The notes under the pieces: model-generated | What the model saw: only the letters and a program-made list of their open reading frames with translations | What the model was told of the DNA's origin: nothing | Database searches by the model: none | NCBI RefSeq assembly: GCF_002741075.1 | Contig: NZ_CP016634.1 | Coordinates: 3,378,001-3,442,000 of the forward strand | DNA length: 64,000 bases | Origin: Pseudomonas putida | Lineage (GTDB): Bacteria; Pseudomonadota; Gammaproteobacteria; Pseudomonadales; Pseudomonadaceae | Reading direction: 5' to 3' | Position numbers and translations under genes: made by a program | In this document: positions 1-64,000 of the stretch, in pieces | How the letters are laid out: every line of letters starts with the position of its first letter | Numbering within the stretch: position 1 is the first letter of the stretch

Positions 1-174
1 GATGAAGCCGCAGATGGCGTAGCCGAGAATCATCGACGGACCAGCCGACTTCATCACGCCGGCCGAGCCCAGGAACAATCCGGTACCAATTGCGCCACCC
101 AGGGCAATCAGCTGGATATGGCGGTTCTTCAGGCCACGCTTGAGCTCGCCTGAAGGCATGTTTTGTCCACTCAT
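1..174 (-). CDS. Amino-acid permease, APC superfamily AAT family (N-terminal 58 residues only)
   Basis: Only the first 58 codons lie in the window; the gene continues past base 1. The protein starts with a short hydrophilic leader ([19 protein letters not shown]) and then enters a first membrane segment with the glycine-rich [13 protein letters not shown] motif. In AAT-type permeases (AroP, ProY, CycA and relatives) this unwound TM1 segment contacts the amino-acid backbone. Proton-coupled uptake of an amino acid across the inner membrane is therefore expected. The substrate cannot be told from this fragment. The ATG at 172-174 is the first in frame; an internal Met at residue 6 is possible but less likely. 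Confidence 0.85.
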
Positions 175-756
175 GAACGAAGTCACCTGCTTGTTTTTAT
201 CTGTGACGGAATCGGACCCACCGCGCTCGTGGCGCAGCGGAATGGGCAAGGTGGTTACCTTGGGTTTCTTGGACGGGGGTGATGACACCGAGGGGCAGGC
301 CCCGGGTGACTCAACCAGGCGTCAGCAAGAGTGCGCGGTACGCATTGGGGTCACAGGTAAAACGCGGCGCATTGTATACCCCTGCGTACGCGCAGGCGTC
401 AACGCGTTGCGTCATTTCCTGATGAAAAAACGCAGCGATCCTGGGGGGATGGCCTGAAAAGGCAGAGTGATCGGCGTACATGGCGCCTCCATTTGTTGTT
501 TTCGATGCCCAGCTCTGCGGCCAGGCCCTGCACACGGCATGGGCGCTATATCAGCGTGCGGCGAGAGGTTGGACAAGGGGGCAAATGGCGGGGTAGTCGC
601 TCTGGAATGGGGTGTTTGGCAAAATCTGTTTACACCCGTAGGTAGGCCTGCGAAAAAGGCCGCATTTCGTAAAGAAATTGTTACAAGGCGGTCGGCAGAG
701 TTTCCAGATCGCAGGAAAAATCGCGCCGGATCAACACGTTAGATTTCTGAAGACAC
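175..756. other. Non-coding stretch upstream of the permease
   Basis: No convincing gene is seen in these ~580 bases. Open frames here lack ribosome-binding sites and recognisable protein content. The region should hold the promoter and leader of the permease on the minus strand. Two small features are visible: TTGTATACCC at 372-381, which matches 8 of 10 bases of the palindrome found at the purine promoters of this window, and a GC-rich near-palindrome (CCTGCGTACGCGCAGG) at 381-396. I assign no function to either. Confidence 0.5.
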
Positions 757-783
757 AAAAAAGGGGCCGCGATGCGGCCCCTT
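757..783 (-). terminator. Rho-independent terminator of rluB
   Basis: Read on the minus strand, a perfect 8-bp stem (GGGGCCGC / GCGGCCCC, 763-781) with a 3-base loop is followed by six T residues (757-762). It lies about 20 bases after the rluB stop codon. Confidence 0.9.
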
Positions 784-801
784 CTAGATGACGCTGAGCA
801 A

Positions 802-1878
802 TCAGCCACGCGGCTTGCCGCGGCCACGGCCTGCCGGCTTGTCCGCCTCTGGCTTGGCTGGGCGCTTACGCATCTCGCTCGGACGCTCGGCAACCGTGCT
901 GCTGCGTCCGCCCTTACGTGTCGCAGCGTCTTCACGCACCGGACGCTCACGTGCCGGACGTTCGGCCTGCCCCTCTTGGGCCTGCGCGGGACGCAGGGTC
1001 CGCACGCGCTCGCCACGACCCAGCGGGCGGGTGGACTTGCGCTGCATACGCTCGAGCTTGTCCTTGGCCTTGAGGTTCAACGCTGGCAATGCCACCGGCT
1101 GCAGGCCGACTTCGGCTGCCAGGATGTCGATCTCGCCCTGGGTCATTTCACGCCAGCGCCCCATCGGCAGGTCGGAATTGAGGAACACCGGACCGAAGCG
1201 CACGCGCTTCAGGCGGCTGACCACCACCCCCTGGGATTCCCACAGGCGACGCACCTCACGGTTACGACCTTCCATCACCACGCAGTGGTACCAGTGGTTG
1301 AAGCCTTCACCACCCGGGGCCTTCTGGATGTCGGTGAACTTCGCCGGGCCATCCTCGAGCATCACACCCGCCTTGAGACGATCGACCATGTCGTCGTCGA
1401 CCTCACCGCGCACACGCACCGCGTATTCACGGTCCATCTCGTAGGAGGGGTGCATCAGGCGGTTGGCCAGTTCACCGTCGGTCGTGAACAGCAGCAGGCC
1501 GGTGGTGTTGATGTCCAGACGACCGATATTGATCCAACGCCCTTCTTTCGGACGCGGCAAGCGGTCGAACACGGTCGGACGGCCTTCCGGGTCGTCGCGG
1601 GTGCAAATCTCGCCGTCAGGCTTGTTGTACATGATCACCCGGCGGGTGGCCTCGGCGGCCTCCACGCGCTTGATCAGCTTGCCGTCGACGGCAATGGCAT
1701 CGTGCAGGTCGACGCGCTGGCCAAGGGTGGCCTCGACGCCGTTGACCTTGATACGACCCTGGCTGATCCAGGCCTCGACGTCACGACGCGAGCCGACGCC
1801 GATACGCGCCAGCACCTTCTGCAGCTTTTCGCCGGACGGCGGGGTGGGTTGGGTTTCTTGCAGGTCTTGGTCACTCAT
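802..1878 (-). CDS. rluB: 23S rRNA pseudouridine synthase RluB
   Basis: 358 residues. Isomerises a uridine in helix 93 of 23S rRNA (U2605 in E. coli) to pseudouridine. An N-terminal S4 RNA-binding domain (about residues 16-60, EKLQKVLARIGVGSRRD) precedes an RsuA/RluB-type catalytic domain with the conserved GRLDINTTGLLLFT motif; Asp122 is the expected nucleophile. The C-terminal ~85 residues are a basic, low-complexity Arg/Lys/Pro tail, common in Pseudomonas RluB and a probable RNA contact. The ATG at 1876-1878 is chosen because GGGAGGTG lies 7 bases upstream; the frame is open further upstream, but that sequence is not family-like. It is first on the strand after the scpAB group and ends at its own terminator. 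Confidence 0.95.
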   Translation of the reverse strand: MSDQDLQETQPTPPSGEKLQKVLARIGVGSRRDVEAWISQGRIKVNGVEATLGQRVDLHDAIAVDGKLIKRVEAAEATRRVIMYNKPDGEICTRDDPEGRPTVFDRLPRPKEGRWINIGRLDINTTGLLLFTTDGELANRLMHPSYEMDREYAVRVRGEVDDDMVDRLKAGVMLEDGPAKFTDIQKAPGGEGFNHWYHCVVMEGRNREVRRLWESQGVVVSRLKRVRFGPVFLNSDLPMGRWREMTQGEIDILAAEVGLQPVALPALNLKAKDKLERMQRKSTRPLGRGERVRTLRPAQAQEGQAERPARERPVREDAATRKGGRSSTVAERPSEMRKRPAKPEADKPAGRGRGKPRG

Positions 1879-2092
1879 CTGGGCACCTCCCGGTGTAAGT
1901 AGTGAAAATCGTTTTTTTGGCGACGGATGCGCCAAAGGGGCGCGCATCATACGCGGTTCGGTGGACGAACGCACTGGAGACTAGCGGGTTTTCTCGACGG
2001 GGCTGTGAGTTTCCGCCCGAAGGTGCTGCATCCCCTTCACGAGCAGCCTCGCTGTATCTGTACAGGGTTACCCGCGAACGAGCCAGAACGGT

Positions 2093-2881
2093 CTACGGCT
2101 CAGGCTCATCCTCGACATTGGCAGCCTCATCTCGCACATCATCGAAATCGGTCTTGAGCCCCTCCTCCATCGCATCGAGTTCCACCAGCAGCGTACGGAA
2201 GCTGGTCTCCTCTCGCGGCGGCGCCTCGCCCTCCTCGTCCGCGCCCAGGCTCGCATCGGCCAGCGCCTGCAAGTGCGCAGGCACCGGCGCGTCATCCGGA
2301 TCCAGCAACGGCTCGGTGTCCATCTCGCGCAGTTCGGCCAGGGCCGGTAACTCATCCAGACTCTTGAGGTTGAAATGATCGAGCAATGCCTTGGTGGTAG
2401 CGAACATCGCCGGCCGACCGGGCACCTCGCGATAACCGACGATACGGATCCACTCACGCTCCATCAGGGTCTTGATGATGTTGCTGTTCACGGCCACACC
2501 ACGCACATCCTCGATCTCACCGCGGGTGATCGGCTGGCGATAGGCGATCAGCGCCAGGGTCTCCAGCAGCGCGCGGGAATAGCGCTGCGGACGCTCTTCC
2601 CACAGGCGGCCGACCCAGGGCGCAAAGTCCTCGCGGATCTGCAGACGGTAGCCGGTCGCCACCTCCTTGAGCTCGAAGGCGCGGCCATTGCAGGACTTGG
2701 CCAGGATCTCCAACGCTTTCTTGAAGACCGCAGGCGCGGGACGCTCGGCCTCTTCGAGCAACTCGTAGAGGCGCTCGAGCGACTGCGGCTTGCCAGAGGC
2801 CAGGAGGAAGGCTTCGATCAGCGAGGCCAGATCACGGGGTTCGTTCAGGTTCATCGGTAGGAAAGGCTTGCTCGTGGTCAC
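2093..2881 (-). CDS. scpB: Segregation and condensation protein ScpB
   Basis: 262 residues from the GTG at 2879-2881. ScpB is the winged-helix kleisin-associated subunit that dimerises and binds ScpA in the bacterial Smc-ScpAB condensin, which compacts and segregates the chromosome. The body (ASLIEAFLLASGKPQSLERL, then ALIAYRQPITRGEIEDVRGV, then a GREEVPGRP-like GYREVPGRPAMFAT turn) is diagnostic for the family. The C-terminal ~75 residues are acidic and probably disordered. The GTG overlaps the scpA stop as GTGA, implying translational coupling. An in-frame ATG at 2854 gives the conventional MNLNEPRDL start and is equally plausible. Confidence 0.93.
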   Translation of the reverse strand: MTTSKPFLPMNLNEPRDLASLIEAFLLASGKPQSLERLYELLEEAERPAPAVFKKALEILAKSCNGRAFELKEVATGYRLQIREDFAPWVGRLWEERPQRYSRALLETLALIAYRQPITRGEIEDVRGVAVNSNIIKTLMEREWIRIVGYREVPGRPAMFATTKALLDHFNLKSLDELPALAELREMDTEPLLDPDDAPVPAHLQALADASLGADEEGEAPPREETSFRTLLVELDAMEEGLKTDFDDVRDEAANVEDEPEP

Positions 2882-3705
2882 TCGGCCCGGGCGCGGACAT
2901 GGATCGGGGCAAAAGGCTCATTCTGCACCAGTTCGATGAGCGATTCCTTCACCAGTTCGAGAATCGCCATGAAGGTGACCACCACCCCCAACTTGCCTTC
3001 CTCGACGGCAAAGAGCTCGATGAACGGCACGAAGCCGCCACCCTTGAGGCGTTCGAGCACTTCGCTCATGCGCTCGCGGGTCGACAAGGTCTCGCGGGTG
3101 ATCTGATGGCTTTCGAACAGGTCATTGCGCCGCATCACCTGGGCCATGGACAGCAGGATTTCCTCCAGGGAAACATCGGGCAACAGCTTGCGGACCTTGG
3201 CCTGCGGCGCCTCCAGGCGCGGTACGACGATCTCCCGACCTACCCGCGGCAGCTCGTCGAGACCTTCGGCGGCGGCCTTGAAGCGCTCGTATTCCTGCAG
3301 TCTGCGGATCAGCTCGGCACGCGGGTCGCCTTCTTCCTCCTCGACTTCACTGGAGCGCGGCAGCAACATGCGCGACTTGATCTCGGCAAGCATGGCGGCC
3401 ATCACCAGGTACTCGGCGGCCAGCTCCAGGCGTACGCTCTTCATCAGCTCGACGTAGGACATGTACTGGCGAGTGATCTCTGCCACGGGGATGTCGAGGA
3501 TGTCGATGTTCTGTTTGCGGATCAGGTACAGCAGCAGGTCCAGCGGGCCTTCGAAGGCTTCGAGGAACACTTCCAGGGCATCGGGAGGGATGTACAGATC
3601 CAGCGGCAGTTCGGTCAGGGCCTCGCCATAGACCAGCGCCAATTGCAGCTGTTGCGGCGCCTCGCTGTCGGCGGCCAGGGCCTCGGCGTCCTGCACCTGG
3701 CTCAC
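2878..3705 (-). CDS. scpA: Segregation and condensation protein ScpA (kleisin)
   Basis: 275 residues. ScpA is the kleisin subunit that bridges the Smc heads and binds ScpB. The hallmark N-terminal block LEAFEGPLDLLLYLIRKQNI DI is present around residue 47, followed by IPVAEITRQYMSYVELM and the AAEYLVMAAMLAEIKSRMLLP Smc-neck-binding helix. The C-terminal winged-helix block (FIELFAVEEGKLGVVVTFMAILEL) is complete. The start is GTG at 3703-3705, overlapping the upstream yciO-like stop (GTGA), so yciO, scpA and scpB form a tightly coupled run. Confidence 0.95.
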   Translation of the reverse strand: MSQVQDAEALAADSEAPQQLQLALVYGEALTELPLDLYIPPDALEVFLEAFEGPLDLLLYLIRKQNIDILDIPVAEITRQYMSYVELMKSVRLELAAEYLVMAAMLAEIKSRMLLPRSSEVEEEEGDPRAELIRRLQEYERFKAAAEGLDELPRVGREIVVPRLEAPQAKVRKLLPDVSLEEILLSMAQVMRRNDLFESHQITRETLSTRERMSEVLERLKGGGFVPFIELFAVEEGKLGVVVTFMAILELVKESLIELVQNEPFAPIHVRARAE

Positions 3706-4331
3706 GCGGGTGCCAGGAAGGGCGCGGGATCGCCACAGCCAACGCGGATGACTTCCGGCTCATCGCCTTCCAGGCTGATCACCGTGGAGGCCTTGAGGTC
3801 ACCGAAGCCGCCATCGATGATCAGGTCCACATGATGCTCCAGACGCGCACGGATCTCGTAGGGGTCGGTCATCGGCTCTTCGTCACCGGGCAGGATGAGG
3901 CTCACGCTCATCAAGGGCTCGCCCAGCTCTTCGAGCAGTGCCCGGGCAATGGGGTTGGACGGGACCCGCAGGCCGATGGTGCGACGTTTTTCATGCATCA
4001 ATAGCCTGGGCACTTCCCGCGTGGCGTTGAGAATGAAGGTATAGGGCCCGGGAATGTGCGCCTTGAGCAGACGGAAGGTGGCTGTGTCGATCTTGGCGAA
4101 CAACCCCATCTGCGACAGGTCGCAGCACAGCAGCGTGAAATTGTGGTTCTTGTCCAGCTGGCGCAGCCGTCGGACCCTCTCCACGGCGGTCTTGTCACCG
4201 ATCTGACAGCCCATCGCATAGGCCGAGTCGGTCGGATAGACCACGACACCGCCTTTGCGGATGATCTCGACGGCCTGTTTGATCAGGCGCGCCTGCGGGT
4301 TTTCCGCATGAATCTGGAAAAATTGGCTCAC
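3702..4331 (-). CDS. yciO: Sua5/YciO/YrdC-family protein, YciO type
   Basis: 209 residues. It belongs to the double-stranded-RNA-binding YrdC/Sua5 fold, whose YrdC/TsaC members make threonylcarbamoyl-AMP for tRNA t6A. The YciO branch is a paralogue with a less certain role. Visible motifs are KGGVVVYPTDSAYAMGC (residues ~24-40), the KRRTIGLRVPSNPIARALL block and a closing STVISLEGDEPEVIRVG strand. The GTG at 4329-4331 gives the family-typical start VSQFFQIHAENP; an upstream ATG (4367) would overlap rnm by 23 bases. The gene sits 13 bases after rnm, and yciO next to rnm is a common gammaproteobacterial pairing. Confidence 0.85.
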   Translation of the reverse strand: MSQFFQIHAENPQARLIKQAVEIIRKGGVVVYPTDSAYAMGCQIGDKTAVERVRRLRQLDKNHNFTLLCCDLSQMGLFAKIDTATFRLLKAHIPGPYTFILNATREVPRLLMHEKRRTIGLRVPSNPIARALLEELGEPLMSVSLILPGDEEPMTDPYEIRARLEHHVDLIIDGGFGDLKASTVISLEGDEPEVIRVGCGDPAPFLAPA

Positions 4332-4344
4332 GTAGTCGTCCTGT

Positions 4345-5205
4345 TCATACCGCCATAGGCTGTTCATGGCTGAATCGGCGCCACAAAGGTGGCAGATCCT
4401 CGGGCAATGGCCGATAGGCACCGATCTCGCCCCAGGTGCCGGGGCCGTGGAAGTCACTGCCGGCACTTGCCAGCAGGCCGAACTCACGGGCGAGGATGGA
4501 CATCGTGCCCACCTGTTCGGCCGGCATCATCCCGTTGACCACCTCCAACGCCTGCCCGCCTGCCTGAATATAGTCTGCAATCAGCCGTCTGCGCTTACTG
4601 CGGGTCAATTCGTAATGCATGGGATGGGCCAGGCTCACCCAAGCGTTGGACCGACGCAGCGTGGCGACGGTTTCCTCCAGGGTCGGCCAGTGCAGCTTGA
4701 CGTCGCCCAGCTTGCCGGCGCCCAGCCACTTGCGAAACGCCTCGCCGCGGTCCTTGACGTGGCCAGCACGCACCAGGAACTCGGCAAAGTGCGGACGCGC
4801 CGGGGCGTTGCCGCTGTCACCCAGCTCCTGCTGCACCGCCCTGGCGCCTTCGAGCGTGCCGGGCATGCCCTTGGCCGCGAGCCGTCGGTCGATTTCCTCG
4901 GAGCGCAACCAGCGGCCACGGTGCAAGGCCTCGATAGCCTCGAGCAGCGGCGGTGCGTCGAGCGGGAAGTCATAGCCCAGCACATGGATCGTGGCGCCAC
5001 CCCAGGTGCAGGATAGCTCCACCCCACTGACCCAGCGCATGCCGTTGGCGTGGCAGGCCTGACGCGCCTCGGCCAGGCCTTCGATGGTGTCGTGGTCGGT
5101 CAGTGCCAACGTCTGCACCCCATGCTCGTGGGCCCGGGCGACCAGGGCCGAAGGCGACAAGGCGCCGTCGGAGGCCGTGCTGTGACAGTGCAGATCAACA
5201 TTCAT
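4345..5205 (-). CDS. rnm: PHP-domain phosphoesterase, RNase AM / YciV (TrpH) family
   Basis: 286 residues, cytoplasmic. Members are metal-dependent PHP phosphoesterases; E. coli RNase AM hydrolyses 3',5'-nucleoside bisphosphates and trims 5' ends of short RNAs and rRNA. The metal-ligand motifs are clear: [11 protein letters not shown] at residues 4-14, LTDHDT at 35-40, a GVELSC glutamate near 62, a SLAHP histidine near 193, and [10 protein letters not shown] near 248. The gene is divergent from yciB, with 67 bases between start codons, and heads the yciO-scpAB group. The general activity is well supported; the exact substrate is inferred from the family. Confidence 0.88.
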
Positions 5206-5272
5206 GGAGGAGCGCTTTCGCTGGAATCGATGTTTGTTATTATGCCGTCACATCCCGCTTCTGGCTGCCACT

Positions 5273-5869
5273 GTGAAACAATTCATCGATTTCATCCCGC
5301 TGTTGCTGTTCTTCATCGTCTACAAACTCGACCCGCGCGCGGTCGAAATCGCTGGCCACAGCGTCGAGTTCGGCGGCATCTACAGCGCCACGGCAGTGCT
5401 GATCCTCGGTTCCCTGGTGGTCTATGGCGCGCTGTTCCTGCGCCACGGCAAGCTCGAGAAGGGCCAGTTGCTGACCCTGGTCGCCTGCCTGGTATTCGGT
5501 GGCCTTACCCTGGCCTTCCATAGCGAAACCTTCCTCAAGTGGAAAGCGCCGGTGGTGAACTGGCTGTTCGCCCTGGCCTTCGCCGGCAGTCACTTTGTCG
5601 GCGACCGAGTCCTGATCAAACGCATCATGGGCCACGCCCTGAGCCTGCCGGATGCTATCTGGACGCGCCTGAACCTGGCATGGATCGGGTTCTTCCTGGT
5701 GTGCGGCGCCGCCAACCTGTTCGTCGCGTTCACGTTCCAGGACTTCTGGGTCGACTTCAAGGTGTTCGGCAGCCTGGGCATGACCGTGATCTTCCTGGTG
5801 GCCCAGGGCGTGTATCTGTCGCGCCACCTGCATGACAGCGACCCCTCCACTTCCAAACCTAAGGATTGA
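5273..5869 (+). CDS. yciB: Inner-membrane septation/envelope protein YciB (IspZ)
   Basis: 198 residues, about five transmembrane helices. YciB is an inner-membrane protein implicated in septum and envelope synthesis; Shigella ispZ mutants are blocked in cell separation. The start [19 protein letters not shown] and the central [20 protein letters not shown] block are characteristic. The GTG at 5273 is chosen because the protein then begins at the conserved KQFIDF; the frame is open upstream, but without a membrane-protein start. The stop is followed one base later by the yciI start, so the two are coupled. Confidence 0.93.
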
Positions 5870-5870
5870 C

Positions 5871-6170
5871 ATGCTCTACGCCATCATCGCAAGCGACGTC
5901 GAAGGTTCCCTGGAAAAACGCCTGGCGGCCCGTCCGGCGCACATCGAGCGCCTGCAGCAGCTCAAGGCCGAAGGCCGTGTGGTCCTGGCCGGCCCGCACC
6001 CGGCGATCGACAGCAACGACCCAGGCGCCGCAGGCTTCACCGGCAGCCTGATCGTCGCCGAATTCGACTCCCTGGCCGCCGCCCAGGCTTGGGCCGATGC
6101 CGACCCGTACATCGCTGCCGGCGTGTACGACAAGGTCGTGGTCAAGCCTTTCAAGCAAGTCCTGCCTTGA
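5871..6170 (+). CDS. yciI: YciI-like protein (ferredoxin-like dimeric fold)
   Basis: 99 residues. Small soluble YciI/YCII domain ([19 protein letters not shown]...). The conserved active-site-like His and Asp are present in [11 protein letters not shown] (about 22-32) and [20 protein letters not shown] (about 77-96). The biochemical role of the family is unknown; some relatives are dehydrochlorinase- or muconolactone-isomerase-like. It starts 1 base after the yciB stop, an arrangement conserved in many gammaproteobacteria. Confidence 0.9.
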
Positions 6171-6176
6171 TTGGGG

Positions 6177-6207
6177 GCGGGCCTCATGGCGTGATCATGA
6201 GGCCCGC
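6177..6207 (+). terminator. Strong hairpin after yciI, possible terminator
   Basis: A perfect 12-bp inverted repeat (GCGGGCCTCATG / CATGAGGCCCGC) with a 7-base loop begins 6 bases after the yciI stop. No T-run follows, so it may instead be a Rho-linked or RNA-stabilising hairpin. Confidence 0.55.
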
Positions 6208-6267
6208 ACTCATCTATTACGACCTGCGGCCGACAACCTTCTGAACCGATAGGAATCAGGAGTTCCA

Positions 6268-6654
6268 ATGCGCCGAGGTCCGATGTCCCTGCTGCTTTGC
6301 CTGCTGTCGCTGTCCCCTTTTGCCATTGCCGAAGAACCACTGTCGTTGACCGCTGCCGCGCAGATCACCGAACTGCAGCAACGCCTGCAGGACAGTGAGC
6401 AGCAACGTGCCGCGCTCAACCAACAACTGCAAGACACCCAGAGTGAGCAGGACAATGCCCAGCTCGCACGGCTGCGCCAGGAAAACCAGCGCCTGAAGCT
6501 TTCGCTCAAGGAGTTGCAGGCCAGCGCCCCGGTCCCGCTGCTCAGCGACCAGCAGCTGTGGTTCGTGATCGGTTCGGCCGTTGCACTGTTTTCGGCTGTC
6601 TGCGGTATCTTAGCCAGTGGCGGACACAGAAGACGCCGTCAATGGTTGAATTGA
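6268..6654 (+). CDS. Small exported coiled-coil membrane protein of unknown function
   Basis: 128 residues. A cleavable-looking signal peptide (MRRGPMSLLLCLLSLSPFAIAE) precedes a Gln/Glu/Leu-rich heptad-repeat coiled coil (about 27-88) and one C-terminal transmembrane segment (WFVIGSAVALFSAVCGILA, about 95-113) with a short Arg-rich cytoplasmic tail. The pattern resembles the C-terminal half of the TIGR04211 SH3-plus-coiled-coil proteins but lacks any SH3 domain. It ends 7 bases before the CpxR-like gene and is probably cotranscribed with it, suggesting an envelope-stress link. Function is not known. An internal ATG at 6283 is an alternative start. Confidence 0.75.
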   Translation: MRRGPMSLLLCLLSLSPFAIAEEPLSLTAAAQITELQQRLQDSEQQRAALNQQLQDTQSEQDNAQLARLRQENQRLKLSLKELQASAPVPLLSDQQLWFVIGSAVALFSAVCGILASGGHRRRRQWLN

Positions 6655-6661
6655 GTGAGTC

Positions 6662-7339
6662 ATGAGCGAGCTGTTACTGATTGATGATGACCAGGAACTC
6701 TGCGAGCTGCTCGGCAGCTGGCTGAGCCAGGAAGGGTTCACCGTACGTGCCTGCCATGACGGCCAGAGCGCGCGCCAGGCGCTGGCCGCCCACGCGCCGG
6801 CGGCCGTGGTGCTGGATGTAATGCTGCCTGACGGCAGTGGCTTGGAGCTGCTCAAGCAACTGCGAACCGAGCATGCGGAACTGCCGGTGCTGATGCTTTC
6901 GGCCCGCGGCGAGCCTCTGGACCGCATTCTGGGCCTGGAGCTGGGCGCCGATGACTACCTGGCCAAGCCCTGCGATCCACGCGAGCTTACCGCCCGTCTG
7001 CGCGCGGTGTTGCGCCGCAGCCACCCGGCTACCGGCAGCACCCAGCTCGAAGTCGGCGACCTGACCTTCAGTCCTGTGCGGGGCGTGGTCAGTGTCGATG
7101 CTCGCGAAATGACCCTCACGCTTTCCGAAAGTCGCATTCTCGAGGCACTGCTGCGCCAGCCTGGCGATCCACTGGACAAACAGGAACTGGCGCAGATCGC
7201 CCTGGGCCGCAAGCTGACCCTCTATGACCGCAGCCTGGACATGCATGTGAGTAACCTGCGCAAGAAGGTCGGCCCGCACCCTGATGGCCGCCCTCGTATC
7301 GTTGCCCTGCGCAGCCGCGGTTACTACTACAGCCTCTGA
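6662..7339 (+). CDS. cpxR: OmpR/PhoB-family response regulator, CpxR-like
   Basis: 225 residues. A receiver domain (1-~115) has the acidic pocket DDD at 8-10, phospho-acceptor Asp52 (VVLDVMLPDGSG) and the conserved Lys in DDYLAKPCDPREL. The C-terminal winged-helix DNA-binding domain ends LDMHVSNLRKKVGPHPDGRPRI with VALRSRGYYYSL, as in CpxR. It should activate envelope-stress genes when phosphorylated by the kinase encoded at 7996-9327. A Spy/CpxP-like gene lies between regulator and kinase, with a CpxR-type box in front of it. The CpxR assignment rests on sequence style and neighbours; a different OmpR-family name is possible. Confidence 0.88.
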   Translation: MSELLLIDDDQELCELLGSWLSQEGFTVRACHDGQSARQALAAHAPAAVVLDVMLPDGSGLELLKQLRTEHAELPVLMLSARGEPLDRILGLELGADDYLAKPCDPRELTARLRAVLRRSHPATGSTQLEVGDLTFSPVRGVVSVDAREMTLTLSESRILEALLRQPGDPLDKQELAQIALGRKLTLYDRSLDMHVSNLRKKVGPHPDGRPRIVALRSRGYYYSL

Positions 7340-7416
7340 GCGGCGAGCTGCAAGAAGGCCCTCTTCCACCACGGTTCGGTCTTGTAGCTCGCAGCTCATA
7401 GCTTGTAGCTCGAACC

Positions 7417-7432
7417 TTTACCAAGTCTTTAC
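7417..7432 (-). promoter_or_regulatory. Candidate CpxR box upstream of the Spy-like gene
   Basis: On the minus strand the sequence reads GTAAAGACTTGGTAAA: two direct GTAAA half-sites with 6 bases between them, matching the E. coli CpxR consensus GTAAA-(N4-8)-GTAAA. It lies 81 bases before the spy-like ATG and about 40 bases before a TAGACT hexamer (7465-7470) that could serve as a -10 element, a suitable place for an activator. Confidence 0.6.
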
Positions 7433-7512
7433 GCTCACCTGACCGCCCTTGACCTTGCTTTCCCTAGACTGGGCTCATCCGGTAACCACCGGCCCATGAA
7501 AGGAGAAACACC

Positions 7513-7929
7513 ATGCGCAAGACCCTTATCGCCCTGATGTTCGCCGCCGCCCTGCCAACCGTGGCCATGGCCATGCCCGAAGGCGGTCCGCACCACGGTG
7601 GCTGGCATCATCGCGGTGACGCGCCTTTCGCCCAACTGGACCTGAGCCGCGAGCAACGCCAGCAAATCGGCAAGCTGATGGGCGATCAAATGAAGCACCG
7701 CCGCGACATCACCGAACGCTACATCGCCAAGCTGCCGGCTGCCGACCAGAAAGCCATGAAAGACGAGATCAAAGCCAGCCACGACAAGACCCAGGCCGAT
7801 ATCCGCGCCCTGCTCAAGCCTGACCAGCAGAAGAAGTTCGACGAACTGCAAAAGGAACGCGCCACCCGTAAAGCCGAGTGGCAGGAGTTCCAGGCCTGGA
7901 AAGCTGAAAAAGGCACCAAGGCCCAGTAA
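7513..7929 (+). CDS. Spy/CpxP-family periplasmic chaperone-like protein
   Basis: 138 residues. A signal peptide (MRKTLIALMFAAALPTVAMA) is followed by a His/Gly-rich segment and an all-helical body. The Spy/CpxP LTxxQ-type repeats appear as LDLSREQRQQI (about 41-51) and LLKPDQQKKF (about 102-111). Such proteins are ATP-independent periplasmic chaperones and, in CpxP, inhibitors of the CpxA sensor. The RBS (AAAGGAGAAACACC) is good. The placement between cpxR and cpxA, together with the CpxR-like box, suggests feedback control of the sensor and stress-induced expression. The His-rich N-terminus might bind metal. Confidence 0.88.
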   Translation: MRKTLIALMFAAALPTVAMAMPEGGPHHGGWHHRGDAPFAQLDLSREQRQQIGKLMGDQMKHRRDITERYIAKLPAADQKAMKDEIKASHDKTQADIRALLKPDQQKKFDELQKERATRKAEWQEFQAWKAEKGTKAQ

Positions 7930-7943
7930 GCTGACAGCCCCGC

Positions 7944-7980
7944 GCCCGACCCGCCTCCCAGCGGGCCGGGCTTTTCTTGT
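7944..7980 (+). terminator. Intrinsic terminator/attenuator after the Spy-like gene
   Basis: An 11-bp stem with one mismatch (GCCCGACCCGC / GCGGGCCGGGC) and a 6-base loop is followed by TTTTCTTGTTTT. It stands directly before the kinase gene, so it may lower kinase expression relative to the chaperone. Confidence 0.8.
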
Positions 7981-7995
7981 TTTCAGGAGGTGCTC

Positions 7996-9327
7996 TTGCG
8001 GTCATTGTTCTGGCGCATCCTGGCCAGCTTCTGGCTGGCCATCGCCTTGGTCGCAGGTTTATCGATCCTGCTTGGCCACATGCTCAACCAGGATGCCTGG
8101 ATCCTCAGTCGCCATCCGGGCCTCAATACCCTGGCCAGCCGCTGGACCCAGCACTATGAGCAAGAGGGTCTGGAGTCCGCACAGCGTTTTCTGGAGCGGC
8201 GCAAGCACCGCTTTGGCATCGATGTACAGGTGCTCAACGACAGTGGCGAGGCCGTGGTGCCGGGCACTTTCCCGCGTCGCGCCGCCGCCTTCGAGGCGCA
8301 TCAGCACAACGACCAGCGCCGCCTGCCTTGGCGTCGTCTGACCCAGGAGTACACCAGCCCTGACAGTGGCGAGACCTACCTGCTGATCTACCGCATTCCG
8401 CACCCAGCGCTCAATGCCTGGCACCGCGAAAGCCTGCTGTGGCCGCTGAGCGCCTTGGGGATCGCCCTAGTTGTGCTGACGCTGTTCAGCCTGTTCGTCA
8501 CGCTGTCCATCACGCGCCCGCTGAGCCGGCTGCGCGGTGCGGTGCACGACTTGGGGCAGACCAGTTATCAGCAGAACAGCCTGGCGCGACTGGCGTCCCG
8601 GCGTGACGAGTTCGGCGTACTGGCCAATGACTTCAACAAGATGGGTGCGCGCCTGCAAAGCCTGATCGGCAGCCAACGCCAGCTGCTGCGCGACGTTTCC
8701 CATGAACTGCGCTCACCGTTGGCGCGACTGCGCATCGCCCTGGCCTTGGCCGAGCGCGCTGAGCCTGAGCAGCGCCAGGCCCTGTGGCCGCGCCTGACCC
8801 GCGAGTGCGATCGCCTGGAAGACCTGATCAGCGAGATCCTGGCCCTGGCCCGGGTCGACGCCGAGCAAGCCCATGCCGAGCCGGTGGACCTCAACGCGTT
8901 GCTCGGCAGCGTGCGCAAGGACGCCCAGCTCAGTGCCCCGGAGCAGGAGATACGCCTGCAGGCGGCACCCGGCCTGACCTTGCAAGGCTGGCCCACACTG
9001 ATCGAGCGCGCGGTGGACAACCTGGTGCGCAATGCCTTGCGCTTCAACCCGGCAGGTCAATCGATCGAGATTCATGCCGAACGTGAGCAAGGGCGCATCG
9101 TCGTGAGTGTGCGAGACCATGGTCCTGGCGTGGCCGAGGAGCACCTGGCGCAACTGGGCGAGCCGTTTTTCCGCGCGCCTGGGCAGGAAGCGCCCGGGCA
9201 TGGATTGGGCCTGGCCATCGCCCGGCGAGCGGCGGAGCGACATGGCGGAAGTCTGGTGCTGGGCAATCACCCGCAGGGCGGGTTCGTTGCGACGCTGGAG
9301 CTGCCCTGCGACCTCGTCGTGGGCTGA
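7996..9327 (+). CDS. cpxA: Sensor histidine kinase, CpxA-like
   Basis: 443 residues. TM1 (about 5-29), a periplasmic sensor region (~30-148), TM2 (~149-171), a HAMP linker (RPLSRLRGAV...), a dimerisation domain with the phospho-accepting His236 in RDVSHELRSPLARLR, then an ATPase domain with N box NLVRNALRFN, G1 DHGPGVAEEH and G2 GHGLGLAIARRAAERHGG. It should phosphorylate the regulator encoded at 6662. The TTG at 7996 is chosen because AGGAGG ends 5 bases before it; the in-frame GTG at 7990 overlaps that RBS. Confidence 0.88.
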   Translation: MRSLFWRILASFWLAIALVAGLSILLGHMLNQDAWILSRHPGLNTLASRWTQHYEQEGLESAQRFLERRKHRFGIDVQVLNDSGEAVVPGTFPRRAAAFEAHQHNDQRRLPWRRLTQEYTSPDSGETYLLIYRIPHPALNAWHRESLLWPLSALGIALVVLTLFSLFVTLSITRPLSRLRGAVHDLGQTSYQQNSLARLASRRDEFGVLANDFNKMGARLQSLIGSQRQLLRDVSHELRSPLARLRIALALAERAEPEQRQALWPRLTRECDRLEDLISEILALARVDAEQAHAEPVDLNALLGSVRKDAQLSAPEQEIRLQAAPGLTLQGWPTLIERAVDNLVRNALRFNPAGQSIEIHAEREQGRIVVSVRDHGPGVAEEHLAQLGEPFFRAPGQEAPGHGLGLAIARRAAERHGGSLVLGNHPQGGFVATLELPCDLVVG

Positions 9328-9340
9328 CAGGCCTTTCTCC

Positions 9341-9413
9341 TCGCGGCACAAGGCCGCTCCTACACAGGCCTGTAGAAACGGCCTTGTGCCGCGAAAGGGC
9401 CGCGCAGCGGCCC
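9341..9413. repeat. REP-like inverted pair and hairpin after cpxA
   Basis: A perfect 16-bp inverted repeat (TCGCGGCACAAGGCCG at 9341-9356, complement at 9379-9394) has the CTCCTACA flank typical of P. putida-type REP elements. It is followed by a second hairpin, GGGCCGC-GCA-GCGGCCC (9397-9413). The pair separates the convergent cpxA and nitroreductase genes and probably ends transcription from both sides. Confidence 0.75.
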
Positions 9414-9420
9414 CAATGAA

Positions 9421-9978
9421 TCACTCGCCCCAGGTGCTGACGAAATCGGCAGTCACCAGAACAGGCGCGGTACGTGGCTCGGCCATGGGGGTACCGACAT
9501 ACAGGTAGCCAATCAGCTCTTCGTTCGCGGCAAGCCCCAGCCCCTGATGCACATGAGCATCAAATGCCATGTCGCCAGTGCGCCAGACCGCGCCGATCCC
9601 CTGGGCGTGGGCGGCGATGAGGATGCCATGGGCCGCGCAACCGGCTGCCAGGCGCTGCTCGGACTTGGGCACCTTGAAATGGTCCTGCAGGCGCGCCACG
9701 ACCACGATCAGCAAGGGCGCCCGCAGCGGCATGGCCCGCGCCTTGTCCAGCGCCGCCTGGCTGGCATCACCCTTTCTCTGGACCGCTTCGGCGAACAGCT
9801 CTCCGAGCTTTTCGCGGGCCGCGCCCTCGATGGTCAGGAAGCGCCATGGGCGCAGCTGGCCGTGGTCCGGGGCGCGCAAGGCCGCTTGGAACAGCGCTTC
9901 GCGCTGGGCGGCATTGGGCGCCGGGTCGGTCAGGCGTGGCACGGAAACACGGTTGAGCAATGCGTCGAGAGCCTCCAT
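9421..9978 (-). CDS. NAD(P)H nitroreductase, YdjA-like
   Basis: 185 residues, single-domain FMN nitroreductase fold. Motifs: the RVSVPRLTDPAP N-terminal phosphate-binding Arg region, APDHGQLRPWRFL (about 36-48), the GCAAHGILIAAHAQGIGAVW helix, and ELIGYLYVGTP near the C-terminus. The short length and these motifs match the YdjA subgroup, which reduces nitroaromatics and quinones with low activity; the natural substrate is unknown. It is convergent with cpxA. The bases upstream (9979-10136) contain the trkH promoter on the other strand. Confidence 0.88.
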   Translation of the reverse strand: MEALDALLNRVSVPRLTDPAPNAAQREALFQAALRAPDHGQLRPWRFLTIEGAAREKLGELFAEAVQRKGDASQAALDKARAMPLRAPLLIVVVARLQDHFKVPKSEQRLAAGCAAHGILIAAHAQGIGAVWRTGDMAFDAHVHQGLGLAANEELIGYLYVGTPMAEPRTAPVLVTADFVSTWGE

Positions 9979-10136
9979 GGGCTACCCTCCTGGCAGATTG
10001 AAAAAGTGCGGCCATTCTCAAGCTGCACGCCACAGGCTGCAAGCCGCAAGAAAACATCCTCTCACGCTTACCGCTTGCAGCTTGGCGCCTGCGGCTTAAA
10101 ATGGCGCCCTTTACGTTTCGAGTCAGAGCAGATCAC

Positions 10137-11591
10137 ATGGCGTTGCCGACCTTAAGGATCATTGGTTTCATCATCGGCATCTTCCTGATCACCCTGGCAG
10201 TCAGCATGGTCGTGCCCATGGCGACCCTGGTGGTCTTCGAACGCACCGGCGACATGCCTTCGTTCCTCTGGTCGAGCCTGATCACCTTCATCGCCGGCCT
10301 GGCGCTGGTCGTCCAGGGACGGCCCGAGCATGTCCACCTGCGTCCTCGCGACATGTACCTGCTGACGGTCAGCAGTTGGCTGGTGGTGTGCGTGTTCGCC
10401 GCCCTGCCGTTCCTGCTGACCCAGCACATCAGCTACACCGACGCCTTCTTCGAAAGCATGTCCGGCATCACCGCCACCGGCGCCACGGTGCTCAGCGGGC
10501 TGGACACCATGTCACCCGGCATCCTGATGTGGCGCTCGATGCTGCACTGGCTCGGTGGTATCGGCTTCATCGGCATGGCGGTGGCGATCCTGCCGCTGCT
10601 GCGCATCGGTGGCATGCGCCTGTTCCAGACCGAATCCTCGGACCGCTCCGAAAAGGTCATGCCGCGATCGCACATGGTCGCCAAGTCGATCGTGGCGGTG
10701 TATGTCGGCATCACCGTATTCGGCAGCCTGGCGTTCTGGTGGGCAGGCATGCGGCCGTTCGACGCCATCAACCACGCCATGTCGGCGATCTCCACCGGCG
10801 GGTTCTCCACCTCCGATCAATCCCTGGCCAAGTGGGACATCCCGGCCGTGCACTGGGTGGCGGTGGTTGTGATGATCCTGGGCAGCGTGCCGTTCACCCT
10901 GTACGTGGCCACCCTGCGCGGCAACCGCAAGGCGTTGATCCGCGACCAGCAGGTCCAGGGCCTGCTCGGCTTGCTCGTGACCACCTGGCTGGTGCTAGGC
11001 ACCTGGTACTGGGCCACCACCAATCTGCATTGGCTCGACGCTCTGCGCCACGTGGCACTGAACGTCACGTCGGTGGTCACCACCACCGGCTTCGCCTTGG
11101 GTGACTACAGCTTGTGGGGCAACTTCTCGTTGATGCTGTTTTTCTATCTGGGCTTCATCGGTGGATGCTCCGGCTCCACCGCCGGCGGCATCAAGATTTT
11201 CCGTTTCCAGGTCGCCTACATCCTGCTCAAGGCGAGCCTCAACCAATTGATTCACCCTCGCGCGGTGATCAAGCAAAAGTACAACGGCCACCGTCTCGAC
11301 GAAGAGATCGTGCGCTCGATTCTGACTTTCTCGTTCTTCTTCGCCGTCACCATCTGTGTCATCGCCCTGCTGCTGTCCTTGCTGGGCGTGGACTGGATGA
11401 CCGCCCTGACCGGCGCGGCGGGCACCGTCTCCGGCGTCGGCCCGGGCCTGGGCGAGGTGATTGGCCCTGCCGGCAACTATGCGACCTTGCCGGATGCGGC
11501 CAAGTGGATCCTCTCAGGCGGCATGCTGCTCGGCCGGCTGGAGATCATCACGGTGCTGGTGTTGTGCATGCCGGCGTTCTGGCGTCACTGA
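10137..11591 (+). CDS. trkH: Trk system potassium uptake protein TrkH
   Basis: 484 residues, the usual TrkH length. The four M1-P-M2 repeats of the Trk/Ktr/HKT superfamily are visible through their pore loops: SGITATGATVLSG, ISTGGFSTSD, VVTTTGFALGDY and AGTVSGVGPGLG. Further family blocks are MLHWLGGIGFIGMAVAILP and GCSGSTAGGIKIFR. It forms the K+-conducting membrane subunit and works with cytosolic TrkA, which is not in the window. The ATG at 10137 gives a membrane-type N-terminus. The 3' end overlaps the convergent AraC-family gene by 44 bases. Confidence 0.95.
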   Translation: MALPTLRIIGFIIGIFLITLAVSMVVPMATLVVFERTGDMPSFLWSSLITFIAGLALVVQGRPEHVHLRPRDMYLLTVSSWLVVCVFAALPFLLTQHISYTDAFFESMSGITATGATVLSGLDTMSPGILMWRSMLHWLGGIGFIGMAVAILPLLRIGGMRLFQTESSDRSEKVMPRSHMVAKSIVAVYVGITVFGSLAFWWAGMRPFDAINHAMSAISTGGFSTSDQSLAKWDIPAVHWVAVVVMILGSVPFTLYVATLRGNRKALIRDQQVQGLLGLLVTTWLVLGTWYWATTNLHWLDALRHVALNVTSVVTTTGFALGDYSLWGNFSLMLFFYLGFIGGCSGSTAGGIKIFRFQVAYILLKASLNQLIHPRAVIKQKYNGHRLDEEIVRSILTFSFFFAVTICVIALLLSLLGVDWMTALTGAAGTVSGVGPGLGEVIGPAGNYATLPDAAKWILSGGMLLGRLEIITVLVLCMPAFWRH

Positions 11592-12603
11592 CCGGCTCTG
11601 CCTCCCGGCGGGCACGGTACTCGCTGGGTGTGACATCGAACCAGCGGCGGAACGCCCTGTAGAAGTTGCTCGGGTCGGCAAATCCCAGCAGATAGGCAGT
11701 TTCCAGCAAGGTCATGCCGGGCTGGGCCAGGTACTGCTCGGCCAGTTCCCGGCGGGTGTCGTCGAGCAAGGTCTGAAAGCTGGTGCCCTCCTCCTGCAAG
11801 CGACGCTGCAAGGTGCGCTGGGACAGGTGCAACGCCTGCGCGAGGGTTTCGCGCTTGGGCTCGCCCTGGGGCAGAACGCGGCAAAGCACCTGGCGGACCC
11901 TATGGGTCACCCGGCTTTCCGAGAAGCGTGCCAGATACTCCCCGGCAAAGCGGTCGTGCAGCACGGCCATGGCCTCGTTGGCCGTCGGCAGGGGAGCCTC
12001 CATGTCAGCCCGCTCGAACACCAGCGCGTCATGGGGCGCACCGAACACCAAGGGCGCGTGGAACGCCGCCTTGTACGGCTCGATGTTCTTCGGCTGAGGC
12101 CCTTGGATCAACACCCGGCGCGGCTGGATAGAGCGGCCGCTGAGCCAGGTACACAAGGACAACGCACAGGCCAGCGACGCCTCGGCGCTATGGCGGGTGG
12201 GTGGCAGGTGGTCGCCATGCACGGTCAGCACCAGCGAGTAACCTTCCGGCCCCAGGCAAAAGCTGAGGTCGGCGCTCTCGGCAATGATTCGCTGATAACG
12301 CACCAGGCGTTCGAAACCCTCGGCCAGGGTACGGCTGGACATCAGCGCATACCCCACCACATGGAACGACGCTGGGCGCACCACCCGGGCCATGTTCAGC
12401 CCGATCGCCTCGTTGCCTGAAAGCTCCACCGCCAATTGCCACAGACGAGTCATGGCGTCCTGGGGAAAGCGCGCGTCAGGATCGTCGAGGGCGGCGAAAT
12501 CCAGCCCGAGCTGTTTGAACATGGCTTGGCAGTCGAGCCCTTCCAGCTCGAGCGCTTTGACAATCCCTGATGCCCAGCTGGCTGACGTGGTTCTCTCGCT
12601 CAT
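11548..12603 (-). CDS. AraC-family transcriptional regulator (Arabinose_bd-like N-domain)
   Basis: 351 residues. The N-terminal ~200 residues match the OruR/ArgR-like 'arabinose-binding' domain (LELEGLDCQAMFKQLGLDF, then MARVVRPASFHVVGYALMSS). The C-terminal AraC/XylS double helix-turn-helix is clear: LAQALHLSQRTLQRRLQEEGTS, then LLETAYLLGFADPSNFYRAF with a RWFDVTPSEYR end. Such regulators usually sense a small metabolite and activate a nearby catabolic gene. No obvious target is adjacent: the upstream neighbour is the divergent DUF962 gene. The last 44 bases overlap trkH on the opposite strand. Confidence 0.88.
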   Translation of the reverse strand: MSERTTSASWASGIVKALELEGLDCQAMFKQLGLDFAALDDPDARFPQDAMTRLWQLAVELSGNEAIGLNMARVVRPASFHVVGYALMSSRTLAEGFERLVRYQRIIAESADLSFCLGPEGYSLVLTVHGDHLPPTRHSAEASLACALSLCTWLSGRSIQPRRVLIQGPQPKNIEPYKAAFHAPLVFGAPHDALVFERADMEAPLPTANEAMAVLHDRFAGEYLARFSESRVTHRVRQVLCRVLPQGEPKRETLAQALHLSQRTLQRRLQEEGTSFQTLLDDTRRELAEQYLAQPGMTLLETAYLLGFADPSNFYRAFRRWFDVTPSEYRARREAEPVSDARTPACTTPAP

Positions 12604-12758
12604 GGCAGGCTTCTTGTGCTGACCGCTTCATGCGGCGAATCGAAAAGATACTCAATTGGCGCCTTTGGTCACTGGCCGGCCCCGACAATGACTCTAGACT
12701 CGATTCAGGCTCCGCGCCGTGTATCTGTTCACAACGCGAACCTAACGGGAGTACCGCC

Positions 12759-13070
12759 ATGATCCCTGCCACGCAGTTTCGAAGTTTTGCCGAGTTCTAC
12801 CCTTATTACCTGGGTGAACACAGCAACCCCACGTGCCGCCGCCTGCACTTCGTCGGCACCAGCCTGGTCATCGCCCTGCTCGCCTACACCTTCGCCAGCG
12901 GGCGCTGGCAATTGCTGCTGGCCGTGCCGTTCGCCGGTTATGGCTTCGCCTGGGTCGGTCATTTCTTTTTCGAGAAAAACCGCCCAGCCACCTTCACTTA
13001 TCCGCTGTACAGCCTGCTGGGCGACTTCGCCATGTTCCGCGACATCCTGCGCGGCAAGATCAGCCTCTAG
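12759..13070 (+). CDS. DUF962 / Mpo1-like membrane protein
   Basis: 103 residues with two or three membrane helices. Conserved DUF962 features: FAEFYPYYLGEHSNP at the N-terminus, the RRLHFVGTSLV helix, and WVGHFFFEKNRPATF. These His and Asn/Glu positions correspond to the Fe(II) ligands of yeast Mpo1, a 2-hydroxy-fatty-acid dioxygenase. An enzymatic role in bacteria is inferred only from the fold. The ATG at 12759 follows an ACGGGAG site 6-7 bases upstream. It is convergent with the metallophosphoesterase gene, 15 bases away. Confidence 0.85.
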   Translation: MIPATQFRSFAEFYPYYLGEHSNPTCRRLHFVGTSLVIALLAYTFASGRWQLLLAVPFAGYGFAWVGHFFFEKNRPATFTYPLYSLLGDFAMFRDILRGKISL

Positions 13071-13085
13071 AAAGCACCGGGGCGA

Positions 13086-13898
13086 CTAGGCCGGTTCGCG
13101 CAGCGCAGCCAAGCGGTCAGCCTCGCGGGCCTGGGCCTCGGCCAGGCGATAAAGCTCGATCTGCCCATCCCAGTGCTCGATCAGCGCCGTGCATGACTCC
13201 ACCCAGTCGCCGCAATTGAGGTATTGCACCTCCCCCACCTGACGGATCTCGGCGTGATGGATATGCCCGCAGACCACCCCCTGGAAGCCCCGCCGGGTGC
13301 ATTCATGGGCAATGGCGTCCTCGAAGTCGCTGATGAAGTTCACCGCGCCCTTGACCTTGTGCTTGAGGTACGCCGACAACGACCAATAGCCGTAGCCATA
13401 GCGAGCTCGCCAGTGGTTGAGCCAGCGGTTGAGCACCAGGGTGAACTCGTAAGCCCGGTCTCCCAGGAATGCCAGCCAGCGGTGGTAGCGGGTGATCACA
13501 TCGAACTGGTCACCGTGGATTACCAGCAGGCGCCGGCCATCGGCGGTCAGGTGCTCGGCCTCGTCCACCAGATGGATGTTGCCCAGCATCAGTTTGGAGT
13601 AACGGCGCAGGAACTCGTCATGGTTGCCGGTGACGTAGATCACCTCGGTGCCGCGCTTGCTCAGGGTGAGCAGCCGACGGATGACATTGGTATGGGCCTG
13701 GGGCCAATAGATGCCACCGCGCAGCTTCCAGCCATCGATGATGTCACCGACCAAGTAGATGCGGTCGGCCTGATACCCCTTGAGAAACTGCGACAGGTGT
13801 TCTGCCTGGCAATCGCGGGTGCCCAGATGCACATCGGAAATCCACAAGGTGCGCACACGTTGCTTGCGTGACGGGCGGGCGAGTTCGGCATGGGTCAT
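13086..13898 (-). CDS. Calcineurin-like metallophosphoesterase, LpxH2/UDP-diacylglucosamine diphosphatase-like
   Basis: 270 residues. All metal-binding motifs of the calcineurin-like fold are visible in order: SDVHLGTRD (~20-28), VGDIIDGWKLR (~50-60), VTGNHDEFLRRYS (~89-101), VIHGDQFD (~126-133) and VVCGHIHHAE (~209-218). The pattern fits the LpxH2-type family found beside glycosyltransferases in many bacteria. UDP-2,3-diacylglucosamine hydrolysis has been proposed for it, but Pseudomonas carries a separate LpxH, so the substrate here is uncertain. It is divergent from the AraC regulator at 14120. Confidence 0.85.
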   Translation of the reverse strand: MTHAELARPSRKQRVRTLWISDVHLGTRDCQAEHLSQFLKGYQADRIYLVGDIIDGWKLRGGIYWPQAHTNVIRRLLTLSKRGTEVIYVTGNHDEFLRRYSKLMLGNIHLVDEAEHLTADGRRLLVIHGDQFDVITRYHRWLAFLGDRAYEFTLVLNRWLNHWRARYGYGYWSLSAYLKHKVKGAVNFISDFEDAIAHECTRRGFQGVVCGHIHHAEIRQVGEVQYLNCGDWVESCTALIEHWDGQIELYRLAEAQAREADRLAALREPA

Positions 13899-14119
13899 GG
13901 GCAGGCTCCTGCGCTGTTTGCTGGAGACTGGCAGTTGTGGATGACAGGTTGGTGGCAGCGGCGTGACGGCTGATCGCCTGCCAACCCTTGGCGATCATGG
14001 GGCCGATCGCAGGCGCCCACAAAATGGCGCGACCCTGCGGCAGCGGGCGTGTACCGCGATCGGGCTGCAAAGCCGCCCCAGGTGTGTACACTGGCGCCCT
14101 GCCCCGCGAGGAAATACCC

Positions 14120-14884
14120 ATGACCGCCGGCCCCATCCTCTCCCTGCGCCACTACCGCCATGACCTGATCGCCCACAGTCACGACCATTCACAACTGGTG
14201 TTTGGCCTGGGGGGACACCTGGATTTCGAGGTTCAGGGCCATGGCGCGCAGGTCCAGCGCCAGGGCCTGATGGTGGTGCCGGCCGGCGCTCATCACACCT
14301 GCGGCAGCCCAGCCGGTAGCGATTGCCTGGTGCTGGATGTTCCCGACGCACACTGGTTGCACGAGCAATTGGGCCGCCATGCCGATGCCAGCCGCCGCCT
14401 GCTCGATCGACCTGGCCCCCTGAGCCTGGACAACCGCCAGCAGCAATTGGTCGACTGGCTCGCCAGCAGCCCGGTGGATGATCCATTGATCGCCCAGCAA
14501 GGGGCGGTCCTGCTGCTGGCCAGCCTCAATGCGCAAACCGTGCCGGCACCCGTCCAGCGGCACCTGCCCTACGCGGCATTCGACGCACATATCGAGCAGC
14601 ACGCCGCTCACCCGCTGCAGGTAGCGGACCTGGCGCGCCTGGCAGGCTTGTCCAGCGCCCGCCTGCATGCGCGCTTCGCCAGCGAATGTGCCATGACGCC
14701 GATGGACTACATTCGCCAACGGCGCTTGCTCAAGGCGCGACATTTGCTGCAACAGACCGGCCTGCCGATCGGCGAAATCGCCGCGCAGGTTGGCTACAGT
14801 TCCCAGAGTGCGTTTTCGGCCGCCATGCGCCGTGACTTTGGCCGCTCACCCATGGCCTTGCGCCGCGAGCCTGACGACAACTGA
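14120..14884 (+). CDS. AraC-family transcriptional regulator (cupin N-domain)
   Basis: 254 residues. An N-terminal AraC-binding cupin (HSHDHSQLVFGLGGHLDFEV with a MVVPAGAHHTCGS turn) precedes a C-terminal double helix-turn-helix (LQVADLARLAGLSSARLHARF, then PIGEIAAQVGYSSQSAFSAA). The His-rich HSHDHSQ segment is typical of ligand-binding cupin regulators. RBS GAGGAAAT lies 6-8 bases before the ATG. It is followed on the same strand by an EamA transporter, the likely target; AraC-cupin regulators often control an adjacent efflux gene. Effector unknown. Confidence 0.88.
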   Translation: MTAGPILSLRHYRHDLIAHSHDHSQLVFGLGGHLDFEVQGHGAQVQRQGLMVVPAGAHHTCGSPAGSDCLVLDVPDAHWLHEQLGRHADASRRLLDRPGPLSLDNRQQQLVDWLASSPVDDPLIAQQGAVLLLASLNAQTVPAPVQRHLPYAAFDAHIEQHAAHPLQVADLARLAGLSSARLHARFASECAMTPMDYIRQRRLLKARHLLQQTGLPIGEIAAQVGYSSQSAFSAAMRRDFGRSPMALRREPDDN

Positions 14885-15042
14885 CGCGAGGATCGCGACA
14901 GACAGCACGCGACAGCCCTCGTAGACTGGCCCTTGAATATCGAGCCCGCGAGAGAGTCGCTGGCCTTGCGGCCCATCGCGCGGCAAGCCCGCGCCCACCG
15001 GTACGCCAACACGCGTGGGCCATTGTCATCACAAGGACTACC

Positions 15043-15933
15043 ATGAACCACCGCACTGCCCTTGGCGCCCTGCACATCGGCGCCCTTTTCTTCGGCCTCA
15101 CCGGCGTTTTCGGCAAGCTGGCGGCCAGTGCAAGCCCCACCATCATCGTCTTCGGGCGCGCCGCCTTCGCCGTGCTCGCCCTGGCGCTGTTCGCCACCCT
15201 CGCCGGCCCCGGCTGGCAACGCCTCGGCGCTCAGGATGTGCGCCGGCTGCTGCTTGGCGGCGTGCTCCTGGCCGGGCACTGGGTCAGTTTCTTCATCGCG
15301 GTCAAAGTCGGCGGCGTGGCCATCGCCACCCTCGGCTTCGCCAGCTTCCCCGCTTTCACAGTGATCCTCGAAGGCGTGTTGTTCCGCGAGCGCATCCGCC
15401 GCAACGAGGCTGTGCTGGTGATCCTGGTGAGCATCGGTCTAGTCCTGGTCACCCCTGCGTTCGACCTGCAAAGCGAAGCGACAGGTGGCCTGCTGTGGGC
15501 ATTGCTTTCAGGGTTGCTGTTCTCGTTGCTGTCGCTGACCAATCGCGCCGGCTCTGGGCGCCTGCCGGCGGTACAGGCGGCGCTGTGGCAGAACCTGGTG
15601 GTCGGCCTGTGCCTACTGCCCTTCGCCGGCCCAGGATTGAACCAGGTAGCGACGATGGACTGGCTGTGGATCGGCCTGCTCGGCATCTTCTGTACCGGCG
15701 TGGCCCACAGCCTGTTCGTCGCCAGCCTGAGCGTGATCAAGGCGCGCACTGCCGCCGTGGTGTTCGGCATGGAGCCGGTCTATGGCATCGCCGTCGCCTG
15801 GGTGGTGTTCGCCGAAACGCCGACCCTGCGCATGCTGGCGGGCGGTGTCTTGATCATTTTCGCGATCGTGCTATCCAGCCGCATGGCCGCCGAGCAACCG
15901 CCCAAGCAGCGTCCATTGGTCGAAGGCGCCTGA
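15043..15933 (+). CDS. EamA/DMT-family transporter
   Basis: 296 residues, ten predicted transmembrane helices made of two EamA repeats (GALHIGALFFGLTGVFGKLA... and ALLSGLLFSLLSLTNRAG...). The second repeat ends with the typical GMEPVYGIAVAWVVFAETPT signature. It probably exports a metabolite or amino acid. The 158-base leader after the AraC gene contains REP-like GC-rich palindromes, so expression may be separate. The RBS is AAGGACTACC. The stop abuts the convergent SelT/W gene at 15934 with no gap. Confidence 0.87.
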   Translation: MNHRTALGALHIGALFFGLTGVFGKLAASASPTIIVFGRAAFAVLALALFATLAGPGWQRLGAQDVRRLLLGGVLLAGHWVSFFIAVKVGGVAIATLGFASFPAFTVILEGVLFRERIRRNEAVLVILVSIGLVLVTPAFDLQSEATGGLLWALLSGLLFSLLSLTNRAGSGRLPAVQAALWQNLVVGLCLLPFAGPGLNQVATMDWLWIGLLGIFCTGVAHSLFVASLSVIKARTAAVVFGMEPVYGIAVAWVVFAETPTLRMLAGGVLIIFAIVLSSRMAAEQPPKQRPLVEGA

Positions 15934-16215
15934 TCAGCGATCGTTATGGCCCAGGTCGCGCTGCGGGTCGATCTGATCGCGCAGCCGCTGCTTGAGCACC
16001 TTGGCCTCGGGGAAGCCACCATCGGCCTTGCGCTCCCAAAGCTGCACCCCATCGCAGGTGATGCGGAACACGCCACCAGTACCCGGTTCCAGGGCCACGC
16101 GGCCCAGGTCGTCGGCAAAGGTGCTGAGCAGTTCCTGGGCCAGCCAGGCGGCGCGCAGCAGCCACTGGCATTGCGTGCAATACGTGATGACGATTTCGGG
16201 CTTGGCCTGGGGCAT
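15934..16215 (-). CDS. SelT/SelW/SelH-family (Rdx) protein
   Basis: 93 residues. Thioredoxin-like Rdx fold with an N-terminal CxxC: KPEIVITYCTQCQWLLRA, C13 and C16, where selenoprotein W has Cys-x-x-Sec. The GGVFRITCDGVQLWERKADGGFPEAKVLKQ block is the second conserved part. It is presumed to take part in thiol redox exchange; the partner is unknown. RBS GGAGACGC lies just upstream. The gene is tail-to-tail with the EamA gene with zero spacing and divergent from plpD. Confidence 0.88.
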   Translation of the reverse strand: MPQAKPEIVITYCTQCQWLLRAAWLAQELLSTFADDLGRVALEPGTGGVFRITCDGVQLWERKADGGFPEAKVLKQRLRDQIDPQRDLGHNDR

Positions 16216-16284
16216 GGCAACGCGTCTCCTTCGGGGATGAGCCGCTTATACTAGCGGTCTTTGACCACGGTTTTGAGACTCACG

Positions 16285-18471
16285 ATGCGCCGCCTGCTGT
16301 TCTGCCTTTTGCTGACACTCACCAGCTTCACCGTCCTGGCCACTGAAGCCGCCCGGCCCAAGGTAGGCCTGGTGTTGTCCGGAGGCGCTGCCCGGGGCCT
16401 TGCCCATATCGGCGTGCTCAAGGCCCTGGAGGAGCAAGGCGTACGCATCGACGCTATCGCCGGCACCAGCATGGGCGCGGTGATCGGTGGGCTGTATGCC
16501 TCCGGCTACAGCGTCGAGGAACTCGAGAAGCTCGCCACCACGCTCGACTGGCAGCAGGCGCTGTCCGATGCCCCGCCACGCAAGGACGTGCCGTTCCGCC
16601 GCAAGCAAGACGACCGCGATTTCCTGGTCAAGCAAAAGCTCAGCTTTCGCGACGACGGCAGCCTCGGCCTGCCGCTGGGCGTGATCCAGGGCCAGAACCT
16701 CTCCCTGCTGCTGGAAAGCAAGCTGGCCCACACTGCCGACACCCGCGATTTCGACAAACTGCCGATCCCCTTCCGCGCCGTAGCCACCGACATCGCCAGC
16801 GGCGAGAAGGTGGTGTTCAGCCGCGGGCACCTGCCACAGGTGATCCGCGCCAGCATGTCGATCCCGGCCGTGTTCGCCCCGGTCGAACTCGACGGCCGTC
16901 TCTTGGTGGATGGCGGCATGGTCGACAACATTCCCGTCGATGTCGCGCGGGACATGGGGGTGGACCTGGCCATCGTGGTCGACATCGGCACCCCCTTGCG
17001 TGATCGCAAACAGCTGGCCACGGTGGTCGACGTGCTCAACCAGTCGATCACCTTGATGACCCGGCGCAACTCCGAGGAGCAACTGGCCAGCCTGCATCAG
17101 GACGACGTCCTGATCCAGCCTTCGCTCGCCGCCTTCGGCGTGACCGATTTCGGCCGTGCCCAGGACATGATCGATGCCGGCTATCGCGCCGCCCGGGCCA
17201 TGGACAACCGCCTGGCCAGCCTGCGCCGTGACGAGGGCGACACAGGCCTTGCGGTGGCCCGTTCGCCACGCCAGCGCCGGCCGATCATCACCGCGATCAA
17301 GGTAGAGAACGATTCGAAGGTCAGCGACGACGTGATCCGCTACTACATCCGCCAACCCCTGGGCGCCCCTCTGGAGTTGGACCGCCTGCAGACCGACATG
17401 GGCACCCTGTACGGCCTGGACTACTTCGACCGGGTGCAGTACCGCGTGGTCCACAAGGGCGACGATAACACCCTGGTGATCAACGCCCGCGGCAAGCGTG
17501 GCGGCACCGACTACCTGCGTCTGGGCCTGAACCTGTCGGACGACATGCGTGGTGACAGCGCCTTCAACCTCGGCGCCAGCTATCGAGTCAATGGCATCAA
17601 CCGGTTGGGCGCCGAGTGGCTGACCCGCGCCCAGATCGGCGACCAGCAGGAGCTCTACAGCGAGTTCTACCAGCCGCTGGATGTGGGCTCACGCTACTTC
17701 GTCGCACCCTATCTGGACTTCGGCTCACAGAACATCGAGGCGACCCTGGACAACGACCCGATCGCAGAATACCGCCTGGAGCGCTACGGTTTCGGCCTCA
17801 ACCTCGGCCGACAGATCGGCACCTACGGCGAAGTGCGGGTGGGGGTGGGCAAAGCCTGGGGCGAGGCCGAGGTGCGCATCGGCGACCAGGACCTGCCCAG
17901 CGTCAGCTTCAACGAAGGCTTCTACGAACTGAAGTACTCCTTCGATACCTTCGACAATGTGTACTTCCCTCACAGCGGTGAAGACATCGGGCTGGCCTTG
18001 CGCAAGTATGACAGGTCCCTGGACTCGGACGACGACTACCGTCAATGGGAGCTCAAGCTGGACAAAGCCTTCAGCAGCGGGCCGCACAGCCTGGTGCTGG
18101 GCGGGCGCTACGGGCGCACCTTGGATGAGGCCCAGGTGGTGACCTCAAGCTTCGTGTTCGGCGGGGCCAGGCAGTTGTCGGGCTTTCGCCAGGACTCGGT
18201 GTCCGGGCAAAACATCAGCCTGATGCGTATGGTCTATTACCGCCGCCTCACGCCCCGCGCCTACCTGCCGCTGGACTTCCCGCTGTACCTGGGCGGCTCG
18301 CTCGAACGTGGCCGGGCCTGGAACAACGACAACGAATTCGACAGCGGGTACATCAATGCAGCGAGCATCTTCCTGGGCCTGGAAACACCGTTGGGGCCGT
18401 TGAACATCAGCTATGGAGCCAACGATGAGCATCAGAAGGCGGTGTACCTGAATCTGGGGCATACCTTCTAA
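16285..18471 (+). CDS. plpD: Patatin-like phospholipase autotransporter, PlpD type (type Vd secretion)
   Basis: 728 residues, the same size as P. aeruginosa PlpD. Signal peptide (1-~21), then a patatin domain with oxyanion loop SGGAARG (32-38), nucleophile Ser62 in GTSMG and the dyad aspartate Asp209 in VDGG. A POTRA-like segment (~335-405) and a C-terminal 16-strand Omp85/BamA-like barrel follow, ending in the aromatic YLNLGHTF. In characterised members the lipase (A1 activity, phospholipid binding) is secreted or displayed through its own barrel. The ATG at 16285 is preferred because it begins the signal peptide. Confidence 0.92.
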   Translation: MRRLLFCLLLTLTSFTVLATEAARPKVGLVLSGGAARGLAHIGVLKALEEQGVRIDAIAGTSMGAVIGGLYASGYSVEELEKLATTLDWQQALSDAPPRKDVPFRRKQDDRDFLVKQKLSFRDDGSLGLPLGVIQGQNLSLLLESKLAHTADTRDFDKLPIPFRAVATDIASGEKVVFSRGHLPQVIRASMSIPAVFAPVELDGRLLVDGGMVDNIPVDVARDMGVDLAIVVDIGTPLRDRKQLATVVDVLNQSITLMTRRNSEEQLASLHQDDVLIQPSLAAFGVTDFGRAQDMIDAGYRAARAMDNRLASLRRDEGDTGLAVARSPRQRRPIITAIKVENDSKVSDDVIRYYIRQPLGAPLELDRLQTDMGTLYGLDYFDRVQYRVVHKGDDNTLVINARGKRGGTDYLRLGLNLSDDMRGDSAFNLGASYRVNGINRLGAEWLTRAQIGDQQELYSEFYQPLDVGSRYFVAPYLDFGSQNIEATLDNDPIAEYRLERYGFGLNLGRQIGTYGEVRVGVGKAWGEAEVRIGDQDLPSVSFNEGFYELKYSFDTFDNVYFPHSGEDIGLALRKYDRSLDSDDDYRQWELKLDKAFSSGPHSLVLGGRYGRTLDEAQVVTSSFVFGGARQLSGFRQDSVSGQNISLMRMVYYRRLTPRAYLPLDFPLYLGGSLERGRAWNNDNEFDSGYINAASIFLGLETPLGPLNISYGANDEHQKAVYLNLGHTF

Positions 18472-18476
18472 AGCCA

Positions 18477-18499
18477 GTGGGGCCGCCTCGCGGCCCCAC
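18477..18499. terminator. Bidirectional hairpin between plpD and marR
   Basis: A perfect 10-bp inverted repeat, GTGGGGCCGC-CTC-GCGGCCCCAC, starts 6 bases after the plpD stop and 12 bases before the marR-type stop. No long T-run is present on either side. Confidence 0.6.
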
Positions 18500-18510
18500 A
18501 GGGCATGAAG

Positions 18511-18948
18511 TCAGGATTTTTCGAGGTTGGCGAGAATCTTCGCATGCACTCGCATGCAGACTTCCAAGTCGGCCTCGTCGACCCCTGTGAACAACTCCAG
18601 GCGCAGGGCGTTGGCGATGGTCTCGATCTGCTCGATCAGCGGCTTGGCCGGCGGGCACAGCAAAATTTTCTTCGCTCGCCGGTCCTCCATCACCGCCTGA
18701 CGCCGCACCAACCCCTGACTCTCCAGACTGTCGAGCAACCGCGCGAGCGTCGGTCCCTCGACCCCTACGCTCTGGGCCAGCTCACGCTGGGTCGGGGCCT
18801 CTTCGAAGCGGGCCAGGTGCAGCAGCACCAACCAGCGTGCCTGGGACAGGTTGAGGCCGGCAAGGCGGCGGTCCAGCTCGGCGCGCCAGCCACGGGACAT
18901 CTGGGCCAGCTGCATGCCGAAGCGGTGTTGGTTATCGGTCAGGGGCAT
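18511..18948 (-). CDS. MarR/SlyA-family transcriptional regulator
   Basis: 145 residues. Winged helix-turn-helix: LSQARWLVLLHLARFEEAP, TQRELAQSVGVEGPTLARLL recognition region, SLESQGLVRRQAVMEDRRAKKILL wing with the conserved DRR. The family usually represses efflux or stress genes and is released by phenolic ligands or oxidation. Its own upstream region holds a 6-bp-arm palindrome (18975-18988), suggesting autoregulation. The next gene on the same strand is recQ, so no target can be named from context. Confidence 0.9.
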   Translation of the reverse strand: MPLTDNQHRFGMQLAQMSRGWRAELDRRLAGLNLSQARWLVLLHLARFEEAPTQRELAQSVGVEGPTLARLLDSLESQGLVRRQAVMEDRRAKKILLCPPAKPLIEQIETIANALRLELFTGVDEADLEVCMRVHAKILANLEKS

Positions 18949-18974
18949 AAGCGACTCTATGAACAGAACTAATT

Positions 18975-18988
18975 ATTAGCCAGCTAAT
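18975..18988. promoter_or_regulatory. Putative MarR autoregulatory operator
   Basis: ATTAGC-CA-GCTAAT forms a perfect inverted repeat 27 bases before the marR ATG, inside an AT-rich pocket (TAATTATTAG). MarR/SlyA proteins bind AT-rich palindromes of this size, and the position would block the promoter. Confidence 0.5.
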
Positions 18989-19064
18989 CATGCCCGACGC
19001 CAACAGGCAAGGCTGCGGCGCGGGGGAATCTCCGATATTCGTCAAAAAGCGTGACGAGGGTCAG

Positions 19065-21203
19065 TCACAGCTCGAACTCCGCGGCCAGGGCCGCACGCAC
19101 ACAATGCAACACGCCTTCCGGTACACGCTGGCCGAACAACGGCGACACCACCGATACCGGCGGCAGTTCGCCCTCGCCGTCAAGGAAGGCATCCTGCACT
19201 TCCATCAGCAGGTCTTCAGGCAGGTCCAAGGCTTGCTCCAGGCTCAACTCCTGACGGCCAAGGGCCTCGGCCAGCAGGCTGTAGACGTTCTTTTCACTGC
19301 AATTGAGCTGGCCGGCGATCTGCGCCGGGGTCATGCCGGCACGGGCCAGACTGACCAGCTCGTGACGCAGGTCGAGCACCACCTTCGGCGCTTCATCCCC
19401 CGAGCCGCCATTGAGCACCCCAAGGAAGGCCTCGCCATAACGCTCCAGCTTGCGTGCACCGACGCCGCTGACCTGGGCCATGTCGCTGAGGCTGGTGGGT
19501 TGGCTGCGCAGCATTTCCAACAGGGTCGAATCGGGGAAGATGACATAGGGCGGCACGCTGTGCTCCTCGGCCAGCTTGCGCCGCAGGGCTCGCAGCGCCT
19601 CCCAGAGCTCGCGCTCCTCGGCACGTACCAGTTGGCTGGCAGGACTGCCGCCGCCAGGGGATTTGGCCACGGTCTGTGGTTTGAGGTCACGGCGCAATTG
19701 CAGGGTGACTTCACCTCGCAGCAACGGGCGGCAACTGTCGGACAACCGCAGCCCGCCATAACCCTCCAGGTCGATGTCGACCAGTGCGCGTGCCACCAGT
19801 TGGCGGAACAACGACCGCCACTCGTGCTCGCTCAGGGACTTGCCGACACCGAACACCGAAAGCTTTTCGTGGCCGAAATTGCGCACCTTCTCCGTGTCCT
19901 TGCCCACCAGCACATCGATCAGGTGGCCCACGCCATAGCGCTGACCGGTGCGGTACACCGCCGACAGCGCCTGGCGGGCGGGCTCGGTGGCATCCCAGGT
20001 CTGTACCTGGTCGACGCAATTGTCGCAATGGCCGCAGGGCTGTTCGAGCACTTCGTCGAAGTAGGCCAGCAGCGACTGACGGCGGCAGCGGGTTTCTTCG
20101 CACAGGGCCAGCATGGCGTCGAGCTTGTGCTGCTCGACACGCTTGTGACGCTCGTCGCCTTCGGAGTTCTGCAGCATCTGCTTGAGCATCACCATGTCTT
20201 GCAGGCCGTAGGCCATCCAGGCGTCCGACGGCAGGCCGTCACGGCCAGCACGGCCGGTTTCCTGGTAGTAGGCTTCCATCGACTTGGGCAGGTCAAGGTG
20301 GGCGACGAAGCGGACGTTGGGCTTGTCGATGCCCATGCCGAAGGCAATGGTGGCGACCATGATCAAGCCCTCCTCGTTGAGGAAGCGGTGCTGGTTGGCC
20401 GCACGGGTCTCGGCGGCGAGGCCGGCGTGATAAGGCAGGGCCGGGAAGCCCTGCTCACAGAGGAACGCAGCGGTCTCGTCGACTTTCTTGCGCGACAGGC
20501 AATAGACGATACCGGCGTTGCCCCGGCGCTCGCCGAGAAACGCCATCAACTGCTTGCGCGGTGCCTCCTTGGGCACGATGCGATAGAAGATGTTGGGCCG
20601 GTCGAAACTCGACAGGAATCGCTCGGCGCCCTGCAGGTGCAGGCGCTGGACGATCTCTTCGCGAGTACGCATGTCGGCCGTTGCGGTGAGGGCGATGCGT
20701 GGCACCTGGGGGAACAGCTCGGCCAGCTGGCCCAGTTGCAGATACTCGGGACGGAAGTCGTGGCCCCACTGCGAGACGCAGTGGGCCTCGTCGATGGCGA
20801 ACAGGGCGATGTCCAGGGTACGCAGGAATTCCAGCATGCGTGGCTGCACCAGACGCTCGGGCGCCAGGTAGAGCATCTTCACCTCGCCACGACGCAGGCG
20901 ACCGGCCAGCTCACGCTGTTGCTCGGCACTCAGGGTCGAATTCAGCGCAGCGGCTGCCACACCTAGCTCATCGAGGGTGGCAACCTGATCGTCCATCAGC
21001 GCGATCAGCGGTGACACCACGACGGCAAGGCCCGGGCGCAGCAAGGCCGGCACCTGGAAGCACAGGGACTTGCCACCGCCGGTGGGCATCAGCACCAGGG
21101 CATCGCCACCACTGGCCACGCATTCGATGATCGCTGCCTGGCGCCCCCGGAAACTGTCGTAGCCGAAGATGTCCTTGAGGACGCGCTGAGCCTGTTCGAG
21201 CAT
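19065..21203 (-). CDS. recQ: ATP-dependent DNA helicase RecQ
   Basis: 712 residues, about 100 longer than E. coli RecQ. A 3'-5' helicase acting in RecF-pathway recombination and fork repair. Helicase motifs: FRGRQAAI (0), [16 protein letters not shown] (I), [15 protein letters not shown] (II), LTATAD (III), YCLSRKKV (IV), [17 protein letters not shown] (V), [12 protein letters not shown] (VI). A zinc-binding cysteine set (CRRQ...CGHCDNC), the RQC winged helix, an HRDC domain ([21 protein letters not shown]) and an extra C-terminal helix-turn-helix ([20 protein letters not shown]) follow. The start at 21203 gives [20 protein letters not shown]; the RBS is only GGAGTTTCCA. Confidence 0.95.
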
Positions 21204-21460
21204 TGGAAACTCCAAAATCGCCGTACCATCCTGGACACAGGCTGGACGAAAAATCCGCTGGACACACTTGCCAATCCGTAAGCGGCTTTTGCCGGAATGC
21301 CGGGAAACGACACCCCTGGATGAAAAATCGCGCATTATACCCCACTGCCCGTTCATGCAGGATGCCTTGGCAGCTTCCCCGCGACAGACGTTCCCTTTGC
21401 CCCCCAGCCGCCGCAAGGTGCTAGAATTCGTTATCGTTTATTCCCCAAGGTAGCCCTGTA

Positions 21461-22048
21461 ATGTCCTTCGCCGAGCAACTGACCCGCCTGCAAGCCTTCC
21501 TCGACGCCGACGAGCTGCACGAAGAAGCGCTGGACTACGTCGCCGCCCATGGCTACCTGACCGCGCTGTCGATCTGCTCCGAGGACGTTCCCGAGCGCGA
21601 ATGGATCGACGCCTTGTTCGCTGAAGAGCCCCACTACACCAGCGACGCCCAGCGCACCGAGATCGAGGCGACCCTGGTGGCGCTCAAGGCGCATATCGGC
21701 CGTCAGTTGGCCAGCGACGACGAGTTCGAGCTGCCTTGCGACCTGGACCTGACCGACGAGCCGGACGACTCCGACCTGCGCGGCTGGTGCATCGGCTTCA
21801 TGGAAGGGGTATTCCTGCGCGAGGAAGCCTGGTTCGAGAACGCCGAGGAAGAAGTCAGCGAAATGCTGCTGCCGATCATGGTCGGCTCGGGCCTGTTCGA
21901 CGAGCAGCCGGAGTTCGAGGACATCGCCCGCAACGCCAGCCTGCAGGACGACATGATCGTGCAGATCCCCGAGGCGCTGACCGCGCTGTTCCTGCTGCTG
22001 CACGCCCCAGACGAGAAGCCTGCCCTGCTCAAGCCGCGCCACCACTAA
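21461..22048 (+). CDS. YgfB/YecA-family (UPF0149) protein
   Basis: 195 residues, acidic and all-helical. Matches UPF0149: FLDADELHEEALDYVAAHGYLTAL at the start, then LRGWCIGFMEGVFLREEAW. The C-terminal SEC-C zinc tail of YecA is absent, so this is the YgfB-like form; it is not the ygfB next to pepP. Molecular role unclear. It is divergent from recQ across 257 bases and overlaps closely with the ybaN-like gene, 7 bases downstream. Confidence 0.85.
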   Translation: MSFAEQLTRLQAFLDADELHEEALDYVAAHGYLTALSICSEDVPEREWIDALFAEEPHYTSDAQRTEIEATLVALKAHIGRQLASDDEFELPCDLDLTDEPDDSDLRGWCIGFMEGVFLREEAWFENAEEEVSEMLLPIMVGSGLFDEQPEFEDIARNASLQDDMIVQIPEALTALFLLLHAPDEKPALLKPRHH

Positions 22049-22055
22049 GGTGGCC

Positions 22056-22421
22056 ATGCGCTACCTGTTGCTGGCCATCGGCTGGCTCAGCGTTGCGCTG
22101 GGGGTGGTGGGGATTTTCCTGCCGGTACTGCCCACCACCCCTTTCCTGCTCCTGGCCGCAGCCTGCTTCGCGCGCAGCTCGCCGCGCTTTCACGATTGGT
22201 TGATCAACCACCCCAAGTTAGGCCCGTGGATCCGCGATTACCTCAGCGGCGAAGGCATCCCGCTCAAGGGCAAGGTCTATGCCATCGGCCTGATGTGGGC
22301 GAGTATCGGCCTGTCCTGCTACCTGGTGCCTCTGTTCTGGGCACGGGCCTTCATGCTCACCAGCGCCGTGCTGGTGAGCCTGTACATTCTCAAGCAAAAG
22401 ACCCTGCGCCGGCCTGGTTGA
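22056..22421 (+). CDS. YbaN-like DUF454 inner-membrane protein
   Basis: 121 residues, three to four membrane segments. DUF454 hallmarks: WLSVALGVVGIFLPVLPTTP, the FLLLAAACFARSSPRFHDWL helix, and the NHPKLGPWIRDY loop. Function unknown; in E. coli it lies next to priC/apt. The ATG at 22056 follows an AAGG 5 bases upstream that overlaps the preceding stop; a GTG at 22050 is an alternative. It is convergent with the cupin gene, 3 bases apart. Confidence 0.88.
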   Translation: MRYLLLAIGWLSVALGVVGIFLPVLPTTPFLLLAAACFARSSPRFHDWLINHPKLGPWIRDYLSGEGIPLKGKVYAIGLMWASIGLSCYLVPLFWARAFMLTSAVLVSLYILKQKTLRRPG

Positions 22422-22424
22422 CGC

Positions 22425-22766
22425 TCAATCGCTGAGCAACGACGGCTCGGACTCCACCACCAGCAACAGGCAACCCCCAGGCGAACGCAGCCAGTGCTCG
22501 GAGCCTGCGGCATACACCAGACTGTCACCCGCGCGAAACACCTGACCGTCGACATCCATGACTTCACCTTCCAGCACCTGCAGCAATTCGGTGGCGGCAT
22601 GTCGATGCGGCACCGAGCGGCTGCCGGGCGCCATTTTCATCCAGTAAGCCTGCCAGGAGCCGGTGTCGGCCAAGGTTTTCCAGCTGACGCCTTCCAGACG
22701 CTGACCGCCCAGGAGCATGGGCTGCCATAGGGCCTGGCTGGGGGAATGGGTTTCGCGTTGGGGCAT
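22425..22766 (-). CDS. Cupin-domain protein (ChrR/cupin_7-like)
   Basis: 113 residues, single cupin barrel. Metal-binding motif 1 reads PGSRSVPHRHAATELLQVLEG, with H-x-H followed by Glu, and the second motif is degenerate (GDSLVYAAGSEHWLRSP). It has the ChrR-type pattern of small cupins that bind Zn or Fe and act as sensors, isomerases or storage domains; function cannot be decided. The ATG at 22764-22766 is chosen for GGAG 9 bases upstream; the frame is open further upstream without a good start. It shares its promoter side with the 3' end of the adhesin gene. Confidence 0.8.
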   Translation of the reverse strand: MPQRETHSPSQALWQPMLLGGQRLEGVSWKTLADTGSWQAYWMKMAPGSRSVPHRHAATELLQVLEGEVMDVDGQVFRAGDSLVYAAGSEHWLRSPGGCLLLVVESEPSLLSD

Positions 22767-22877
22767 GTGGGCTGACTCCGAGGTGGGCTCGAAGCACAGT
22801 CTATGAGGCTGAAGCAGGCCCGGCGCTGCAGGTGCGACCAGGGCATATGCCCAGGCGTCGCACGTGCCTTGATAGTC

Positions 22878-22903
22878 GAGCCCGCTCCTGGAGGAGCGGG
22901 CTC
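22878..22903. terminator. Hairpin at the 3' end of the adhesin gene
   Basis: Perfect 11-bp inverted repeat, GAGCCCGCTCC-TGGA-GGAGCGGGCTC, 40 bases past the adhesin stop. It lacks a clear T-run but is a REP-like, strong hairpin that could stop or stabilise the long adhesin transcript. Confidence 0.6.
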
Positions 22904-22942
22904 GCACGGTGATTGGGCCGCCTCTCACACCACCTGGATCAC

Positions 22943-25900
22943 TCAGACAGTGTCCACCTTCAACGAATGATCATTGAGCATCCCGTTGATGATGGTCGCC
23001 GTGTCCTGCCCCGAGGCGATCACCCCACCCGCGCCGGCCGTGACGCCATAGTGCTGCGCCAGATCGACCCCGGCCAGCTCGATGGTCTGGGTGGGCGCGG
23101 CGCCCGCCACACTGCTGACTTCGATGGTCGAGACCACATTGGTGCCGGTACCGGTGACTTTGAAATGCAGGTAGTCATCCAGCGAGGCGGAGGTAGCCTG
23201 TTCGCCCTGAAGCAATTGCGACAGGTCAAGGCGGTCGCTGCCGGGGGTGAAGTCGCTCACGGTGTCGTGCCCCACATCCCCCTTTTGCCAGACAAAGGTG
23301 TCGTTACCGCCACCGCCGGTGAGCCGGTCATTGCCCAAGCCGCCAATGAGCACGTTGTTGCCGCCATCGCCAATCAGGATGTCGTTGTAGTCAGAACCGA
23401 TGAGGTTCTCGATGCCATTGAGGGTATCGATACCGGCTCCCCCGGTATCCTGCGCACCGGTGAGGTTCAGGTTGACGGTCACTGCACCAGTGGCCGAGGC
23501 GTAGCTGGCCGTATCAATGCCCGCCCCCCCGTCGAGCAGATCATTGCCCGGGCCACCGATCAGCAGGTCATTGCCCTCCCCGCCATAGAGTTTGTCATCG
23601 CCACTGCCACCGACCAGCACATCGTTGCCAGCGGCACCGTGCAAGGTATCGTTGCCCGCGCCGGCCACCAGGGTGTCATTGTCGGCGGTGCCCGTGAGCA
23701 CGCTGCCCCCCTGATAGGTGATGTCGACATTGCCTGTCGCGCTGGCGCCGTGGCCATCACTCACCGTGTAGGTGCCGTTGTACACATCCTGCGCGGCATC
23801 GCTGTAGTCGATCGACATCGTCAGCAGGTAGTTCGCCGTGCCGTGGCTACCATTGCCGCTGGAGACATTGATCATGTGGATGGAGTACGTGCCGTCGTGG
23901 CTGGCGGTAAAACCCTTGTCGTTGTCGATAGCCTGGTAGCTGCCACCTTCGTCCTTCCACTCCATGGCGACCTGACTTGCCGACAAGTCATGGTGCAGGT
24001 TCAGGGTCTCGCCTTTCTTGAGGGTGACCGTCAATACATCCTGCGCGTTGGCGAAGTTGCCGTTGGGCGAGGCCAGGAAGCCGCTCACGATCAGCGCGGC
24101 CGCCATGCTGTCGGAGGTCCCGCGGAACTCGCTTCGCGCAAGGTCCCGAACCCGGTTGGGCAGGTTGCTGCCGATGCCATTGAACTCGATCACAGGGGTG
24201 TCGCTGCCCACCCCAAAGCCTGCGCCGTTGGCAGAGAACTGGGTGTCGAAATAGGTCGATGACACCGAGAGTTTGTCGTGGTCAGGGTCGCTGTCGTTGG
24301 CTAGCAAGGCTTCGGCAGGCACGGTAATCCCCGCGCCGGCGATATTGGTGATGATGTGGTCGGCACCGGCCACGGGAGGTGCATTCGTCGCTTGGGGCTC
24401 GCATATCCAGGGTTGGCTGTCCTGCACCTTGATGCTGACGGTGGTGGTGCTTTCATCACCGTCGGCGTCACGGATGGTGTAGACGAAGATGTCGGTCGCA
24501 CCCTCGCTGCCCACGCTATTGGGGTTGGCATGGTAGCTGGCGCTGCCGTCTGCATTGAGGATCAGGTAGCCATAGTTGCCCATGACCTGGGTGCCGACAT
24601 CACCATGCGCGGCGGTGGAGGTGTCACTACCCACGCGCACGCCAACCACGGCGTTGCCGTTGGCGGCCTTGTCCGCGCCCAGGTCGTCGTTGTACAGCAC
24701 GTTGCCGGTGACCACGCCGCCCTCGTGCACGATCGATTTCGAATCGGCAATGGCCTTGGGCACGTCATCGACAATGTTGATGACGATCTGACTGGTGATG
24801 GTGTTGCCCTGTTGATCCTTCGCCTGGTAAGTGAAAGTCTCGGTCGTAATGTTCGGGCCGTCGTTGCCACCGCCCGGGGTTTTAGGAGCCGAGGTCAGGG
24901 TGTAGGTATAAGTGCCGTCGCCGTTCAGATGAAGCTGTCCGTATTGTCCTGCAGCGTTGCCTAGCAGACTGTAAGTCAATGCACCGACCCCGCCTTGTAC
25001 CGCACCTGCCAGGGTGCCGGAGGCCGTTTCGCCGGTGGAGGTTGGATCGCTGCCGGTGACGTTGCCCGGGGCGAGGTCCTTGCCATCCTGGTTGAGGTCC
25101 AAGGCTTTTTCATACACCGTGACATCGCAGTCTGGGCCGCTCACCGACAGTGGATTGCCCTGCACATTGAGGGTGACGGTGGTGGTGCTTTCGTCGCCAT
25201 CAGCATCGCGGATGGTATAGACGAAGGTGTCGGTCGCACCGTTGCTGACCACGCTGCTGGGGTTGGCATGGTAGGTCGCAAAGCCATCGGCGTTGATCAC
25301 CAGGTAGCCGTAGTTGCCCATGACCTGGGTGCCGACGTCACCATGGGCCGAGGTCGAGGTATCGTTGCCTGCACGCACGCCGACCACGACATTACCGTTA
25401 GTGACCTTGTCCGCGCCCAGGACATCGTTGTACAGCACATCGCCACTTGCCATGCCGCCCACCTGTACGGTGGCTGAGTCGGCATTGGCCTTGGGCACGT
25501 CGTCGACGATGTTGATGACGATCTGGCTGGTGATTGTGTTGCCCAGCTGATCCTTCGCCTGATAGGTGAAGGTCTCGGTCAGGGTGTTCGGGCCATCGTT
25601 GGCGCCACCGGGAGTCTTCGGCGCCGAGGTCAGGGTGTAGGTGTAAGTGCCGTCGCCGTTCAGGTGAATCTGGCCGTATTGCCCGACGGCATTGCCCACC
25701 AAGGTGTAGGTCAATGCACCGACCCCGCCTTGCACCGCGCCGACCAGGGAGCCCGTTCCGGTCTCGCCCGTGGACGTGGGATCGCTGCCGGTGACGTTCC
25801 CGGCCGCCAGGTCCTTGCCGTCCTGGTTCAGGTCCAGGGCTTTTTCGTAGACCGTCACATCACGGTCCGCCCCGCTGACCGAGAGGCCGCTGTCCAGCAC

Positions 25901-28900
25901 ATTGATGGTGACGGTGGTGGTGCTCTCGTCGCCGTCGGCATCGCGAATGGTGTAGACGAAGGTGTCGGTCGCACCGGCCCCGGCCACGCTGTTGGGGTTG
26001 GCGTGGTAGGTCGCGCTGCCGTCGGCATTGAGGACCAAGTAGCCATAGGTGCCCATGATCTGGTTGCCGACATCACCATGGACGGGGTTCGAGGTATCGC
26101 TGCCAGCCTTTACGCCGACGACAGCCTTGCCATCGGGTGCGCCATCGGCCCCGATCACATCGTTGTACAGCACGTTGCCGGTGACCACCCCGCCTTCGTG
26201 CACGACCGATTTTGAATCGGGATTGGCCTGGGGCAGGTCGTCGACGATGTTCACATCGATACTGCCACTGGCACTGCTGCCATCGCTGTCGGTCGCTACG
26301 ACCGTAAAGCTTTCGCTCACACTGTTGGCGCCATCAGCATTGGGATGCGCCTCGTTGTCGGTCAGGGTGTAGCTGTAGTTGACGACGCCGGTGGCCGGGT
26401 TGTAGCCGGTCACGGTCAGGGTATTGCCTAGCGGTGTGGTAATGGATTGCGGAAAACCTGCCACCACCCCGCCGTTGACCAGGGTGATACCACCCACGAC
26501 CAGCGTTTGCAGGCCATCTGCTGCCGTGACGGTAAAAGTCCCGCTTTGCGTCAATGCCGAGGCATCCGGGGCACTGCCATCGCCCAGGTGCTTCTCGTGG
26601 ACGGTGAGTTCACCCCCTTTTACATCCAGACCATCGAGGGTCACCGGATCGTTGAGGTTGGTGACATTGAGTACCAACGTCGCCGTGCTGCTGTCGCCGT
26701 CCGCATCGGTCAGCGTGTAGGTGAAGTGCTCAACGCCCGAGCCACCACCGTGCAGGTTGATGAAATCAGGGTCGTTGGTGTTCAACGTGTAGGTGTAGGA
26801 CCCGTCAGCCGCCAGCACCAACGTACCGTAGGTGCCGACGAACGTACCGGCGGTGATCGGGCCGGAAGGCACTCGGTCGGCGCCCTGCACATCGTTGGTC
26901 AGCACGTTGCCGGTCAGTGTGGTTTGCTGCTCGGTCGCGACCGTCGGGTTGCTGTCGTCCAGGGCTTTGGGCGCGTCGTCGACAATGTTCACGTCGATGC
27001 TGCCAATGGCACTGCTGCCATCGCTGTCGGTCGCTACGACCGTAAAGCTTTCGCTCACACTGTTGGCGCCATCAGCATTGGGATGCGCCTCGTTGTCGGT
27101 CAGGGTGTAGCTGTAGCTGACGACGCCAGTGGCCGGGTTGTAGCCGGTCACGGTCAGGGTATTGCCTAGCGGTGTGGTAATGGATTGCGGAAAACCTGCC
27201 ACCACCCCGCCGTTGACCAGGGTGATACCACCCACGACCAGCGTTTGCAGGCCATCTGCTGCCGTGACGGTAAAAGTCCCGCTTTGCGTCAATGCCGAGG
27301 CATCCGGGGCACTGCCATCGCCCAGGTGCTTCTCGTGGACGGTGAGTTCACCCCCTTTTACATCCAGACCATCGAGGGTCACCGGATCGTTGAGGTTGGT
27401 GACATTGAGTACCAACGTCGCCGTGCTGCTGTCGCCGTCCGCATCGGTCAGCGTGTAGGTGAAGTGCTCAACGCCCGAGCCACCACCGTGCAGGTTGATG
27501 AAATCAGGGTCGTTGGTGTTCAACGTGTAGGTGTAGGACCCGTCAGCCGCCAGCACCAACGTACCGTAGGTGCCGACGAACGTACCGGCGGTGATCGGGC
27601 CGGAAGGCACTCGGTCGGCGCCCTGCACATCGTTGGTCAGCACGTTGCCGGTCAGTGTGGTTTGCTGCTCGGTCGCGACCGTCGGGTTGCTGTCGTCCAG
27701 GGCTTTGGGCGCGTCGTCGACAATGTTCACGTCGATGCTGCCAATGGCACTGCTGCCATCGCTGTCGGTCGCTACGACCGTAAAGCTTTCGCTCACACTG
27801 TTGGCGCCATCAGCATTGGGATGCGCCTCGTTGTCGGTCAGGGTGTAGCTGTAGCTGACGACGCCAGTGGCCGGGTTGTAGCCGGTCACGGTCAGGGTAT
27901 TGCCTAGCGGTGTGGTAATGGATTGCGGAAAACCTGCCACCACCCCGCCGTTGACCAGGGTGATACCACCCACGACCAGCGTTTGCAGGCCATCTGCTGC
28001 CGTGACGGTAAAAGTCCCGCTTTGCGTCAATGCCGAGGCATCCGGGGCACTGCCATCGCCCAGGTGCTTCTCGTGGACGGTGAGTTCACCCCCTTTTACA
28101 TCCAGACCATCGAGGGTCACCGGATCGTTGAGGTTGGTGACATTGAGTACCAACGTCGCCGTGCTGCTGTCGCCGTCCGCATCGGTCAGCGTGTAGGTGA
28201 AGTGCTCAACGCCCGAGCCACCACCGTGCAGGTTGATGAAATCAGGGTCGTTGGTGTTCAACGTGTAGGTGTAGGACCCGTCAGCCGCCAGCACCAACGT
28301 ACCGTAGGTGCCGACGAACGTACCGGCGGTGATCGGGCCGGAAGGCACTCGGTCGGCGCCCTGCACATCGTTGGTCAGCACGTTGCCGGTCAGTGTGGTC
28401 TGCTGCTCGGTCGCGACCGTCGGGTTGCTGTCGTCCAGGGCCTGTGGCGCGTCATCGACGATGTGAGCATCGAGCATGCCACTGGCCACGCTCCCATTCG
28501 AATCGCTGACGTGCACTGCCAACTGCTCACCCAGCGCGTGGGTGCCCCCGGCGGTCACGAGGGTGTAGCTATAGCTGACCGTACCTGTGAGGGGGTCATA
28601 ACCGGTGATGGTCAGGACGTTGCCCAACGCCGTGGTCACGGACTGGCCAATCCCCGTTACCGCACCTCCCGTAACGACATTGATACCGCCGACATTGAGG
28701 TTGAATACCCCATCGGGCGCCGACACGGTAAAAGTGCCCCCCTGGGTCAACGCCCCTGGGTTGCTGGCCGAACCCTGAGGCAGGTTGGCCTCGTGCAAGG
28801 TCAGTTCGCCACCTGCGACGTCCAACCCCTGCAGGGTCACCGGATGATCGGGATCGTCAGGGCCATCGGGTCCGTCAGGGCCATCCGGACCATCGATCAC

Positions 28901-29431
28901 AGGCCGACGATCGTCATCGAAGCGAATATCACCGGCATCGGGAATCGTGAATTCAGGGATGCCATTGAACCCTGCGGTAGGGAAACCGATCACCGGGTCG
29001 ACGCGCCCGGCCACCTCGGTCAGCAACACGAAGCTATGACCACCGCCCACCGCCCCGGGCGCGCCAGTGCTGCTGGGGCCGGCCGCCGTGGCCTCGGCCT
29101 CCTGGCTCGGGTCGGCGCCTGCGGCAATCGCTTTTTGCAAGCGTTCGACATCACTCAGATCAGCTTCGCTGGGCGCTACCGACTCCGGGCCTTGCACATG
29201 CCCCGCCTGGTTGGCCAACAGCTCCGGCCGCAGTTCCAGGCTGCTGTCGCGCCCAAGGGTCAGCTCGGCACCATTATTCAAGTGCACGGCCACAGCCCCT
29301 GCGGCGCCGGTCTCGAGCTGTTCTCCGGCAAACAGCCGGTCCCCTTCGACCAGCACCCGACGGGTGCCGTCCTGACCGACCGCGAAGACTTGACCGACAA
29401 CCTTGCTGACCACACCGAGTGATTTAGCCAT
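22943..29431 (-). CDS. Large RTX adhesin with Lap-type retention module (LapG-cleavable candidate)
   Basis: 2162 residues. Order: an N-terminal retention module (1-~118; VVSKVVGQVFAVGQDGTRRV, then RLQKAIAAGADPSQ and TAAG at 115-118, as at the LapG protease site of LapA); a GPD-repeat linker (181-196); a T1SS-143-like region (~197-330); three near-identical ~246-residue repeats (~331-1058); ~2.5 repeats of a second type (~1062-1672); a PPC-like domain; nonapeptide RTX repeats (GGxGxDxLx, ~1914-2046); and a C-terminal secretion signal. By homology it would be exported by the divergent LapE/B/C-like proteins, held at the outer membrane by its N-terminus and released by LapG under LapD/c-di-GMP control (lapDG not in window). 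GGAGG lies 8 bases before the ATG. No vWFA or LapA-size repeat region is seen. Confidence 0.92.
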   Translation of the reverse strand: MAKSLGVVSKVVGQVFAVGQDGTRRVLVEGDRLFAGEQLETGAAGAVAVHLNNGAELTLGRDSSLELRPELLANQAGHVQGPESVAPSEADLSDVERLQKAIAAGADPSQEAEATAAGPSSTGAPGAVGGGHSFVLLTEVAGRVDPVIGFPTAGFNGIPEFTIPDAGDIRFDDDRRPVIDGPDGPDGPDGPDDPDHPVTLQGLDVAGGELTLHEANLPQGSASNPGALTQGGTFTVSAPDGVFNLNVGGINVVTGGAVTGIGQSVTTALGNVLTITGYDPLTGTVSYSYTLVTAGGTHALGEQLAVHVSDSNGSVASGMLDAHIVDDAPQALDDSNPTVATEQQTTLTGNVLTNDVQGADRVPSGPITAGTFVGTYGTLVLAADGSYTYTLNTNDPDFINLHGGGSGVEHFTYTLTDADGDSSTATLVLNVTNLNDPVTLDGLDVKGGELTVHEKHLGDGSAPDASALTQSGTFTVTAADGLQTLVVGGITLVNGGVVAGFPQSITTPLGNTLTVTGYNPATGVVSYSYTLTDNEAHPNADGANSVSESFTVVATDSDGSSAIGSIDVNIVDDAPKALDDSNPTVATEQQTTLTGNVLTNDVQGADRVPSGPITAGTFVGTYGTLVLAADGSYTYTLNTNDPDFINLHGGGSGVEHFTYTLTDADGDSSTATLVLNVTNLNDPVTLDGLDVKGGELTVHEKHLGDGSAPDASALTQSGTFTVTAADGLQTLVVGGITLVNGGVVAGFPQSITTPLGNTLTVTGYNPATGVVSYSYTLTDNEAHPNADGANSVSESFTVVATDSDGSSAIGSIDVNIVDDAPKALDDSNPTVATEQQTTLTGNVLTNDVQGADRVPSGPITAGTFVGTYGTLVLAADGSYTYTLNTNDPDFINLHGGGSGVEHFTYTLTDADGDSSTATLVLNVTNLNDPVTLDGLDVKGGELTVHEKHLGDGSAPDASALTQSGTFTVTAADGLQTLVVGGITLVNGGVVAGFPQSITTPLGNTLTVTGYNPATGVVNYSYTLTDNEAHPNADGANSVSESFTVVATDSDGSSASGSIDVNIVDDLPQANPDSKSVVHEGGVVTGNVLYNDVIGADGAPDGKAVVGVKAGSDTSNPVHGDVGNQIMGTYGYLVLNADGSATYHANPNSVAGAGATDTFVYTIRDADGDESTTTVTINVLDSGLSVSGADRDVTVYEKALDLNQDGKDLAAGNVTGSDPTSTGETGTGSLVGAVQGGVGALTYTLVGNAVGQYGQIHLNGDGTYTYTLTSAPKTPGGANDGPNTLTETFTYQAKDQLGNTITSQIVINIVDDVPKANADSATVQVGGMASGDVLYNDVLGADKVTNGNVVVGVRAGNDTSTSAHGDVGTQVMGNYGYLVINADGFATYHANPSSVVSNGATDTFVYTIRDADGDESTTTVTLNVQGNPLSVSGPDCDVTVYEKALDLNQDGKDLAPGNVTGSDPTSTGETASGTLAGAVQGGVGALTYSLLGNAAGQYGQLHLNGDGTYTYTLTSAPKTPGGGNDGPNITTETFTYQAKDQQGNTITSQIVINIVDDVPKAIADSKSIVHEGGVVTGNVLYNDDLGADKAANGNAVVGVRVGSDTSTAAHGDVGTQVMGNYGYLILNADGSASYHANPNSVGSEGATDIFVYTIRDADGDESTTTVSIKVQDSQPWICEPQATNAPPVAGADHIITNIAGAGITVPAEALLANDSDPDHDKLSVSSTYFDTQFSANGAGFGVGSDTPVIEFNGIGSNLPNRVRDLARSEFRGTSDSMAAALIVSGFLASPNGNFANAQDVLTVTLKKGETLNLHHDLSASQVAMEWKDEGGSYQAIDNDKGFTASHDGTYSIHMINVSSGNGSHGTANYLLTMSIDYSDAAQDVYNGTYTVSDGHGASATGNVDITYQGGSVLTGTADNDTLVAGAGNDTLHGAAGNDVLVGGSGDDKLYGGEGNDLLIGGPGNDLLDGGAGIDTASYASATGAVTVNLNLTGAQDTGGAGIDTLNGIENLIGSDYNDILIGDGGNNVLIGGLGNDRLTGGGGNDTFVWQKGDVGHDTVSDFTPGSDRLDLSQLLQGEQATSASLDDYLHFKVTGTGTNVVSTIEVSSVAGAAPTQTIELAGVDLAQHYGVTAGAGGVIASGQDTATIINGMLNDHSLKVDTV
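23295..23692 (-). repeat. RTX nonapeptide repeats of the adhesin
   Basis: Two blocks of glycine- and aspartate-rich nonapeptides (for example GAGNDTLHG, GSGDDKLYG, GGPGNDLLDG; later GGNNVLIGG, GLGNDRLTG) flank a spacer. They form calcium-loaded beta-rolls that fold after type I secretion. The second block ends in the GGNDTFVW motif before the C-terminal signal. Confidence 0.92.
24415..26250 (-). repeat. Second-type adhesin repeats, ~733-bp period
   Basis: Units begin at the VDD[LV]PKA-type junctions near 26250, 25520 and 24785 (period about 732-735 bases, ~245 residues); the last unit is partial. Each full unit contains GNVLYNDxxGAD, FVYTIRDADGDESTTTV and YEKALDLNQDGKDL. Copies differ at many bases, so they are older or less homogenised than the neighbouring array. 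Confidence 0.85.
26258..28441 (-). repeat. Three near-identical 738-bp tandem repeats in the adhesin
   Basis: The same sequence recurs with an exact 738-base offset (for instance GCACTGCTGCCATCGCTGTC at 26271, 27009 and 27747). Copies differ at only a few bases, mostly at the array edges. Each codes for a 246-residue unit with ALDDSNPTVATEQQTTLTGN, FTYTLTDADGDSST and HEKHLGDGSAPDASALTQSG motifs. Such identity indicates recent duplication or gene conversion. Confidence 0.95.
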
Positions 29432-29615
29432 GAACCAACGCCTCCATTGCCGAGTGATTCCTGCAACGCAAGGCGCTTGGAGGAAGGTGGAGATCGCCGC
29501 GTTGACCCCAGCGATGCGTCGAAAACCGTGTCAGGCCCCGGTTTCTCGGGAGATCAAGGCCTTTGGATGACAGTCGACGATGAATCCTGCAAAACGCGAT
29601 GGCAAAATGACAGAT

Positions 29616-29629
29616 GTCAATAAAATGTC
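29616..29629 (+). promoter_or_regulatory. FleQ-box-like site
   Basis: GTCAATAAAATGTC agrees with the Pseudomonas FleQ consensus GTCANTAAATTGAC at all but two positions. FleQ is the c-di-GMP-responsive regulator of lapA and exopolysaccharide genes in P. putida and P. aeruginosa. The site lies 185 bases upstream of the adhesin ATG and 313 bases upstream of the tolC-like ATG. Confidence 0.5.
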
Positions 29630-29730
29630 GCCAAATAACGTCCTGCCTCCCTCCCCTCGTTACATCCCTGCCCTCTGCTGCAAGAAAAACGGGAACTTTT
29701 ATCAGAGGCCCGAAAAACAAAGCGCGAGTG

Positions 29731-29847
29731 CTTAGTTAACGGACGACCTGAGTAGAACAATGTCCGGTATTTCTTAGAGCGCATAAGTTTTTTTTCGCAT
29801 AAGTCTTATGAGGAAATCTTCTTAGATCGCCTGATAAATGTTCTTAG
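29731..29847 (+). repeat. Spaced TTCTTAG/CTTAG copies
   Basis: TTCTTAG occurs at 29771, 29819 and 29841, and CTTAG also at 29731. The 22-base step between the last two places them two helical turns apart on one face. They may be regulator half-sites or chance in AT-rich DNA. Confidence 0.35.
29798..29810. promoter_or_regulatory. CATAAG-T-CTTATG palindrome
   Basis: Perfect 13-base inverted repeat in the adhesin/tolC control region; an extra direct CATAAG stands 16 bases upstream (29782-29787), separated by a T-rich tract. Possible operator; binder unknown. Confidence 0.35.
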
Positions 29848-29941
29848 CTCTGTTGTTACAAACCTGAAACGGTTTGACTCTTATATTTCGTCATTTTTTT
29901 GGCGATTGCAGGACTTTTTCGAGACCAGGGAGATGTACCCC

Positions 29942-31315
29942 ATGCGCGTTCTAACCCCCATCACCAGTGCAATTCTGTTGGCCATGGCGTGCGCCAACTC
30001 TCAGGCGATGTCGATCACCGAGGCGGTCCAGAACGCGGTGGACCAACATCCCGAAATCAGCGCCAGCCGAAACAGCCGTTTGTCGGCTGACGAGGATGTG
30101 AAGTTCGCGCGCGGAGGCTACTACCCCAGTGTCGACCTCATCGCAGGCTATGGCCGCCAACGCTCCGACAATACCAACACCCGTGGTTTCAACCCCGATG
30201 GTTCGCGCAACCACAACAAGGAAACCCTCAGCTATACCCAGTCGGAACTGCGTCTGCGGCAGATGCTCTTCGACGGCTTCAATACCGCCAACGAGGTAGG
30301 CCGTACCGAGGCAGTGGCCAATTCCCGTGCCTACTTCACCCAGGCCACGGCCGAAACCGTGGCCTTGCGCGCGATCGAGGTGTACCTGGAGGTGCTCAAG
30401 CGTCGCGAACTGGTGACCCTGGCCAAGAACAACCTGCAAGCCCACCTGCGGGTCAATGACCAGATCGGGCTGCGCAGCGAACGCGGCGTAGGCAGCAATG
30501 CCGACCTGGACCAGTCTCACGCCCGTCGGGCCCTGGCCGAGAACAACCTGGATACCGCCGAGGTCGACCTGGCCGACGCCGAGGCCAACTTCTACAGCGT
30601 GGTCGGGCGAATGCCCGATGAGCTGGAAACACCGGTGACCATCAAGGGCGAGGTGCCCACCTCCCTGGAACTGGCCCGCCAGGGCATGCTGGAGAACAAC
30701 CCCTACCTCAAGTCGGCCCAAGCCGACGTGAATGCCGCCGAGCAACAGTACGAAGTGGCCAAGTCGCCCTTCTACCCACGCCTCGATGCCGTGCTGGCCA
30801 CCGGTGCCAACAACAACATCGCCGGCCAGCGCGGCCATGACAACAACGACTGGCAGGCCGGCGTCGAGCTCAACTACAACCTGTTCCGCGGCGGCAGTGA
30901 CAAGGCGCGTCTACAGTCGGATGCGCACAAGATCAACCAGGCCATGGACATCCGCAACAATGCCCTGCGCGAACTCAACGAAAACCTGAGCCTGGCCTGG
31001 AACGCCATGAACAACGCACGCAAGCAAACCCCGACCGCCCGCGAATACGCCGAGACCACCCAACGGGTACGCGCCGCCTACCAAGACCAGTTTGGCCTCG
31101 GCCAGCGCACCCTGCTCGACCTGCTCGACAGCGAAAACGAGCTGTACAACGCCAACCGCCGCTACACCGAAGTGCGCTACACCGAGGAGTTCTCCATGTA
31201 TCGCGTGCTGGCGAACATGGGCGAGCTGCTGAGCAAGCAACGCATTTCGCTGCCGCCGGAGGCCATTGCCAAGACTGAAGTACGCAACGAGGCCCGGTTG
31301 CCTGACATGCGGTAG
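29942..31315 (+). CDS. TolC-family outer-membrane channel, LapE-like
   Basis: 457 residues. Signal peptide (MRVLTPITSAILLAMACANSQA), then the two TolC repeats of outer-membrane efflux proteins: MSITEAVQNAVDQHPEISAS, YYPSVDLIAGYGRQRSDN and, in the second half, PFYPRLDAVLATGANNN and LLDLLDSENELYNANRRY. It should form the outer-membrane exit duct for the adhesin; in Lap systems the retention module plugs this channel. The ATG at 29942 follows GGGAG by 9 bases; an ATG at 29933 abuts that RBS and is unlikely. Operon with the transporter (66-base gap) and adaptor genes. Confidence 0.9.
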   Translation: MRVLTPITSAILLAMACANSQAMSITEAVQNAVDQHPEISASRNSRLSADEDVKFARGGYYPSVDLIAGYGRQRSDNTNTRGFNPDGSRNHNKETLSYTQSELRLRQMLFDGFNTANEVGRTEAVANSRAYFTQATAETVALRAIEVYLEVLKRRELVTLAKNNLQAHLRVNDQIGLRSERGVGSNADLDQSHARRALAENNLDTAEVDLADAEANFYSVVGRMPDELETPVTIKGEVPTSLELARQGMLENNPYLKSAQADVNAAEQQYEVAKSPFYPRLDAVLATGANNNIAGQRGHDNNDWQAGVELNYNLFRGGSDKARLQSDAHKINQAMDIRNNALRELNENLSLAWNAMNNARKQTPTAREYAETTQRVRAAYQDQFGLGQRTLLDLLDSENELYNANRRYTEVRYTEEFSMYRVLANMGELLSKQRISLPPEAIAKTEVRNEARLPDMR

Positions 31316-31381
31316 TTTCGACGCACTGCTGGCTGTTGTTCCGGAGAGGATTGGCTTCCACCGCGGCAGGAGTAGACCCTC

Positions 31382-33526
31382 GTGACCAGTATGCAAAGCG
31401 CGCAACCGCGCCTGGATGTTGATGATCCTTTGCTCGATGGCCTGCTGATCCTGTGCAAGCTGCACGGCTGCCCTGCCAGCCGCGCAGGCCTGTGCAGTGG
31501 CCTGCCCCTAGCGGAGCAGCGCCTCCCCCTCGAGCTGTTGCCCCGTGCCGCTGCACGTGCCGGCCTGCAGGCACGGGTACTGCAACGGGACCTGGGCGCC
31601 ATTTCGCCGCTCAATCTGCCAGTGCTGCTGCTGCTCAACGATGGCCGCAGTGCCGTGCTGCAACGCTGGGGCGACGATGGTCGGGCGCTGATCCTGCCGT
31701 GCGAAGCCGAAGGTGGCGAGCAATGGATCGAACGCGAATCACTGGAGCAGGCCTACGCCGGCCAGGCACTGTTCGCCCGCCCCCGCCACACCCTGGAGAA
31801 CCTGCGCACCCCCCTCATCCCACGGGTCGACGCCTGGTTTCGCGACACCCTCAAGCATTCGCGCTGGCTGTATGGCGATGCCCTCCTGGCCAGCCTGCTG
31901 ATCAACCTGTTGGGGCTGATGGTGCCCCTGTTCGTCATGCAGACCTACGACCGGGTGGTGCCCAACCAGGCGCTTTCGACCCTCTGGGTGCTGGTCGTCG
32001 GCCTGTTCATCGGCACGGCCTTCGAGCTGGTGCTGCGCATGGTTCGCGCCCATCTGCTGGACCAGGCCGGCAAGAAGACCGACCTGATCCTCTCTGCCAC
32101 CCTCTTCGAACGCATCACCGGCATGGCCATGAAAGCCCGGCCCGCCACCATTGGCGGTTTCGCCCAGAGCATCCATGACTTCCAGGGCCTGCGCGAATTC
32201 CTCACCGCTGTCACGCTCACCAGTATCATCGACCTGCCATTCGTGGTGCTGATGCTGCTGGTGATCGGCTTGCTCGGCGGCTGGTTGGTGCTGATCCCGC
32301 TGATCGCCTTCCCGGTGGCCGTGGCGTTTGCCCTGTTCATCCAGGTGCGCCTGCGTGACACGGTGCAGAAGAGCCTGAGCCTGGGTTCGGTGCGCCAGGC
32401 CCTGCTGATCGAGACCCTCGGCGGGCTGGAGACGCTCAAGGCCTGCGGCGCCGAGAGCGAGCGCCAGTACCAATGGGAGCACACCAACGGCGCCATCGCC
32501 CGCCTCGATGCCCATGCCCGCAACCTCTCGTCCCTGGCCAGCAACGGCACGCTGTTCATCCAGCAGTTCTGCGGCATGGCCACCATCGTTGCCGGCGTCT
32601 ACAGCATCATCGCCGGCAACCTCAGTGTCGGCGCCCTGGTGGCCAGCTACATGCTCGGCAGCCGGGTGTTGGCGCCACTCGGGCAGATTGCCGGCCTGAT
32701 CACCCGCTACCAGCAGGCCCAGCTGACCATGCGCAGCACCGACGCCCTGATGGCCCTGCCCCAGGAGCGCCAACCCGAGCACCAAGCCCTGGAACACACC
32801 ACACTGCAAGGTGGGCTTGCCCTCAATCATGTGAGCTTCCGCTACCCCGGCCAGACCGCCCTTGCCCTGCAGGATGTTCAGCTGAGCATCAAGCCCGGCG
32901 AGCGCATCGGCATCATCGGGCGCAGTGGCTCGGGCAAGAGCACCCTCGCCCGACTGCTGATGGGCTTTCATCATCCGGACGAAGGCCAGGTGCTGCTGGA
33001 CAACCTCGACCTGCGCCAGCTGGACATCGCTGACCTGCGCGGCCAGATGGGCTATGTCGCCCATGACCTGCCGTTATTGGCCGGCAGCCTGCGCGACAAC
33101 CTCACCCTGGGGGCTCGCCATGTCAGCGACGCGCGCATGCTTGAGGTGGCCGAGCTCACCGGCGTCAGCGAACTGGCCCGCCTACACCCGCAAGGCTTCG
33201 ACCGCCCGGTGGGTGAGCGCGGCCAGTTGCTGTCCGGTGGCCAACGCCAGTGCGTGTTGCTGGCACGGGCACTGTTGCTGGAGCCGCCGATCCTGATCCT
33301 CGACGAACCCACCAGCCACATGGACAACAGCAGCGAGGAACAGCTGCGCCAGCGCCTGCTGGCCTGGGTCCCCGGCAAGACCGTGCTGTTGGTTACCCAC
33401 CGCACCTCCCTGCTGAGCCTGGTGGACCGGTTGATGGTGCTGGACAACGGCAAGATCGTCGCCGACGGGCCGAAGGACGCGGTCATCGATGCCCTGCGTA
33501 AAGGCCGCATCGGCGCGGCCTTGTAG
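31382..33526 (+). CDS. Type I secretion ABC transporter, LapB-like
   Basis: 714 residues. A C39-like N-terminal domain (~10-130) lacks the catalytic Cys/His (LLILCKLHGCPAS; NDGRSAVLQ), as in HlyB/LapB proteins that bind but do not cut their substrate. The six-helix membrane domain (~150-440; DALLASLLINLLGLMVPLFV) is followed by the nucleotide-binding domain: Walker A GRSGSGKST, Q loop, signature LSGGQRQ, Walker B ILILDEP, switch His in LLVTHRTS. It energises one-step export of the RTX adhesin. GTG at 31382 follows AGGAG by 9 bases; an ATG three codons later is less well placed. Confidence 0.92.
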   Translation: MTSMQSAQPRLDVDDPLLDGLLILCKLHGCPASRAGLCSGLPLAEQRLPLELLPRAAARAGLQARVLQRDLGAISPLNLPVLLLLNDGRSAVLQRWGDDGRALILPCEAEGGEQWIERESLEQAYAGQALFARPRHTLENLRTPLIPRVDAWFRDTLKHSRWLYGDALLASLLINLLGLMVPLFVMQTYDRVVPNQALSTLWVLVVGLFIGTAFELVLRMVRAHLLDQAGKKTDLILSATLFERITGMAMKARPATIGGFAQSIHDFQGLREFLTAVTLTSIIDLPFVVLMLLVIGLLGGWLVLIPLIAFPVAVAFALFIQVRLRDTVQKSLSLGSVRQALLIETLGGLETLKACGAESERQYQWEHTNGAIARLDAHARNLSSLASNGTLFIQQFCGMATIVAGVYSIIAGNLSVGALVASYMLGSRVLAPLGQIAGLITRYQQAQLTMRSTDALMALPQERQPEHQALEHTTLQGGLALNHVSFRYPGQTALALQDVQLSIKPGERIGIIGRSGSGKSTLARLLMGFHHPDEGQVLLDNLDLRQLDIADLRGQMGYVAHDLPLLAGSLRDNLTLGARHVSDARMLEVAELTGVSELARLHPQGFDRPVGERGQLLSGGQRQCVLLARALLLEPPILILDEPTSHMDNSSEEQLRQRLLAWVPGKTVLLVTHRTSLLSLVDRLMVLDNGKIVADGPKDAVIDALRKGRIGAAL

Positions 33527-33552
33527 CAAGCGCACAAAACCTGAGGGAGCGA

Positions 33553-33611
33553 CTGTTTCGCGCTGTGGTGCCTTCTTCGCGGGTAAACCCGCTGCAAGCA
33601 CCGCGAAACAG
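33553..33611. repeat. REP-like element between lapB-like and lapC-like genes
   Basis: The core TTCTTCGCGGGTAAACCCGC (33574-33593 region) matches the P. putida REP consensus. It is enclosed by long complementary arms, CTGTTTCGCG (33553) and CGCGAAACAG (33602-33611). It lies inside the predicted secretion operon and could lower expression or stability of the downstream adaptor mRNA. Confidence 0.75.
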
Positions 33612-33676
33612 ATGAGAGCGGCCCACAGGGTACGGCCAAATCCGTGAGTATCGTGTGGGTCAAAGAGAGGTAGGTC

Positions 33677-35029
33677 ATGTCCCTGAGCCAGAGCATCCGC
33701 AGCCCCCACGGCAACGAAAAGCGCGCCGAACGCGACTACATGCCGGAGCTGGCCGGCGCCACCTTGCAGGACTCGCCCCGCCTGTCGCGCCTGACCGTGT
33801 GGCTGACGGCCGGCCTGCTGCTCACGGCATTGGCCTGGGCCCACTTCGCGGTGGTCGATGAGGTCACCGTAGGCGAAGGCAAGGCCATCCCGTCGAGCAA
33901 GGTGCAGGTCGTGCAGAACCTCGAAGGCGGCATCGTCACCGAGATCTTCGTGCGTGAGGGCCAGATGGTCGACAAAGGCGCCACCTTGCTGCGCCTGGAC
34001 GACACGCGGTTTTTGTCCAACAAGGGTGAGAGCGAGGCCGACCGCTATGCCCTGACGGCCCAGGTCGAGCGCTTGTCAGCCGAATCCGAAGGCCGCCCCT
34101 TAAGCCTTTCGGACGAAGTGCGCGCCAAGGCGCCCCAGGTGGCCGAGGACGAAACGGCCCTGTATGAGTCGCGCCAGCGCCGCCTGGCAAGCGAAAAGCA
34201 GACCCTCAACGAACAACTGCGACAGAAAACCCAGGAGCTGGCCGAGTTTCGCTCCAAGGTCGACCAGTACCGCTCGGCCCTGGGCCTGCTGCAACAGGAG
34301 CTGAACATGTCCACTCCGCTGGTGGGCACCGGGGCGATTTCACCCGTGGAGATCCTGCGCCTGAAGCAGCGCGCCGTTGAAGCACGCGGCCAGCTCAATG
34401 CAACCAGCCTGGCGATCCCACGAGCCGAGGCTGCCGTGGCGGAGATCAAGAGCAAGATCCAGGAGTCCGACGCCACCTTCCGTTCGGAGGCGGCCAAGGA
34501 GCTCAATGACAAACGCACGGAGCTGTCGAAGATCACCGCCACCAGCATCGCCATCGACGACAGGGTCAACCGCACCACCGTGGTGTCGCCGGTGCGCGGG
34601 ATCATCAAGCTGCTCAAGGTCAATACCATTGGCGGCGTGGTGCAGCCTGGCAGCGACCTGGTCGAGATCGTGCCGATCGAGGACAACTTACTGATCGAGG
34701 CCAAGGTCCGACCGCAGGACGTCGCCTTCCTGCACCCGGGGCAGACGGCGATGGTCAAGTTCAGTGCCTATGACTACACCATCTATGGTGGGCTCAAGGC
34801 CAAGCTTGAGCTGATCGGTGCCGACACCGTGACCGACGACAAGGGCAACGCCTTCTACCTGATCCAGGTACGCACCGAGAAGAACCACCTGGGCGGGGAC
34901 AACAAACCCTTGCTGATCATTCCGGGAATGGTGGCCACGGTCGACATCATCACCGGGCGCAAGAGTGTGCTCGACTACCTGTTGAAACCGGTGCTCAAGG
35001 CCCGGACAGAGGCGCTGCGCGAGCGCTGA
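33677..35029 (+). CDS. Type I secretion membrane-fusion protein, LapC/HlyD-like
   Basis: 450 residues. One N-terminal membrane anchor (LTVWLTAGLLLTALAWAHFA, ~39-58), then a periplasmic HlyD-type adaptor: half-lipoyl strand VQVVQNLEGGIVTEIFVREGQ, a long alpha-helical hairpin (~115-290, coiled coil rich in Glu/Gln/Arg), and the closing lipoyl/beta-barrel (VVSPVRGIIKLLKVNTIGGVV, then FLHPGQTAMVKFSAYDY). It joins the ABC transporter to the TolC-like channel. It is the last gene of the secretion group, 150 bases after the transporter with a REP element in the gap. RBS GAGAGGTAGGTC is moderate. Confidence 0.92.
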   Translation: MSLSQSIRSPHGNEKRAERDYMPELAGATLQDSPRLSRLTVWLTAGLLLTALAWAHFAVVDEVTVGEGKAIPSSKVQVVQNLEGGIVTEIFVREGQMVDKGATLLRLDDTRFLSNKGESEADRYALTAQVERLSAESEGRPLSLSDEVRAKAPQVAEDETALYESRQRRLASEKQTLNEQLRQKTQELAEFRSKVDQYRSALGLLQQELNMSTPLVGTGAISPVEILRLKQRAVEARGQLNATSLAIPRAEAAVAEIKSKIQESDATFRSEAAKELNDKRTELSKITATSIAIDDRVNRTTVVSPVRGIIKLLKVNTIGGVVQPGSDLVEIVPIEDNLLIEAKVRPQDVAFLHPGQTAMVKFSAYDYTIYGGLKAKLELIGADTVTDDKGNAFYLIQVRTEKNHLGGDNKPLLIIPGMVATVDIITGRKSVLDYLLKPVLKARTEALRER

Positions 35030-35053
35030 GCAGGCCATTGCCAAATGGCGGGC

Positions 35054-35083
35054 AAAAAAAAGCCCGCCAGTGTGAGAGCGGGC
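35054..35083 (-). terminator. Rho-independent terminator of pucM
   Basis: On the minus strand GCCCGC-N10-GCGGGC is followed by eight T residues. It also lies 25 bases past the lapC-like stop on the plus strand, where the hairpin may help end that operon. Confidence 0.88.
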
Positions 35084-35116
35084 ATAAGGACCTACGAAGA
35101 TTCTTCTAGCGACCAA

Positions 35117-35470
35117 CTAGCTTCCACGATAGGTCGAGTAACTGTAAGGCGAGATCAGCAGCGGCACGTGGTAGTGCTCTTGCTTCTCATCGATGCCAAA
35201 GCGCAGGACGACCACATCCAGGAAGGCGGTCTCCGGCAGTTTCACACCACGGGCGCGGTAGTAGTCGCCCGCGCTGAATTGCAGCTGGTAGACGCCAGTG
35301 CGGTAGTCTTCACCCTGCAGCAGCGGCGCGTCGACGCGGCCATCGCTGTTGGTCAGGGCAGTGTTCACCAGCTCCAGTTGCTGGCCTTCGACACGGTACA
35401 GCTCAACCTTGATCGAGCTGCCCGGGCAGCCGTGAGCGGCATCCAGTACGTGTGTGGTCAAACGTCCCAT
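35117..35470 (-). CDS. pucM: 5-hydroxyisourate hydrolase (transthyretin-like)
   Basis: 117 residues. Hydrolyses 5-hydroxyisourate, the unstable product of urate oxidation, to OHCU, the second step of urate breakdown. The transthyretin-like signature GRLTTHVLDAAHGCPG starts the protein and the diagnostic C-terminal tetrapeptide YRGS ends it; the active-site His9 (in TTHVLD) and the Arg in SDGRVDAPLL are present. No signal peptide, so cytoplasmic. The ATG at 35468-35470 gives the family-standard start. Divergent from puuE; a TTGTACACAA palindrome lies 109 bases upstream. Confidence 0.95.
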   Translation of the reverse strand: MGRLTTHVLDAAHGCPGSSIKVELYRVEGQQLELVNTALTNSDGRVDAPLLQGEDYRTGVYQLQFSAGDYYRARGVKLPETAFLDVVVLRFGIDEKQEHYHVPLLISPYSYSTYRGS

Positions 35471-35578
35471 TTGCTTGTCGCCTCTTGTCGTATGCGTGGG
35501 CAAAAAATATACGGCAATCACCGCGCCAACGGCCTGCGGTGTGCGGGAATGGCGCCATTAAGACACTTTCTCGATAAA

Positions 35579-35588
35579 TTGTACACAA
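35579..35588. promoter_or_regulatory. Purine-operator palindrome, pucM side
   Basis: TTGTACACAA, extended to AAATTGT-AC-ACAATTT with 7-bp complementary arms. It fits the GT-N-AC core of FadR-type GntR operators. 109 bases upstream of the pucM ATG. Confidence 0.6.
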
Positions 35589-35772
35589 TTTTTTGAACCC
35601 CTCTTGCACAACCCCCTCACCCTCTCGATAAATGCAGCATTCGCCGCAAAGACAGGCCCCATGCCGACCTTGATGTCGTTATCTGACCGATCAGGCAGGT
35701 TTATTGCAATCGATTCCCAGCCGACAAAAGGGAAGAAATGCGGAAAAACAGGCTTACAAATGATTCAAGAAG

Positions 35773-35782
35773 TTGTATACAA
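35773..35782. promoter_or_regulatory. Purine-operator palindrome, puuE side
   Basis: Perfect palindrome TTGTATACAA, 78 bases upstream of the puuE GTG. The same decamer is found before the glcG-like gene, gcl and the NCS1 permease. Confidence 0.65.
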
Positions 35783-35859
35783 TCACCCTCATCCGGTGGT
35801 GCGACATCCCGACGCGGTCCGCCCACCACCCGCACTAACGTACAAGAAGGAAGACTGCA

Positions 35860-36786
35860 GTGAGCGCTGACTACCCTCGCGACCTGATCGGTTACGGCAA
35901 CAACCCACCTCACCCGCACTGGCCGGGGAATGCACGCATCGCTCTGTCCTTCGTGCTCAACTATGAAGAAGGCGGCGAACGCAACGTCCTGCACGGTGAC
36001 AAGGAGTCCGAAGCCTTCCTGTCCGAAATGGTTGCCGCTCAGCCTCTGCAAGGCGTGCGCAACATGAGCATGGAGTCGCTCTACGAATACGGCAGCCGCG
36101 CCGGCGTCTGGCGCCTGCTCAAGCTGTTCAAGGAAACCGGCGTTCCCCTGACCATCTTCGCCGTCGCCATGGCCGCCCAGCGCCATCCTGACGTGATCCG
36201 CGCCATGGTCGAAGCCGGCCACGAGATCTGCAGCCACGGCTACCGCTGGATCGACTACCAGTACATGGATGAGCAGCAAGAACGCGAGCACATGCTCGAA
36301 GCCATCCGCATCCTCACCGAACTGACCGGCGAGCGACCGCTGGGCTGGTACACCGGCCGCACTGGCCCGAACACCCGCCGCCTGGTGATGGAGGAAGGTG
36401 GCTTCCTCTATGACAGCGACACCTACGACGATGACCTGCCCTACTGGGAGCCGAACAACCCGACCGGCAAGCCGCACCTGGTGATCCCCTACACCCTGGA
36501 CACCAACGACATGCGCTTCACCCAGGTCCAGGGCTTCAACTGTGGCGAGCAGTTCTTCCAGTACCTCAAGGATGCCTTCGACGTGCTCTACGCAGAAGGT
36601 GCCGAAGCGCCGAAGATGCTGTCGATCGGCCTGCACTGCCGTCTGGTCGGCCGCCCGGCTCGCCTGGCCGCCCTCAAGCGCTTCGTCGAATACGCCAAGA
36701 GCCATGACCAGGTCTGGTTCGCCCGCCGCGTGGACATCGCCCGCCACTGGCACGCCACCCACCCGTACAAGAACGAGAACGCCTGA
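35860..36786 (+). CDS. puuE: Allantoinase PuuE (polysaccharide-deacetylase fold)
   Basis: 308 residues. Opens the hydantoin ring of allantoin to allantoate; PuuE is the cofactor-independent, NodB-like type unrelated to AllB. Landmarks: RDLIGYGNNPPHPHWPGNAR start, NYEEGGERNVLHGD, SHGYRWIDYQYMDEQQEREHM, and GWYTGRTGPNTRRLV. The conserved residues of the NodB metal site are modified as in other PuuE proteins. GTG start at 35860, with AAGGAAG 6 bases upstream. The stop overlaps the uraD ATG (ATGA), and allA and puuD follow, making a urate/allantoin operon. Confidence 0.95.
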   Translation: MSADYPRDLIGYGNNPPHPHWPGNARIALSFVLNYEEGGERNVLHGDKESEAFLSEMVAAQPLQGVRNMSMESLYEYGSRAGVWRLLKLFKETGVPLTIFAVAMAAQRHPDVIRAMVEAGHEICSHGYRWIDYQYMDEQQEREHMLEAIRILTELTGERPLGWYTGRTGPNTRRLVMEEGGFLYDSDTYDDDLPYWEPNNPTGKPHLVIPYTLDTNDMRFTQVQGFNCGEQFFQYLKDAFDVLYAEGAEAPKMLSIGLHCRLVGRPARLAALKRFVEYAKSHDQVWFARRVDIARHWHATHPYKNENA

Positions 36787-37301
36787 TGACTGCCTTCAAG
36801 ACCCTCAAGCCATCGACCCTGGACCGCGACGCCTTCGTCAAGGTCTTCGCCGACATCTATGAGCACTCGCCGTGGGTTGCCGAAAAAGCCTACGACCTGG
36901 GTCAGCTGGGCGAACTGGACGAGATCGAGGCGCTGCACCAGCGCATGAGCGACATCCTGCTCAGCGCCAACCATGAAGACCAACTGGCGCTGATCAACGC
37001 TCACCCGGACTTGGCCGGCAAGGCTGCCATCCAGGGCGAGCTGACCGAATCCAGCACCAATGAACAGGCCGGCGCCGGCATCCACCAGTGCACCGCCGAA
37101 GAGTTCGCCCGCTTCACCGAACTCAACGATGCCTATAAAGCCAAGTTCAAGTTCCCGTTCATCATGGCGGTCAAGGGCAGCAACCGGCACCAGATCCTCG
37201 CCTCCTTCGAGAAACGCATCCACAACGACGCCGATGCCGAATTCAAGGAAGCCCTGGCGCAGATCAACCTGATCGCCCTGTTCCGCCTGCTGCAGCTTTA
37301 A
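36786..37301 (+). CDS. uraD: 2-oxo-4-hydroxy-4-carboxy-5-ureidoimidazoline (OHCU) decarboxylase
   Basis: 171 residues. Decarboxylates OHCU stereospecifically to S-(+)-allantoin, the third step of urate breakdown. The catalytic histidine His73 is in LINAHPDLAGKAA; other family blocks are FADIYEHSPWVAEKAY and FKFPFIMAVKG with the following RHQILASFEKRI helix. Translation is coupled to puuE by a 1-base overlap of stop and start. This free-standing protein lacks the HIU-hydrolase fusion seen in some bacteria, because pucM is separate and divergent. Confidence 0.95.
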   Translation: MTAFKTLKPSTLDRDAFVKVFADIYEHSPWVAEKAYDLGQLGELDEIEALHQRMSDILLSANHEDQLALINAHPDLAGKAAIQGELTESSTNEQAGAGIHQCTAEEFARFTELNDAYKAKFKFPFIMAVKGSNRHQILASFEKRIHNDADAEFKEALAQINLIALFRLLQL

Positions 37302-37395
37302 CAGACGGTGCGATGGCCTGCCCCGCGTGCGCGACACGCTCGCCCCGGGGCCTGGCCCACACCCTAAACAGAACACAGAACAAAGAGATAACCGC

Positions 37396-37899
37396 ATGCG
37401 CACTTTAGTGATCGAGCCCCTGACCAAAGAAGCCTTCGCCCCTTTCGGTGACGTGATCGAAACCGATGGCAGCGACCACTTCATGATCAACAACGGGTCG
37501 ACCATGCGCTTCCACAAGCTCGCCACGGTCGAGACCGCCGAGCCTGAGGACAAAGCGATCATCAGCATCTTCCGCGCCGACGCCCTGGAGATGCCATTGA
37601 CCGTACGCATGCTGGAACGCCATCCGCTGGGCAGCCAGGCTTTCATCCCGCTGCTCGGCAACCCCTTTCTGATCGTGGTCGCGCCAGTTGGCGATGCACC
37701 TGTATCAGGCTTGGTCCGTGCCTTCCGCAGCAATGGCAGGCAGGGCGTTAATTACCATCGCGGCGTCTGGCACCACCCGGTGCTGACGATCGAAAAGCGG
37801 GATGATTTCCTGGTGGTTGATCGCAGTGGTTCCGGCAACAACTGCGATGAGCATTACTTCACCGAGGATCAGATGCTGATCCTCAATCCCCACCAATAA
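37396..37899 (+). CDS. allA: Ureidoglycolate lyase AllA
   Basis: 167 residues. Cleaves S-ureidoglycolate to glyoxylate and urea. Family motifs: IEPLTKEAFAPFGDVIET at the start, FRADALEMPLTVRMLERHPLGSQAFIPL, then NYHRGVWHHPVLTI with the active-site-region His pair. It lies 94 bases after uraD. The enzyme that makes its substrate from allantoate (allantoicase, alc) is not encoded in the window, although it often lies beside allA. Glyoxylate made here would enter the gcl operon 10 kb downstream and urea the transporter at 54.6 kb. Confidence 0.93.
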   Translation: MRTLVIEPLTKEAFAPFGDVIETDGSDHFMINNGSTMRFHKLATVETAEPEDKAIISIFRADALEMPLTVRMLERHPLGSQAFIPLLGNPFLIVVAPVGDAPVSGLVRAFRSNGRQGVNYHRGVWHHPVLTIEKRDDFLVVDRSGSGNNCDEHYFTEDQMLILNPHQ

Positions 37900-37970
37900 G
37901 AAAAGGTCGGTCATCCGAGGCAAAGCAGTCATGCAGAGCCTGAATGGGTGACCGGCAAGAGGTACATACT

Positions 37971-39299
37971 GTGGAAGCACACCTTCACGAATGGCTGAAC
38001 CTGAGCATCCGCTGGGTTCACATGATCACCGGTGTCGCCTGGATCGGTGCATCGTTCTACTTCGTCTGGCTGGAAAACAACCTGAACCGGAGCAATCCGC
38101 GCGACGGTTTGTCGGGTGACCTTTGGGCCATCCACGGCGGTGGTATCTACCACCTCGAGAAGTACAAGCTCGCCCCGCCGAAGATGCCCGAGAACCTGCA
38201 CTGGTTCAAATGGGAAGCCTACTTCACCTGGATGTCCGGTATCGCCCTGCTCTGCGTGGTGTTCTACTGGAACCCGACCCTGTACCTGTTGGCACCTGGC
38301 AGCACCCTGAGCGGTGCCGAGGGCGTGGCCATCGGTATCGGTTCGCTGGTGGCCGGCTGGTTCATCTATGACTTCCTGTGCGACTCGCCACTGGGCAAGA
38401 AACCCGCCCTGCTGGGTGGCGTGCTGTTCGTTCTGATCATCGCGGCTTGCTTCGGCTTCAGCCTGGTGTTCAGCGGTCGCGGTGCCTACCTGCACACCGG
38501 CGCGATCATCGGCACCATCATGGTCGGTAACGTGTTCCGCATCATCATGCCAGCCCAGCGCCAGCTGGTGGCGGCCATCGAGAAGAACGAAACCCCTGAC
38601 CCGGTCCTGCCGGCCAAGGGCCTGCTGCGTTCGCGTCACAACAACTACTTCACCCTGCCGGTGCTGTTCATCATGATCAGCAACCACTTCCCGAGCACCT
38701 ACGGCAGCCAGTACAACTGGCTGATCCTGGCCGGGATCGCAGTAGCCGCGGTACTGATCCGTCACTACTTCAACACCCGCCACGACAGCAACAAGTACGC
38801 CTGGACCCTGCCTGTCGGCGCCCTGGCGATGATCTGCCTGGCCTATGTGACCGGTCCGAAGCCAATGCCGAGCGCACCTGAGCAAGCCGCGGCGAAGGTC
38901 GAGTACCAACCGCTGCCGGCAACCGCCATCGGTGGCAAGACCGCTGCCGAGCAACGTGCCGAAGACGCCGCCAAGGCCGCCGAGGCACCTGCCGCACCGG
39001 CCGAAGCACCTGCCCAGGCAACCGCCCAGGCCGCCCCGGGTGGTTTCGAGAAGATCCACAACGTCATCCAGGAACGCTGCACCGTGTGCCACTCGGCCAA
39101 GCCGACCAGCCCGCTGTTCAGCGCCGCGCCTGCCGGCGTGATGTTCGACACCCCGCAGCAGATCCAGGCCCAGGCCGCGCGCATCCAAGCGCAGGCGGTC
39201 GCCAGCCAGATCATGCCGCTGGGCAACATCACCCAGATGACCCAGGAAGAACGCAACATGGTCGGTGCCTGGATCGCCAAAGGCGCTCCGGTCAACTGA
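37971..39299 (+). CDS. puuD: Membrane urate hydroxylase PuuD with cytochrome c domain
   Basis: 442 residues. Oxidises urate to 5-hydroxyisourate at the inner membrane and passes electrons to the respiratory chain, replacing soluble uricase. The N-terminal DUF989 domain has about eight helices (HEWLNLSIRWVHMITGVAWI, then GDLWAIHGGGIYHLEKYK and RSRHNNYFTLPVLFIMISNH). After an Ala/Pro/Glu linker (~310-355), a C-terminal cytochrome c carries CTVCH at about residue 370 and a methionine in ASQIMPLGN as likely axial ligand. The GTG at 37971 is chosen for AAGAGG 7 bases upstream and the usual MEAHLHEW start; an ATG at 37944 is possible. Confidence 0.93.
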   Translation: MEAHLHEWLNLSIRWVHMITGVAWIGASFYFVWLENNLNRSNPRDGLSGDLWAIHGGGIYHLEKYKLAPPKMPENLHWFKWEAYFTWMSGIALLCVVFYWNPTLYLLAPGSTLSGAEGVAIGIGSLVAGWFIYDFLCDSPLGKKPALLGGVLFVLIIAACFGFSLVFSGRGAYLHTGAIIGTIMVGNVFRIIMPAQRQLVAAIEKNETPDPVLPAKGLLRSRHNNYFTLPVLFIMISNHFPSTYGSQYNWLILAGIAVAAVLIRHYFNTRHDSNKYAWTLPVGALAMICLAYVTGPKPMPSAPEQAAAKVEYQPLPATAIGGKTAAEQRAEDAAKAAEAPAAPAEAPAQATAQAAPGGFEKIHNVIQERCTVCHSAKPTSPLFSAAPAGVMFDTPQQIQAQAARIQAQAVASQIMPLGNITQMTQEERNMVGAWIAKGAPVN

Positions 39300-39448
39300 C
39301 GTTGCACGCTGTACCCCACGTCAAGCTGTAAGTAGTACGTAGCTAGCATCGAGCTAGGACGCCAGAGCGGGAACCCCAGGCTTTCGAGCCTGCCACCCTG
39401 GCGTCCGACGCTTGGATCCGAGAATAAAAACAAAACTCGAGGTGCTGC

Positions 39449-40801
39449 ATGTCCGAGTCCCGCAAGGCGTACATCCCCGTTGCGCCCCCACGACAGCCTC
39501 TGCCCCTGTTCCAACTGATCCTGGTGGGTCTGCAACATGTACTGCTGATGTACGGGGGCGCGATTGCCGTGCCTTTGATCATCGGCCAGGCCGCCGGACT
39601 GTCTCGTGAAGAAGTCGCTTTCCTGATCAACGCCGACCTGCTGGTCGCTGGCGTTGCCACCATGGTTCAATCGTTCGGTATCGGTCCCGTCGGCATTCGC
39701 ATGCCGGTGATGATGGGTGCCAGCTTCGCTGCCGTCGGCAGCATGGTCGCCATGGCCGGCATGCCCGGCGTAGGCCTGCAGGGGATCTTCGGCGCGACCA
39801 TCGCCGCCGGATTCTTCGGCATGCTGATCGCCCCGTTCATGTCCAAAGTCGTGCGGTTCTTCCCCCCACTGGTCACCGGCACCGTCATCACCTCGATCGG
39901 CCTGTCGCTGTTCCCGGTCGCGGTCAACTGGGCCGGTGGTGGTCAGGAAGCCGATACCTTCGGCTCGCCGATCTACCTGCTGGTCGCAGGCCTGGTACTG
40001 GCGGTCATCCTGCTGATCAACCGCTTCATGCGGGGGTTCTGGGTCAATGTCTCGGTGCTGGTCGGCATGGGTCTGGGCTATGTCCTGGCCGGCTCGATCG
40101 GCATGGTGGATCTCTCCGGTCTGTCCGAGGCACCGTGGCTGCAAGTGGTGACGCCACTGCACTTCGGCATGCCGACCTTCAGCCTGGCCCCGATCCTGTC
40201 CATGTGCCTGGTGGTGGTGATCATTTTCGTCGAGTCCACCGGCATGTTCCTCGCGCTGGGCAAGGTTACCGACCGTGAAGTCACCCCTGGCATGCTGCGT
40301 CGTGGCCTGATGTGCGACGCCGGCGCATCGTTCGTGGCGGGTTTCTTCAACACCTTCACCCACTCCTCCTTCGCCCAGAACATCGGTCTGGTACAGATGA
40401 CCGGGGTCCGCTGCCGCTACGTCACCATCGTCGCTGGCGCCCTGCTCATCCTGCTCAGCCTGCTGCCGAAGGCGGCCTTCCTGATCGCCTCGATCCCGCC
40501 TGCGGTACTGGGCGGGGCGTCCATCGCCATGTTTGGCATGGTCACCGCCACAGGCATCAAGATCCTTCAGGAAGCGGACATCTCCGACCGTCGTAATCAG
40601 TTGCTGGTCGCGGTCAGCGTAGGCTTTGGCCTGATCCCTGTGGTCCGTCCAGAGTTCTTCGCGCAGATGCCACAGTGGATGGAACCTATCACCCACAGTG
40701 GTATCGCCATGGCAACGGTCAGTGCCCTGGTGCTGAACCTGCTGTTCAACATCCTGGGTGGCGCCGAGCGCGCCGTGCATAACGCAGCCCACCAGCATTG
40801 A
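39449..40801 (+). CDS. NCS2-family urate/xanthine permease
   Basis: 450 residues, fourteen-helix nucleobase-ascorbate transporter. Signatures: GLQHVLLMYGGAIAVPLIIG in TM1, GIRMPVMMGASFAAVGSM, VVVIIFVESTGMFLALGKV near TM8 with the substrate-binding Glu, and NTFTHSSFAQNIGLVQMTGV, the QN-type motif of TM10. It probably imports urate or xanthine with protons, feeding PuuD just upstream (149-base gap). The choice between xanthine, urate and uracil cannot be made from sequence alone; context favours urate/xanthine. Confidence 0.9.
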   Translation: MSESRKAYIPVAPPRQPLPLFQLILVGLQHVLLMYGGAIAVPLIIGQAAGLSREEVAFLINADLLVAGVATMVQSFGIGPVGIRMPVMMGASFAAVGSMVAMAGMPGVGLQGIFGATIAAGFFGMLIAPFMSKVVRFFPPLVTGTVITSIGLSLFPVAVNWAGGGQEADTFGSPIYLLVAGLVLAVILLINRFMRGFWVNVSVLVGMGLGYVLAGSIGMVDLSGLSEAPWLQVVTPLHFGMPTFSLAPILSMCLVVVIIFVESTGMFLALGKVTDREVTPGMLRRGLMCDAGASFVAGFFNTFTHSSFAQNIGLVQMTGVRCRYVTIVAGALLILLSLLPKAAFLIASIPPAVLGGASIAMFGMVTATGIKILQEADISDRRNQLLVAVSVGFGLIPVVRPEFFAQMPQWMEPITHSGIAMATVSALVLNLLFNILGGAERAVHNAAHQH

Positions 40802-40936
40802 GCCCCGGGCGGTAGCCCTGCCGCCCCGCTCTTCCATGCAGTAACCGCAACACCGGTGACCCACGCATGTGGGTCGCAGGGGGCGCGCTTGCGCGTCAAA
40901 AAACCACAAACAAGAACAAGAACCGGGAATCTCAAC

Positions 40937-41722
40937 ATGAAACGCATCACTTCGTCCCTGTTGCTGGGCAGCAGCCTGCTGGCCACCCTCCCCGCCGTCG
41001 CGGGCGACTTGTTGGAGTGGCACGGCGAAAGCCTGACCTACCTGTACGGCAAGGACTTCAAGGTCAACCCAGGTATTCAGCAGACGGTGACGTTCGAACA
41101 CGCCAACCGGTGGAAGTACGGCGACACCTTCCTGTTCATCGACAAAATCTTCTACAACGGCCAGGCCGATGCCAACAAAGGTCCTACCACCTACTACGGC
41201 GAATTCAGCCCACGCCTGTCACTGGGCCGGATCTTCGACCGCAACCTCTCGTTTGGCCCGGTCAAGGACGTGTTGATCGCCATGACCTACGAGCGCGGTG
41301 AAGGTGACAACGAAGCCTACCTGATCGGCCCTGGCTTCGCCCTGAACGTGCCGGGCTTCAACTACTTCAACCTGAACTTCTACGTACGTAACACCGAGGG
41401 CAGCCGCCCAGGTGATAACGTCTGGCAGATCACCCCGAACTGGTCCTACACCATCCCCGTGGGCAAATCCGACATCCTCATCGATGGCTACATCGACTGG
41501 GTGGTGGACAACGACGAGACCCGCCGTGGCACCTACCACGCCAACCTGCAGTTCAACCCACAGGTCAAGTACGACCTGGGCAAAGCGTTGAACTGGGGTG
41601 CCAAGCAACTGTATGTGGGTATCGAATACAGCTACTGGAAAGACAAGTACGGCATCGACAACAGCGGCAACATCGACAGCAATCAGAGCGTCACCAGCGC
41701 CTTGGTGAAAGTCCACTTCTAA
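40937..41722 (+). CDS. Tsx-like nucleoside-specific outer-membrane channel, copy 1
   Basis: 261 residues. Signal peptide (MKRITSSLLLGSSLLATLPAVAG) and a 12-strand Tsx-like barrel ending in an aromatic VKVHF. Typical strands: LEWHGESLTYLYGKDFKVNP, TYYGEFSPRLSLGRIF and the GSRPGDNVWQITPNWSYTIP loop-strand. It should let nucleosides or purine bases cross the outer membrane, completing the uptake route to the NCS2 permease directly upstream. A second, closely related copy follows 352 bases downstream; the two are about two-thirds identical by eye. Confidence 0.88.
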   Translation: MKRITSSLLLGSSLLATLPAVAGDLLEWHGESLTYLYGKDFKVNPGIQQTVTFEHANRWKYGDTFLFIDKIFYNGQADANKGPTTYYGEFSPRLSLGRIFDRNLSFGPVKDVLIAMTYERGEGDNEAYLIGPGFALNVPGFNYFNLNFYVRNTEGSRPGDNVWQITPNWSYTIPVGKSDILIDGYIDWVVDNDETRRGTYHANLQFNPQVKYDLGKALNWGAKQLYVGIEYSYWKDKYGIDNSGNIDSNQSVTSALVKVHF

Positions 41723-42074
41723 AAGTTGACTCTAAGTTCAGGTTTTATGCCATAGTTACTCCCGGACGGAGTACTTGAGGCCAAGCGCGCAAGTGGGTAA
41801 TCTGCGCGCCCCTCGATCAGGGCAGGAAGGATCCTGCCCGCGTTTACTGACCGCTCAGTCAATGAATTAGGGCGGTTGGCCAACGTGTTGCCAGCCTGAA
41901 ACACCCATTTCATCCGTTCAGAACGTAGTCGAGCAGGATGGTTGTGACCAACCGGAAACGTTGGCGCAGCTCTTGCCAATTAGCTGTGGCCAATCGAAAA
42001 AAACTGACTCAAAAGACAAAAAATGCGCCTTAAGAGCGCTGACAACAGATCCACTCAAGGGAGCGACCTGCGCA
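41723..42074 (+). other. Intergenic region between the two tsx-like genes
   Basis: 352 bases without a gene. A GGGCAGG-N6-CCTGCCC hairpin (41820-41839) may end the first transcript. A second short inverted repeat GGTT-N6-AACC lies near 41940-41953. The last 80 bases are A-rich and probably hold the promoter of copy 2. Confidence 0.5.
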
Positions 42075-42857
42075 ATGCGTACCATCAACAGCCTGATTCT
42101 CGCCGGCGGCCTGCTGGCGTCCGGTGCCAGCTTCGCCGGCGATCTGCTGCAATGGCAGAACAACAGCCTCACCTACCTGTGGGGCAAGAACTTCAAGGTG
42201 AACCCTGAAACCCAACAGACCGTCACCTTCGAACACGCCGACGGGTGGAAGTACGGCGACAACTTCATCTTCGTCGACAAGATCTTCTACCAAGGCAAGA
42301 AAGACGCGAACAACGGCCCCAACACCTACTACGGCGAGATCAGCCCGCGTCTGTCGTTCGGCAAGATCTTCGACCAGAAGCTCGAGTTCGGCCCGATCAA
42401 AGACGTGCTGCTGGCCATGACCTATGAGTTCGGCGAGGGCGACACCGAGTCCTACCTGATCGGTCCAGGCTTCGACCTGGCGATCCCAGGCTTTGACTAC
42501 TTCCAGCTGAACTTCTACCAGCGCACCACCGACGGCAGCCGTCCGGGTGACAATGTCTGGCAGATCACCCCGGTCTGGTCCTACACCATTCCCGTGGGTT
42601 CGTCTGACATCCTCATCGATGGCTTCATGGACTGGGTCGTGGACAACGACGAGAACCGCCGTGGCGACTACCACGCCAACCTGCACTTCAACCCGCAGGT
42701 CAAGTACGACTTGGGCAAGGCGCTGAAAGTAGGCGAGAAGCAGTTGTACGTAGGTATCGAGTACGACTACTGGAAGAACAAGTACGGCATTAAAGACAGC
42801 GATGGCTTCACCACCGATCAGAACACCATGAGTTTCCTGCTCAAGTACCACTTCTGA
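42075..42857 (+). CDS. Tsx-like nucleoside-specific outer-membrane channel, copy 2
   Basis: 260 residues. Signal peptide (MRTINSLILAGGLLASGASFAG), then a barrel co-linear with copy 1 and ending in the aromatic LLKYHF. Shared landmarks include LTYLWGKNFKVNP, TYYGEISPRLSFGKIF and GSRPGDNVWQITPVWSYTIP; differences cluster in predicted loops and near the C-terminus. This tandem paralogue may prefer a different nucleoside or be expressed under other conditions, since it has its own long upstream region. The strong hairpin at 42868-42901 ends the transcript. Confidence 0.88.
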   Translation: MRTINSLILAGGLLASGASFAGDLLQWQNNSLTYLWGKNFKVNPETQQTVTFEHADGWKYGDNFIFVDKIFYQGKKDANNGPNTYYGEISPRLSFGKIFDQKLEFGPIKDVLLAMTYEFGEGDTESYLIGPGFDLAIPGFDYFQLNFYQRTTDGSRPGDNVWQITPVWSYTIPVGSSDILIDGFMDWVVDNDENRRGDYHANLHFNPQVKYDLGKALKVGEKQLYVGIEYDYWKNKYGIKDSDGFTTDQNTMSFLLKYHF

Positions 42858-42867
42858 TGCACTGAAA

Positions 42868-42901
42868 CGTCACAGCGCCCCTAATAGGGGGCGCTGTGAC
42901 G
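42868..42901. terminator. Long hairpin after the second tsx-like gene
   Basis: CGTCACAGCGCCCC and GGGGGCGCTGTGACG form a near-perfect 14-bp stem with a 5-base loop, 10 bases after the stop. It has no T-run on the plus strand and separates this gene from the convergent small gene at 42946. Confidence 0.7.
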
Positions 42902-42945
42902 CTCAATCCTAGAAATATCATTACCCCCAAACTTCCCAAGCTGCT

Positions 42946-43239
42946 CTAGCGATAGGAAGAACTTGTCTTGGAGATCAGGAATACACTTGCAGGCAATACA
43001 CCGCCCAGCCCCCACAGCGCTATTTCCACGTGATGATGTTCAAGCACTCTTAGAACATCCAGCACCAGCATTACACTGCTCACCGCGAGCGCCAGACCAA
43101 ACATCGCACAACACTTCACCAGCCCCTCGCCACCGATACCTCGCTGGAGGAAATGCAAGCCCAGCGCGCCCCACGCCAGCACCAGGAACAGATAAAGCGC
43201 GAGATGATAGACATCGTACGTCAACACATTACCGAACAT
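42946..43239 (-). CDS. Small hypothetical membrane protein
   Basis: 97 residues with three predicted membrane segments (VYHLALYLFLVLAWGALGL, then CCAMFGLALAVSSVMLVLDV and IALWGLGGVLPASVFLISK). I do not recognise a family. A strong RBS (GGGGGAGGTG, 6 bases before the ATG at 43237-43239) supports translation; the frame extends upstream, but that part is not membrane-like. It is divergent from the LTA-synthase-like gene with 150 AT-rich bases between, so the two may be co-regulated. Confidence 0.65.
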   Translation of the reverse strand: MFGNVLTYDVYHLALYLFLVLAWGALGLHFLQRGIGGEGLVKCCAMFGLALAVSSVMLVLDVLRVLEHHHVEIALWGLGGVLPASVFLISKTSSSYR

Positions 43240-43389
43240 GAGCACCTCCCCCTTTTTGCGAAATAAAGAAACGCCTGCGCTATAAAAGCGAAATTTCCTA
43301 CACCAAGCTACGGTTTTTTGACAAATCTTTTGCAAGTGCACTGCTAGCCTAGTTACTGTCATGCACCCGTAAGCATATAGGCAAATTTC

Positions 43390-45336
43390 ATGCGCGCATC
43401 ACTCGCTGCTCCCTGGCGTTTTCTCCTGCTACTTTGCTCACTCTGGTTCGGCATATTTGTGCTGACCCGACTCACACTGCTCCTCACACATCTCGATGAG
43501 TTTCAAGGCAACTACTTCTCATTATTCTTCAGCGCCACACTGTATGACGTAAGTTTCCTTGCCTACGCCGCCCTGCCAATGAGCCTGTACCTGGCGCTCT
43601 GCCCCACGGCGCTGTGGCGCTCTCGTGCACATCGCAGCGTGTTGCGCATTGTACTGGCGGCGAGTCTGTTCCTGATGCTGTTCGTCGCCGTGGCCGAGTG
43701 GCTGTTCTGGGACGAATTCGGCGTGCGCTTCAACTTCATCGCGGTCGACTACCTGGTGTACTCCAAGGAAGTGCTGGACAACATCCGCGAGTCCTATCCA
43801 ATCCCGACGCTGCTCAGTGGCTTGGCGGTCACTGCCCTGGTGCTCACACTCCTGCTGCAAAAGCCCTTCGCCTGGGCCTTGTCGGGACCGACCAGCGACC
43901 TGCGCCAGCGCGTGCTGGGCGTTGCCACCGTGGCAGGCCTCTGTGCCGTGTCGGCACTGGCAATCGACCAACAGTTTCCCCGCGGGCAGGATGGCAATGC
44001 CTACCAGCGCGAACTGGCCAGCAACGGGCCGTATCAGTTCTTTGCCGCCTTCCGAAACAACGAACTCGACTACACCCAGTTCTATGCAAGCCTCGGCGCG
44101 AACGAGGTCGGTGCCCAGATGCACAAGGAACTGGCCGAAGCCAACGCCCGCTTCGACGCAGGCGAGCCCCAGGATATCCGCCGACACATCACGGCCAACG
44201 GCCCACAGCGCACCCCGAACATCATCCTGGTGACGATCGAGAGTTTCAGCGCCAAGTACATGGGCAGCAACGGCGATGCTCGCAACCTCACCCCCAACCT
44301 CGATGCGCTACGCGGCCAGAGCCTGTACTTCAACAACTTCTACGCGACCGGCACCCGCACCGATCGCGGGCTGGAAGCGATCACCCTGTCGATCCCGCCA
44401 ACGCCTGGGCGTTCGATCGTTAAACGCATCGGCCGCGAGAGTGGCTATGCCAGCCTCGGCCAGCAATTGTCAGCCATTGGCTACGACGCCGTGTTCGTCT
44501 ACGGCGGACGCGGCTATTTCGACAACATGAATGCCTTCTTCAGCGGCAACGGCTATCGCATCGTCGACCAAAGTAGCGTCGATGAAAGCGAAATCACCTT
44601 CAAGAATGCCTGGGGCATGGCCGACGAAGATCTGTACCGCCAGGCGATCAAACTGGCAGATGCCGATCATGCCAAGCAGGTGCCGTTCTTCCTGCAACTG
44701 ATGACCACCTCCAATCACCGCCCCTACACCTACCCGGACGGGCGCATCGACATTCCCTCGGGCGAAGGACGAGAAGGTGCGGTGAAGTACACCGACCATG
44801 CTATTGCGCAGTTCCTGGGCCAGGTCAGGGACAAGCCCTGGTTCGACAACACGCTGTTCGTCTTCGTCGCCGACCACACCGCCGGCAGCGCTGGCATGGA
44901 AGACCTGCCAGTGAGCAACTATCAGATCCCGCTGTGGATCTACGCGCCCAAGCTGATCGAACCGCGGGAAACGTCAATGCTGGCCAGCCAGATCGATCTG
45001 GCCCCAACACTGCTTGGTTTGCTCAACGTGAGCTATACCTCGACATTCTTCGGTCGTGACCTGCTTCGTGGCGACGAACTGCCGCCACGGGTGCTGATCG
45101 GCAACTACCAACATCTGGGGCTGTTCGACGGCAAGGATCTGGCCATTCTCAGCCCCCGCGGCGGTTTACGGGTCCATGAGGATGCGCTGGGCAACAGCCG
45201 TGAACGCAAGGTTGGCGATGACAACCCGCTGATCCGACGGGCAATCACGTACTACCAGAGCGCTGCCTATGGCTTCAGCAAAGGCTTGCTGGCCTGGAAG
45301 CCGCAGCAGATCGAAAACGTGACAGTCAGCCCCTGA
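43390..45336 (+). CDS. LTA-synthase-like sulfatase/phosphotransferase, inner membrane
   Basis: 648 residues. Five N-terminal membrane helices (~10-190) and a large periplasmic alkaline-phosphatase/sulfatase-fold domain (~275-600). Motifs: [20 protein letters not shown] with the first metal-ligand Glu, [10 protein letters not shown] with a probable catalytic Thr324, and [16 protein letters not shown] with the Asp-His metal pair. Relatives include LtaS and OpgB/MdoB, which transfer phosphoglycerol from phosphatidylglycerol to teichoic acid or periplasmic glucans; the acceptor in Pseudomonas is unknown. The start ATG has a weak RBS. It is convergent with the DUF808 gene, overlapping by 11 bases. 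Confidence 0.85.
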
Positions 45337-46234
45337 CTGCCCGCCAGATCCTGGACACGACACCGACCACGGCCAGCACCACGGCGCCGGCGAATACGCC
45401 GGCCACGCCGTTGAGCAGCCCACCGGTCAGCGACCCGCCCCGCCCTTCGCTGAACGCCTCGATGGCGTGATGCAGCGGCTCGATGCCGTGTACCAGGATG
45501 CCCCCACCGACCAGGAACATGGCCGCAGTGCCGATCACCGACAGGCTTTTCATCATGTACGGCGCGGCCCGCAGGATGCCGTTGCCCACAGCGCGGGCCA
45601 TGCGGGAGGCCTTGGTGGTCATCCACAAGCCCAGGTCGTCGAGCTTGACGATACCGCCCACCAAGCCGTACACCCCGATGGTCATCACCACGGCGATGCC
45701 CGACAGCACGACGATCTGCTGGGTCAAGGGCGAGTCGGCGACGATGCCCAGGGTGATGGCGATGATTTCGGCAGAGAGGATGAAATCGGTGCGCACCGCG
45801 CCTTTGATCTTGTCCTTCTCATAAGCCACCAGGTCGATGTTCGGATCGGCCAAGGCCTCGTTACGCGCCTCGTGCTGCGCCTGGTCCTCGTCCTTGCTGT
45901 GCAAGAACTTGTGCGCCAGCTTCTCGAAGCCCTCAAAGCACAGGTAGGCCCCACCGAGCATCAGCAATGGCGTGACCGCCCAGGGAATGAACGCACTGAT
46001 CAGCAGCGCCGCCGGCACCAGGATCGCCTTGTTCACCAGCGAGCCCTTGGCCACCGCCCACACCACCGGAATCTCGCGATCGGCGCGCACACCGGTGACC
46101 TGCTGGGCGTTGAGCGCCAGGTCGTCGCCCAGCACCCCCGCGGTCTTCTTCGCCGCGACCTTGGTCATCACTGAGACGTCGTCGAGCACCGTGGCGATGT
46201 CGTCGATCAGTACCAGTAGACTGCTTCCTGCCAT
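45326..46234 (-). CDS. DUF808 (YedI-like) inner-membrane protein
   Basis: 302 residues. Starts with the DUF808 signature [20 protein letters not shown] and continues [20 protein letters not shown], followed by about five membrane helices ([36 protein letters not shown] and others). Function unknown; the family is an abundant predicted transporter-like membrane protein. The ATG at 46232-46234 is taken because the family begins there, although the frame is open upstream. The end overlaps the LTA-synthase-like gene on the other strand by 11 bases, and the gene is divergent from the RutR-like regulator. Confidence 0.85.
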
Positions 46235-46364
46235 GTTTGCCTGCATCCCGTGGTTTGAGTGGGTCGATTCTAGCCCAAAGAGGCCGCCTTGAGCGCCCGA
46301 CAAGGCCGGTGCTACCATGCCGAACCCTCTCTTAGAGGTGGCCAGACAAAGGAAGATTCCCGAC

Positions 46365-46976
46365 ATGAGCACCATTCGCGAGCGCAACAAGGAACTGATC
46401 CTGCGCGCGGCCAGCGAAGAATTCGCCGACAAGGGCTTCGCCGCCACCAAGACCAGCGACATCGCCGCCAAGGCCGGCCTGCCCAAGCCAAACGTCTATT
46501 ACTATTTCAAATCCAAGGAAAACCTCTATCGCGAGGTCCTTGAAAGCATCATCGCGCCGATCATGCAGGCCTCCACGCCGTTCAACGCCGACGGCGACCC
46601 CAAAGAAGTGCTCAGCGGCTACATCCGCTCGAAGATCCGCATCTCCCGCGACCTGCCCCACGCCTCCAAGGTGTTTGCCAGCGAGATCATGCACGGTGCA
46701 CCGCACCTCTCGCCCAACCAGGTGCAGCAGCTCAACGACCAGGCGCGGCACAACATCGAGTGCATCCAGCACTGGATCGAGCGCAAGCAGATCGCCCCGG
46801 TCGACCCGCACCACCTGATGTTCAGCATCTGGGCGGCGACGCAGACCTACGCCGACTTCGACTGGCAGATCTCCGTGGTCACCGGCAAGCCCAAGCTGGC
46901 CGACAGTGACTATGACGCGGCAGCCGAGACCATCATCCGGCTGGTGCTCAAAGGCTGCGAGCCCGAGACAGACTGA
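46365..46976 (+). CDS. TetR-family regulator, RutR-like
   Basis: 203 residues. N-terminal TetR helix-turn-helix ([19 protein letters not shown], then [20 protein letters not shown]) and a YcdC/RutR-type ligand domain: [20 protein letters not shown] and [20 protein letters not shown] with a following VTGK. In E. coli RutR this pocket senses uracil/thymine and controls pyrimidine use. Here it sits between purine- and glyoxylate-degradation genes, so a pyrimidine, purine or beta-ureido effector is plausible but unproven. AGGAAG lies 9 bases before the ATG. A very long hairpin separates it from the convergent glcG-like gene. Confidence 0.87.
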
Positions 46977-47042
46977 TAGAAAAGGGCCGCTTCGCACCCT
47001 GATCACCGCACAAGGCCGCGATCAGGGCGCGAAGCGGCCCTT
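46977..47042 (-). terminator. Long hairpin terminator of the glcG-like gene
   Basis: Arms of about 21 bp with one bulge (GGGCCGCTTCGC-A-CCCTGATC paired with GATCAGGG-C-GCGAAGCGGCCC) enclose a small loop. On the minus strand the hairpin is followed by TTTTCTATC. It lies between two convergent genes and probably serves both. Confidence 0.8.
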
Positions 47043-47053
47043 GGATCGAATAC

Positions 47054-47494
47054 TTACGCTGCTACGCCAGCATCGGCCTTAAGCCCCGCCTCCTCGATCG
47101 CACTGATCGCGCATTGCTCGTCGATATCCGACGTATCTCCGCTGATCCCTACAGCACCTAGCACCTTGCCTGCCTGATCACGAATCAGCACACCACCGGG
47201 CGCCGGCACCACCGGGCTTTCGCCCAGACCATTGAGCGCGGCGAAGAACGCCGGGCGCTGCTGCGCATCCAGCGCCAGCAGGCGCGAGCCCTTGCCCAGG
47301 GCGACGGCCCCCCAGGCCTTGCCCATGGCCACCTGCGGCCGCAGCAGGCTGGCACCATCCTCGCGCTGCAGCGCCAGCAGGTGCCCGCCCGCGTCCAGTA
47401 CCGCCACCGTCAAGGGGGCGGCGTTGATCTTGCGACCCGCTGCCAGCGCGGCGTTTACCAGGCTGACGGCGACTTTGAGGGTCAATGCGTTCAT
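47054..47494 (-). CDS. GlcG/HbpS-family protein
   Basis: 146 residues. HbpS/GlcG domain: LTLKVAVSLVNAALAAGRKI, the PLTVAVLDAGGHLLALQRED strand, a RPQVAMGKAWGAVALGKGSR helix, VPAPGGVLIRDQAGKVLGAV and a GDTSDIDEQCAISAIEEAGL end. Family members occur in glycolate/glyoxylate, propanediol and haem contexts; HbpS binds haem. Here it is divergent from gcl, with matching palindromes toward each gene, so a role in glyoxylate metabolism is likely though the chemistry is unknown. The ATG at 47492-47494 has AGAGGACC upstream. Confidence 0.87.
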   Translation of the reverse strand: MNALTLKVAVSLVNAALAAGRKINAAPLTVAVLDAGGHLLALQREDGASLLRPQVAMGKAWGAVALGKGSRLLALDAQQRPAFFAALNGLGESPVVPAPGGVLIRDQAGKVLGAVGISGDTSDIDEQCAISAIEEAGLKADAGVAA

Positions 47495-47577
47495 GGAAAG
47501 GTCCTCTTCTTGTTGTGAGAAGCCCTGAGGGCAGTTGAAAACCGGATAGTGACAATAGAACACAACGGCCAGAATTT

Positions 47578-47587
47578 TTGTATACAA
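47578..47587. promoter_or_regulatory. Purine-operator palindrome, glcG-like side
   Basis: TTGTATACAA in AT-rich flanks (TTTTTGTATACAATATTT), 84 bases upstream of the glcG-like ATG. Identical decamer to the sites before puuE, gcl and the NCS1 permease. Confidence 0.65.
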
Positions 47588-47717
47588 TATTTTTAGACTA
47601 TCGTGCACGATCAGACGAAACGCCGTTTTCACAGGCTTCCCGACGAAAGCCACCCTTGCTGATGAAAATGGATTGACCTAAGGCGCCGAGCGTGAATACA
47701 CTCTGTCGCAACGCAAG

Positions 47718-47727
47718 TTGTATACAA
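47718..47727. promoter_or_regulatory. Purine-operator palindrome, gcl side
   Basis: TTGTATACAA, ending 26 bases upstream of the gcl ATG, a position that would overlap or follow the transcription start and suits a repressor. Confidence 0.65.
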
Positions 47728-47752
47728 TTACAAAATCGATGAGGCACAAACC

Positions 47753-49528
47753 ATGAGCAAAATGAGAGCAATCGATGCAGCCGTTCTGGTCATGCGCCGT
47801 GAAGGTGTAGATACCGCGTTCGGCATCCCGGGGGCTGCTATCAACCCGCTGTACTCGGCCCTGAAGAAAGTCGGTGGCATCGATCACGTCCTCGCTCGCC
47901 ACGTCGAAGGCGCTTCCCACATGGCCGAGGGTTACACCCGCGCCAACCCGGGCAACATCGGTGTGTGCATTGGCACCTCCGGCCCTGCCGGTACCGACAT
48001 GGTGACCGGTCTGTACAGCGCTTCGGCCGACTCCATCCCAATTCTCTGCATCACCGGCCAAGCGCCTCGTGCTCGCCTGCACAAGGAAGACTTCCAGGCC
48101 GTTGACATCACCAACATCGTCAAGCCGGTCACCAAGTGGGCCACTACCGTTCTGGAGCCAGGCCAGGTGCCTTACGCCTTCCAGAAGGCCTTCTACGAAA
48201 TGCGCACTGGCCGTCCAGGCCCTGTGTTGATCGACCTGCCGTTCGACGTGCAGATGGCCGAAATCGAATTCGACATCGACGCCTACGAACCGCTGCCGGT
48301 CCACAAGCCATCCGCCAGCCGCGTCCAGGCTGAAAAAGCCCTGGCCATGCTCAACGAAGCCGAGCGTCCGCTGATCGTTTCCGGCGGTGGCGTGATCAAC
48401 GCCGATGCCAGCGAAAAACTGGTCGAGTTCGCCGAACTGACCGGCGTACCGGTCATCCCGACCCTGATGGGCTGGGGCACCATTCCTGACGACCACCCAC
48501 AGATGGTCGGCATGGTCGGTCTGCAGACTTCGCACCGCTACGGCAACGCCACCCTGCTCAAGTCCGACCTGGTGTTCGGTATCGGTAACCGCTGGGCCAA
48601 CCGCCACACCGGTTCCGTCGACGTCTACACCGAAGGCCGCAAGTTCGTTCACGTGGACATCGAACCGACCCAGATCGGTCGTGTATTCACCCCGGACCTG
48701 GGCATCGTTTCCGACGCAGGCGCCGCATTGGATGCCTTCCTGGAAGTGGCCCGCGAGTGGAAAGCCGCCGGCAAGCTCAAGTGCCGTCGCGAGTGGCTGG
48801 AAGACTGCCAGCAGCGCAAGTCGAGCCTGCAGCGCAAGACCCACTTCGACAACGTGCCGGTCAAGCCGCAGCGCGTCTACGAAGAAATGAACCAGGTCTT
48901 CGGCAAGGACACCTGCTACGTCAGCACCATCGGTCTGTCGCAGATCGCCGGCGCCCAGTTCCTGCACGTGTACAAACCACGCCACTGGATCAACTGCGGT
49001 CAGGCCGGCCCACTGGGCTGGACCATCCCGGCTGCCCTGGGTGTGGTCAAGGCGGACCCTTCGCGCAAAGTGGTCGCGCTGTCCGGTGACTACGACTTCC
49101 AGTTCATGATCGAAGAGCTGGCGGTAGGCGCCCAGTTCAACCTGCCGTACGTCCATGTGCTGGTGAACAACGCCTACCTGGGTCTGATCCGTCAGGCGCA
49201 GCGTGGCTTCGACATGGATTACTGTGTACAACTGGCGTTCGAGAACATCAACGCCACCGAAGCAGGCAGCTACGGCGTCGATCACGTGGCCGTGGTCGAG
49301 GGTCTGGGCTGTAAGGCACTGCGCGTGTTCGAACCGGCCGAAATCGCCCCTGCCCTGCTCAAGGCGCAGAAGATGGCCGAAGAGTTCCGCGTGCCGGTGG
49401 TGGTAGAAGTGATCCTCGAACGCGTGACCAACATTTCCATGGGTACCGAAATCAACGCGGTCAACGAGTTCGAAGACCTCGCCCTGGTCGGCAACGACGC
49501 ACCTACCGCGATCTCGCTGCTGGACTGA
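47753..49528 (+). CDS. gcl: Glyoxylate carboligase (tartronate-semialdehyde synthase)
   Basis: 591 residues. ThDP/FAD enzyme joining two glyoxylates into tartronate semialdehyde plus CO2. Three ThDP-family domains: N-terminal PYR domain with [15 protein letters not shown] and [20 protein letters not shown], a central FAD-type domain, and a PP domain with [20 protein letters not shown] and the [14 protein letters not shown] end of the ThDP motif. Val51 stands where other family members have the catalytic Glu, the known peculiarity of Gcl, so this is not acetolactate synthase. It is first gene of gcl-hyi-glxR-ttuD-pyk and starts 26 bases after a regulatory palindrome. Confidence 0.97.
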
Positions 49529-49585
49529 CCGCCTGACGCCCCCGCGCCGGCTGTGCCGGGGGCCTTCTTCTGCAAGGAGACAACC

Positions 49586-50368
<783 letters not shown>

Positions 50369-50403
50369 AAGCTGAGTACAGCCCTGTGGGACACACCAGA
50401 CAG

Positions 50404-50489
50404 TGTGGGGGCGGGTTCACCCGCGAACACCGGCAAAGCCGGTGCCATCCACCGAAGTGTCTGCTTCGCGGGTAAACCCGCCCCCACAG
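50404..50489. repeat. Inverted REP pair between hyi and glxR
   Basis: TGTGGGGGCGGGTTCACCCG (from 50404) and TTCGCGGGTAAACCCGCCCC (from 50465) are opposed copies of the P. putida REP, with a CCGGC-AAA-GCCGG hairpin between them (50430-50442). It is inside the operon and could act as an mRNA stabiliser for gcl-hyi. Confidence 0.88.
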
Positions 50490-50538
50490 TGACCGCCGCT
50501 CACTTGAGATTCCTACAAATACAAAGAGGCACATTGTC

Positions 50539-51432
50539 ATGGCTAAAATCGGTTTCATCGGCACCGGCATCATGGGCAACCCAATGGCCCAGAACCTGCA
50601 AAAAGCAGGTCACAGCCTGTTCGTCTCCACTCACCACGACGCCGCCCCGGCCAACCTGGTCGCCGCTGGCGCCGTTGCCCTGGCCAACCCGAAGGAAGTG
50701 GCCCAGGAAGCCGAGTTCATCATCGTCATGGTTCCGGACACCCCGCAAGTCGAGTCCGTCCTGTTCGGTGAGAACGGCGTGGCCGAAGGCGCAGGCCCGA
50801 ACAAGGTCGTGATCGACATGAGTTCGATCTCCCCCACCGCCACCAAAGTCTTCGCCGAGAAGATCAAGGCTACCGGCGCTGCCTACCTGGATGCCCCGGT
50901 CTCCGGTGGTGAAGTCGGCGCCAAGGCCGGCACCCTGAGCATCATGGTCGGCGGCTGCCCGAAGGCCTTCGAACGCGCACTGCCACTGTTCGAAGCCATG
51001 GGCAAGAACATCACCCGCGTCGGCGGCAACGGCGACGGCCAGACCGCCAAGGTCGCCAACCAGATCATCGTCGCCCTGAACATCCAGGCCGTCGGTGAAG
51101 CCCTGCTGTTCGCTGCCAAGAACGGCGCGGATCCTGCCAAGGTTCGTGAAGCGCTGATGGGTGGCTTCGCCTCCTCGAAGATCCTCGAAGTTCACGCCGA
51201 GCGCATGATCAAGGGCACCTTCGACCCAGGCTTCCGCATCAACCTGCACCAGAAGGACCTGAACCTGGCCCTGCAAGGCGCCAAGGAGCTGGGCATCAAC
51301 CTGCCCAACACCTCCAACGCCCAGCAAGTGTTCAGCACCTGCGTCGCCCTGGGCGGCGGCAACTGGGACCACTCGGCGCTGATCAAAGGCCTGGAGCACA
51401 TGGCCAACTTCTCGATCCGCGACGACAAGTAA
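50539..51432 (+). CDS. glxR: Tartronate semialdehyde reductase (2-hydroxy-3-oxopropionate reductase)
   Basis: 297 residues, beta-hydroxyacid dehydrogenase family. Reduces tartronate semialdehyde to D-glycerate with NAD(P)H. Motifs: Rossmann KIGFIGTGIMGNPMAQNLQK (GxGxxG at 8-13), VIDMSSISPTATK, the substrate-binding DAPVSGGEVGAKAGTLSIM, and the catalytic Lys in NGDGQTAKVANQIIVALNIQ. Operon position after gcl and hyi fits the glycerate pathway. RBS AAAGAGGCAC is moderate. A REP-rich 245-base gap separates it from ttuD. Confidence 0.96.
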   Translation: MAKIGFIGTGIMGNPMAQNLQKAGHSLFVSTHHDAAPANLVAAGAVALANPKEVAQEAEFIIVMVPDTPQVESVLFGENGVAEGAGPNKVVIDMSSISPTATKVFAEKIKATGAAYLDAPVSGGEVGAKAGTLSIMVGGCPKAFERALPLFEAMGKNITRVGGNGDGQTAKVANQIIVALNIQAVGEALLFAAKNGADPAKVREALMGGFASSKILEVHAERMIKGTFDPGFRINLHQKDLNLALQGAKELGINLPNTSNAQQVFSTCVALGGGNWDHSALIKGLEHMANFSIRDDK

Positions 51433-51451
51433 AACCGTTGTAGACGTCTCT

Positions 51452-51540
51452 GGCCTCCTCGCGGACAAAGCCGCTCCCACAAGGTTCATCGCTGAACCTG
51501 AAGGCATCGCAAGCCTGTAGGAGCGGCTTCAGCCGCGAAC
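51452..51540. repeat. REP-like pair between glxR and ttuD
   Basis: GGCCTCCTCGCGGACAAAGC followed by CGCTCCCACAAGG (51452-51484) and the opposed CCTGTAGGAGCGGCTTCAGC (51515 on) are degenerate REP copies in inverted orientation, with a GGTTCA-TCGC-TGAACC hairpin between (51483-51498). Confidence 0.8.
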
Positions 51541-51677
51541 AAGCCAACACCTGTGAACCTGCGACCACAGGCTCACGCGGTGTCACCGAGCAACACCCGC
51601 CCCTGGTTCGGCCTGCACGGAGGCAGTTCCAGGGGCGTTTTCGATTCTGCAGAACAATAAGATTTTGGGAGCCTGCC

Positions 51678-52952
51678 ATGTCGGTCGATCCACAAAAAAT
51701 TCTCCGCGAGCTGTTCGACACAGCCATCGCCGCCGCTCACCCCCGCCAGGTCCTGGAACCCCACCTGCCCGCCGACCGCACCGGCCGCGTCATCGTCATC
51801 GGTGCCGGCAAGGCTGCCGCGGCCATGGCCGAAGTGGTCGAGAAGAGCTGGAAGGGCGAGGTGTCCGGCCTGGTCGTGACCCGCTACGGTCATGGCGCCA
51901 ATTGCCAGAAGATCGAGGTGGTCGAAGCCGCCCACCCAGTTCCCGATGCCGCCGGCCTGGCCGTGGCCAAGCGCGTGCTCGAACTGGTCAGCAACCTCAC
52001 AGAAGACGACCGGGTGATCTTCCTGCTCTCCGGCGGTGGCTCGGCCCTGCTGGCCCTGCCCGCCGAAGGCCTGACCCTGGCCGATAAGCAGCAGATCAAC
52101 AAAGCCCTGCTCAAGTCCGGCGCCACCATCGGCGAGATGAACTGCGTGCGCAAGCACCTCTCGGCGATCAAGGGTGGCCGCCTGGCCAAGGCCTGCTGGC
52201 CTGCCACGGTCTACACCTACGCAATCTCCGACGTACCGGGCGACCTGGCCACGGTCATCGCCTCCGGCCCCACCGTGGCCGACCCGAGCACCTCGGCCGA
52301 TGCCCTGGCCATCCTCAAGCGCTACAACATCGAAGCGTCCCAGGCGGTCATCGACTGGCTCAACAACCCGGCGTCGGAAACCGTCAAGGCCGACGACCCG
52401 GCACTGGCGCGCAGCCACTTCAAGCTGATCGCCAAACCTCAGCAGTCCCTGGAGGCCGCAGCGGTCAAGGCACGTCAGGCAGGCTTCAGCCCGCTGATCC
52501 TGGGCGATCTTGAAGGCGAATCGCGCGAAGTGGCCAAGGTCCATGCCGGCATTGCCCGTCAAATCGTGCTGCACGGCCAGCCACTCAAGGCGCCCTGCAT
52601 CATCCTTTCCGGCGGCGAGACCACCGTCACCGTGCGCGGCAACGGTCGCGGCGGGCGCAATGCCGAGTTCCTGCTGAGCCTCACCGAGAACCTCAAAGGC
52701 CTGGCGGGCGTGTATGCCCTGGCCGGTGACACCGACGGCATCGACGGCTCCGAAGAAAACGCCGGCGCCATCATGACCCCGGACAGCTACGCCAACGCCG
52801 AGGCCCTGGGCCTGTCGGCATCCGACGAGCTGGACAACAACAACGGCTATGGCTACTTCGCCGCACTGGATGCGCTGATCGTCACCGAGCCGACCCGCAC
52901 CAACGTCAACGACTTCCGTGCCATCCTGATCCTCGAGACCCAGCCATCATGA
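51678..52952 (+). CDS. ttuD: Glycerate 2-kinase (MOFRL family; 'hydroxypyruvate reductase' TtuD)
   Basis: 424 residues. Members phosphorylate D-glycerate to 2-phosphoglycerate, although the family is often named hydroxypyruvate reductase. N-terminal DUF4147 domain: VIVIGAGKAAAAMAEVVEK, VFLLSGGGSALL-type FLLSGGGSALLALPAEGL, and MNCVRKHLSAIKGGRLA; C-terminal MOFRL domain: LSGGETTVTVRGNGRGGRNA and ALAGDTDGIDGSEENAGA. The stop overlaps the pyruvate-kinase ATG (ATGA), so product 2-phosphoglycerate leads directly, via enolase, to the next enzyme's substrate. The kinase reading is favoured by this context. Confidence 0.9.
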   Translation: MSVDPQKILRELFDTAIAAAHPRQVLEPHLPADRTGRVIVIGAGKAAAAMAEVVEKSWKGEVSGLVVTRYGHGANCQKIEVVEAAHPVPDAAGLAVAKRVLELVSNLTEDDRVIFLLSGGGSALLALPAEGLTLADKQQINKALLKSGATIGEMNCVRKHLSAIKGGRLAKACWPATVYTYAISDVPGDLATVIASGPTVADPSTSADALAILKRYNIEASQAVIDWLNNPASETVKADDPALARSHFKLIAKPQQSLEAAAVKARQAGFSPLILGDLEGESREVAKVHAGIARQIVLHGQPLKAPCIILSGGETTVTVRGNGRGGRNAEFLLSLTENLKGLAGVYALAGDTDGIDGSEENAGAIMTPDSYANAEALGLSASDELDNNNGYGYFAALDALIVTEPTRTNVNDFRAILILETQPS

Positions 52953-54364
52953 CGCCTGATAAGAAAGTCAAAATCCTCGCGACCCTCGGCCCTGCGATCA
53001 AAGGCATCGATGACATTCGCCAGCTGGTCGAGGCCGGGGTGAACATCTTCCGCCTGAACTTCAGCCACGGCGAGCACGCCGACCACGCCTTGCGCTACCA
53101 GTGGATCCGCGAAGTCGAGCAGCAACTGAACTACCCCCTGGGCATCCTCATGGACCTGCAGGGGCCAAAACTGCGCGTTGGCCGCTTCGCCGATGGCAAG
53201 ATCCAGCTGCAACGCGGCCAGGCCCTGCGCCTGGACCTGGACAAGACCCCGGGCGACGATCGCCGGGTCAACCTGCCGCACCCGGAAATCATCGCTGCGC
53301 TGGAGCCGGGCATGGACCTGCTGCTCGACGACGGCAAGCTGCGCCTGCGAGTGACTGCCAAGCACAGCGATGCCATCGACACCGAAGTGCTCGCCGGCGG
53401 TGAGCTGTCCGACCGCAAAGGCGTGAACGTGCCCCAGGCCGTGCTCGACCTCAGCCCGCTGACCGAAAAAGACCGCCGCGACCTGGCCTTCGGCCTGGAC
53501 CTGGGCGTGGACTGGGTCGCCCTGTCGTTCGTCCAGCGTCCTGAGGACATCGTCGAGGCCCGCCAACTGATCGGCGACCGCGCCTACCTGATGGCCAAGA
53601 TCGAGAAGCCTTCGGCCGTCGAGCAACTGCAAGCGATCGCCGAGCTGTCCGACGCGATCATGGTTGCCCGTGGCGACCTGGGCGTGGAAGTGCCGGCCGA
53701 GAGCGTGCCGCAGATCCAGAAACGCATCATCGACACTTGCCGCCAGCTCGGCCGTCCGGTGGTGGTGGCCACGCAGATGCTCGAGTCCATGCGCTTCTCC
53801 CCTGCCCCGACCCGCGCCGAGGTCACCGACGTGGCCAACGCCGTGGCCGAAGGCACCGACGCGGTCATGCTGTCGGCCGAGACCGCTTCGGGTGAATACC
53901 CGCTGGAAGCGGTGCAGATGATGAGCAAGATCATCCGTCAGGTGGAGAACGGCCCGGACTACCAGGCCCAGCTCGATGTCGGTCGTCCCAAGGCCGAAGC
54001 CACGGTGTCGGATGCCATCAGCTGCGCGATTCGTCGCATCAGCGGCATCCTGCCAGTGGCCGTGCTGGTCAACTACAGCGAGTCGGGCTCCTCGACCCTG
54101 CGCGCTGCGCGCGAGCGTCCACGTGCACCGATCCTCAACCTGACACCGAACCTGGCCACCGCCCGTCGCCTGAGCGTGACCTGGGGCGTGCATTCGGTGG
54201 TCAATGATCGTCTGCGTCAGGTCGACGAGATCTGCTCCACGGCCCTGGAGATCGCCCAGGCTCAAGGCATGGCCAGCCGTGGCGACACGCTGCTGATCAC
54301 CGCCGGTGTGCCTTTCGGCAAGCCAGGGACGACTAATACCCTGCGGATCGAGACGCTGGCCTGA
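52949..54364 (+). CDS. pykF: Pyruvate kinase
   Basis: 471 residues. Converts PEP and ADP to pyruvate and ATP. Motifs: KVKILATLGPAIKGIDDIRQ, VNIFRLNFSHGEHADH, GILMDLQGPKLRVG, the catalytic-lysine region YLMAKIEKPSAVEQLQAI, MVARGDLGVEVPAE and VVVATQMLESM; the C-terminal domain (~345-471) has the allosteric-site fold. It is coupled to ttuD by a 4-base overlap. This is a dedicated pyruvate kinase at the end of the glycerate pathway; Pseudomonas carries another pyk elsewhere. The name pykF versus pyk is uncertain. Confidence 0.95.
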   Translation: MTPDKKVKILATLGPAIKGIDDIRQLVEAGVNIFRLNFSHGEHADHALRYQWIREVEQQLNYPLGILMDLQGPKLRVGRFADGKIQLQRGQALRLDLDKTPGDDRRVNLPHPEIIAALEPGMDLLLDDGKLRLRVTAKHSDAIDTEVLAGGELSDRKGVNVPQAVLDLSPLTEKDRRDLAFGLDLGVDWVALSFVQRPEDIVEARQLIGDRAYLMAKIEKPSAVEQLQAIAELSDAIMVARGDLGVEVPAESVPQIQKRIIDTCRQLGRPVVVATQMLESMRFSPAPTRAEVTDVANAVAEGTDAVMLSAETASGEYPLEAVQMMSKIIRQVENGPDYQAQLDVGRPKAEATVSDAISCAIRRISGILPVAVLVNYSESGSSTLRAARERPRAPILNLTPNLATARRLSVTWGVHSVVNDRLRQVDEICSTALEIAQAQGMASRGDTLLITAGVPFGKPGTTNTLRIETLA

Positions 54365-54373
54365 TACACCCTG

Positions 54374-54393
54374 GGGGCGCTAAGCGCCCCTTT
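54374..54393 (+). terminator. Terminator of the gcl-pyk operon
   Basis: GGGGCGC-TAA-GCGCCCC followed by TTT, 10 bases after the pyruvate-kinase stop; a GCAGGC-TTC-GCCTGC hairpin and REP-like CTCCCACAGG follow immediately (54396-54418). Confidence 0.8.
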
Positions 54394-54557
54394 CGCAGGC
54401 TTCGCCTGCTCCCACAGGTACCTAAAGGTGTGCGACCTTGTGGGGGCTGGCGAGGCTTGCGATGGAGGGCACCACCCTCCCCATGACCAACCAACTGGCG
54501 GAAAACCCGAGGCCCAAACGAGGCCCACCGCTACCCATCCACCTCACTGACTGCCCC

Positions 54558-55433
54558 ATGTACACCAAGAATTTCGTCAACCCGTGCCCCGACTGGGCCA
54601 CGGCCTTGCTCAACGGCTTCAGCCAGGTCCTGCTGCTGCGCAATCCTTTTTGCGGCCTGTGCTGCCTGCTGGCCCTTCTGCTGACCGCCCCGAACCTGGT
54701 CGGCGGAGCCTTGCTCGGTGCCCTGGCCGGCCTGCTCACCGCCCAACGTCGCGGTTATGAACGCGCCGACCGCCAGGCCGGACTGTACAGCTACAACGGT
54801 GTGCTGATCGGTATCCTGATCGCCGCCCTGCTGCCCTGGTCGGCCATCGTACCGCCGCTGATCATCGCCGCCGGTGGTCTCTCCAGCATCCTCACGCACC
54901 AATGGCGCAAGCGCGGCGGCAAACTGCTCATCGCCTATACCGCACCCTTCGTGCTGCTGGGCTGGGGCACCCTGTTGCTGACAGAACCGATGCCCGCCTT
55001 GTACACCGAGGCCAACCCGCTTTACGCCCTGCTGCGTGGCGTAGGCCAGATCTTCCTGCTGGACAATCCGTTGGCCGGCCTGCTGATCGTCATCGGCATG
55101 CTCGTGGCCAACCCCTACGCCACGCTCTGGGCCTTGCTGGGCTCGGCCATCGGCGGCGGCGTGGCGCTGCTGGCAGGTGAAGCCCAAGCGGCCTGGATGG
55201 GATTGTTCGGTTTCAATGCTGCGCTCGCCGCCCTAGCCTTCAGCCGCCAGGGCGAGCGCCCTTGGGTGACCCTGCTGGCCATTGCCGTGGCCTTGCTGCT
55301 GCAACCTGTCTTCAACCTGATGCCGATCGCCAGCCTAACCGCCCCCTTCGTCACCGCTTGCTGGCTGATGCATGTGGGCAGCCATCTGCAGCAACTGAGC
55401 CAACGCCGCAACGCCGATCGCTTGCACAGCTAA
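54558..55433 (+). CDS. Urea transporter (UT family)
   Basis: 291 residues, ten membrane helices in two repeats. UT-family marks: FSQVLLLRNPFCGLCCLLAL and its second-repeat counterpart GQIFLLDNPLAGLLIVIGML (the L-x-N-P selectivity-filter motifs), plus YSYNGVLIGI and LFGFNAALAALAF. It forms a passive urea channel in the inner membrane. Urea is released twice in allantoate breakdown, so a transporter next to the glyoxylate operon is metabolically sensible. The ATG at 54558 starts MYTKNFVNPCPDW; an upstream in-frame ATG (54483) would add 25 polar residues. RBS poor at both. Confidence 0.85.
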   Translation: MYTKNFVNPCPDWATALLNGFSQVLLLRNPFCGLCCLLALLLTAPNLVGGALLGALAGLLTAQRRGYERADRQAGLYSYNGVLIGILIAALLPWSAIVPPLIIAAGGLSSILTHQWRKRGGKLLIAYTAPFVLLGWGTLLLTEPMPALYTEANPLYALLRGVGQIFLLDNPLAGLLIVIGMLVANPYATLWALLGSAIGGGVALLAGEAQAAWMGLFGFNAALAALAFSRQGERPWVTLLAIAVALLLQPVFNLMPIASLTAPFVTACWLMHVGSHLQQLSQRRNADRLHS

Positions 55434-55477
55434 AACACAGCCCCTAGGCTCTGCCCATCGCACAATGGAACGAGCCC

Positions 55478-56302
55478 ATGGAAAACCCTGCGAGCCTGCG
55501 CGAGCGGCTCTACGTCGTCGTCTTCCAGACCGACACCGTCGCCGGCCGACGCTTCGACAAAATCCTGCTCTTGATCATCCTCGCCAGCCTGGTGACGGTG
55601 ATCCTCGATAGCATCGACGAAGTCCACCAGGGCTACGCCGGCCTGCTGGCCATGATCGAGTGGGGCTTCACGGCGATCTTCCTGGTGGAGTACCTGGCCC
55701 GGCTGTACTGCTCGCCCAAGCCCCTGCGCTATGCCTTCAGTTTCTACGGGCTGGTCGATTTGCTGGCGATCGTGCCGGGAATCATCGCGCTGTACTACAG
55801 CGACGCCCAGTACCTGCTGATCGTGCGGGTCATCCGGATGCTGCGGATCTTCCGCGTGCTCAAGCTCAGCCCCTACCTCAAGCAGGCCCATTACCTGCTG
55901 GCAGCGCTGCAGGGCAGCAAGCAGAAGATCATCGTCTTTCTGGTGAGCGTCTCCACACTGGTGACGGTGTTCGGCACTCTGATGTATGTGGTCGAAGGCC
56001 CTGAACATGGCTTCACCAGCATTCCCAAAGGCATCTACTGGGCCATCGTTACCCTCACCACCGTGGGCTTCGGCGACATCGTGCCCAAGACCCCGCTGGG
56101 CCAGGTACTGTCGTCGCTGGTGATGATTACCGGTTACTCGATCATCGCGGTGCCTACCGGCATCTTCACCGCCGAACTGGCCAATGCCTTGCGCGGCGAA
56201 CAGCTGCAACACGACTGCCCTACCTGTCGCAAGAACACCCACGACCATGGCGCCGCATTCTGCTCACGCTGCGGCAATGCATTGTTCCCGAAAAACGAAT
56301 AA
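55478..56302 (+). CDS. Voltage-gated potassium channel (Kv-type ion transporter)
   Basis: 274 residues, six-helix ion_trans fold. The S4 voltage sensor has Arg every third position (VRVIRMLRIFRVLKLSPYLK), and the pore loop carries the K+ filter TVGFGD in IVTLTTVGFGDIVPKTPLG. A C-terminal cytoplasmic zinc ribbon is formed by CPTC near 248 and CSRCG near 266. The ribbon is common in Pseudomonas homologues. It probably sets membrane potential or K+ efflux. The gene stands alone, 44 bases after the urea-transporter stop. Confidence 0.9.
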   Translation: MENPASLRERLYVVVFQTDTVAGRRFDKILLLIILASLVTVILDSIDEVHQGYAGLLAMIEWGFTAIFLVEYLARLYCSPKPLRYAFSFYGLVDLLAIVPGIIALYYSDAQYLLIVRVIRMLRIFRVLKLSPYLKQAHYLLAALQGSKQKIIVFLVSVSTLVTVFGTLMYVVEGPEHGFTSIPKGIYWAIVTLTTVGFGDIVPKTPLGQVLSSLVMITGYSIIAVPTGIFTAELANALRGEQLQHDCPTCRKNTHDHGAAFCSRCGNALFPKNE

Positions 56303-56395
56303 GCAAAGAGCCATTTGGTCTTTAGACGTCCAAGAACCAAAGGTTATAGTCGCTGGCAAATTGCCAAACATTTGAACCAGAACAAGGATTGCTTC

Positions 56396-57394
56396 GTGAA
56401 AAAGCTCTTCACCGCCTCGCTGCTCGCCGCAGGACTCGCCCTGGGCAACCTGGCCCAGGCCGCTCCGACCCTGCTGAACGTGTCTTATGACGTGATGCGC
56501 GACTTCTACAAGGACTACAACCAGGCGTTCCAAAAGCATTGGGAAGCCGAGCACAATGAAAAGGTCAATGTGCAGATGTCCTTCGGCGGTTCGAGCAAGC
56601 AGGCCCGGGCGGTGATCGATGGCCTGCCGGCCGACGTCATCACCATGAACATGGCCACCGACATCAATGCCCTGGCCGACAACGGCAAGCTGGTCCCGGA
56701 CAACTGGGTTTCGCGCCTGCCGAACAACAGCGCGCCCTTCACTTCGGCCACCGTGTTCATCGTGCGCAAGGGCAACCCCAAGGCCCTGAAGGACTGGCCA
56801 GACCTGCTCAAGGACGGCGTGCAGGTGATCGTGCCCAACCCCAAGACCTCGGGTAACGGCCGCTACACCTACCTCTCCGCCTGGGGCTATGTGCTCAAGC
56901 AGGGCGGCGACGAAGCCAAGGCCCGCGACTTCGTCGGCAAGCTGTTCAAGCAGGCGCCGGTACTCGATACCGGCGGTCGCGCCGCCACCACGACCTTCAT
57001 GACCAACCAGATCGGCGATGTGCTGGTGACCTTCGAGAACGAGGCCGAGATGATCGCCCGCGAGTTCGGTCGCGACCAGTTCGAAGTGGTCTACCCGAGC
57101 GTGTCGGCCGAGGCCGAACCACCGGTGAGCGTGGTCGACAAGGTGGTCGAGCGCAAGAAGTCCCGCCCCATGGCCGAGGAGTACCTCAAATACCTGTGGT
57201 CGCCGGCGGCCCAAGAGATCGCTGCGCAGAACTACCTGCGCCCGCGTGATGCCACCGTACTGGCCAAGTACACCGACCGTTTCCCGAAAGTCGACTTCCT
57301 GTCGGTGGAGAAGACCTTCGGTGACTGGCGCACCGTGCAGAAGACCCACTTCAACGACGGCGGCGTGTTCGACCAGATCTACACCAGCAATTAA
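56396..57394 (+). CDS. sbp: Periplasmic sulfate-binding protein
   Basis: 332 residues. Signal peptide (VKKLFTASLLAAGLALGNLAQA), then a type II periplasmic-binding fold: TLLNVSYDVMRDFYKDYNQAF, the SFGGSSKQARAVIDGLPADV anion-binding region, NPKTSGNGRYTYLSAWGY and the ALY-type closing helix. Delivers sulfate or thiosulfate to the CysTWA transporter, not in the window, although it often follows sbp. GTG start at 56396 with AAGG 8 bases upstream. The AT-rich leader (56303-56395) probably contains CysB sites, but none can be defined by eye. Confidence 0.93.
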   Translation: MKKLFTASLLAAGLALGNLAQAAPTLLNVSYDVMRDFYKDYNQAFQKHWEAEHNEKVNVQMSFGGSSKQARAVIDGLPADVITMNMATDINALADNGKLVPDNWVSRLPNNSAPFTSATVFIVRKGNPKALKDWPDLLKDGVQVIVPNPKTSGNGRYTYLSAWGYVLKQGGDEAKARDFVGKLFKQAPVLDTGGRAATTTFMTNQIGDVLVTFENEAEMIAREFGRDQFEVVYPSVSAEAEPPVSVVDKVVERKKSRPMAEEYLKYLWSPAAQEIAAQNYLRPRDATVLAKYTDRFPKVDFLSVEKTFGDWRTVQKTHFNDGGVFDQIYTSN

Positions 57395-57400
57395 CTGAAA

Positions 57401-57424
57401 AGGGGGCTTCGAGCCCCCTATTTC
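57401..57424 (+). terminator. Terminator of sbp
   Basis: AGGGGGCT-TCG-AGCCCCCT followed by ATTTC, 7 bases after the stop. Confidence 0.8.
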
Positions 57425-57478
57425 ATGCTGTGCACAGGTTCCCCCGCTGTACCCGCAAAAGGACCGGCACGGCGTGCG

Positions 57479-58408
57479 TCAGGCCTGCTGACGGAACACC
57501 AGCGCCTTCAGCCCACCTTCCGGGTCCGCATCTGGAAACTCTGGCGGGTTGTCCAACCGCTCGACGAAGGCCAGCCCCGGCGCATGCTCGGCCATGCCCT
57601 CGATCAGAAAGTCCGGCCCGATGCCTGGGTCGTTGACGCAGGCCAGTACCGTTCCCCCTTCCATCAACAATTCTGGCAAGCGTCGCAGGATCTTGGCGTA
57701 GTCCTGGGTCAGGACGAAACTGCCCCTCTGGAAGGTGGGCGGGTCGATGATGATCAGGTCATAAGGCCCGTACTTGCGCACCTTGCCCCAGGACTTGAAC
57801 AACTCATGGCCCAGGTACGCGACGCGGGATGGGTCATGGTCATTGAGCCGGTGGTTCTCCCGTCCCCGGGACAACGCAGCCTTGGCCATGTCCAGGTTGA
57901 CCACCTGCTGCGCGCCGCCAGCGATCGCCGCCACCGAGAACCCACAGGTGTAGGCGAACAGGTTGAGCACCCGCTTGCCGGTGGCCTGCTCGCGCACCCA
58001 ACGACGTCCGTAGCGCATGTCGAGGAATAGCCCGTTGTTCTGGCGCACCCCCAGGTCAAGCAGGTACTTGAGGCCATCCTCCACCACCGCGCGTTGCTGG
58101 CAAGGCTCGCCGAGCAGCCACTGACCGGGGCTGTCGGGCAGGTAACGGTGCTGGATGAGGATGGCCTGGCCGGCCCATTGCGGGCGCTCAGCGAGGTTGC
58201 GCAGCATCGCTTCCAGTTCGGCCAACTGACCCTCGGGCGGCTCGCGGAACAGCGCCACCAGCAGCACGCCATCCAGCCAATCGACCGTGATCTGCTCAAG
58301 CCCCGGCCAGCAGCGGCCACGGCCGTGGAACAGGCGGCGGGTCTCTTGCGGGGCGGGGTCGAGGGCTGCGAGCAGATGCTGCTCGAGGGTAGGGATCGGC
58401 GAGGTCAT
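57479..58408 (-). CDS. Class I SAM-dependent methyltransferase (RlmI/RlmKL-C-like)
   Basis: 309 residues. C-terminal Rossmann methyltransferase: SAM motif I RVLNLFAYTCGFSVAAIAGG (~145-164), motif II VVNLDMAKAALSRGRENH, and catalytic motif IV DLIIIDPPTFQRGSF (~217-231). The DPPxF motif and the QNNGLFLDMRYGRRWV pre-motif match the Methyltrans_SAM family of 23S rRNA m5C/m2G enzymes. No PUA domain is present, so it differs from RlmI itself; the RNA target is unknown. The neighbours, convergent with sbp and after an EamA gene, give no clue. Confidence 0.82.
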   Translation of the reverse strand: MTSPIPTLEQHLLAALDPAPQETRRLFHGRGRCWPGLEQITVDWLDGVLLVALFREPPEGQLAELEAMLRNLAERPQWAGQAILIQHRYLPDSPGQWLLGEPCQQRAVVEDGLKYLLDLGVRQNNGLFLDMRYGRRWVREQATGKRVLNLFAYTCGFSVAAIAGGAQQVVNLDMAKAALSRGRENHRLNDHDPSRVAYLGHELFKSWGKVRKYGPYDLIIIDPPTFQRGSFVLTQDYAKILRRLPELLMEGGTVLACVNDPGIGPDFLIEGMAEHAPGLAFVERLDNPPEFPDADPEGGLKALVFRQQA

Positions 58409-58476
58409 GATCGGGTCGCAAGCAAAAAAGAAGGCATTCTACCTAATAGTGCTTACTTGAGCGTTGGAGCCGCCAA

Positions 58477-59376
58477 TCACTGTCCCTTCACCGCGATCCT
58501 GGCCGAACGGAACCACCACCCCTGCTGCATCCCCGCTGCAGCCAGCAGGATCGCCGCTACGCCCAGCCACTGCAACGGCGCCAGTCGATGGTCGAAGGCC
58601 ACCCAATCGACCAGGATCGCCGCAATGGGGTAGATGAACGACAGCGCCCCCGTCAGAGCGGTGGGCAGACGCTGGATAGCGCTGTACAGCAGCACGTACA
58701 TCACGCCAGTGTGCACAACCCCCAAGGTCAACAGGCTGGCCAGCGCCGACGTCTCGCCCGGCAGCCCCTCACCGCCCACCCACGGTGCCAGCAGCAGGAT
58801 GCCGGTAGTCACCTGCACCAGCGCGATCATGTGCGGCGGCGTTCCGCTCAGGCGCTTGATGATCAGCGCGGCCACGGCATAGAGAAAGGCCGCACCCAAG
58901 GCCAGAACGATGCCCAACAGGTACTCGCCTGCCCCGCCCTGGCCATTGCCATGGGCACTGACGATGGCCAGCATGCCGAGAAAGGCCAGGCTCAGCCAGG
59001 CCATCTTGGGCAAGGTGATCTTTTCCCCCAAGAACAACGCCGCCAGCCCCACGAGCATGAACGGCTGCACGTTGTAGACCGCCGTGCCAATGGCAATCGA
59101 GGCCTTGGAGTACGAGGCGAACAGCAACACCCAGTTGCCGACGATGGCCATGCCACTGGCCACCGCCAGCAGAAAGGTGGTGCGCGTCAGTACCCCGGGT
59201 TTGAGAAAGCCCATGGCAGCGCAGATCAGCAACAACGTGACGGCGCCGAATACGCAGCGCCAGAACACCACGTCCAGCACCGGTTGTCCGGACACCAGCA
59301 CGAACCAACCGATGGTCCCGGAAATCAGCATGGCGGCGACCATTTCCAGCGAGCCACGGCGCAACGAATTGTCCAT
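58477..59376 (-). CDS. EamA/DMT-family transporter with purine-type operator
   Basis: 299 residues, ten helices in two EamA repeats (AMLISGTIGWFVLVSGQPVL, then ALGAAFLYAVAALIIKRLSG). The second repeat ends GALSFIYPIAAILVDWVAFD. Substrate unknown. Start ATG at 59374-59376 with AGGAGG 7 bases upstream; the frame is open further but not membrane-like. It is divergent from the NCS1 permease, and its upstream region carries TTGTACACAA (59433-59442), the same palindrome as before pucM. This suggests that it exports or imports a purine-pathway intermediate. Confidence 0.87.
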   Translation of the reverse strand: MDNSLRRGSLEMVAAMLISGTIGWFVLVSGQPVLDVVFWRCVFGAVTLLLICAAMGFLKPGVLTRTTFLLAVASGMAIVGNWVLLFASYSKASIAIGTAVYNVQPFMLVGLAALFLGEKITLPKMAWLSLAFLGMLAIVSAHGNGQGGAGEYLLGIVLALGAAFLYAVAALIIKRLSGTPPHMIALVQVTTGILLLAPWVGGEGLPGETSALASLLTLGVVHTGVMYVLLYSAIQRLPTALTGALSFIYPIAAILVDWVAFDHRLAPLQWLGVAAILLAAAGMQQGWWFRSARIAVKGQ

Positions 59377-59432
59377 CTCACACCTCCTGTCGAACATGGC
59401 CACAGTATGCCCAGGGGCCTGCAACCGCAAAC

Positions 59433-59442
59433 TTGTACACAA
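59433..59442. promoter_or_regulatory. Purine-operator palindrome, EamA side
   Basis: TTGTACACAA, extended as CTTGT-AC-ACAAG, 57 bases upstream of the EamA ATG. It is the same variant as the pucM site. Confidence 0.55.
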
Positions 59443-59694
59443 GAATGTCACCTAAGGTGTCATTTTTGTGTGCACTCCTGTCCATCATCGACCCACTCTC
59501 CTACACACTTCTCACTTTCAAGTCTGACCAATCGATCAACTAACAACGATCGCAAAAAATAAAACCTGTTCATTTGGTCAACATATATTTCGCTTATTTC
59601 ATTGACTTAACTTTCAATAGGTTAAGTTGCAAAAAGCCATGTTCTCAAAGTTGCGTCATGCCTGGCATGGAAGTCGCTTTCATGTGCTCATGTT

Positions 59695-59704
59695 TTGTAT
59701 ACAA
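59695..59704. promoter_or_regulatory. Purine-operator palindrome, NCS1 side
   Basis: TTGTATACAA within TTTTGTATACAAAC, 155 bases upstream of the NCS1-permease ATG. Confidence 0.6.
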
Positions 59705-59858
59705 ACCAAACAAAACATACATACAAGAACTCGCAGCGCCTGCCCTCCCTATCAGGCCGTTGCGCCCAGAACCCAGTGATGCCAACGCTGCACCGACGAG
59801 ATGGCGAGCCCGTGCGCTGCCCGCTCATCGCAGTCCACGCGCATCAGGAGCGTGTCGA

Positions 59859-61394
59859 ATGAGTACCAGCCTCAACCTAGCCCCTGAACTATCCGTTGCC
59901 AGCACCGCTTTCCCCTCCCGTCCATTAAACGGTCCTTCGCCGGACCTTGAGCTCAGCCCTCGCCTGCATAACCGCGACCTCGCCCCTACCCGTATCGAGG
60001 GTCGTCGATGGGGCCGCTACAGCATCTTCGCGCTGTGGACCAATGACGTGCACAACATCGCCAACTATTCCTTCGCCATGGGGCTGTTCGCCCTGGGCCT
60101 GGGCGGCTGGCAGATTCTGCTGTCCCTCGCGATCGGTGCGGCGTTGGTGTACTTCTTCATGAACCTGTCCGGCTACATGGGACAGAAAACCGGCGTGCCG
60201 TTCCCGGTCATCAGTCGCATCGCCTTCGGCATCCATGGCGCGCAGATACCGGCGCTGATCCGAGCGGTGATCGCCATCGCCTGGTTCGGTATCCAGACCT
60301 ACCTGGCGTCGGTGGTGCTGCGGGTACTGCTCACCGCCGTCTGGCCGCAGCTGGCCGCCTACGACCACAACAGCCTGCTCGGCCTGTCAAGCCTGGGCTG
60401 GTTGTGCTTCGTGGCGATCTGGCTGGTGCAGTTGGTGATCCTTGCCTACGGCATGGAGATGGTGCGCCGCTACGAGGCCTTCGCGGGCCCGGTGATTCTG
60501 CTGACCGTGGCGAGCCTGGCCGGATGGATGTACTTCCAGGCCGACGCCCGCATTGCCTGGTCGGTGGCCGAACCGCTGACCGGCTACGAGATGTGGCGCA
60601 ACATCTTTGCCGGCGGCGCGCTGTGGTTGGCCATCTATGGCACCCTGGTCTTGAATTTCTGTGATTTCGCTCGCTCCTCACCATGCCGCAAGACCATCCG
60701 TGTGGGCAACTTCTGGGGCCTGCCGGTCAACATCCTGGTGTTCGCCACCATCACCGCAGTGCTGTGCGGCGCGCAGTTCCAGATCAACGGCCAGGTGATC
60801 GACAGCCCCACCCAGATCGTCGCCTCCATCCCCAGCACCCTCTTCCTGGTGCTGGGCTGCCTGGCGTTTTTGATCGTCACCGTGGCGGTGAACATCATGG
60901 CCAACTTCGTCGCTCCGGCGTTCGTGCTCAGCAACCTGGCGCCGCGCCATTTGAACTTCCGCCGCGCCGGCTTGATCAGCGCCACCCTGGCAGTGCTGAT
61001 CCTGCCCTGGAACCTCTACAACAGCCCACTGGTGATCGTGTACTTCCTGTCGGGCCTGGGCGCCCTGCTCGGTCCACTGTATGGCGTGATCATGGCGGAC
61101 TACTGGCTGCTGCGAAAAGGCCAGGTCAACGTGCCGGAGCTCTATAGCGAAAACCCCGCCGGGGCCTACTTCTATACCCGCGGCATCAACCTGCGCGCCG
61201 TCGCCGCTTTCCTGCCGGCCGCCCTGCTGGCCATCGTGCTGGCCCTGGTGCCCAACTTCCACAGCGTCGCACCGTTCTCCTGGCTGATCGGGGCGGGCAC
61301 CGCAGCCACCCTCTACCTGCTGGTTGCCCCGCGCAACCGCCAGTACCTCGACGTCAGCGGTGAAGCCATCGCCGTTGACCACAGCAGCCATTGA
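59859..61394 (+). CDS. NCS1-family permease (allantoin/hydantoin type)
   Basis: 511 residues, twelve helices after a ~45-residue hydrophilic N-terminus. NCS1 motifs: RRWGRYSIFALWTNDVHNIA in TM1, GQKTGVPFPVISRIAFGIHG, AIAWFGIQTYLASVVLRVLL with the substrate-stacking Trp, and TLVLNFCDFARSSP. It should bring in allantoin, hydantoin or a purine with Na+ or H+. It is followed 13 bases later by a racemase-family enzyme, the usual NCS1-HpxA pairing of allantoin users. The ATG at 59859 has AGGAG 9 bases upstream. Confidence 0.9.
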   Translation: MSTSLNLAPELSVASTAFPSRPLNGPSPDLELSPRLHNRDLAPTRIEGRRWGRYSIFALWTNDVHNIANYSFAMGLFALGLGGWQILLSLAIGAALVYFFMNLSGYMGQKTGVPFPVISRIAFGIHGAQIPALIRAVIAIAWFGIQTYLASVVLRVLLTAVWPQLAAYDHNSLLGLSSLGWLCFVAIWLVQLVILAYGMEMVRRYEAFAGPVILLTVASLAGWMYFQADARIAWSVAEPLTGYEMWRNIFAGGALWLAIYGTLVLNFCDFARSSPCRKTIRVGNFWGLPVNILVFATITAVLCGAQFQINGQVIDSPTQIVASIPSTLFLVLGCLAFLIVTVAVNIMANFVAPAFVLSNLAPRHLNFRRAGLISATLAVLILPWNLYNSPLVIVYFLSGLGALLGPLYGVIMADYWLLRKGQVNVPELYSENPAGAYFYTRGINLRAVAAFLPAALLAIVLALVPNFHSVAPFSWLIGAGTAATLYLLVAPRNRQYLDVSGEAIAVDHSSH

Positions 61395-61407
61395 TAGGGA
61401 CATCCTC

Positions 61408-62136
61408 ATGCGTATCCTGATTGCCAACGTCAACACCACCACCGCCATCACCGACGCCATCGCCGAACAGGCACGCAGCGTGGCATCCCCCGGTACCGAG
61501 ATCGTCGGCCTCACGCCGTGGTTTGGCGCGGAGTCCGTTGAAGGCAACTTCGAGAGCTATCTTGCCGCCATCGCCGTGATGGACCGGGTGCTCAATTTCG
61601 ATCAGCCCTACGATGCGGTGATCCAGGCTGGCTATGGCGAGCATGGCCGCGAAGGCCTGCAGGAGTTGCTCGATGTACCGGTGGTGGACATCACCGACGC
61701 CGCTGCCAGTACCGCCATGTATCTGGGCCACAAGTACTCGGTGGTAACCACGCTGGACCGCACCGTGCCGCTGATCGAGGACCGCCTAAAGCTCTCGGGC
61801 CTGTACGATCGCTGCGCCTCGGTCCGTGCCAGCGGCCTTGCAGTGCTCGACCTGGAGGCTGATCCGCAGCGTGCCGTGCAAGCGATCGTCGAGCAGGCCG
61901 AACGTGCGGTGCGTGAAGACAAGGCGGAAGTGATCTGTCTGGGATGTGGCGGCATGGCCGGGCTCGATGAACAGATCCGTCAACGTACCGGGGTGCCGGT
62001 GGTGGATGGGGTCAGTGCAGCGGTGAGCATCGCCGAATCGCTGGTGAGGCTGGGCTTGAGCACCTCGAAAGTGCGTACCTATGCGACACCGCGTGCGAAG
62101 AAAGTGGTGGGTTGGCCGATGATGTTCGGACGTTAA
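61408..62136 (+). CDS. Asp/Glu (hydantoin/allantoin) racemase-family enzyme, first Cys absent
   Basis: 242 residues, two-domain Asp/Glu-racemase fold. MRILIANVNTTTAITDAIAE start; the second catalytic cysteine is present in VICLGCGGMAGL (about residue 180). At the position of the first cysteine, where racemases read ACFG or similar, this protein has IQAGYGEHGREGL, with glycine. Allantoin racemase HpxA needs both cysteines, whereas the decarboxylase branch (AMDase) works with one. The permease neighbour suggests hydantoin or allantoin chemistry, but racemisation is uncertain. It is translationally close to the NCS1 gene and ends the unit. Confidence 0.83.
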   Translation: MRILIANVNTTTAITDAIAEQARSVASPGTEIVGLTPWFGAESVEGNFESYLAAIAVMDRVLNFDQPYDAVIQAGYGEHGREGLQELLDVPVVDITDAAASTAMYLGHKYSVVTTLDRTVPLIEDRLKLSGLYDRCASVRASGLAVLDLEADPQRAVQAIVEQAERAVREDKAEVICLGCGGMAGLDEQIRQRTGVPVVDGVSAAVSIAESLVRLGLSTSKVRTYATPRAKKVVGWPMMFGR

Positions 62137-62200
62137 GGCCTCGCTGTGCGCCGTCCTCGCTTCCACAGCAGCAGTGGAAGCGACGACGGCGCCAACATCC

Positions 62201-62446
62201 TCACCTTCCGTGCACAGGTCGATCACGGCGCAAGAACAGGCACACCCCCATGACCATCGCAAACGTCTTCCAAGGCATGACGTCAATGCCATGAAACGTC
62301 TCGAGATGTACGTAGAAAATGCTGCCCAGCCCTCCCATGAACAAGGCGATGCCCAGCCATTTGCGCAGTCCGGGCGCTTTCATCCGTCGGTCGATGAACA
62401 ATGCCACGATGAACATCAATACGATTTGCAATGGATCTTCAAACAT
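62201..62446 (-). CDS. Small unrecognised membrane protein
   Basis: 81 residues: two hydrophobic segments (IVLMFIVALFI, ~8-18, and WLGIALFMGGLGSIFYVHL, ~30-48), basic loops and a third weak segment (PWKTFAMVMGVCLFL). I cannot assign a family. Its ATG is 5 bases after the stop of the upstream gene, so translation is probably coupled. No RBS of its own is visible. Holin-like size and topology are noted, but no phage genes surround it. Confidence 0.5.
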   Translation of the reverse strand: MFEDPLQIVLMFIVALFIDRRMKAPGLRKWLGIALFMGGLGSIFYVHLETFHGIDVMPWKTFAMVMGVCLFLRRDRPVHGR

Positions 62447-62451
62447 AGGGC

Positions 62452-62904
62452 TCAGTACTTGAAGATCATTGAAATGGATGAATGCCGAGGCCCGATGCCA
62501 CTGCGAACGCTGGCATCGATACCGATCAACCGGTCGCCTGCGTAATAACGCAGCAAACGTTCAGCGACGAACGCGAGGGTATCGACTTTGGTTGCTACAG
62601 CGATCCGCGCACGCAAGACGGCGCCAGAGATCGCGTCAGTTAACGTGCACCGCTGATCATTGAGCGCGCCGTATTGTCCACGGTTCAGCGGCTGTGAAAT
62701 CACCACTTTCATGAGGCAGGGTAGTTCCCTTGCCTGCATCCGGTCATAGAGCTTCATTGCTCTTTCGATGATGCGATTGTTTATCTGCCGTGCCACGTCG
62801 AAGGAAAGCGTCTTTAACTGAGAACGTCGCCTGACCTCGCAGTCCAGAATGTCAAAGACCACATCCCGATAGCCGATCACTCGATAGCTGTTGTTGTTTT
62901 GCAT
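62452..62904 (-). CDS. Unrecognised protein, coupled with the small membrane protein
   Basis: 150 residues, no membrane segment or signal peptide. Starts MQNNNSYRVIGYRDVVFDIL; the middle is basic and helical (SQLKTLSFDVARQINNRIIE), followed by a RYYAGDRLIGIDASVRSGIG stretch and an aromatic C-terminus (MIFKY). I recognise no domain. An AGGG-type RBS precedes the ATG at 62902-62904. Base composition here is lower in GC than in neighbouring genes, and the pair lacks any metabolic link with them, which may indicate an acquired segment. Confidence 0.55.
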   Translation of the reverse strand: MQNNNSYRVIGYRDVVFDILDCEVRRRSQLKTLSFDVARQINNRIIERAMKLYDRMQARELPCLMKVVISQPLNRGQYGALNDQRCTLTDAISGAVLRARIAVATKVDTLAFVAERLLRYYAGDRLIGIDASVRSGIGPRHSSISMIFKY

Positions 62905-63046
62905 GCACCTACCCTTGCGTTCAAAGTCATCGCTGGAACGCAGAAGGTGCCTTGCCAGAGGCGCGAGCAATACCCGCCGTTTCGTTGTTTACCGCATGAT
63001 TTTTCCAAGCCGGCAATGAGGCTAATTTCCCTAAGACACAGATGCC

Positions 63047-63385
63047 TCAGTCATCGCGCGTCAGCACTTCCAGCAACTCGATTTCGAACGTCAGGTCGGA
63101 ATGGGGCGGGATCGACCCTACGTTGCGCTCGCCATATCCCAAATGCGCCGGCACCATCAGCTTGCGCTTGCCGCCAACGCGCATGCCCATCAGGCCCTGG
63201 TCCCAGCCTTTGATGACTCGACCGGTCCCGATCACACACTGAAACGGCTTGCCTCGCGACCAGGACGAATCGAACTCGCTGCCATCGGCCAGCCAGCCGG
63301 TGTACTGGGTGGTGATCAGCGCGCCCTTGACCACGGCCTTGCCGTCGCCTTCCTGGATATCGATGATTTGCAGTTCGCTGCTCAT
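63047..63385 (-). CDS. FKBP-type peptidyl-prolyl cis-trans isomerase
   Basis: 112 residues, single FKBP domain without signal peptide, hence cytoplasmic. Landmarks: ALITTQYTGWLADGSEFDSS (active-site Tyr and Asp), FQCVIGTGRVIKGWDQGLMG with the conserved Ile and Trp, and RKLMVPAHLGYGER. It lacks the IF flap insertion of SlyD, so it is the FkbP/FKBP12-like form. It accelerates proline isomerisation in folding proteins. 39 bases downstream of the DMT gene stop on the same strand. Confidence 0.93.
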   Translation of the reverse strand: MSSELQIIDIQEGDGKAVVKGALITTQYTGWLADGSEFDSSWSRGKPFQCVIGTGRVIKGWDQGLMGMRVGGKRKLMVPAHLGYGERNVGSIPPHSDLTFEIELLEVLTRDD

Positions 63386-63424
63386 GGCGGTTTCCTCGAA
63401 GCGGATTTCGTGGCCGCCCTTTTC

Positions 63425-64000
63425 TCAGGAATGCGCCGCTTTGGCAAGACGTCGTGGCGCCTCGTGCTGGCGCATCGACCACAGCACGCCGCCAATCACC
63501 AGGATGATCGCTGCGGCTTCAAGCAGGGTCGGCCCGGAATGCCGCCAAAGGAAGGCATAGAGCAAAGCGAACAGCGTCTCGAAGACGATCAGTTGCCCAC
63601 TCAAGGTCAGCGGCAGGCGCCTTGAGGCGGCGTTCCAGAAGGCGGTGGCCAACCAGGACCCGAATACCGCGCAGCCAAGGCATGCCACCCAGAACCACCA
63701 CCAACGCGAGGCAGGTGCTTGCACCTGCAACTGCTGCGGCTGCCACCCAGCCAATAGCGCGACCATGACCAGGCTCGCCAGGCCAGTCATGACGCCAATC
63801 AGTACCGACCACTGATGCCCATCGAAATGCCCGCAACGCTTTAGGCAACGGCTGTTTTGACCGGCGTACCACGTCCAGCACGCCAGCGCCCCCAGGGCGT
63901 AGAATAGCCCCAGCAGTTTGTCGGTGACATCGCCGGGGGCGAAAGCGAAGGTTTCCAGATTGATGCACAGCATGCCGGCCAGGATGAGCGCCAAAGGCCC
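63425..64000 (-). CDS. DMT/EamA-family transporter (C-terminal 191 residues; 5' end outside)
   Basis: The frame is open to the window edge (codons read GPLALILAG), so the N-terminus is missing. Five to six hydrophobic helices are visible, including LLGLFYALGALACWTWYAGQ and LVMVALLAGW. The last repeat has the EamA-type ending LPLTLSGQLIVFETLFALLY, then ILVIGGVLWSM. Probably an inner-membrane metabolite exporter. The gene reads toward the FKBP gene. Confidence 0.8.
   Translation of the reverse strand, partial: GPLALILAGMLCINLETFAFAPGDVTDKLLGLFYALGALACWTWYAGQNSRCLKRCGHFDGHQWSVLIGVMTGLASLVMVALLAGWQPQQLQVQAPASRWWWFWVACLGCAVFGSWLATAFWNAASRRLPLTLSGQLIVFETLFALLYAFLWRHSGPTLLEAAAIILVIGGVLWSMRQHEAPRRLAKAAHS

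Follow-up and report, generated by a model that had tools for sequence, protein, structure and literature searches.

A shared palindrome in purine and glyoxylate promoters of Pseudomonas putida as a probable operator of a UgmR/GclR-type repressor

Three divergent promoter regions of purine and glyoxylate genes in Pseudomonas putida carry the same short palindrome, which raises the question of which regulator reads it, and for which genes. As the initial annotation stated, TTGTATACAA occurs exactly at 35773, 47578, 47718 and 59695, and TTGTACACAA at 35579 and 59433 (window coordinates; the window is the whole 64-kb stretch of DNA that was analysed). These six sites are the only exact matches to TTGTAYACAA in the window and give 10 strand-hits, far above the chance expectation of 0.04; none of 100 shuffled windows reached 10. 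Across the genome (5.85 Mb) the pattern has 15 distinct sites and 25 strand-hits, and the reversed pattern 1 strand-hit. The pairing described earlier, with two copies per intergenic region and one nearer each gene, was seen in all three regions (hiuH/puuE, hbpS/gcl and eamA/NCS1). The core had been given as GT-N-AC and reads GT-N2-AC in the sequence, and a literature search of partial coverage found no paper linking the letters of the motif to GntR.

A single GntR/FCD regulator, encoded outside the window, had been proposed to coordinate the three gene sets. Such a gene lies 3.0 kb upstream of the window start (G000:C2:3374214-3374969), its product matching PF00392 (GntR winged helix, 62.6 bits) and PF07729 (FCD, 82.6 bits) and being 91-96% identical to proteins of named P. 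putida strains among the matches listed. It is divergent from an NCS2 permease gene, with an exact motif between them at C2:3375175 and a second site of 1 mismatch. The neighbourhood contains xdh, guanine deaminase and the NCS2 permease, hiuH/puuE being displaced by about 38 kb; we take a neighbourhood of xdh, guanine deaminase, NCS2 and hiuH/puuE to be of the UgmR type, presuming in part the gene order of P. aeruginosa. By position and targets the regulator is very likely UgmR (PA1520) / GclR (PP_4283). In every one of the best 80 named ugmR loci listed, the 450 bp ahead of ugmR contain a site of at most 1 mismatch, and in 72 of them at least two; the operator form at the ugmR promoter is TTGTRYACAA. 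It is very probable that urate breakdown, glyoxylate assimilation and allantoin uptake through NCS1 share one GntR/FCD regulator encoded outside the window. The proposal stands in that a gene matching the described UgmR/GclR was found, while its extension to eamA is doubtful, as discussed below. The metal-binding site of FCD domains consists of an Asp plus three His. The Asp, four residues before the FH histidine, is present at that position in PDB 7xp0, whose three His positions align with UgmR, and it is replaced by Ser (SGEFH) in 80/80 of the best orthologues listed.

Our main reading, to which we give a probability of roughly 87%, is that a single repressor, UgmR (= GclR), uses five of the six palindromes as operators and controls urate, glyoxylate and purine/allantoin import genes. 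What we observed is the regulator gene, the sites with their conservation and their placement on promoters, and the fact that they go together with a UgmR-like gene. From these we infer binding, repression, the inducer and a sigma-54 activator. Without inducer, a UgmR dimer would occupy TTGTAYACAA (TTGTRYACAA at its own promoter) and would block the promoter beneath it, that is, the puuE -10 box, the gcl start region and the sigma-54-type NCS1 start region. Uric acid, made or imported, would release UgmR, as is reported for P. aeruginosa UgmR, and release would lead to joint expression of the hiuH and puuE operons, the gcl cluster, the NCS2 genes, the NCS1-racemase operon and ugmR. Each divergent promoter would have one operator per gene rather than a looping pair of fixed spacing. 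Looping between paired sites was rejected because the distances differ between promoters and lineages, being 194, 140 and 262 bp here and, over the loci compared, ranging from 124 to 244 bp at puuE and from 128 to 157 bp at gcl.

The hiuH/puuE promoter and the urate genes comprise:

35117..35521, minus strand: hydroxyisourate hydrolase (pucM/hiuH); TIGR02962 134.8 bits, cut-off 87.45; PF00576
35579..35588, plus strand: UgmR-type operator, hiuH side, TTGTACACAA
35753..35781, plus strand: puuE promoter; -35-like CTTACA 35753-35758, 17 bp spacer, TATACA 35776-35781 within the operator
35773..35782, plus strand: UgmR-type operator, puuE side, TTGTATACAA
35860..36786, plus strand: allantoinase PuuE; TIGR03212 548.4 bits, cut-off 424.6
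36786..37301, plus strand: OHCU decarboxylase (uraD); TIGR03164 226.8 bits
37327..37899, plus strand: ureidoglycolate lyase (allA); NF002949 313.3 bits
37944..39299, plus strand: open reading frame with no NCBIfam match, which we take to be PuuD, a probable membrane urate oxidase
39449..40801, plus strand: NCS2 xanthine-permease-type transporter; TIGR03173 527.2 bits, cut-off 414.15

The puuE-side operator overlaps the -10 box and is found in 30/30 loci, and a second, farther site (at most 1 mismatch) accompanies it in 30/30. The promoter geometry with the 17-bp spacer is the same in 27/30 loci, the three exceptions being g6 loci.

At the hbpS/gcl promoter the operator on the gcl side lies downstream of the -10 box:

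47054..47653, minus strand: HbpS/GlcG-like protein; PF03928; the listed frame extends past the site at 47578
47578..47587, plus strand: UgmR-type operator, hbpS side, TTGTATACAA
47673..47702, plus strand: gcl promoter; -35 TTGACC 47673-47678, 18 bp spacer, -10 TACACT 47697-47702
47718..47727, plus strand: UgmR-type operator, gcl side, TTGTATACAA, 15 nt after the -10
47753..49528, plus strand: glyoxylate carboligase (gcl), first gene of the glyoxylate cluster; TIGR01504 1170 bits

Judging from the sequence, the true start of the HbpS/GlcG-like gene is probably the ATG near 47494. A site of at most 1 mismatch is present on the hbpS side in 27/30 gcl loci. All 27 loci having the near operator show TTGACC with the 18-bp spacer, and in the same 27/27 the gcl-side operator lies 10-15 nt after the -10. 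In two UgmR-bearing g15 genomes (G080 and G043), the source of the two g15 gcl loci fetched, gcl is without sites, which counts against the main reading.

The third region differs in its promoter type and in the nature of one site:

58477..59451, minus strand: EamA transporter; PF00892; doubtful target
59433..59474, plus strand: imperfect inverted repeat whose left arm holds TTGTACACAA; arms 59434-59453 / 59455-59474; 41 bp; 85% complementary
59663..59679, plus strand: sigma-54-type -24/-12 element TGGCATGGAAGTCGCTT (TGGCA-N8-GC)
59695..59704, plus strand: UgmR-type operator of NCS1, TTGTATACAA; at roughly +7 to +16, taking the GC as -13/-12
59859..61394, plus strand: NCS1 transporter, probable allantoin importer; PF02133 269.8 bits; the true start may be slightly later
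61408..62136, plus strand: Asp/Glu/hydantoin racemase family protein, probable allantoin racemase; PF01177 167 bits

The NCS1 protein scores below the cut-offs of the allantoin permease models. The start of eamA is probably an internal ATG. The six palindromes had been taken for copies of one element; this held for five, while the site at 59433 overlaps the left arm of the longer repeat and may differ in kind. That all six are UgmR operators, with eamA a true member of the regulon, seems to us rather unlikely. The site at 59433 is an exact match, the core TGTACACA of its arm is kept in 21/23 genus NCS1 loci, the arm is at most 1 mismatch from the motif in 10/23, and in more distant lineages a further copy of the motif lies some 180-210 bp upstream of the NCS1-side copy. 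Against this, the full motif is exact at the arm in only 2/23 loci and elsewhere the arm belongs to the conserved repeat (the block at 59434-59474 is kept in 21/23), and eamA is the neighbour of NCS1 in only 4/23. The earlier assignment of 59433 to eamA is thus doubtful, because the site is the arm of a separate 41-bp repeat. From this pattern, 59433 probably belongs, as one of its arms, to a distinct element upstream in the NCS1 promoter and is not a UgmR operator, and the repeat at 59434-59474 is a candidate upstream activator site, or enhancer, of that promoter. This genome has one copy of the strict pattern of its centre, TGNCACC-N3-GGTGNCA, and that copy is at NCS1. The pattern is found somewhere in 17/21 genomes and at NCS1 in only 4/21 (this genome, G109, G126 and G133), the centre in the others being slightly different; the occurrences away from NCS1 look like chance. 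NtrC was rejected as the reader of the repeat, as the CACC-N3-GGTG centre does not have what we take to be the NtrC spacing.

The TGGCA-N8-GC element is present in 21/23 genus NCS1 loci and in 28/30 family loci (12 of these 30 being 40-42% identical homologues), and none was found at four other operator regions in this genome. The NCS1 operator is kept, at no more than 1 mismatch, in 23/23 genus loci, and in all 21 of these that bear the element its first base is 18 nt past the -12 C. The placement of the operator on a sigma-54-type promoter suggests joint control of allantoin uptake by an activator and urate. We tentatively propose, at somewhat less than even odds, that the NCS1-racemase operon acts as an AND gate, in which an activator, possibly nitrogen-responsive, would switch on the promoter through the inverted repeat about 190 bp upstream, while UgmR on the sigma-54 start region would block it until urate is present. 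Such a gate would appear to have been kept through operator turnover, since in other lineages the motif copy lies 1-3 or 9-10 nt after the -12 and still overlaps the sigma-54-type start region. A repressor site on this promoter type might explain how the cell couples purine uptake to its nitrogen status.

Conservation was counted over the 30 best loci per gene, taken from longer match lists. Sites of at most 1 mismatch were found at ugmR in 30/30, gcl 27/30, puuE 30/30, the distant NCS2 gene 28/30 and NCS1 28/30, and the reversed pattern gave 0, 1, 0, 1 and 2 in the same loci. Motif density was compared by per-genome counts over 99 family genomes. Forty of these possess a UgmR orthologue, and their median is 2.55 strand-hits/Mb, with 0.34 for the reversed pattern; for the 46 that lack a UgmR-like gene the two values are 0.63 and 0.59. 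The comparison is not independent because the two groups are mostly separate lineages. The 13 UgmR-like genomes in the density comparison were chosen by hand from matches of 37-41% identity. In 10 sampled puuE genomes without a UgmR-like protein, no site was found in the 700 bp before any of 12 puuE copies; one of these, G091, belongs to g6, and sites are present in three sampled g6 members that have a UgmR-like protein.

It is improbable, though less so than a chance origin, that another GntR/FCD protein reads the sites, alone or in competition with UgmR, such as the 49%-identical paralogue at C2:796054 or a PA0120-like protein. The paralogue is a GntR/FCD protein present in the same genome, and in genera g5 and g6 the same motif goes with 37-41% identical UgmR-like proteins, of which those checked adjoin NCS1 or puuE. 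In addition, PMC12694930 lists sites found by SELEX for PA0120 and PA3782 in the region ahead of gcl. However, no exact motif was found within the 16-kb stretch surrounding the paralogue, and ugmR itself has a site at all of the 30 loci compared and all of the 80 best named loci listed.

Of what is described for related systems, part supports UgmR as the reader and part counts against the main reading. In support, PMC12694930, citing Xu et al. 2022, describes UgmR (PA1520) as binding DNA ahead of gcl and PA1513-PA1518 and repressing both, with uric acid relieving this repression. Against it, in P. aeruginosa gcl is reported to be induced by allantoin, yet UgmR to be unresponsive to it, so another regulator also acts on gcl there. 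The P. aeruginosa regulon shares with this locus a GntR regulator whose neighbour is of the NCS2 type (PA1519), and gcl and urate/allantoin genes as targets. The present genome differs in the distance of about 38 kb between the regulator and hiuH/puuE and in having the operator also at NCS1-racemase and at a distant NCS2 gene; the source passages do not name an NCS1 gene as directly controlled. GclR (PP_4283) of KT2440 is likewise described as a GntR repressor of the gcl pathway tied to xanthine metabolism, its loss activating that pathway in P. putida. It lies 12 kb from the gcl cluster there and about 51 kb here, and the source passages concern gcl and ethylene glycol and contain no operator sequence. 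Also against the main reading, deletion of the UgmR/GclR homologue in P. umsongensis GO16 is reported to have left growth on ethylene glycol unchanged, although gcl is placed differently there and has a LysR regulator. In E. coli, AllR also couples allantoin use to glyoxylate handling through one repressor, with glyoxylate as an effector. AllR is of the IclR family and its operator differs from that of UgmR. The raw motif hereby becomes a testable candidate operator for UgmR/GclR, which is important to the way pseudomonads use purines and to the engineering of P. putida on ethylene glycol, a PET monomer. A probable allantoin transporter and a distant purine permease are added as likely direct targets, and the sole new point relative to the described regulator is the motif on an activator-dependent promoter type at a probable allantoin importer gene.

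Outside the window, where genes were called by a heuristic of GC content by codon position that picked some antisense frames (as at window 47678-50356), the ugmR promoter and the distant NCS2 gene also carry the motif. Seven of the 15 genomic sites adjoin genes with no obvious connection to purines, a number higher than expected from the reversed-pattern control, and this counts against the main reading. The motif is thus in part also found before unrelated genes, but the two such sites that were followed up are poorly conserved, and neither is supported as a regulon member: the LOG/azurin site is present in 2/30 LOG loci and the ccoN site in 7/30 same-genus loci, this genome's own included in each count. 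LOG proteins have a link to purines. Names such as hemE, gltD, azurin and ccoN were assigned by us from the sequences, unless a family match is given. The palindromes could be ascribed to chance or a compositional quirk on the grounds that the motif is short and has these seven copies away from purine genes, a reading made negligible by the window expectation of 0.04, the conservation at gcl, puuE, NCS1, NCS2 and ugmR, and the association with UgmR.

Among the further targets that the initial annotation predicted, alc is absent from this genome (0 matches), and guanine deaminase has no exact site near guaD in the 12-kb stretch L017 except that at ugmR. No site of at most 1 mismatch was found at xdhA in the stretch scanned, and xdhA has its own divergent GntR gene. 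The expectation of a gntR gene among the targets was borne out, the motif being present at ugmR itself.

The operators described here form a real and functional-looking set that most probably belongs to an already described repressor, whose regulon is already known in outline; this analysis adds a map of the operators, two more likely targets and the repressor site on a sigma-54-type promoter. All six palindromes lie where the initial annotation placed them (35579 and 35773, hiuH/puuE; 47578 and 47718, hbpS/gcl; 59433 and 59695, eamA/NCS1) and are the sole exact TTGTAYACAA matches in the window (expectation 0.04; none of 100 shuffles gave as many). Read from the sequence, each of the three divergent regions (3/3) has two sites, one closer to each gene. 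The likely GntR-type regulator, predicted to be encoded outside the window, lies upstream of it on contig C2, with the motif in its own promoter region:

C2:3375175, site at ugmR, 2.8 kb ahead of the window, between two divergent genes
C2:3374214-3374969 (L017:6215-6970), minus strand, ugmR, a 251-aa GntR/FCD protein

The site separates ugmR from a divergent NCS2 permease gene, and the far flank holds a MIP (aquaporin-type) gene, an amidohydrolase, by position guanine deaminase, and xdhC, with xdhA further up. Among the matches listed, P. guariconensis LMG 27394 has an identical regulator, and the counterparts in named P. putida strains share 91-96% identity with it. In P. aeruginosa, UgmR is PA1520 and the neighbouring gene number, PA1519, is likewise NCS2-type; the remaining gene order there presumably matches this locus. 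UgmR is reported to bind ahead of gcl and of PA1513-PA1518, to repress these genes and to be released by uric acid (PMC12694930, citing Xu et al. 2022). Published excerpts tie the P. putida counterpart, GclR (PP_4283), to xanthine metabolism and place its gene at a distance of 12 kb from the gcl cluster; excerpts of three papers present it as a repressor whose loss switches on the gcl pathway (PMC13357446, PMC6978631, PMC11166783).

Conservation was scanned across 99 family genomes in the 450 bp upstream of the best 30 loci for each gene, allowing ≤1 mismatch to TTGTRYACAA. Sites preceded ugmR and puuE in 30/30 loci each (reversed pattern 0 in both), the NCS2 gene at C2:4338153 and NCS1 in 28/30 each (reversed 1 and 2), and gcl in 27/30 (reversed 1); mononucleotide shuffles of the scanned regions gave a site in 26/900. 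At least two sites were present in 27 loci of gcl and in all 30 of puuE. At this threshold gcl lacked a site in one genome without UgmR (G077) and in two with it (G080, G043), and the two NCS2 loci without a site (L173, L174) are 45-46% identical paralogues.

The motif also follows the regulator. With an orthologue defined by E below 1e-100, UgmR is present in 40/99 family genomes, where strand-hits of the motif have a median of 2.55 per Mb and those of the reversed pattern 0.34; 13 genomes with a 37-41% identical UgmR-like protein have 1.2 (control 0.56) and 46 without a UgmR-like gene 0.63 (control 0.59). Orthologue genomes differ from those without at p = 3e-9 (Mann-Whitney, relatedness ignored). 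In ten genomes with puuE and no UgmR match better than E 6e-23, no site (≤1 mismatch) was found in 700 bp upstream of 12/12 puuE copies. One of these, G091, belongs to genus g6, of which the three members sampled for puuE (G022, G047, G075) have both a UgmR-like protein and sites. In the g5 and g6 genomes examined, the UgmR-like gene adjoins puuE or NCS1, and the sites fall within those stretches.

A metal-binding Asp is usual in FCD proteins at a position occupied by Ser (SGEFH) in 80/80 listed UgmR orthologues. PDB 7xp0 has Asp there, and its histidines align with those of UgmR, which hints that the UgmR ligand pocket may be unlike that of metal-dependent FCD proteins.

The 5.85-Mb genome, of which the window is C2:3378001-3442000, holds 15 distinct sites (25 strand-hits; reversed pattern 1). 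Besides the six in the window, the scan gave the expected site at a gntR-family gene (ugmR) and one at the NCS2 gene (4.338 Mb), but also seven elsewhere, which are the chief result opposing a tidy purine regulon:

C2:3338689, before ccoN
C2:3452193
C2:3724476
C2:4543585, azurin/LOG
C2:4780658, hemE/gltD
C2:5471915
C2:5756839

The ccoN site, TTGTGTACAA (L016:8690), stands 159 bp ahead of a second ccoN gene and recurs with ≤1 mismatch in 7/30 same-genus loci, own included; the LOG site is retained in 2/30 loci (≤1 mismatch, 450 bp upstream; reversed pattern 0). Two targets forecast by the initial annotation, xdh and alc, failed to appear: no UgmR-type site at ≤1 mismatch lies in the stretch scanned upstream of xdhA, and alc has no match anywhere in the genome. 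Here 25 bp separate the uraD and allA ORFs (36786-37899), and alc stands between them in G063; it is also absent from G042, G011 and G076 and present in 6/10 genomes tested. Either a different enzyme must carry out the allantoate step or the step is lacking. A divergent GntR/FCD gene of its own (L176:10141-10800) accompanies xdhA. Near gcl, 46317-46976 encodes a TetR protein whose C-terminal domain is of the RutR (YcdC) type; PMC12694930 discusses the similar PA1504 as a gene that might mediate the induction of gcl by allantoin.

At puuE, a TTTACA or CTTACA hexamer lies exactly 17 bp ahead of TATACA inside the operator in 27/30 loci (the other three are from g6), a spacing that makes the operator the -10 box. 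The order at gcl is TTGACC, a spacer of 18 bp, a -10 box (TAGAAT, TACACT or similar) and, 10-15 nt later, the operator, in 27/27 loci with the near site. NCS1 has a sigma-54-type TGGCA-N8-GC in 21/23 genus loci, own included, and in all 21 the operator begins 18 nt past the -12 C. The family set has this element in 28/30 loci, 12 of the 30 being homologues of 40-42% identity and not close orthologues. The near motif copy, often with one mismatch, lies 18 nt after the element in 5 loci; 11 loci have it after 1-3 nt and another 11 after 9-10 nt, and locus L122 has no copy within 60 nt after the element. Four other operator regions in the present genome lack the element. These three placements fit a polymerase-blocking repressor.

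The sixth site matches the motif exactly, but its reading as an eamA operator is doubtful: it is the left arm of a repeat, and eamA adjoins that repeat in just 4/23 loci:

59434-59453/59455-59474, imperfect inverted repeat, arms 85% complementary, ~190 bp upstream of the NCS1 sigma-54-type promoter

The genus-wide block, TGTACACA-N4-TGTCACC-N4-GTGCCA-N3/4-TGTGTGCA, deviates in 2/23 loci. Its left arm differs from the motif by no more than one mismatch in 10 loci and matches it exactly in 2, and its core TGTACACA is kept in 21/23, so UgmR binding at 59433 is possible. We read the repeat as a putative upstream element of the NCS1 promoter, not an eamA operator; perhaps it serves a sigma-54 activator.

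Among the matches listed, 73 named ugmR loci have an upstream stretch of 9.6 kb or longer. Additional motif sites occur less than 10 kb away in 59 of these loci, and 52 of the 59 have them ~2.3-3.4 kb from ugmR, as expected by position for the hiuH/puuE pair. In the present genome hiuH/puuE lies ~38 kb from ugmR. P. guariconensis LMG 27394 (L225) is also without near sites, which are present at two more loci of that species (L228, L272). Unlike in most relatives, the DNA between ugmR and hiuH/puuE holds, among others and with names from sequence reading, the genes of 22943-35029: a 2162-aa repeat-rich adhesin-like gene (22943-29431) and type I secretion-like genes (29906-35029).
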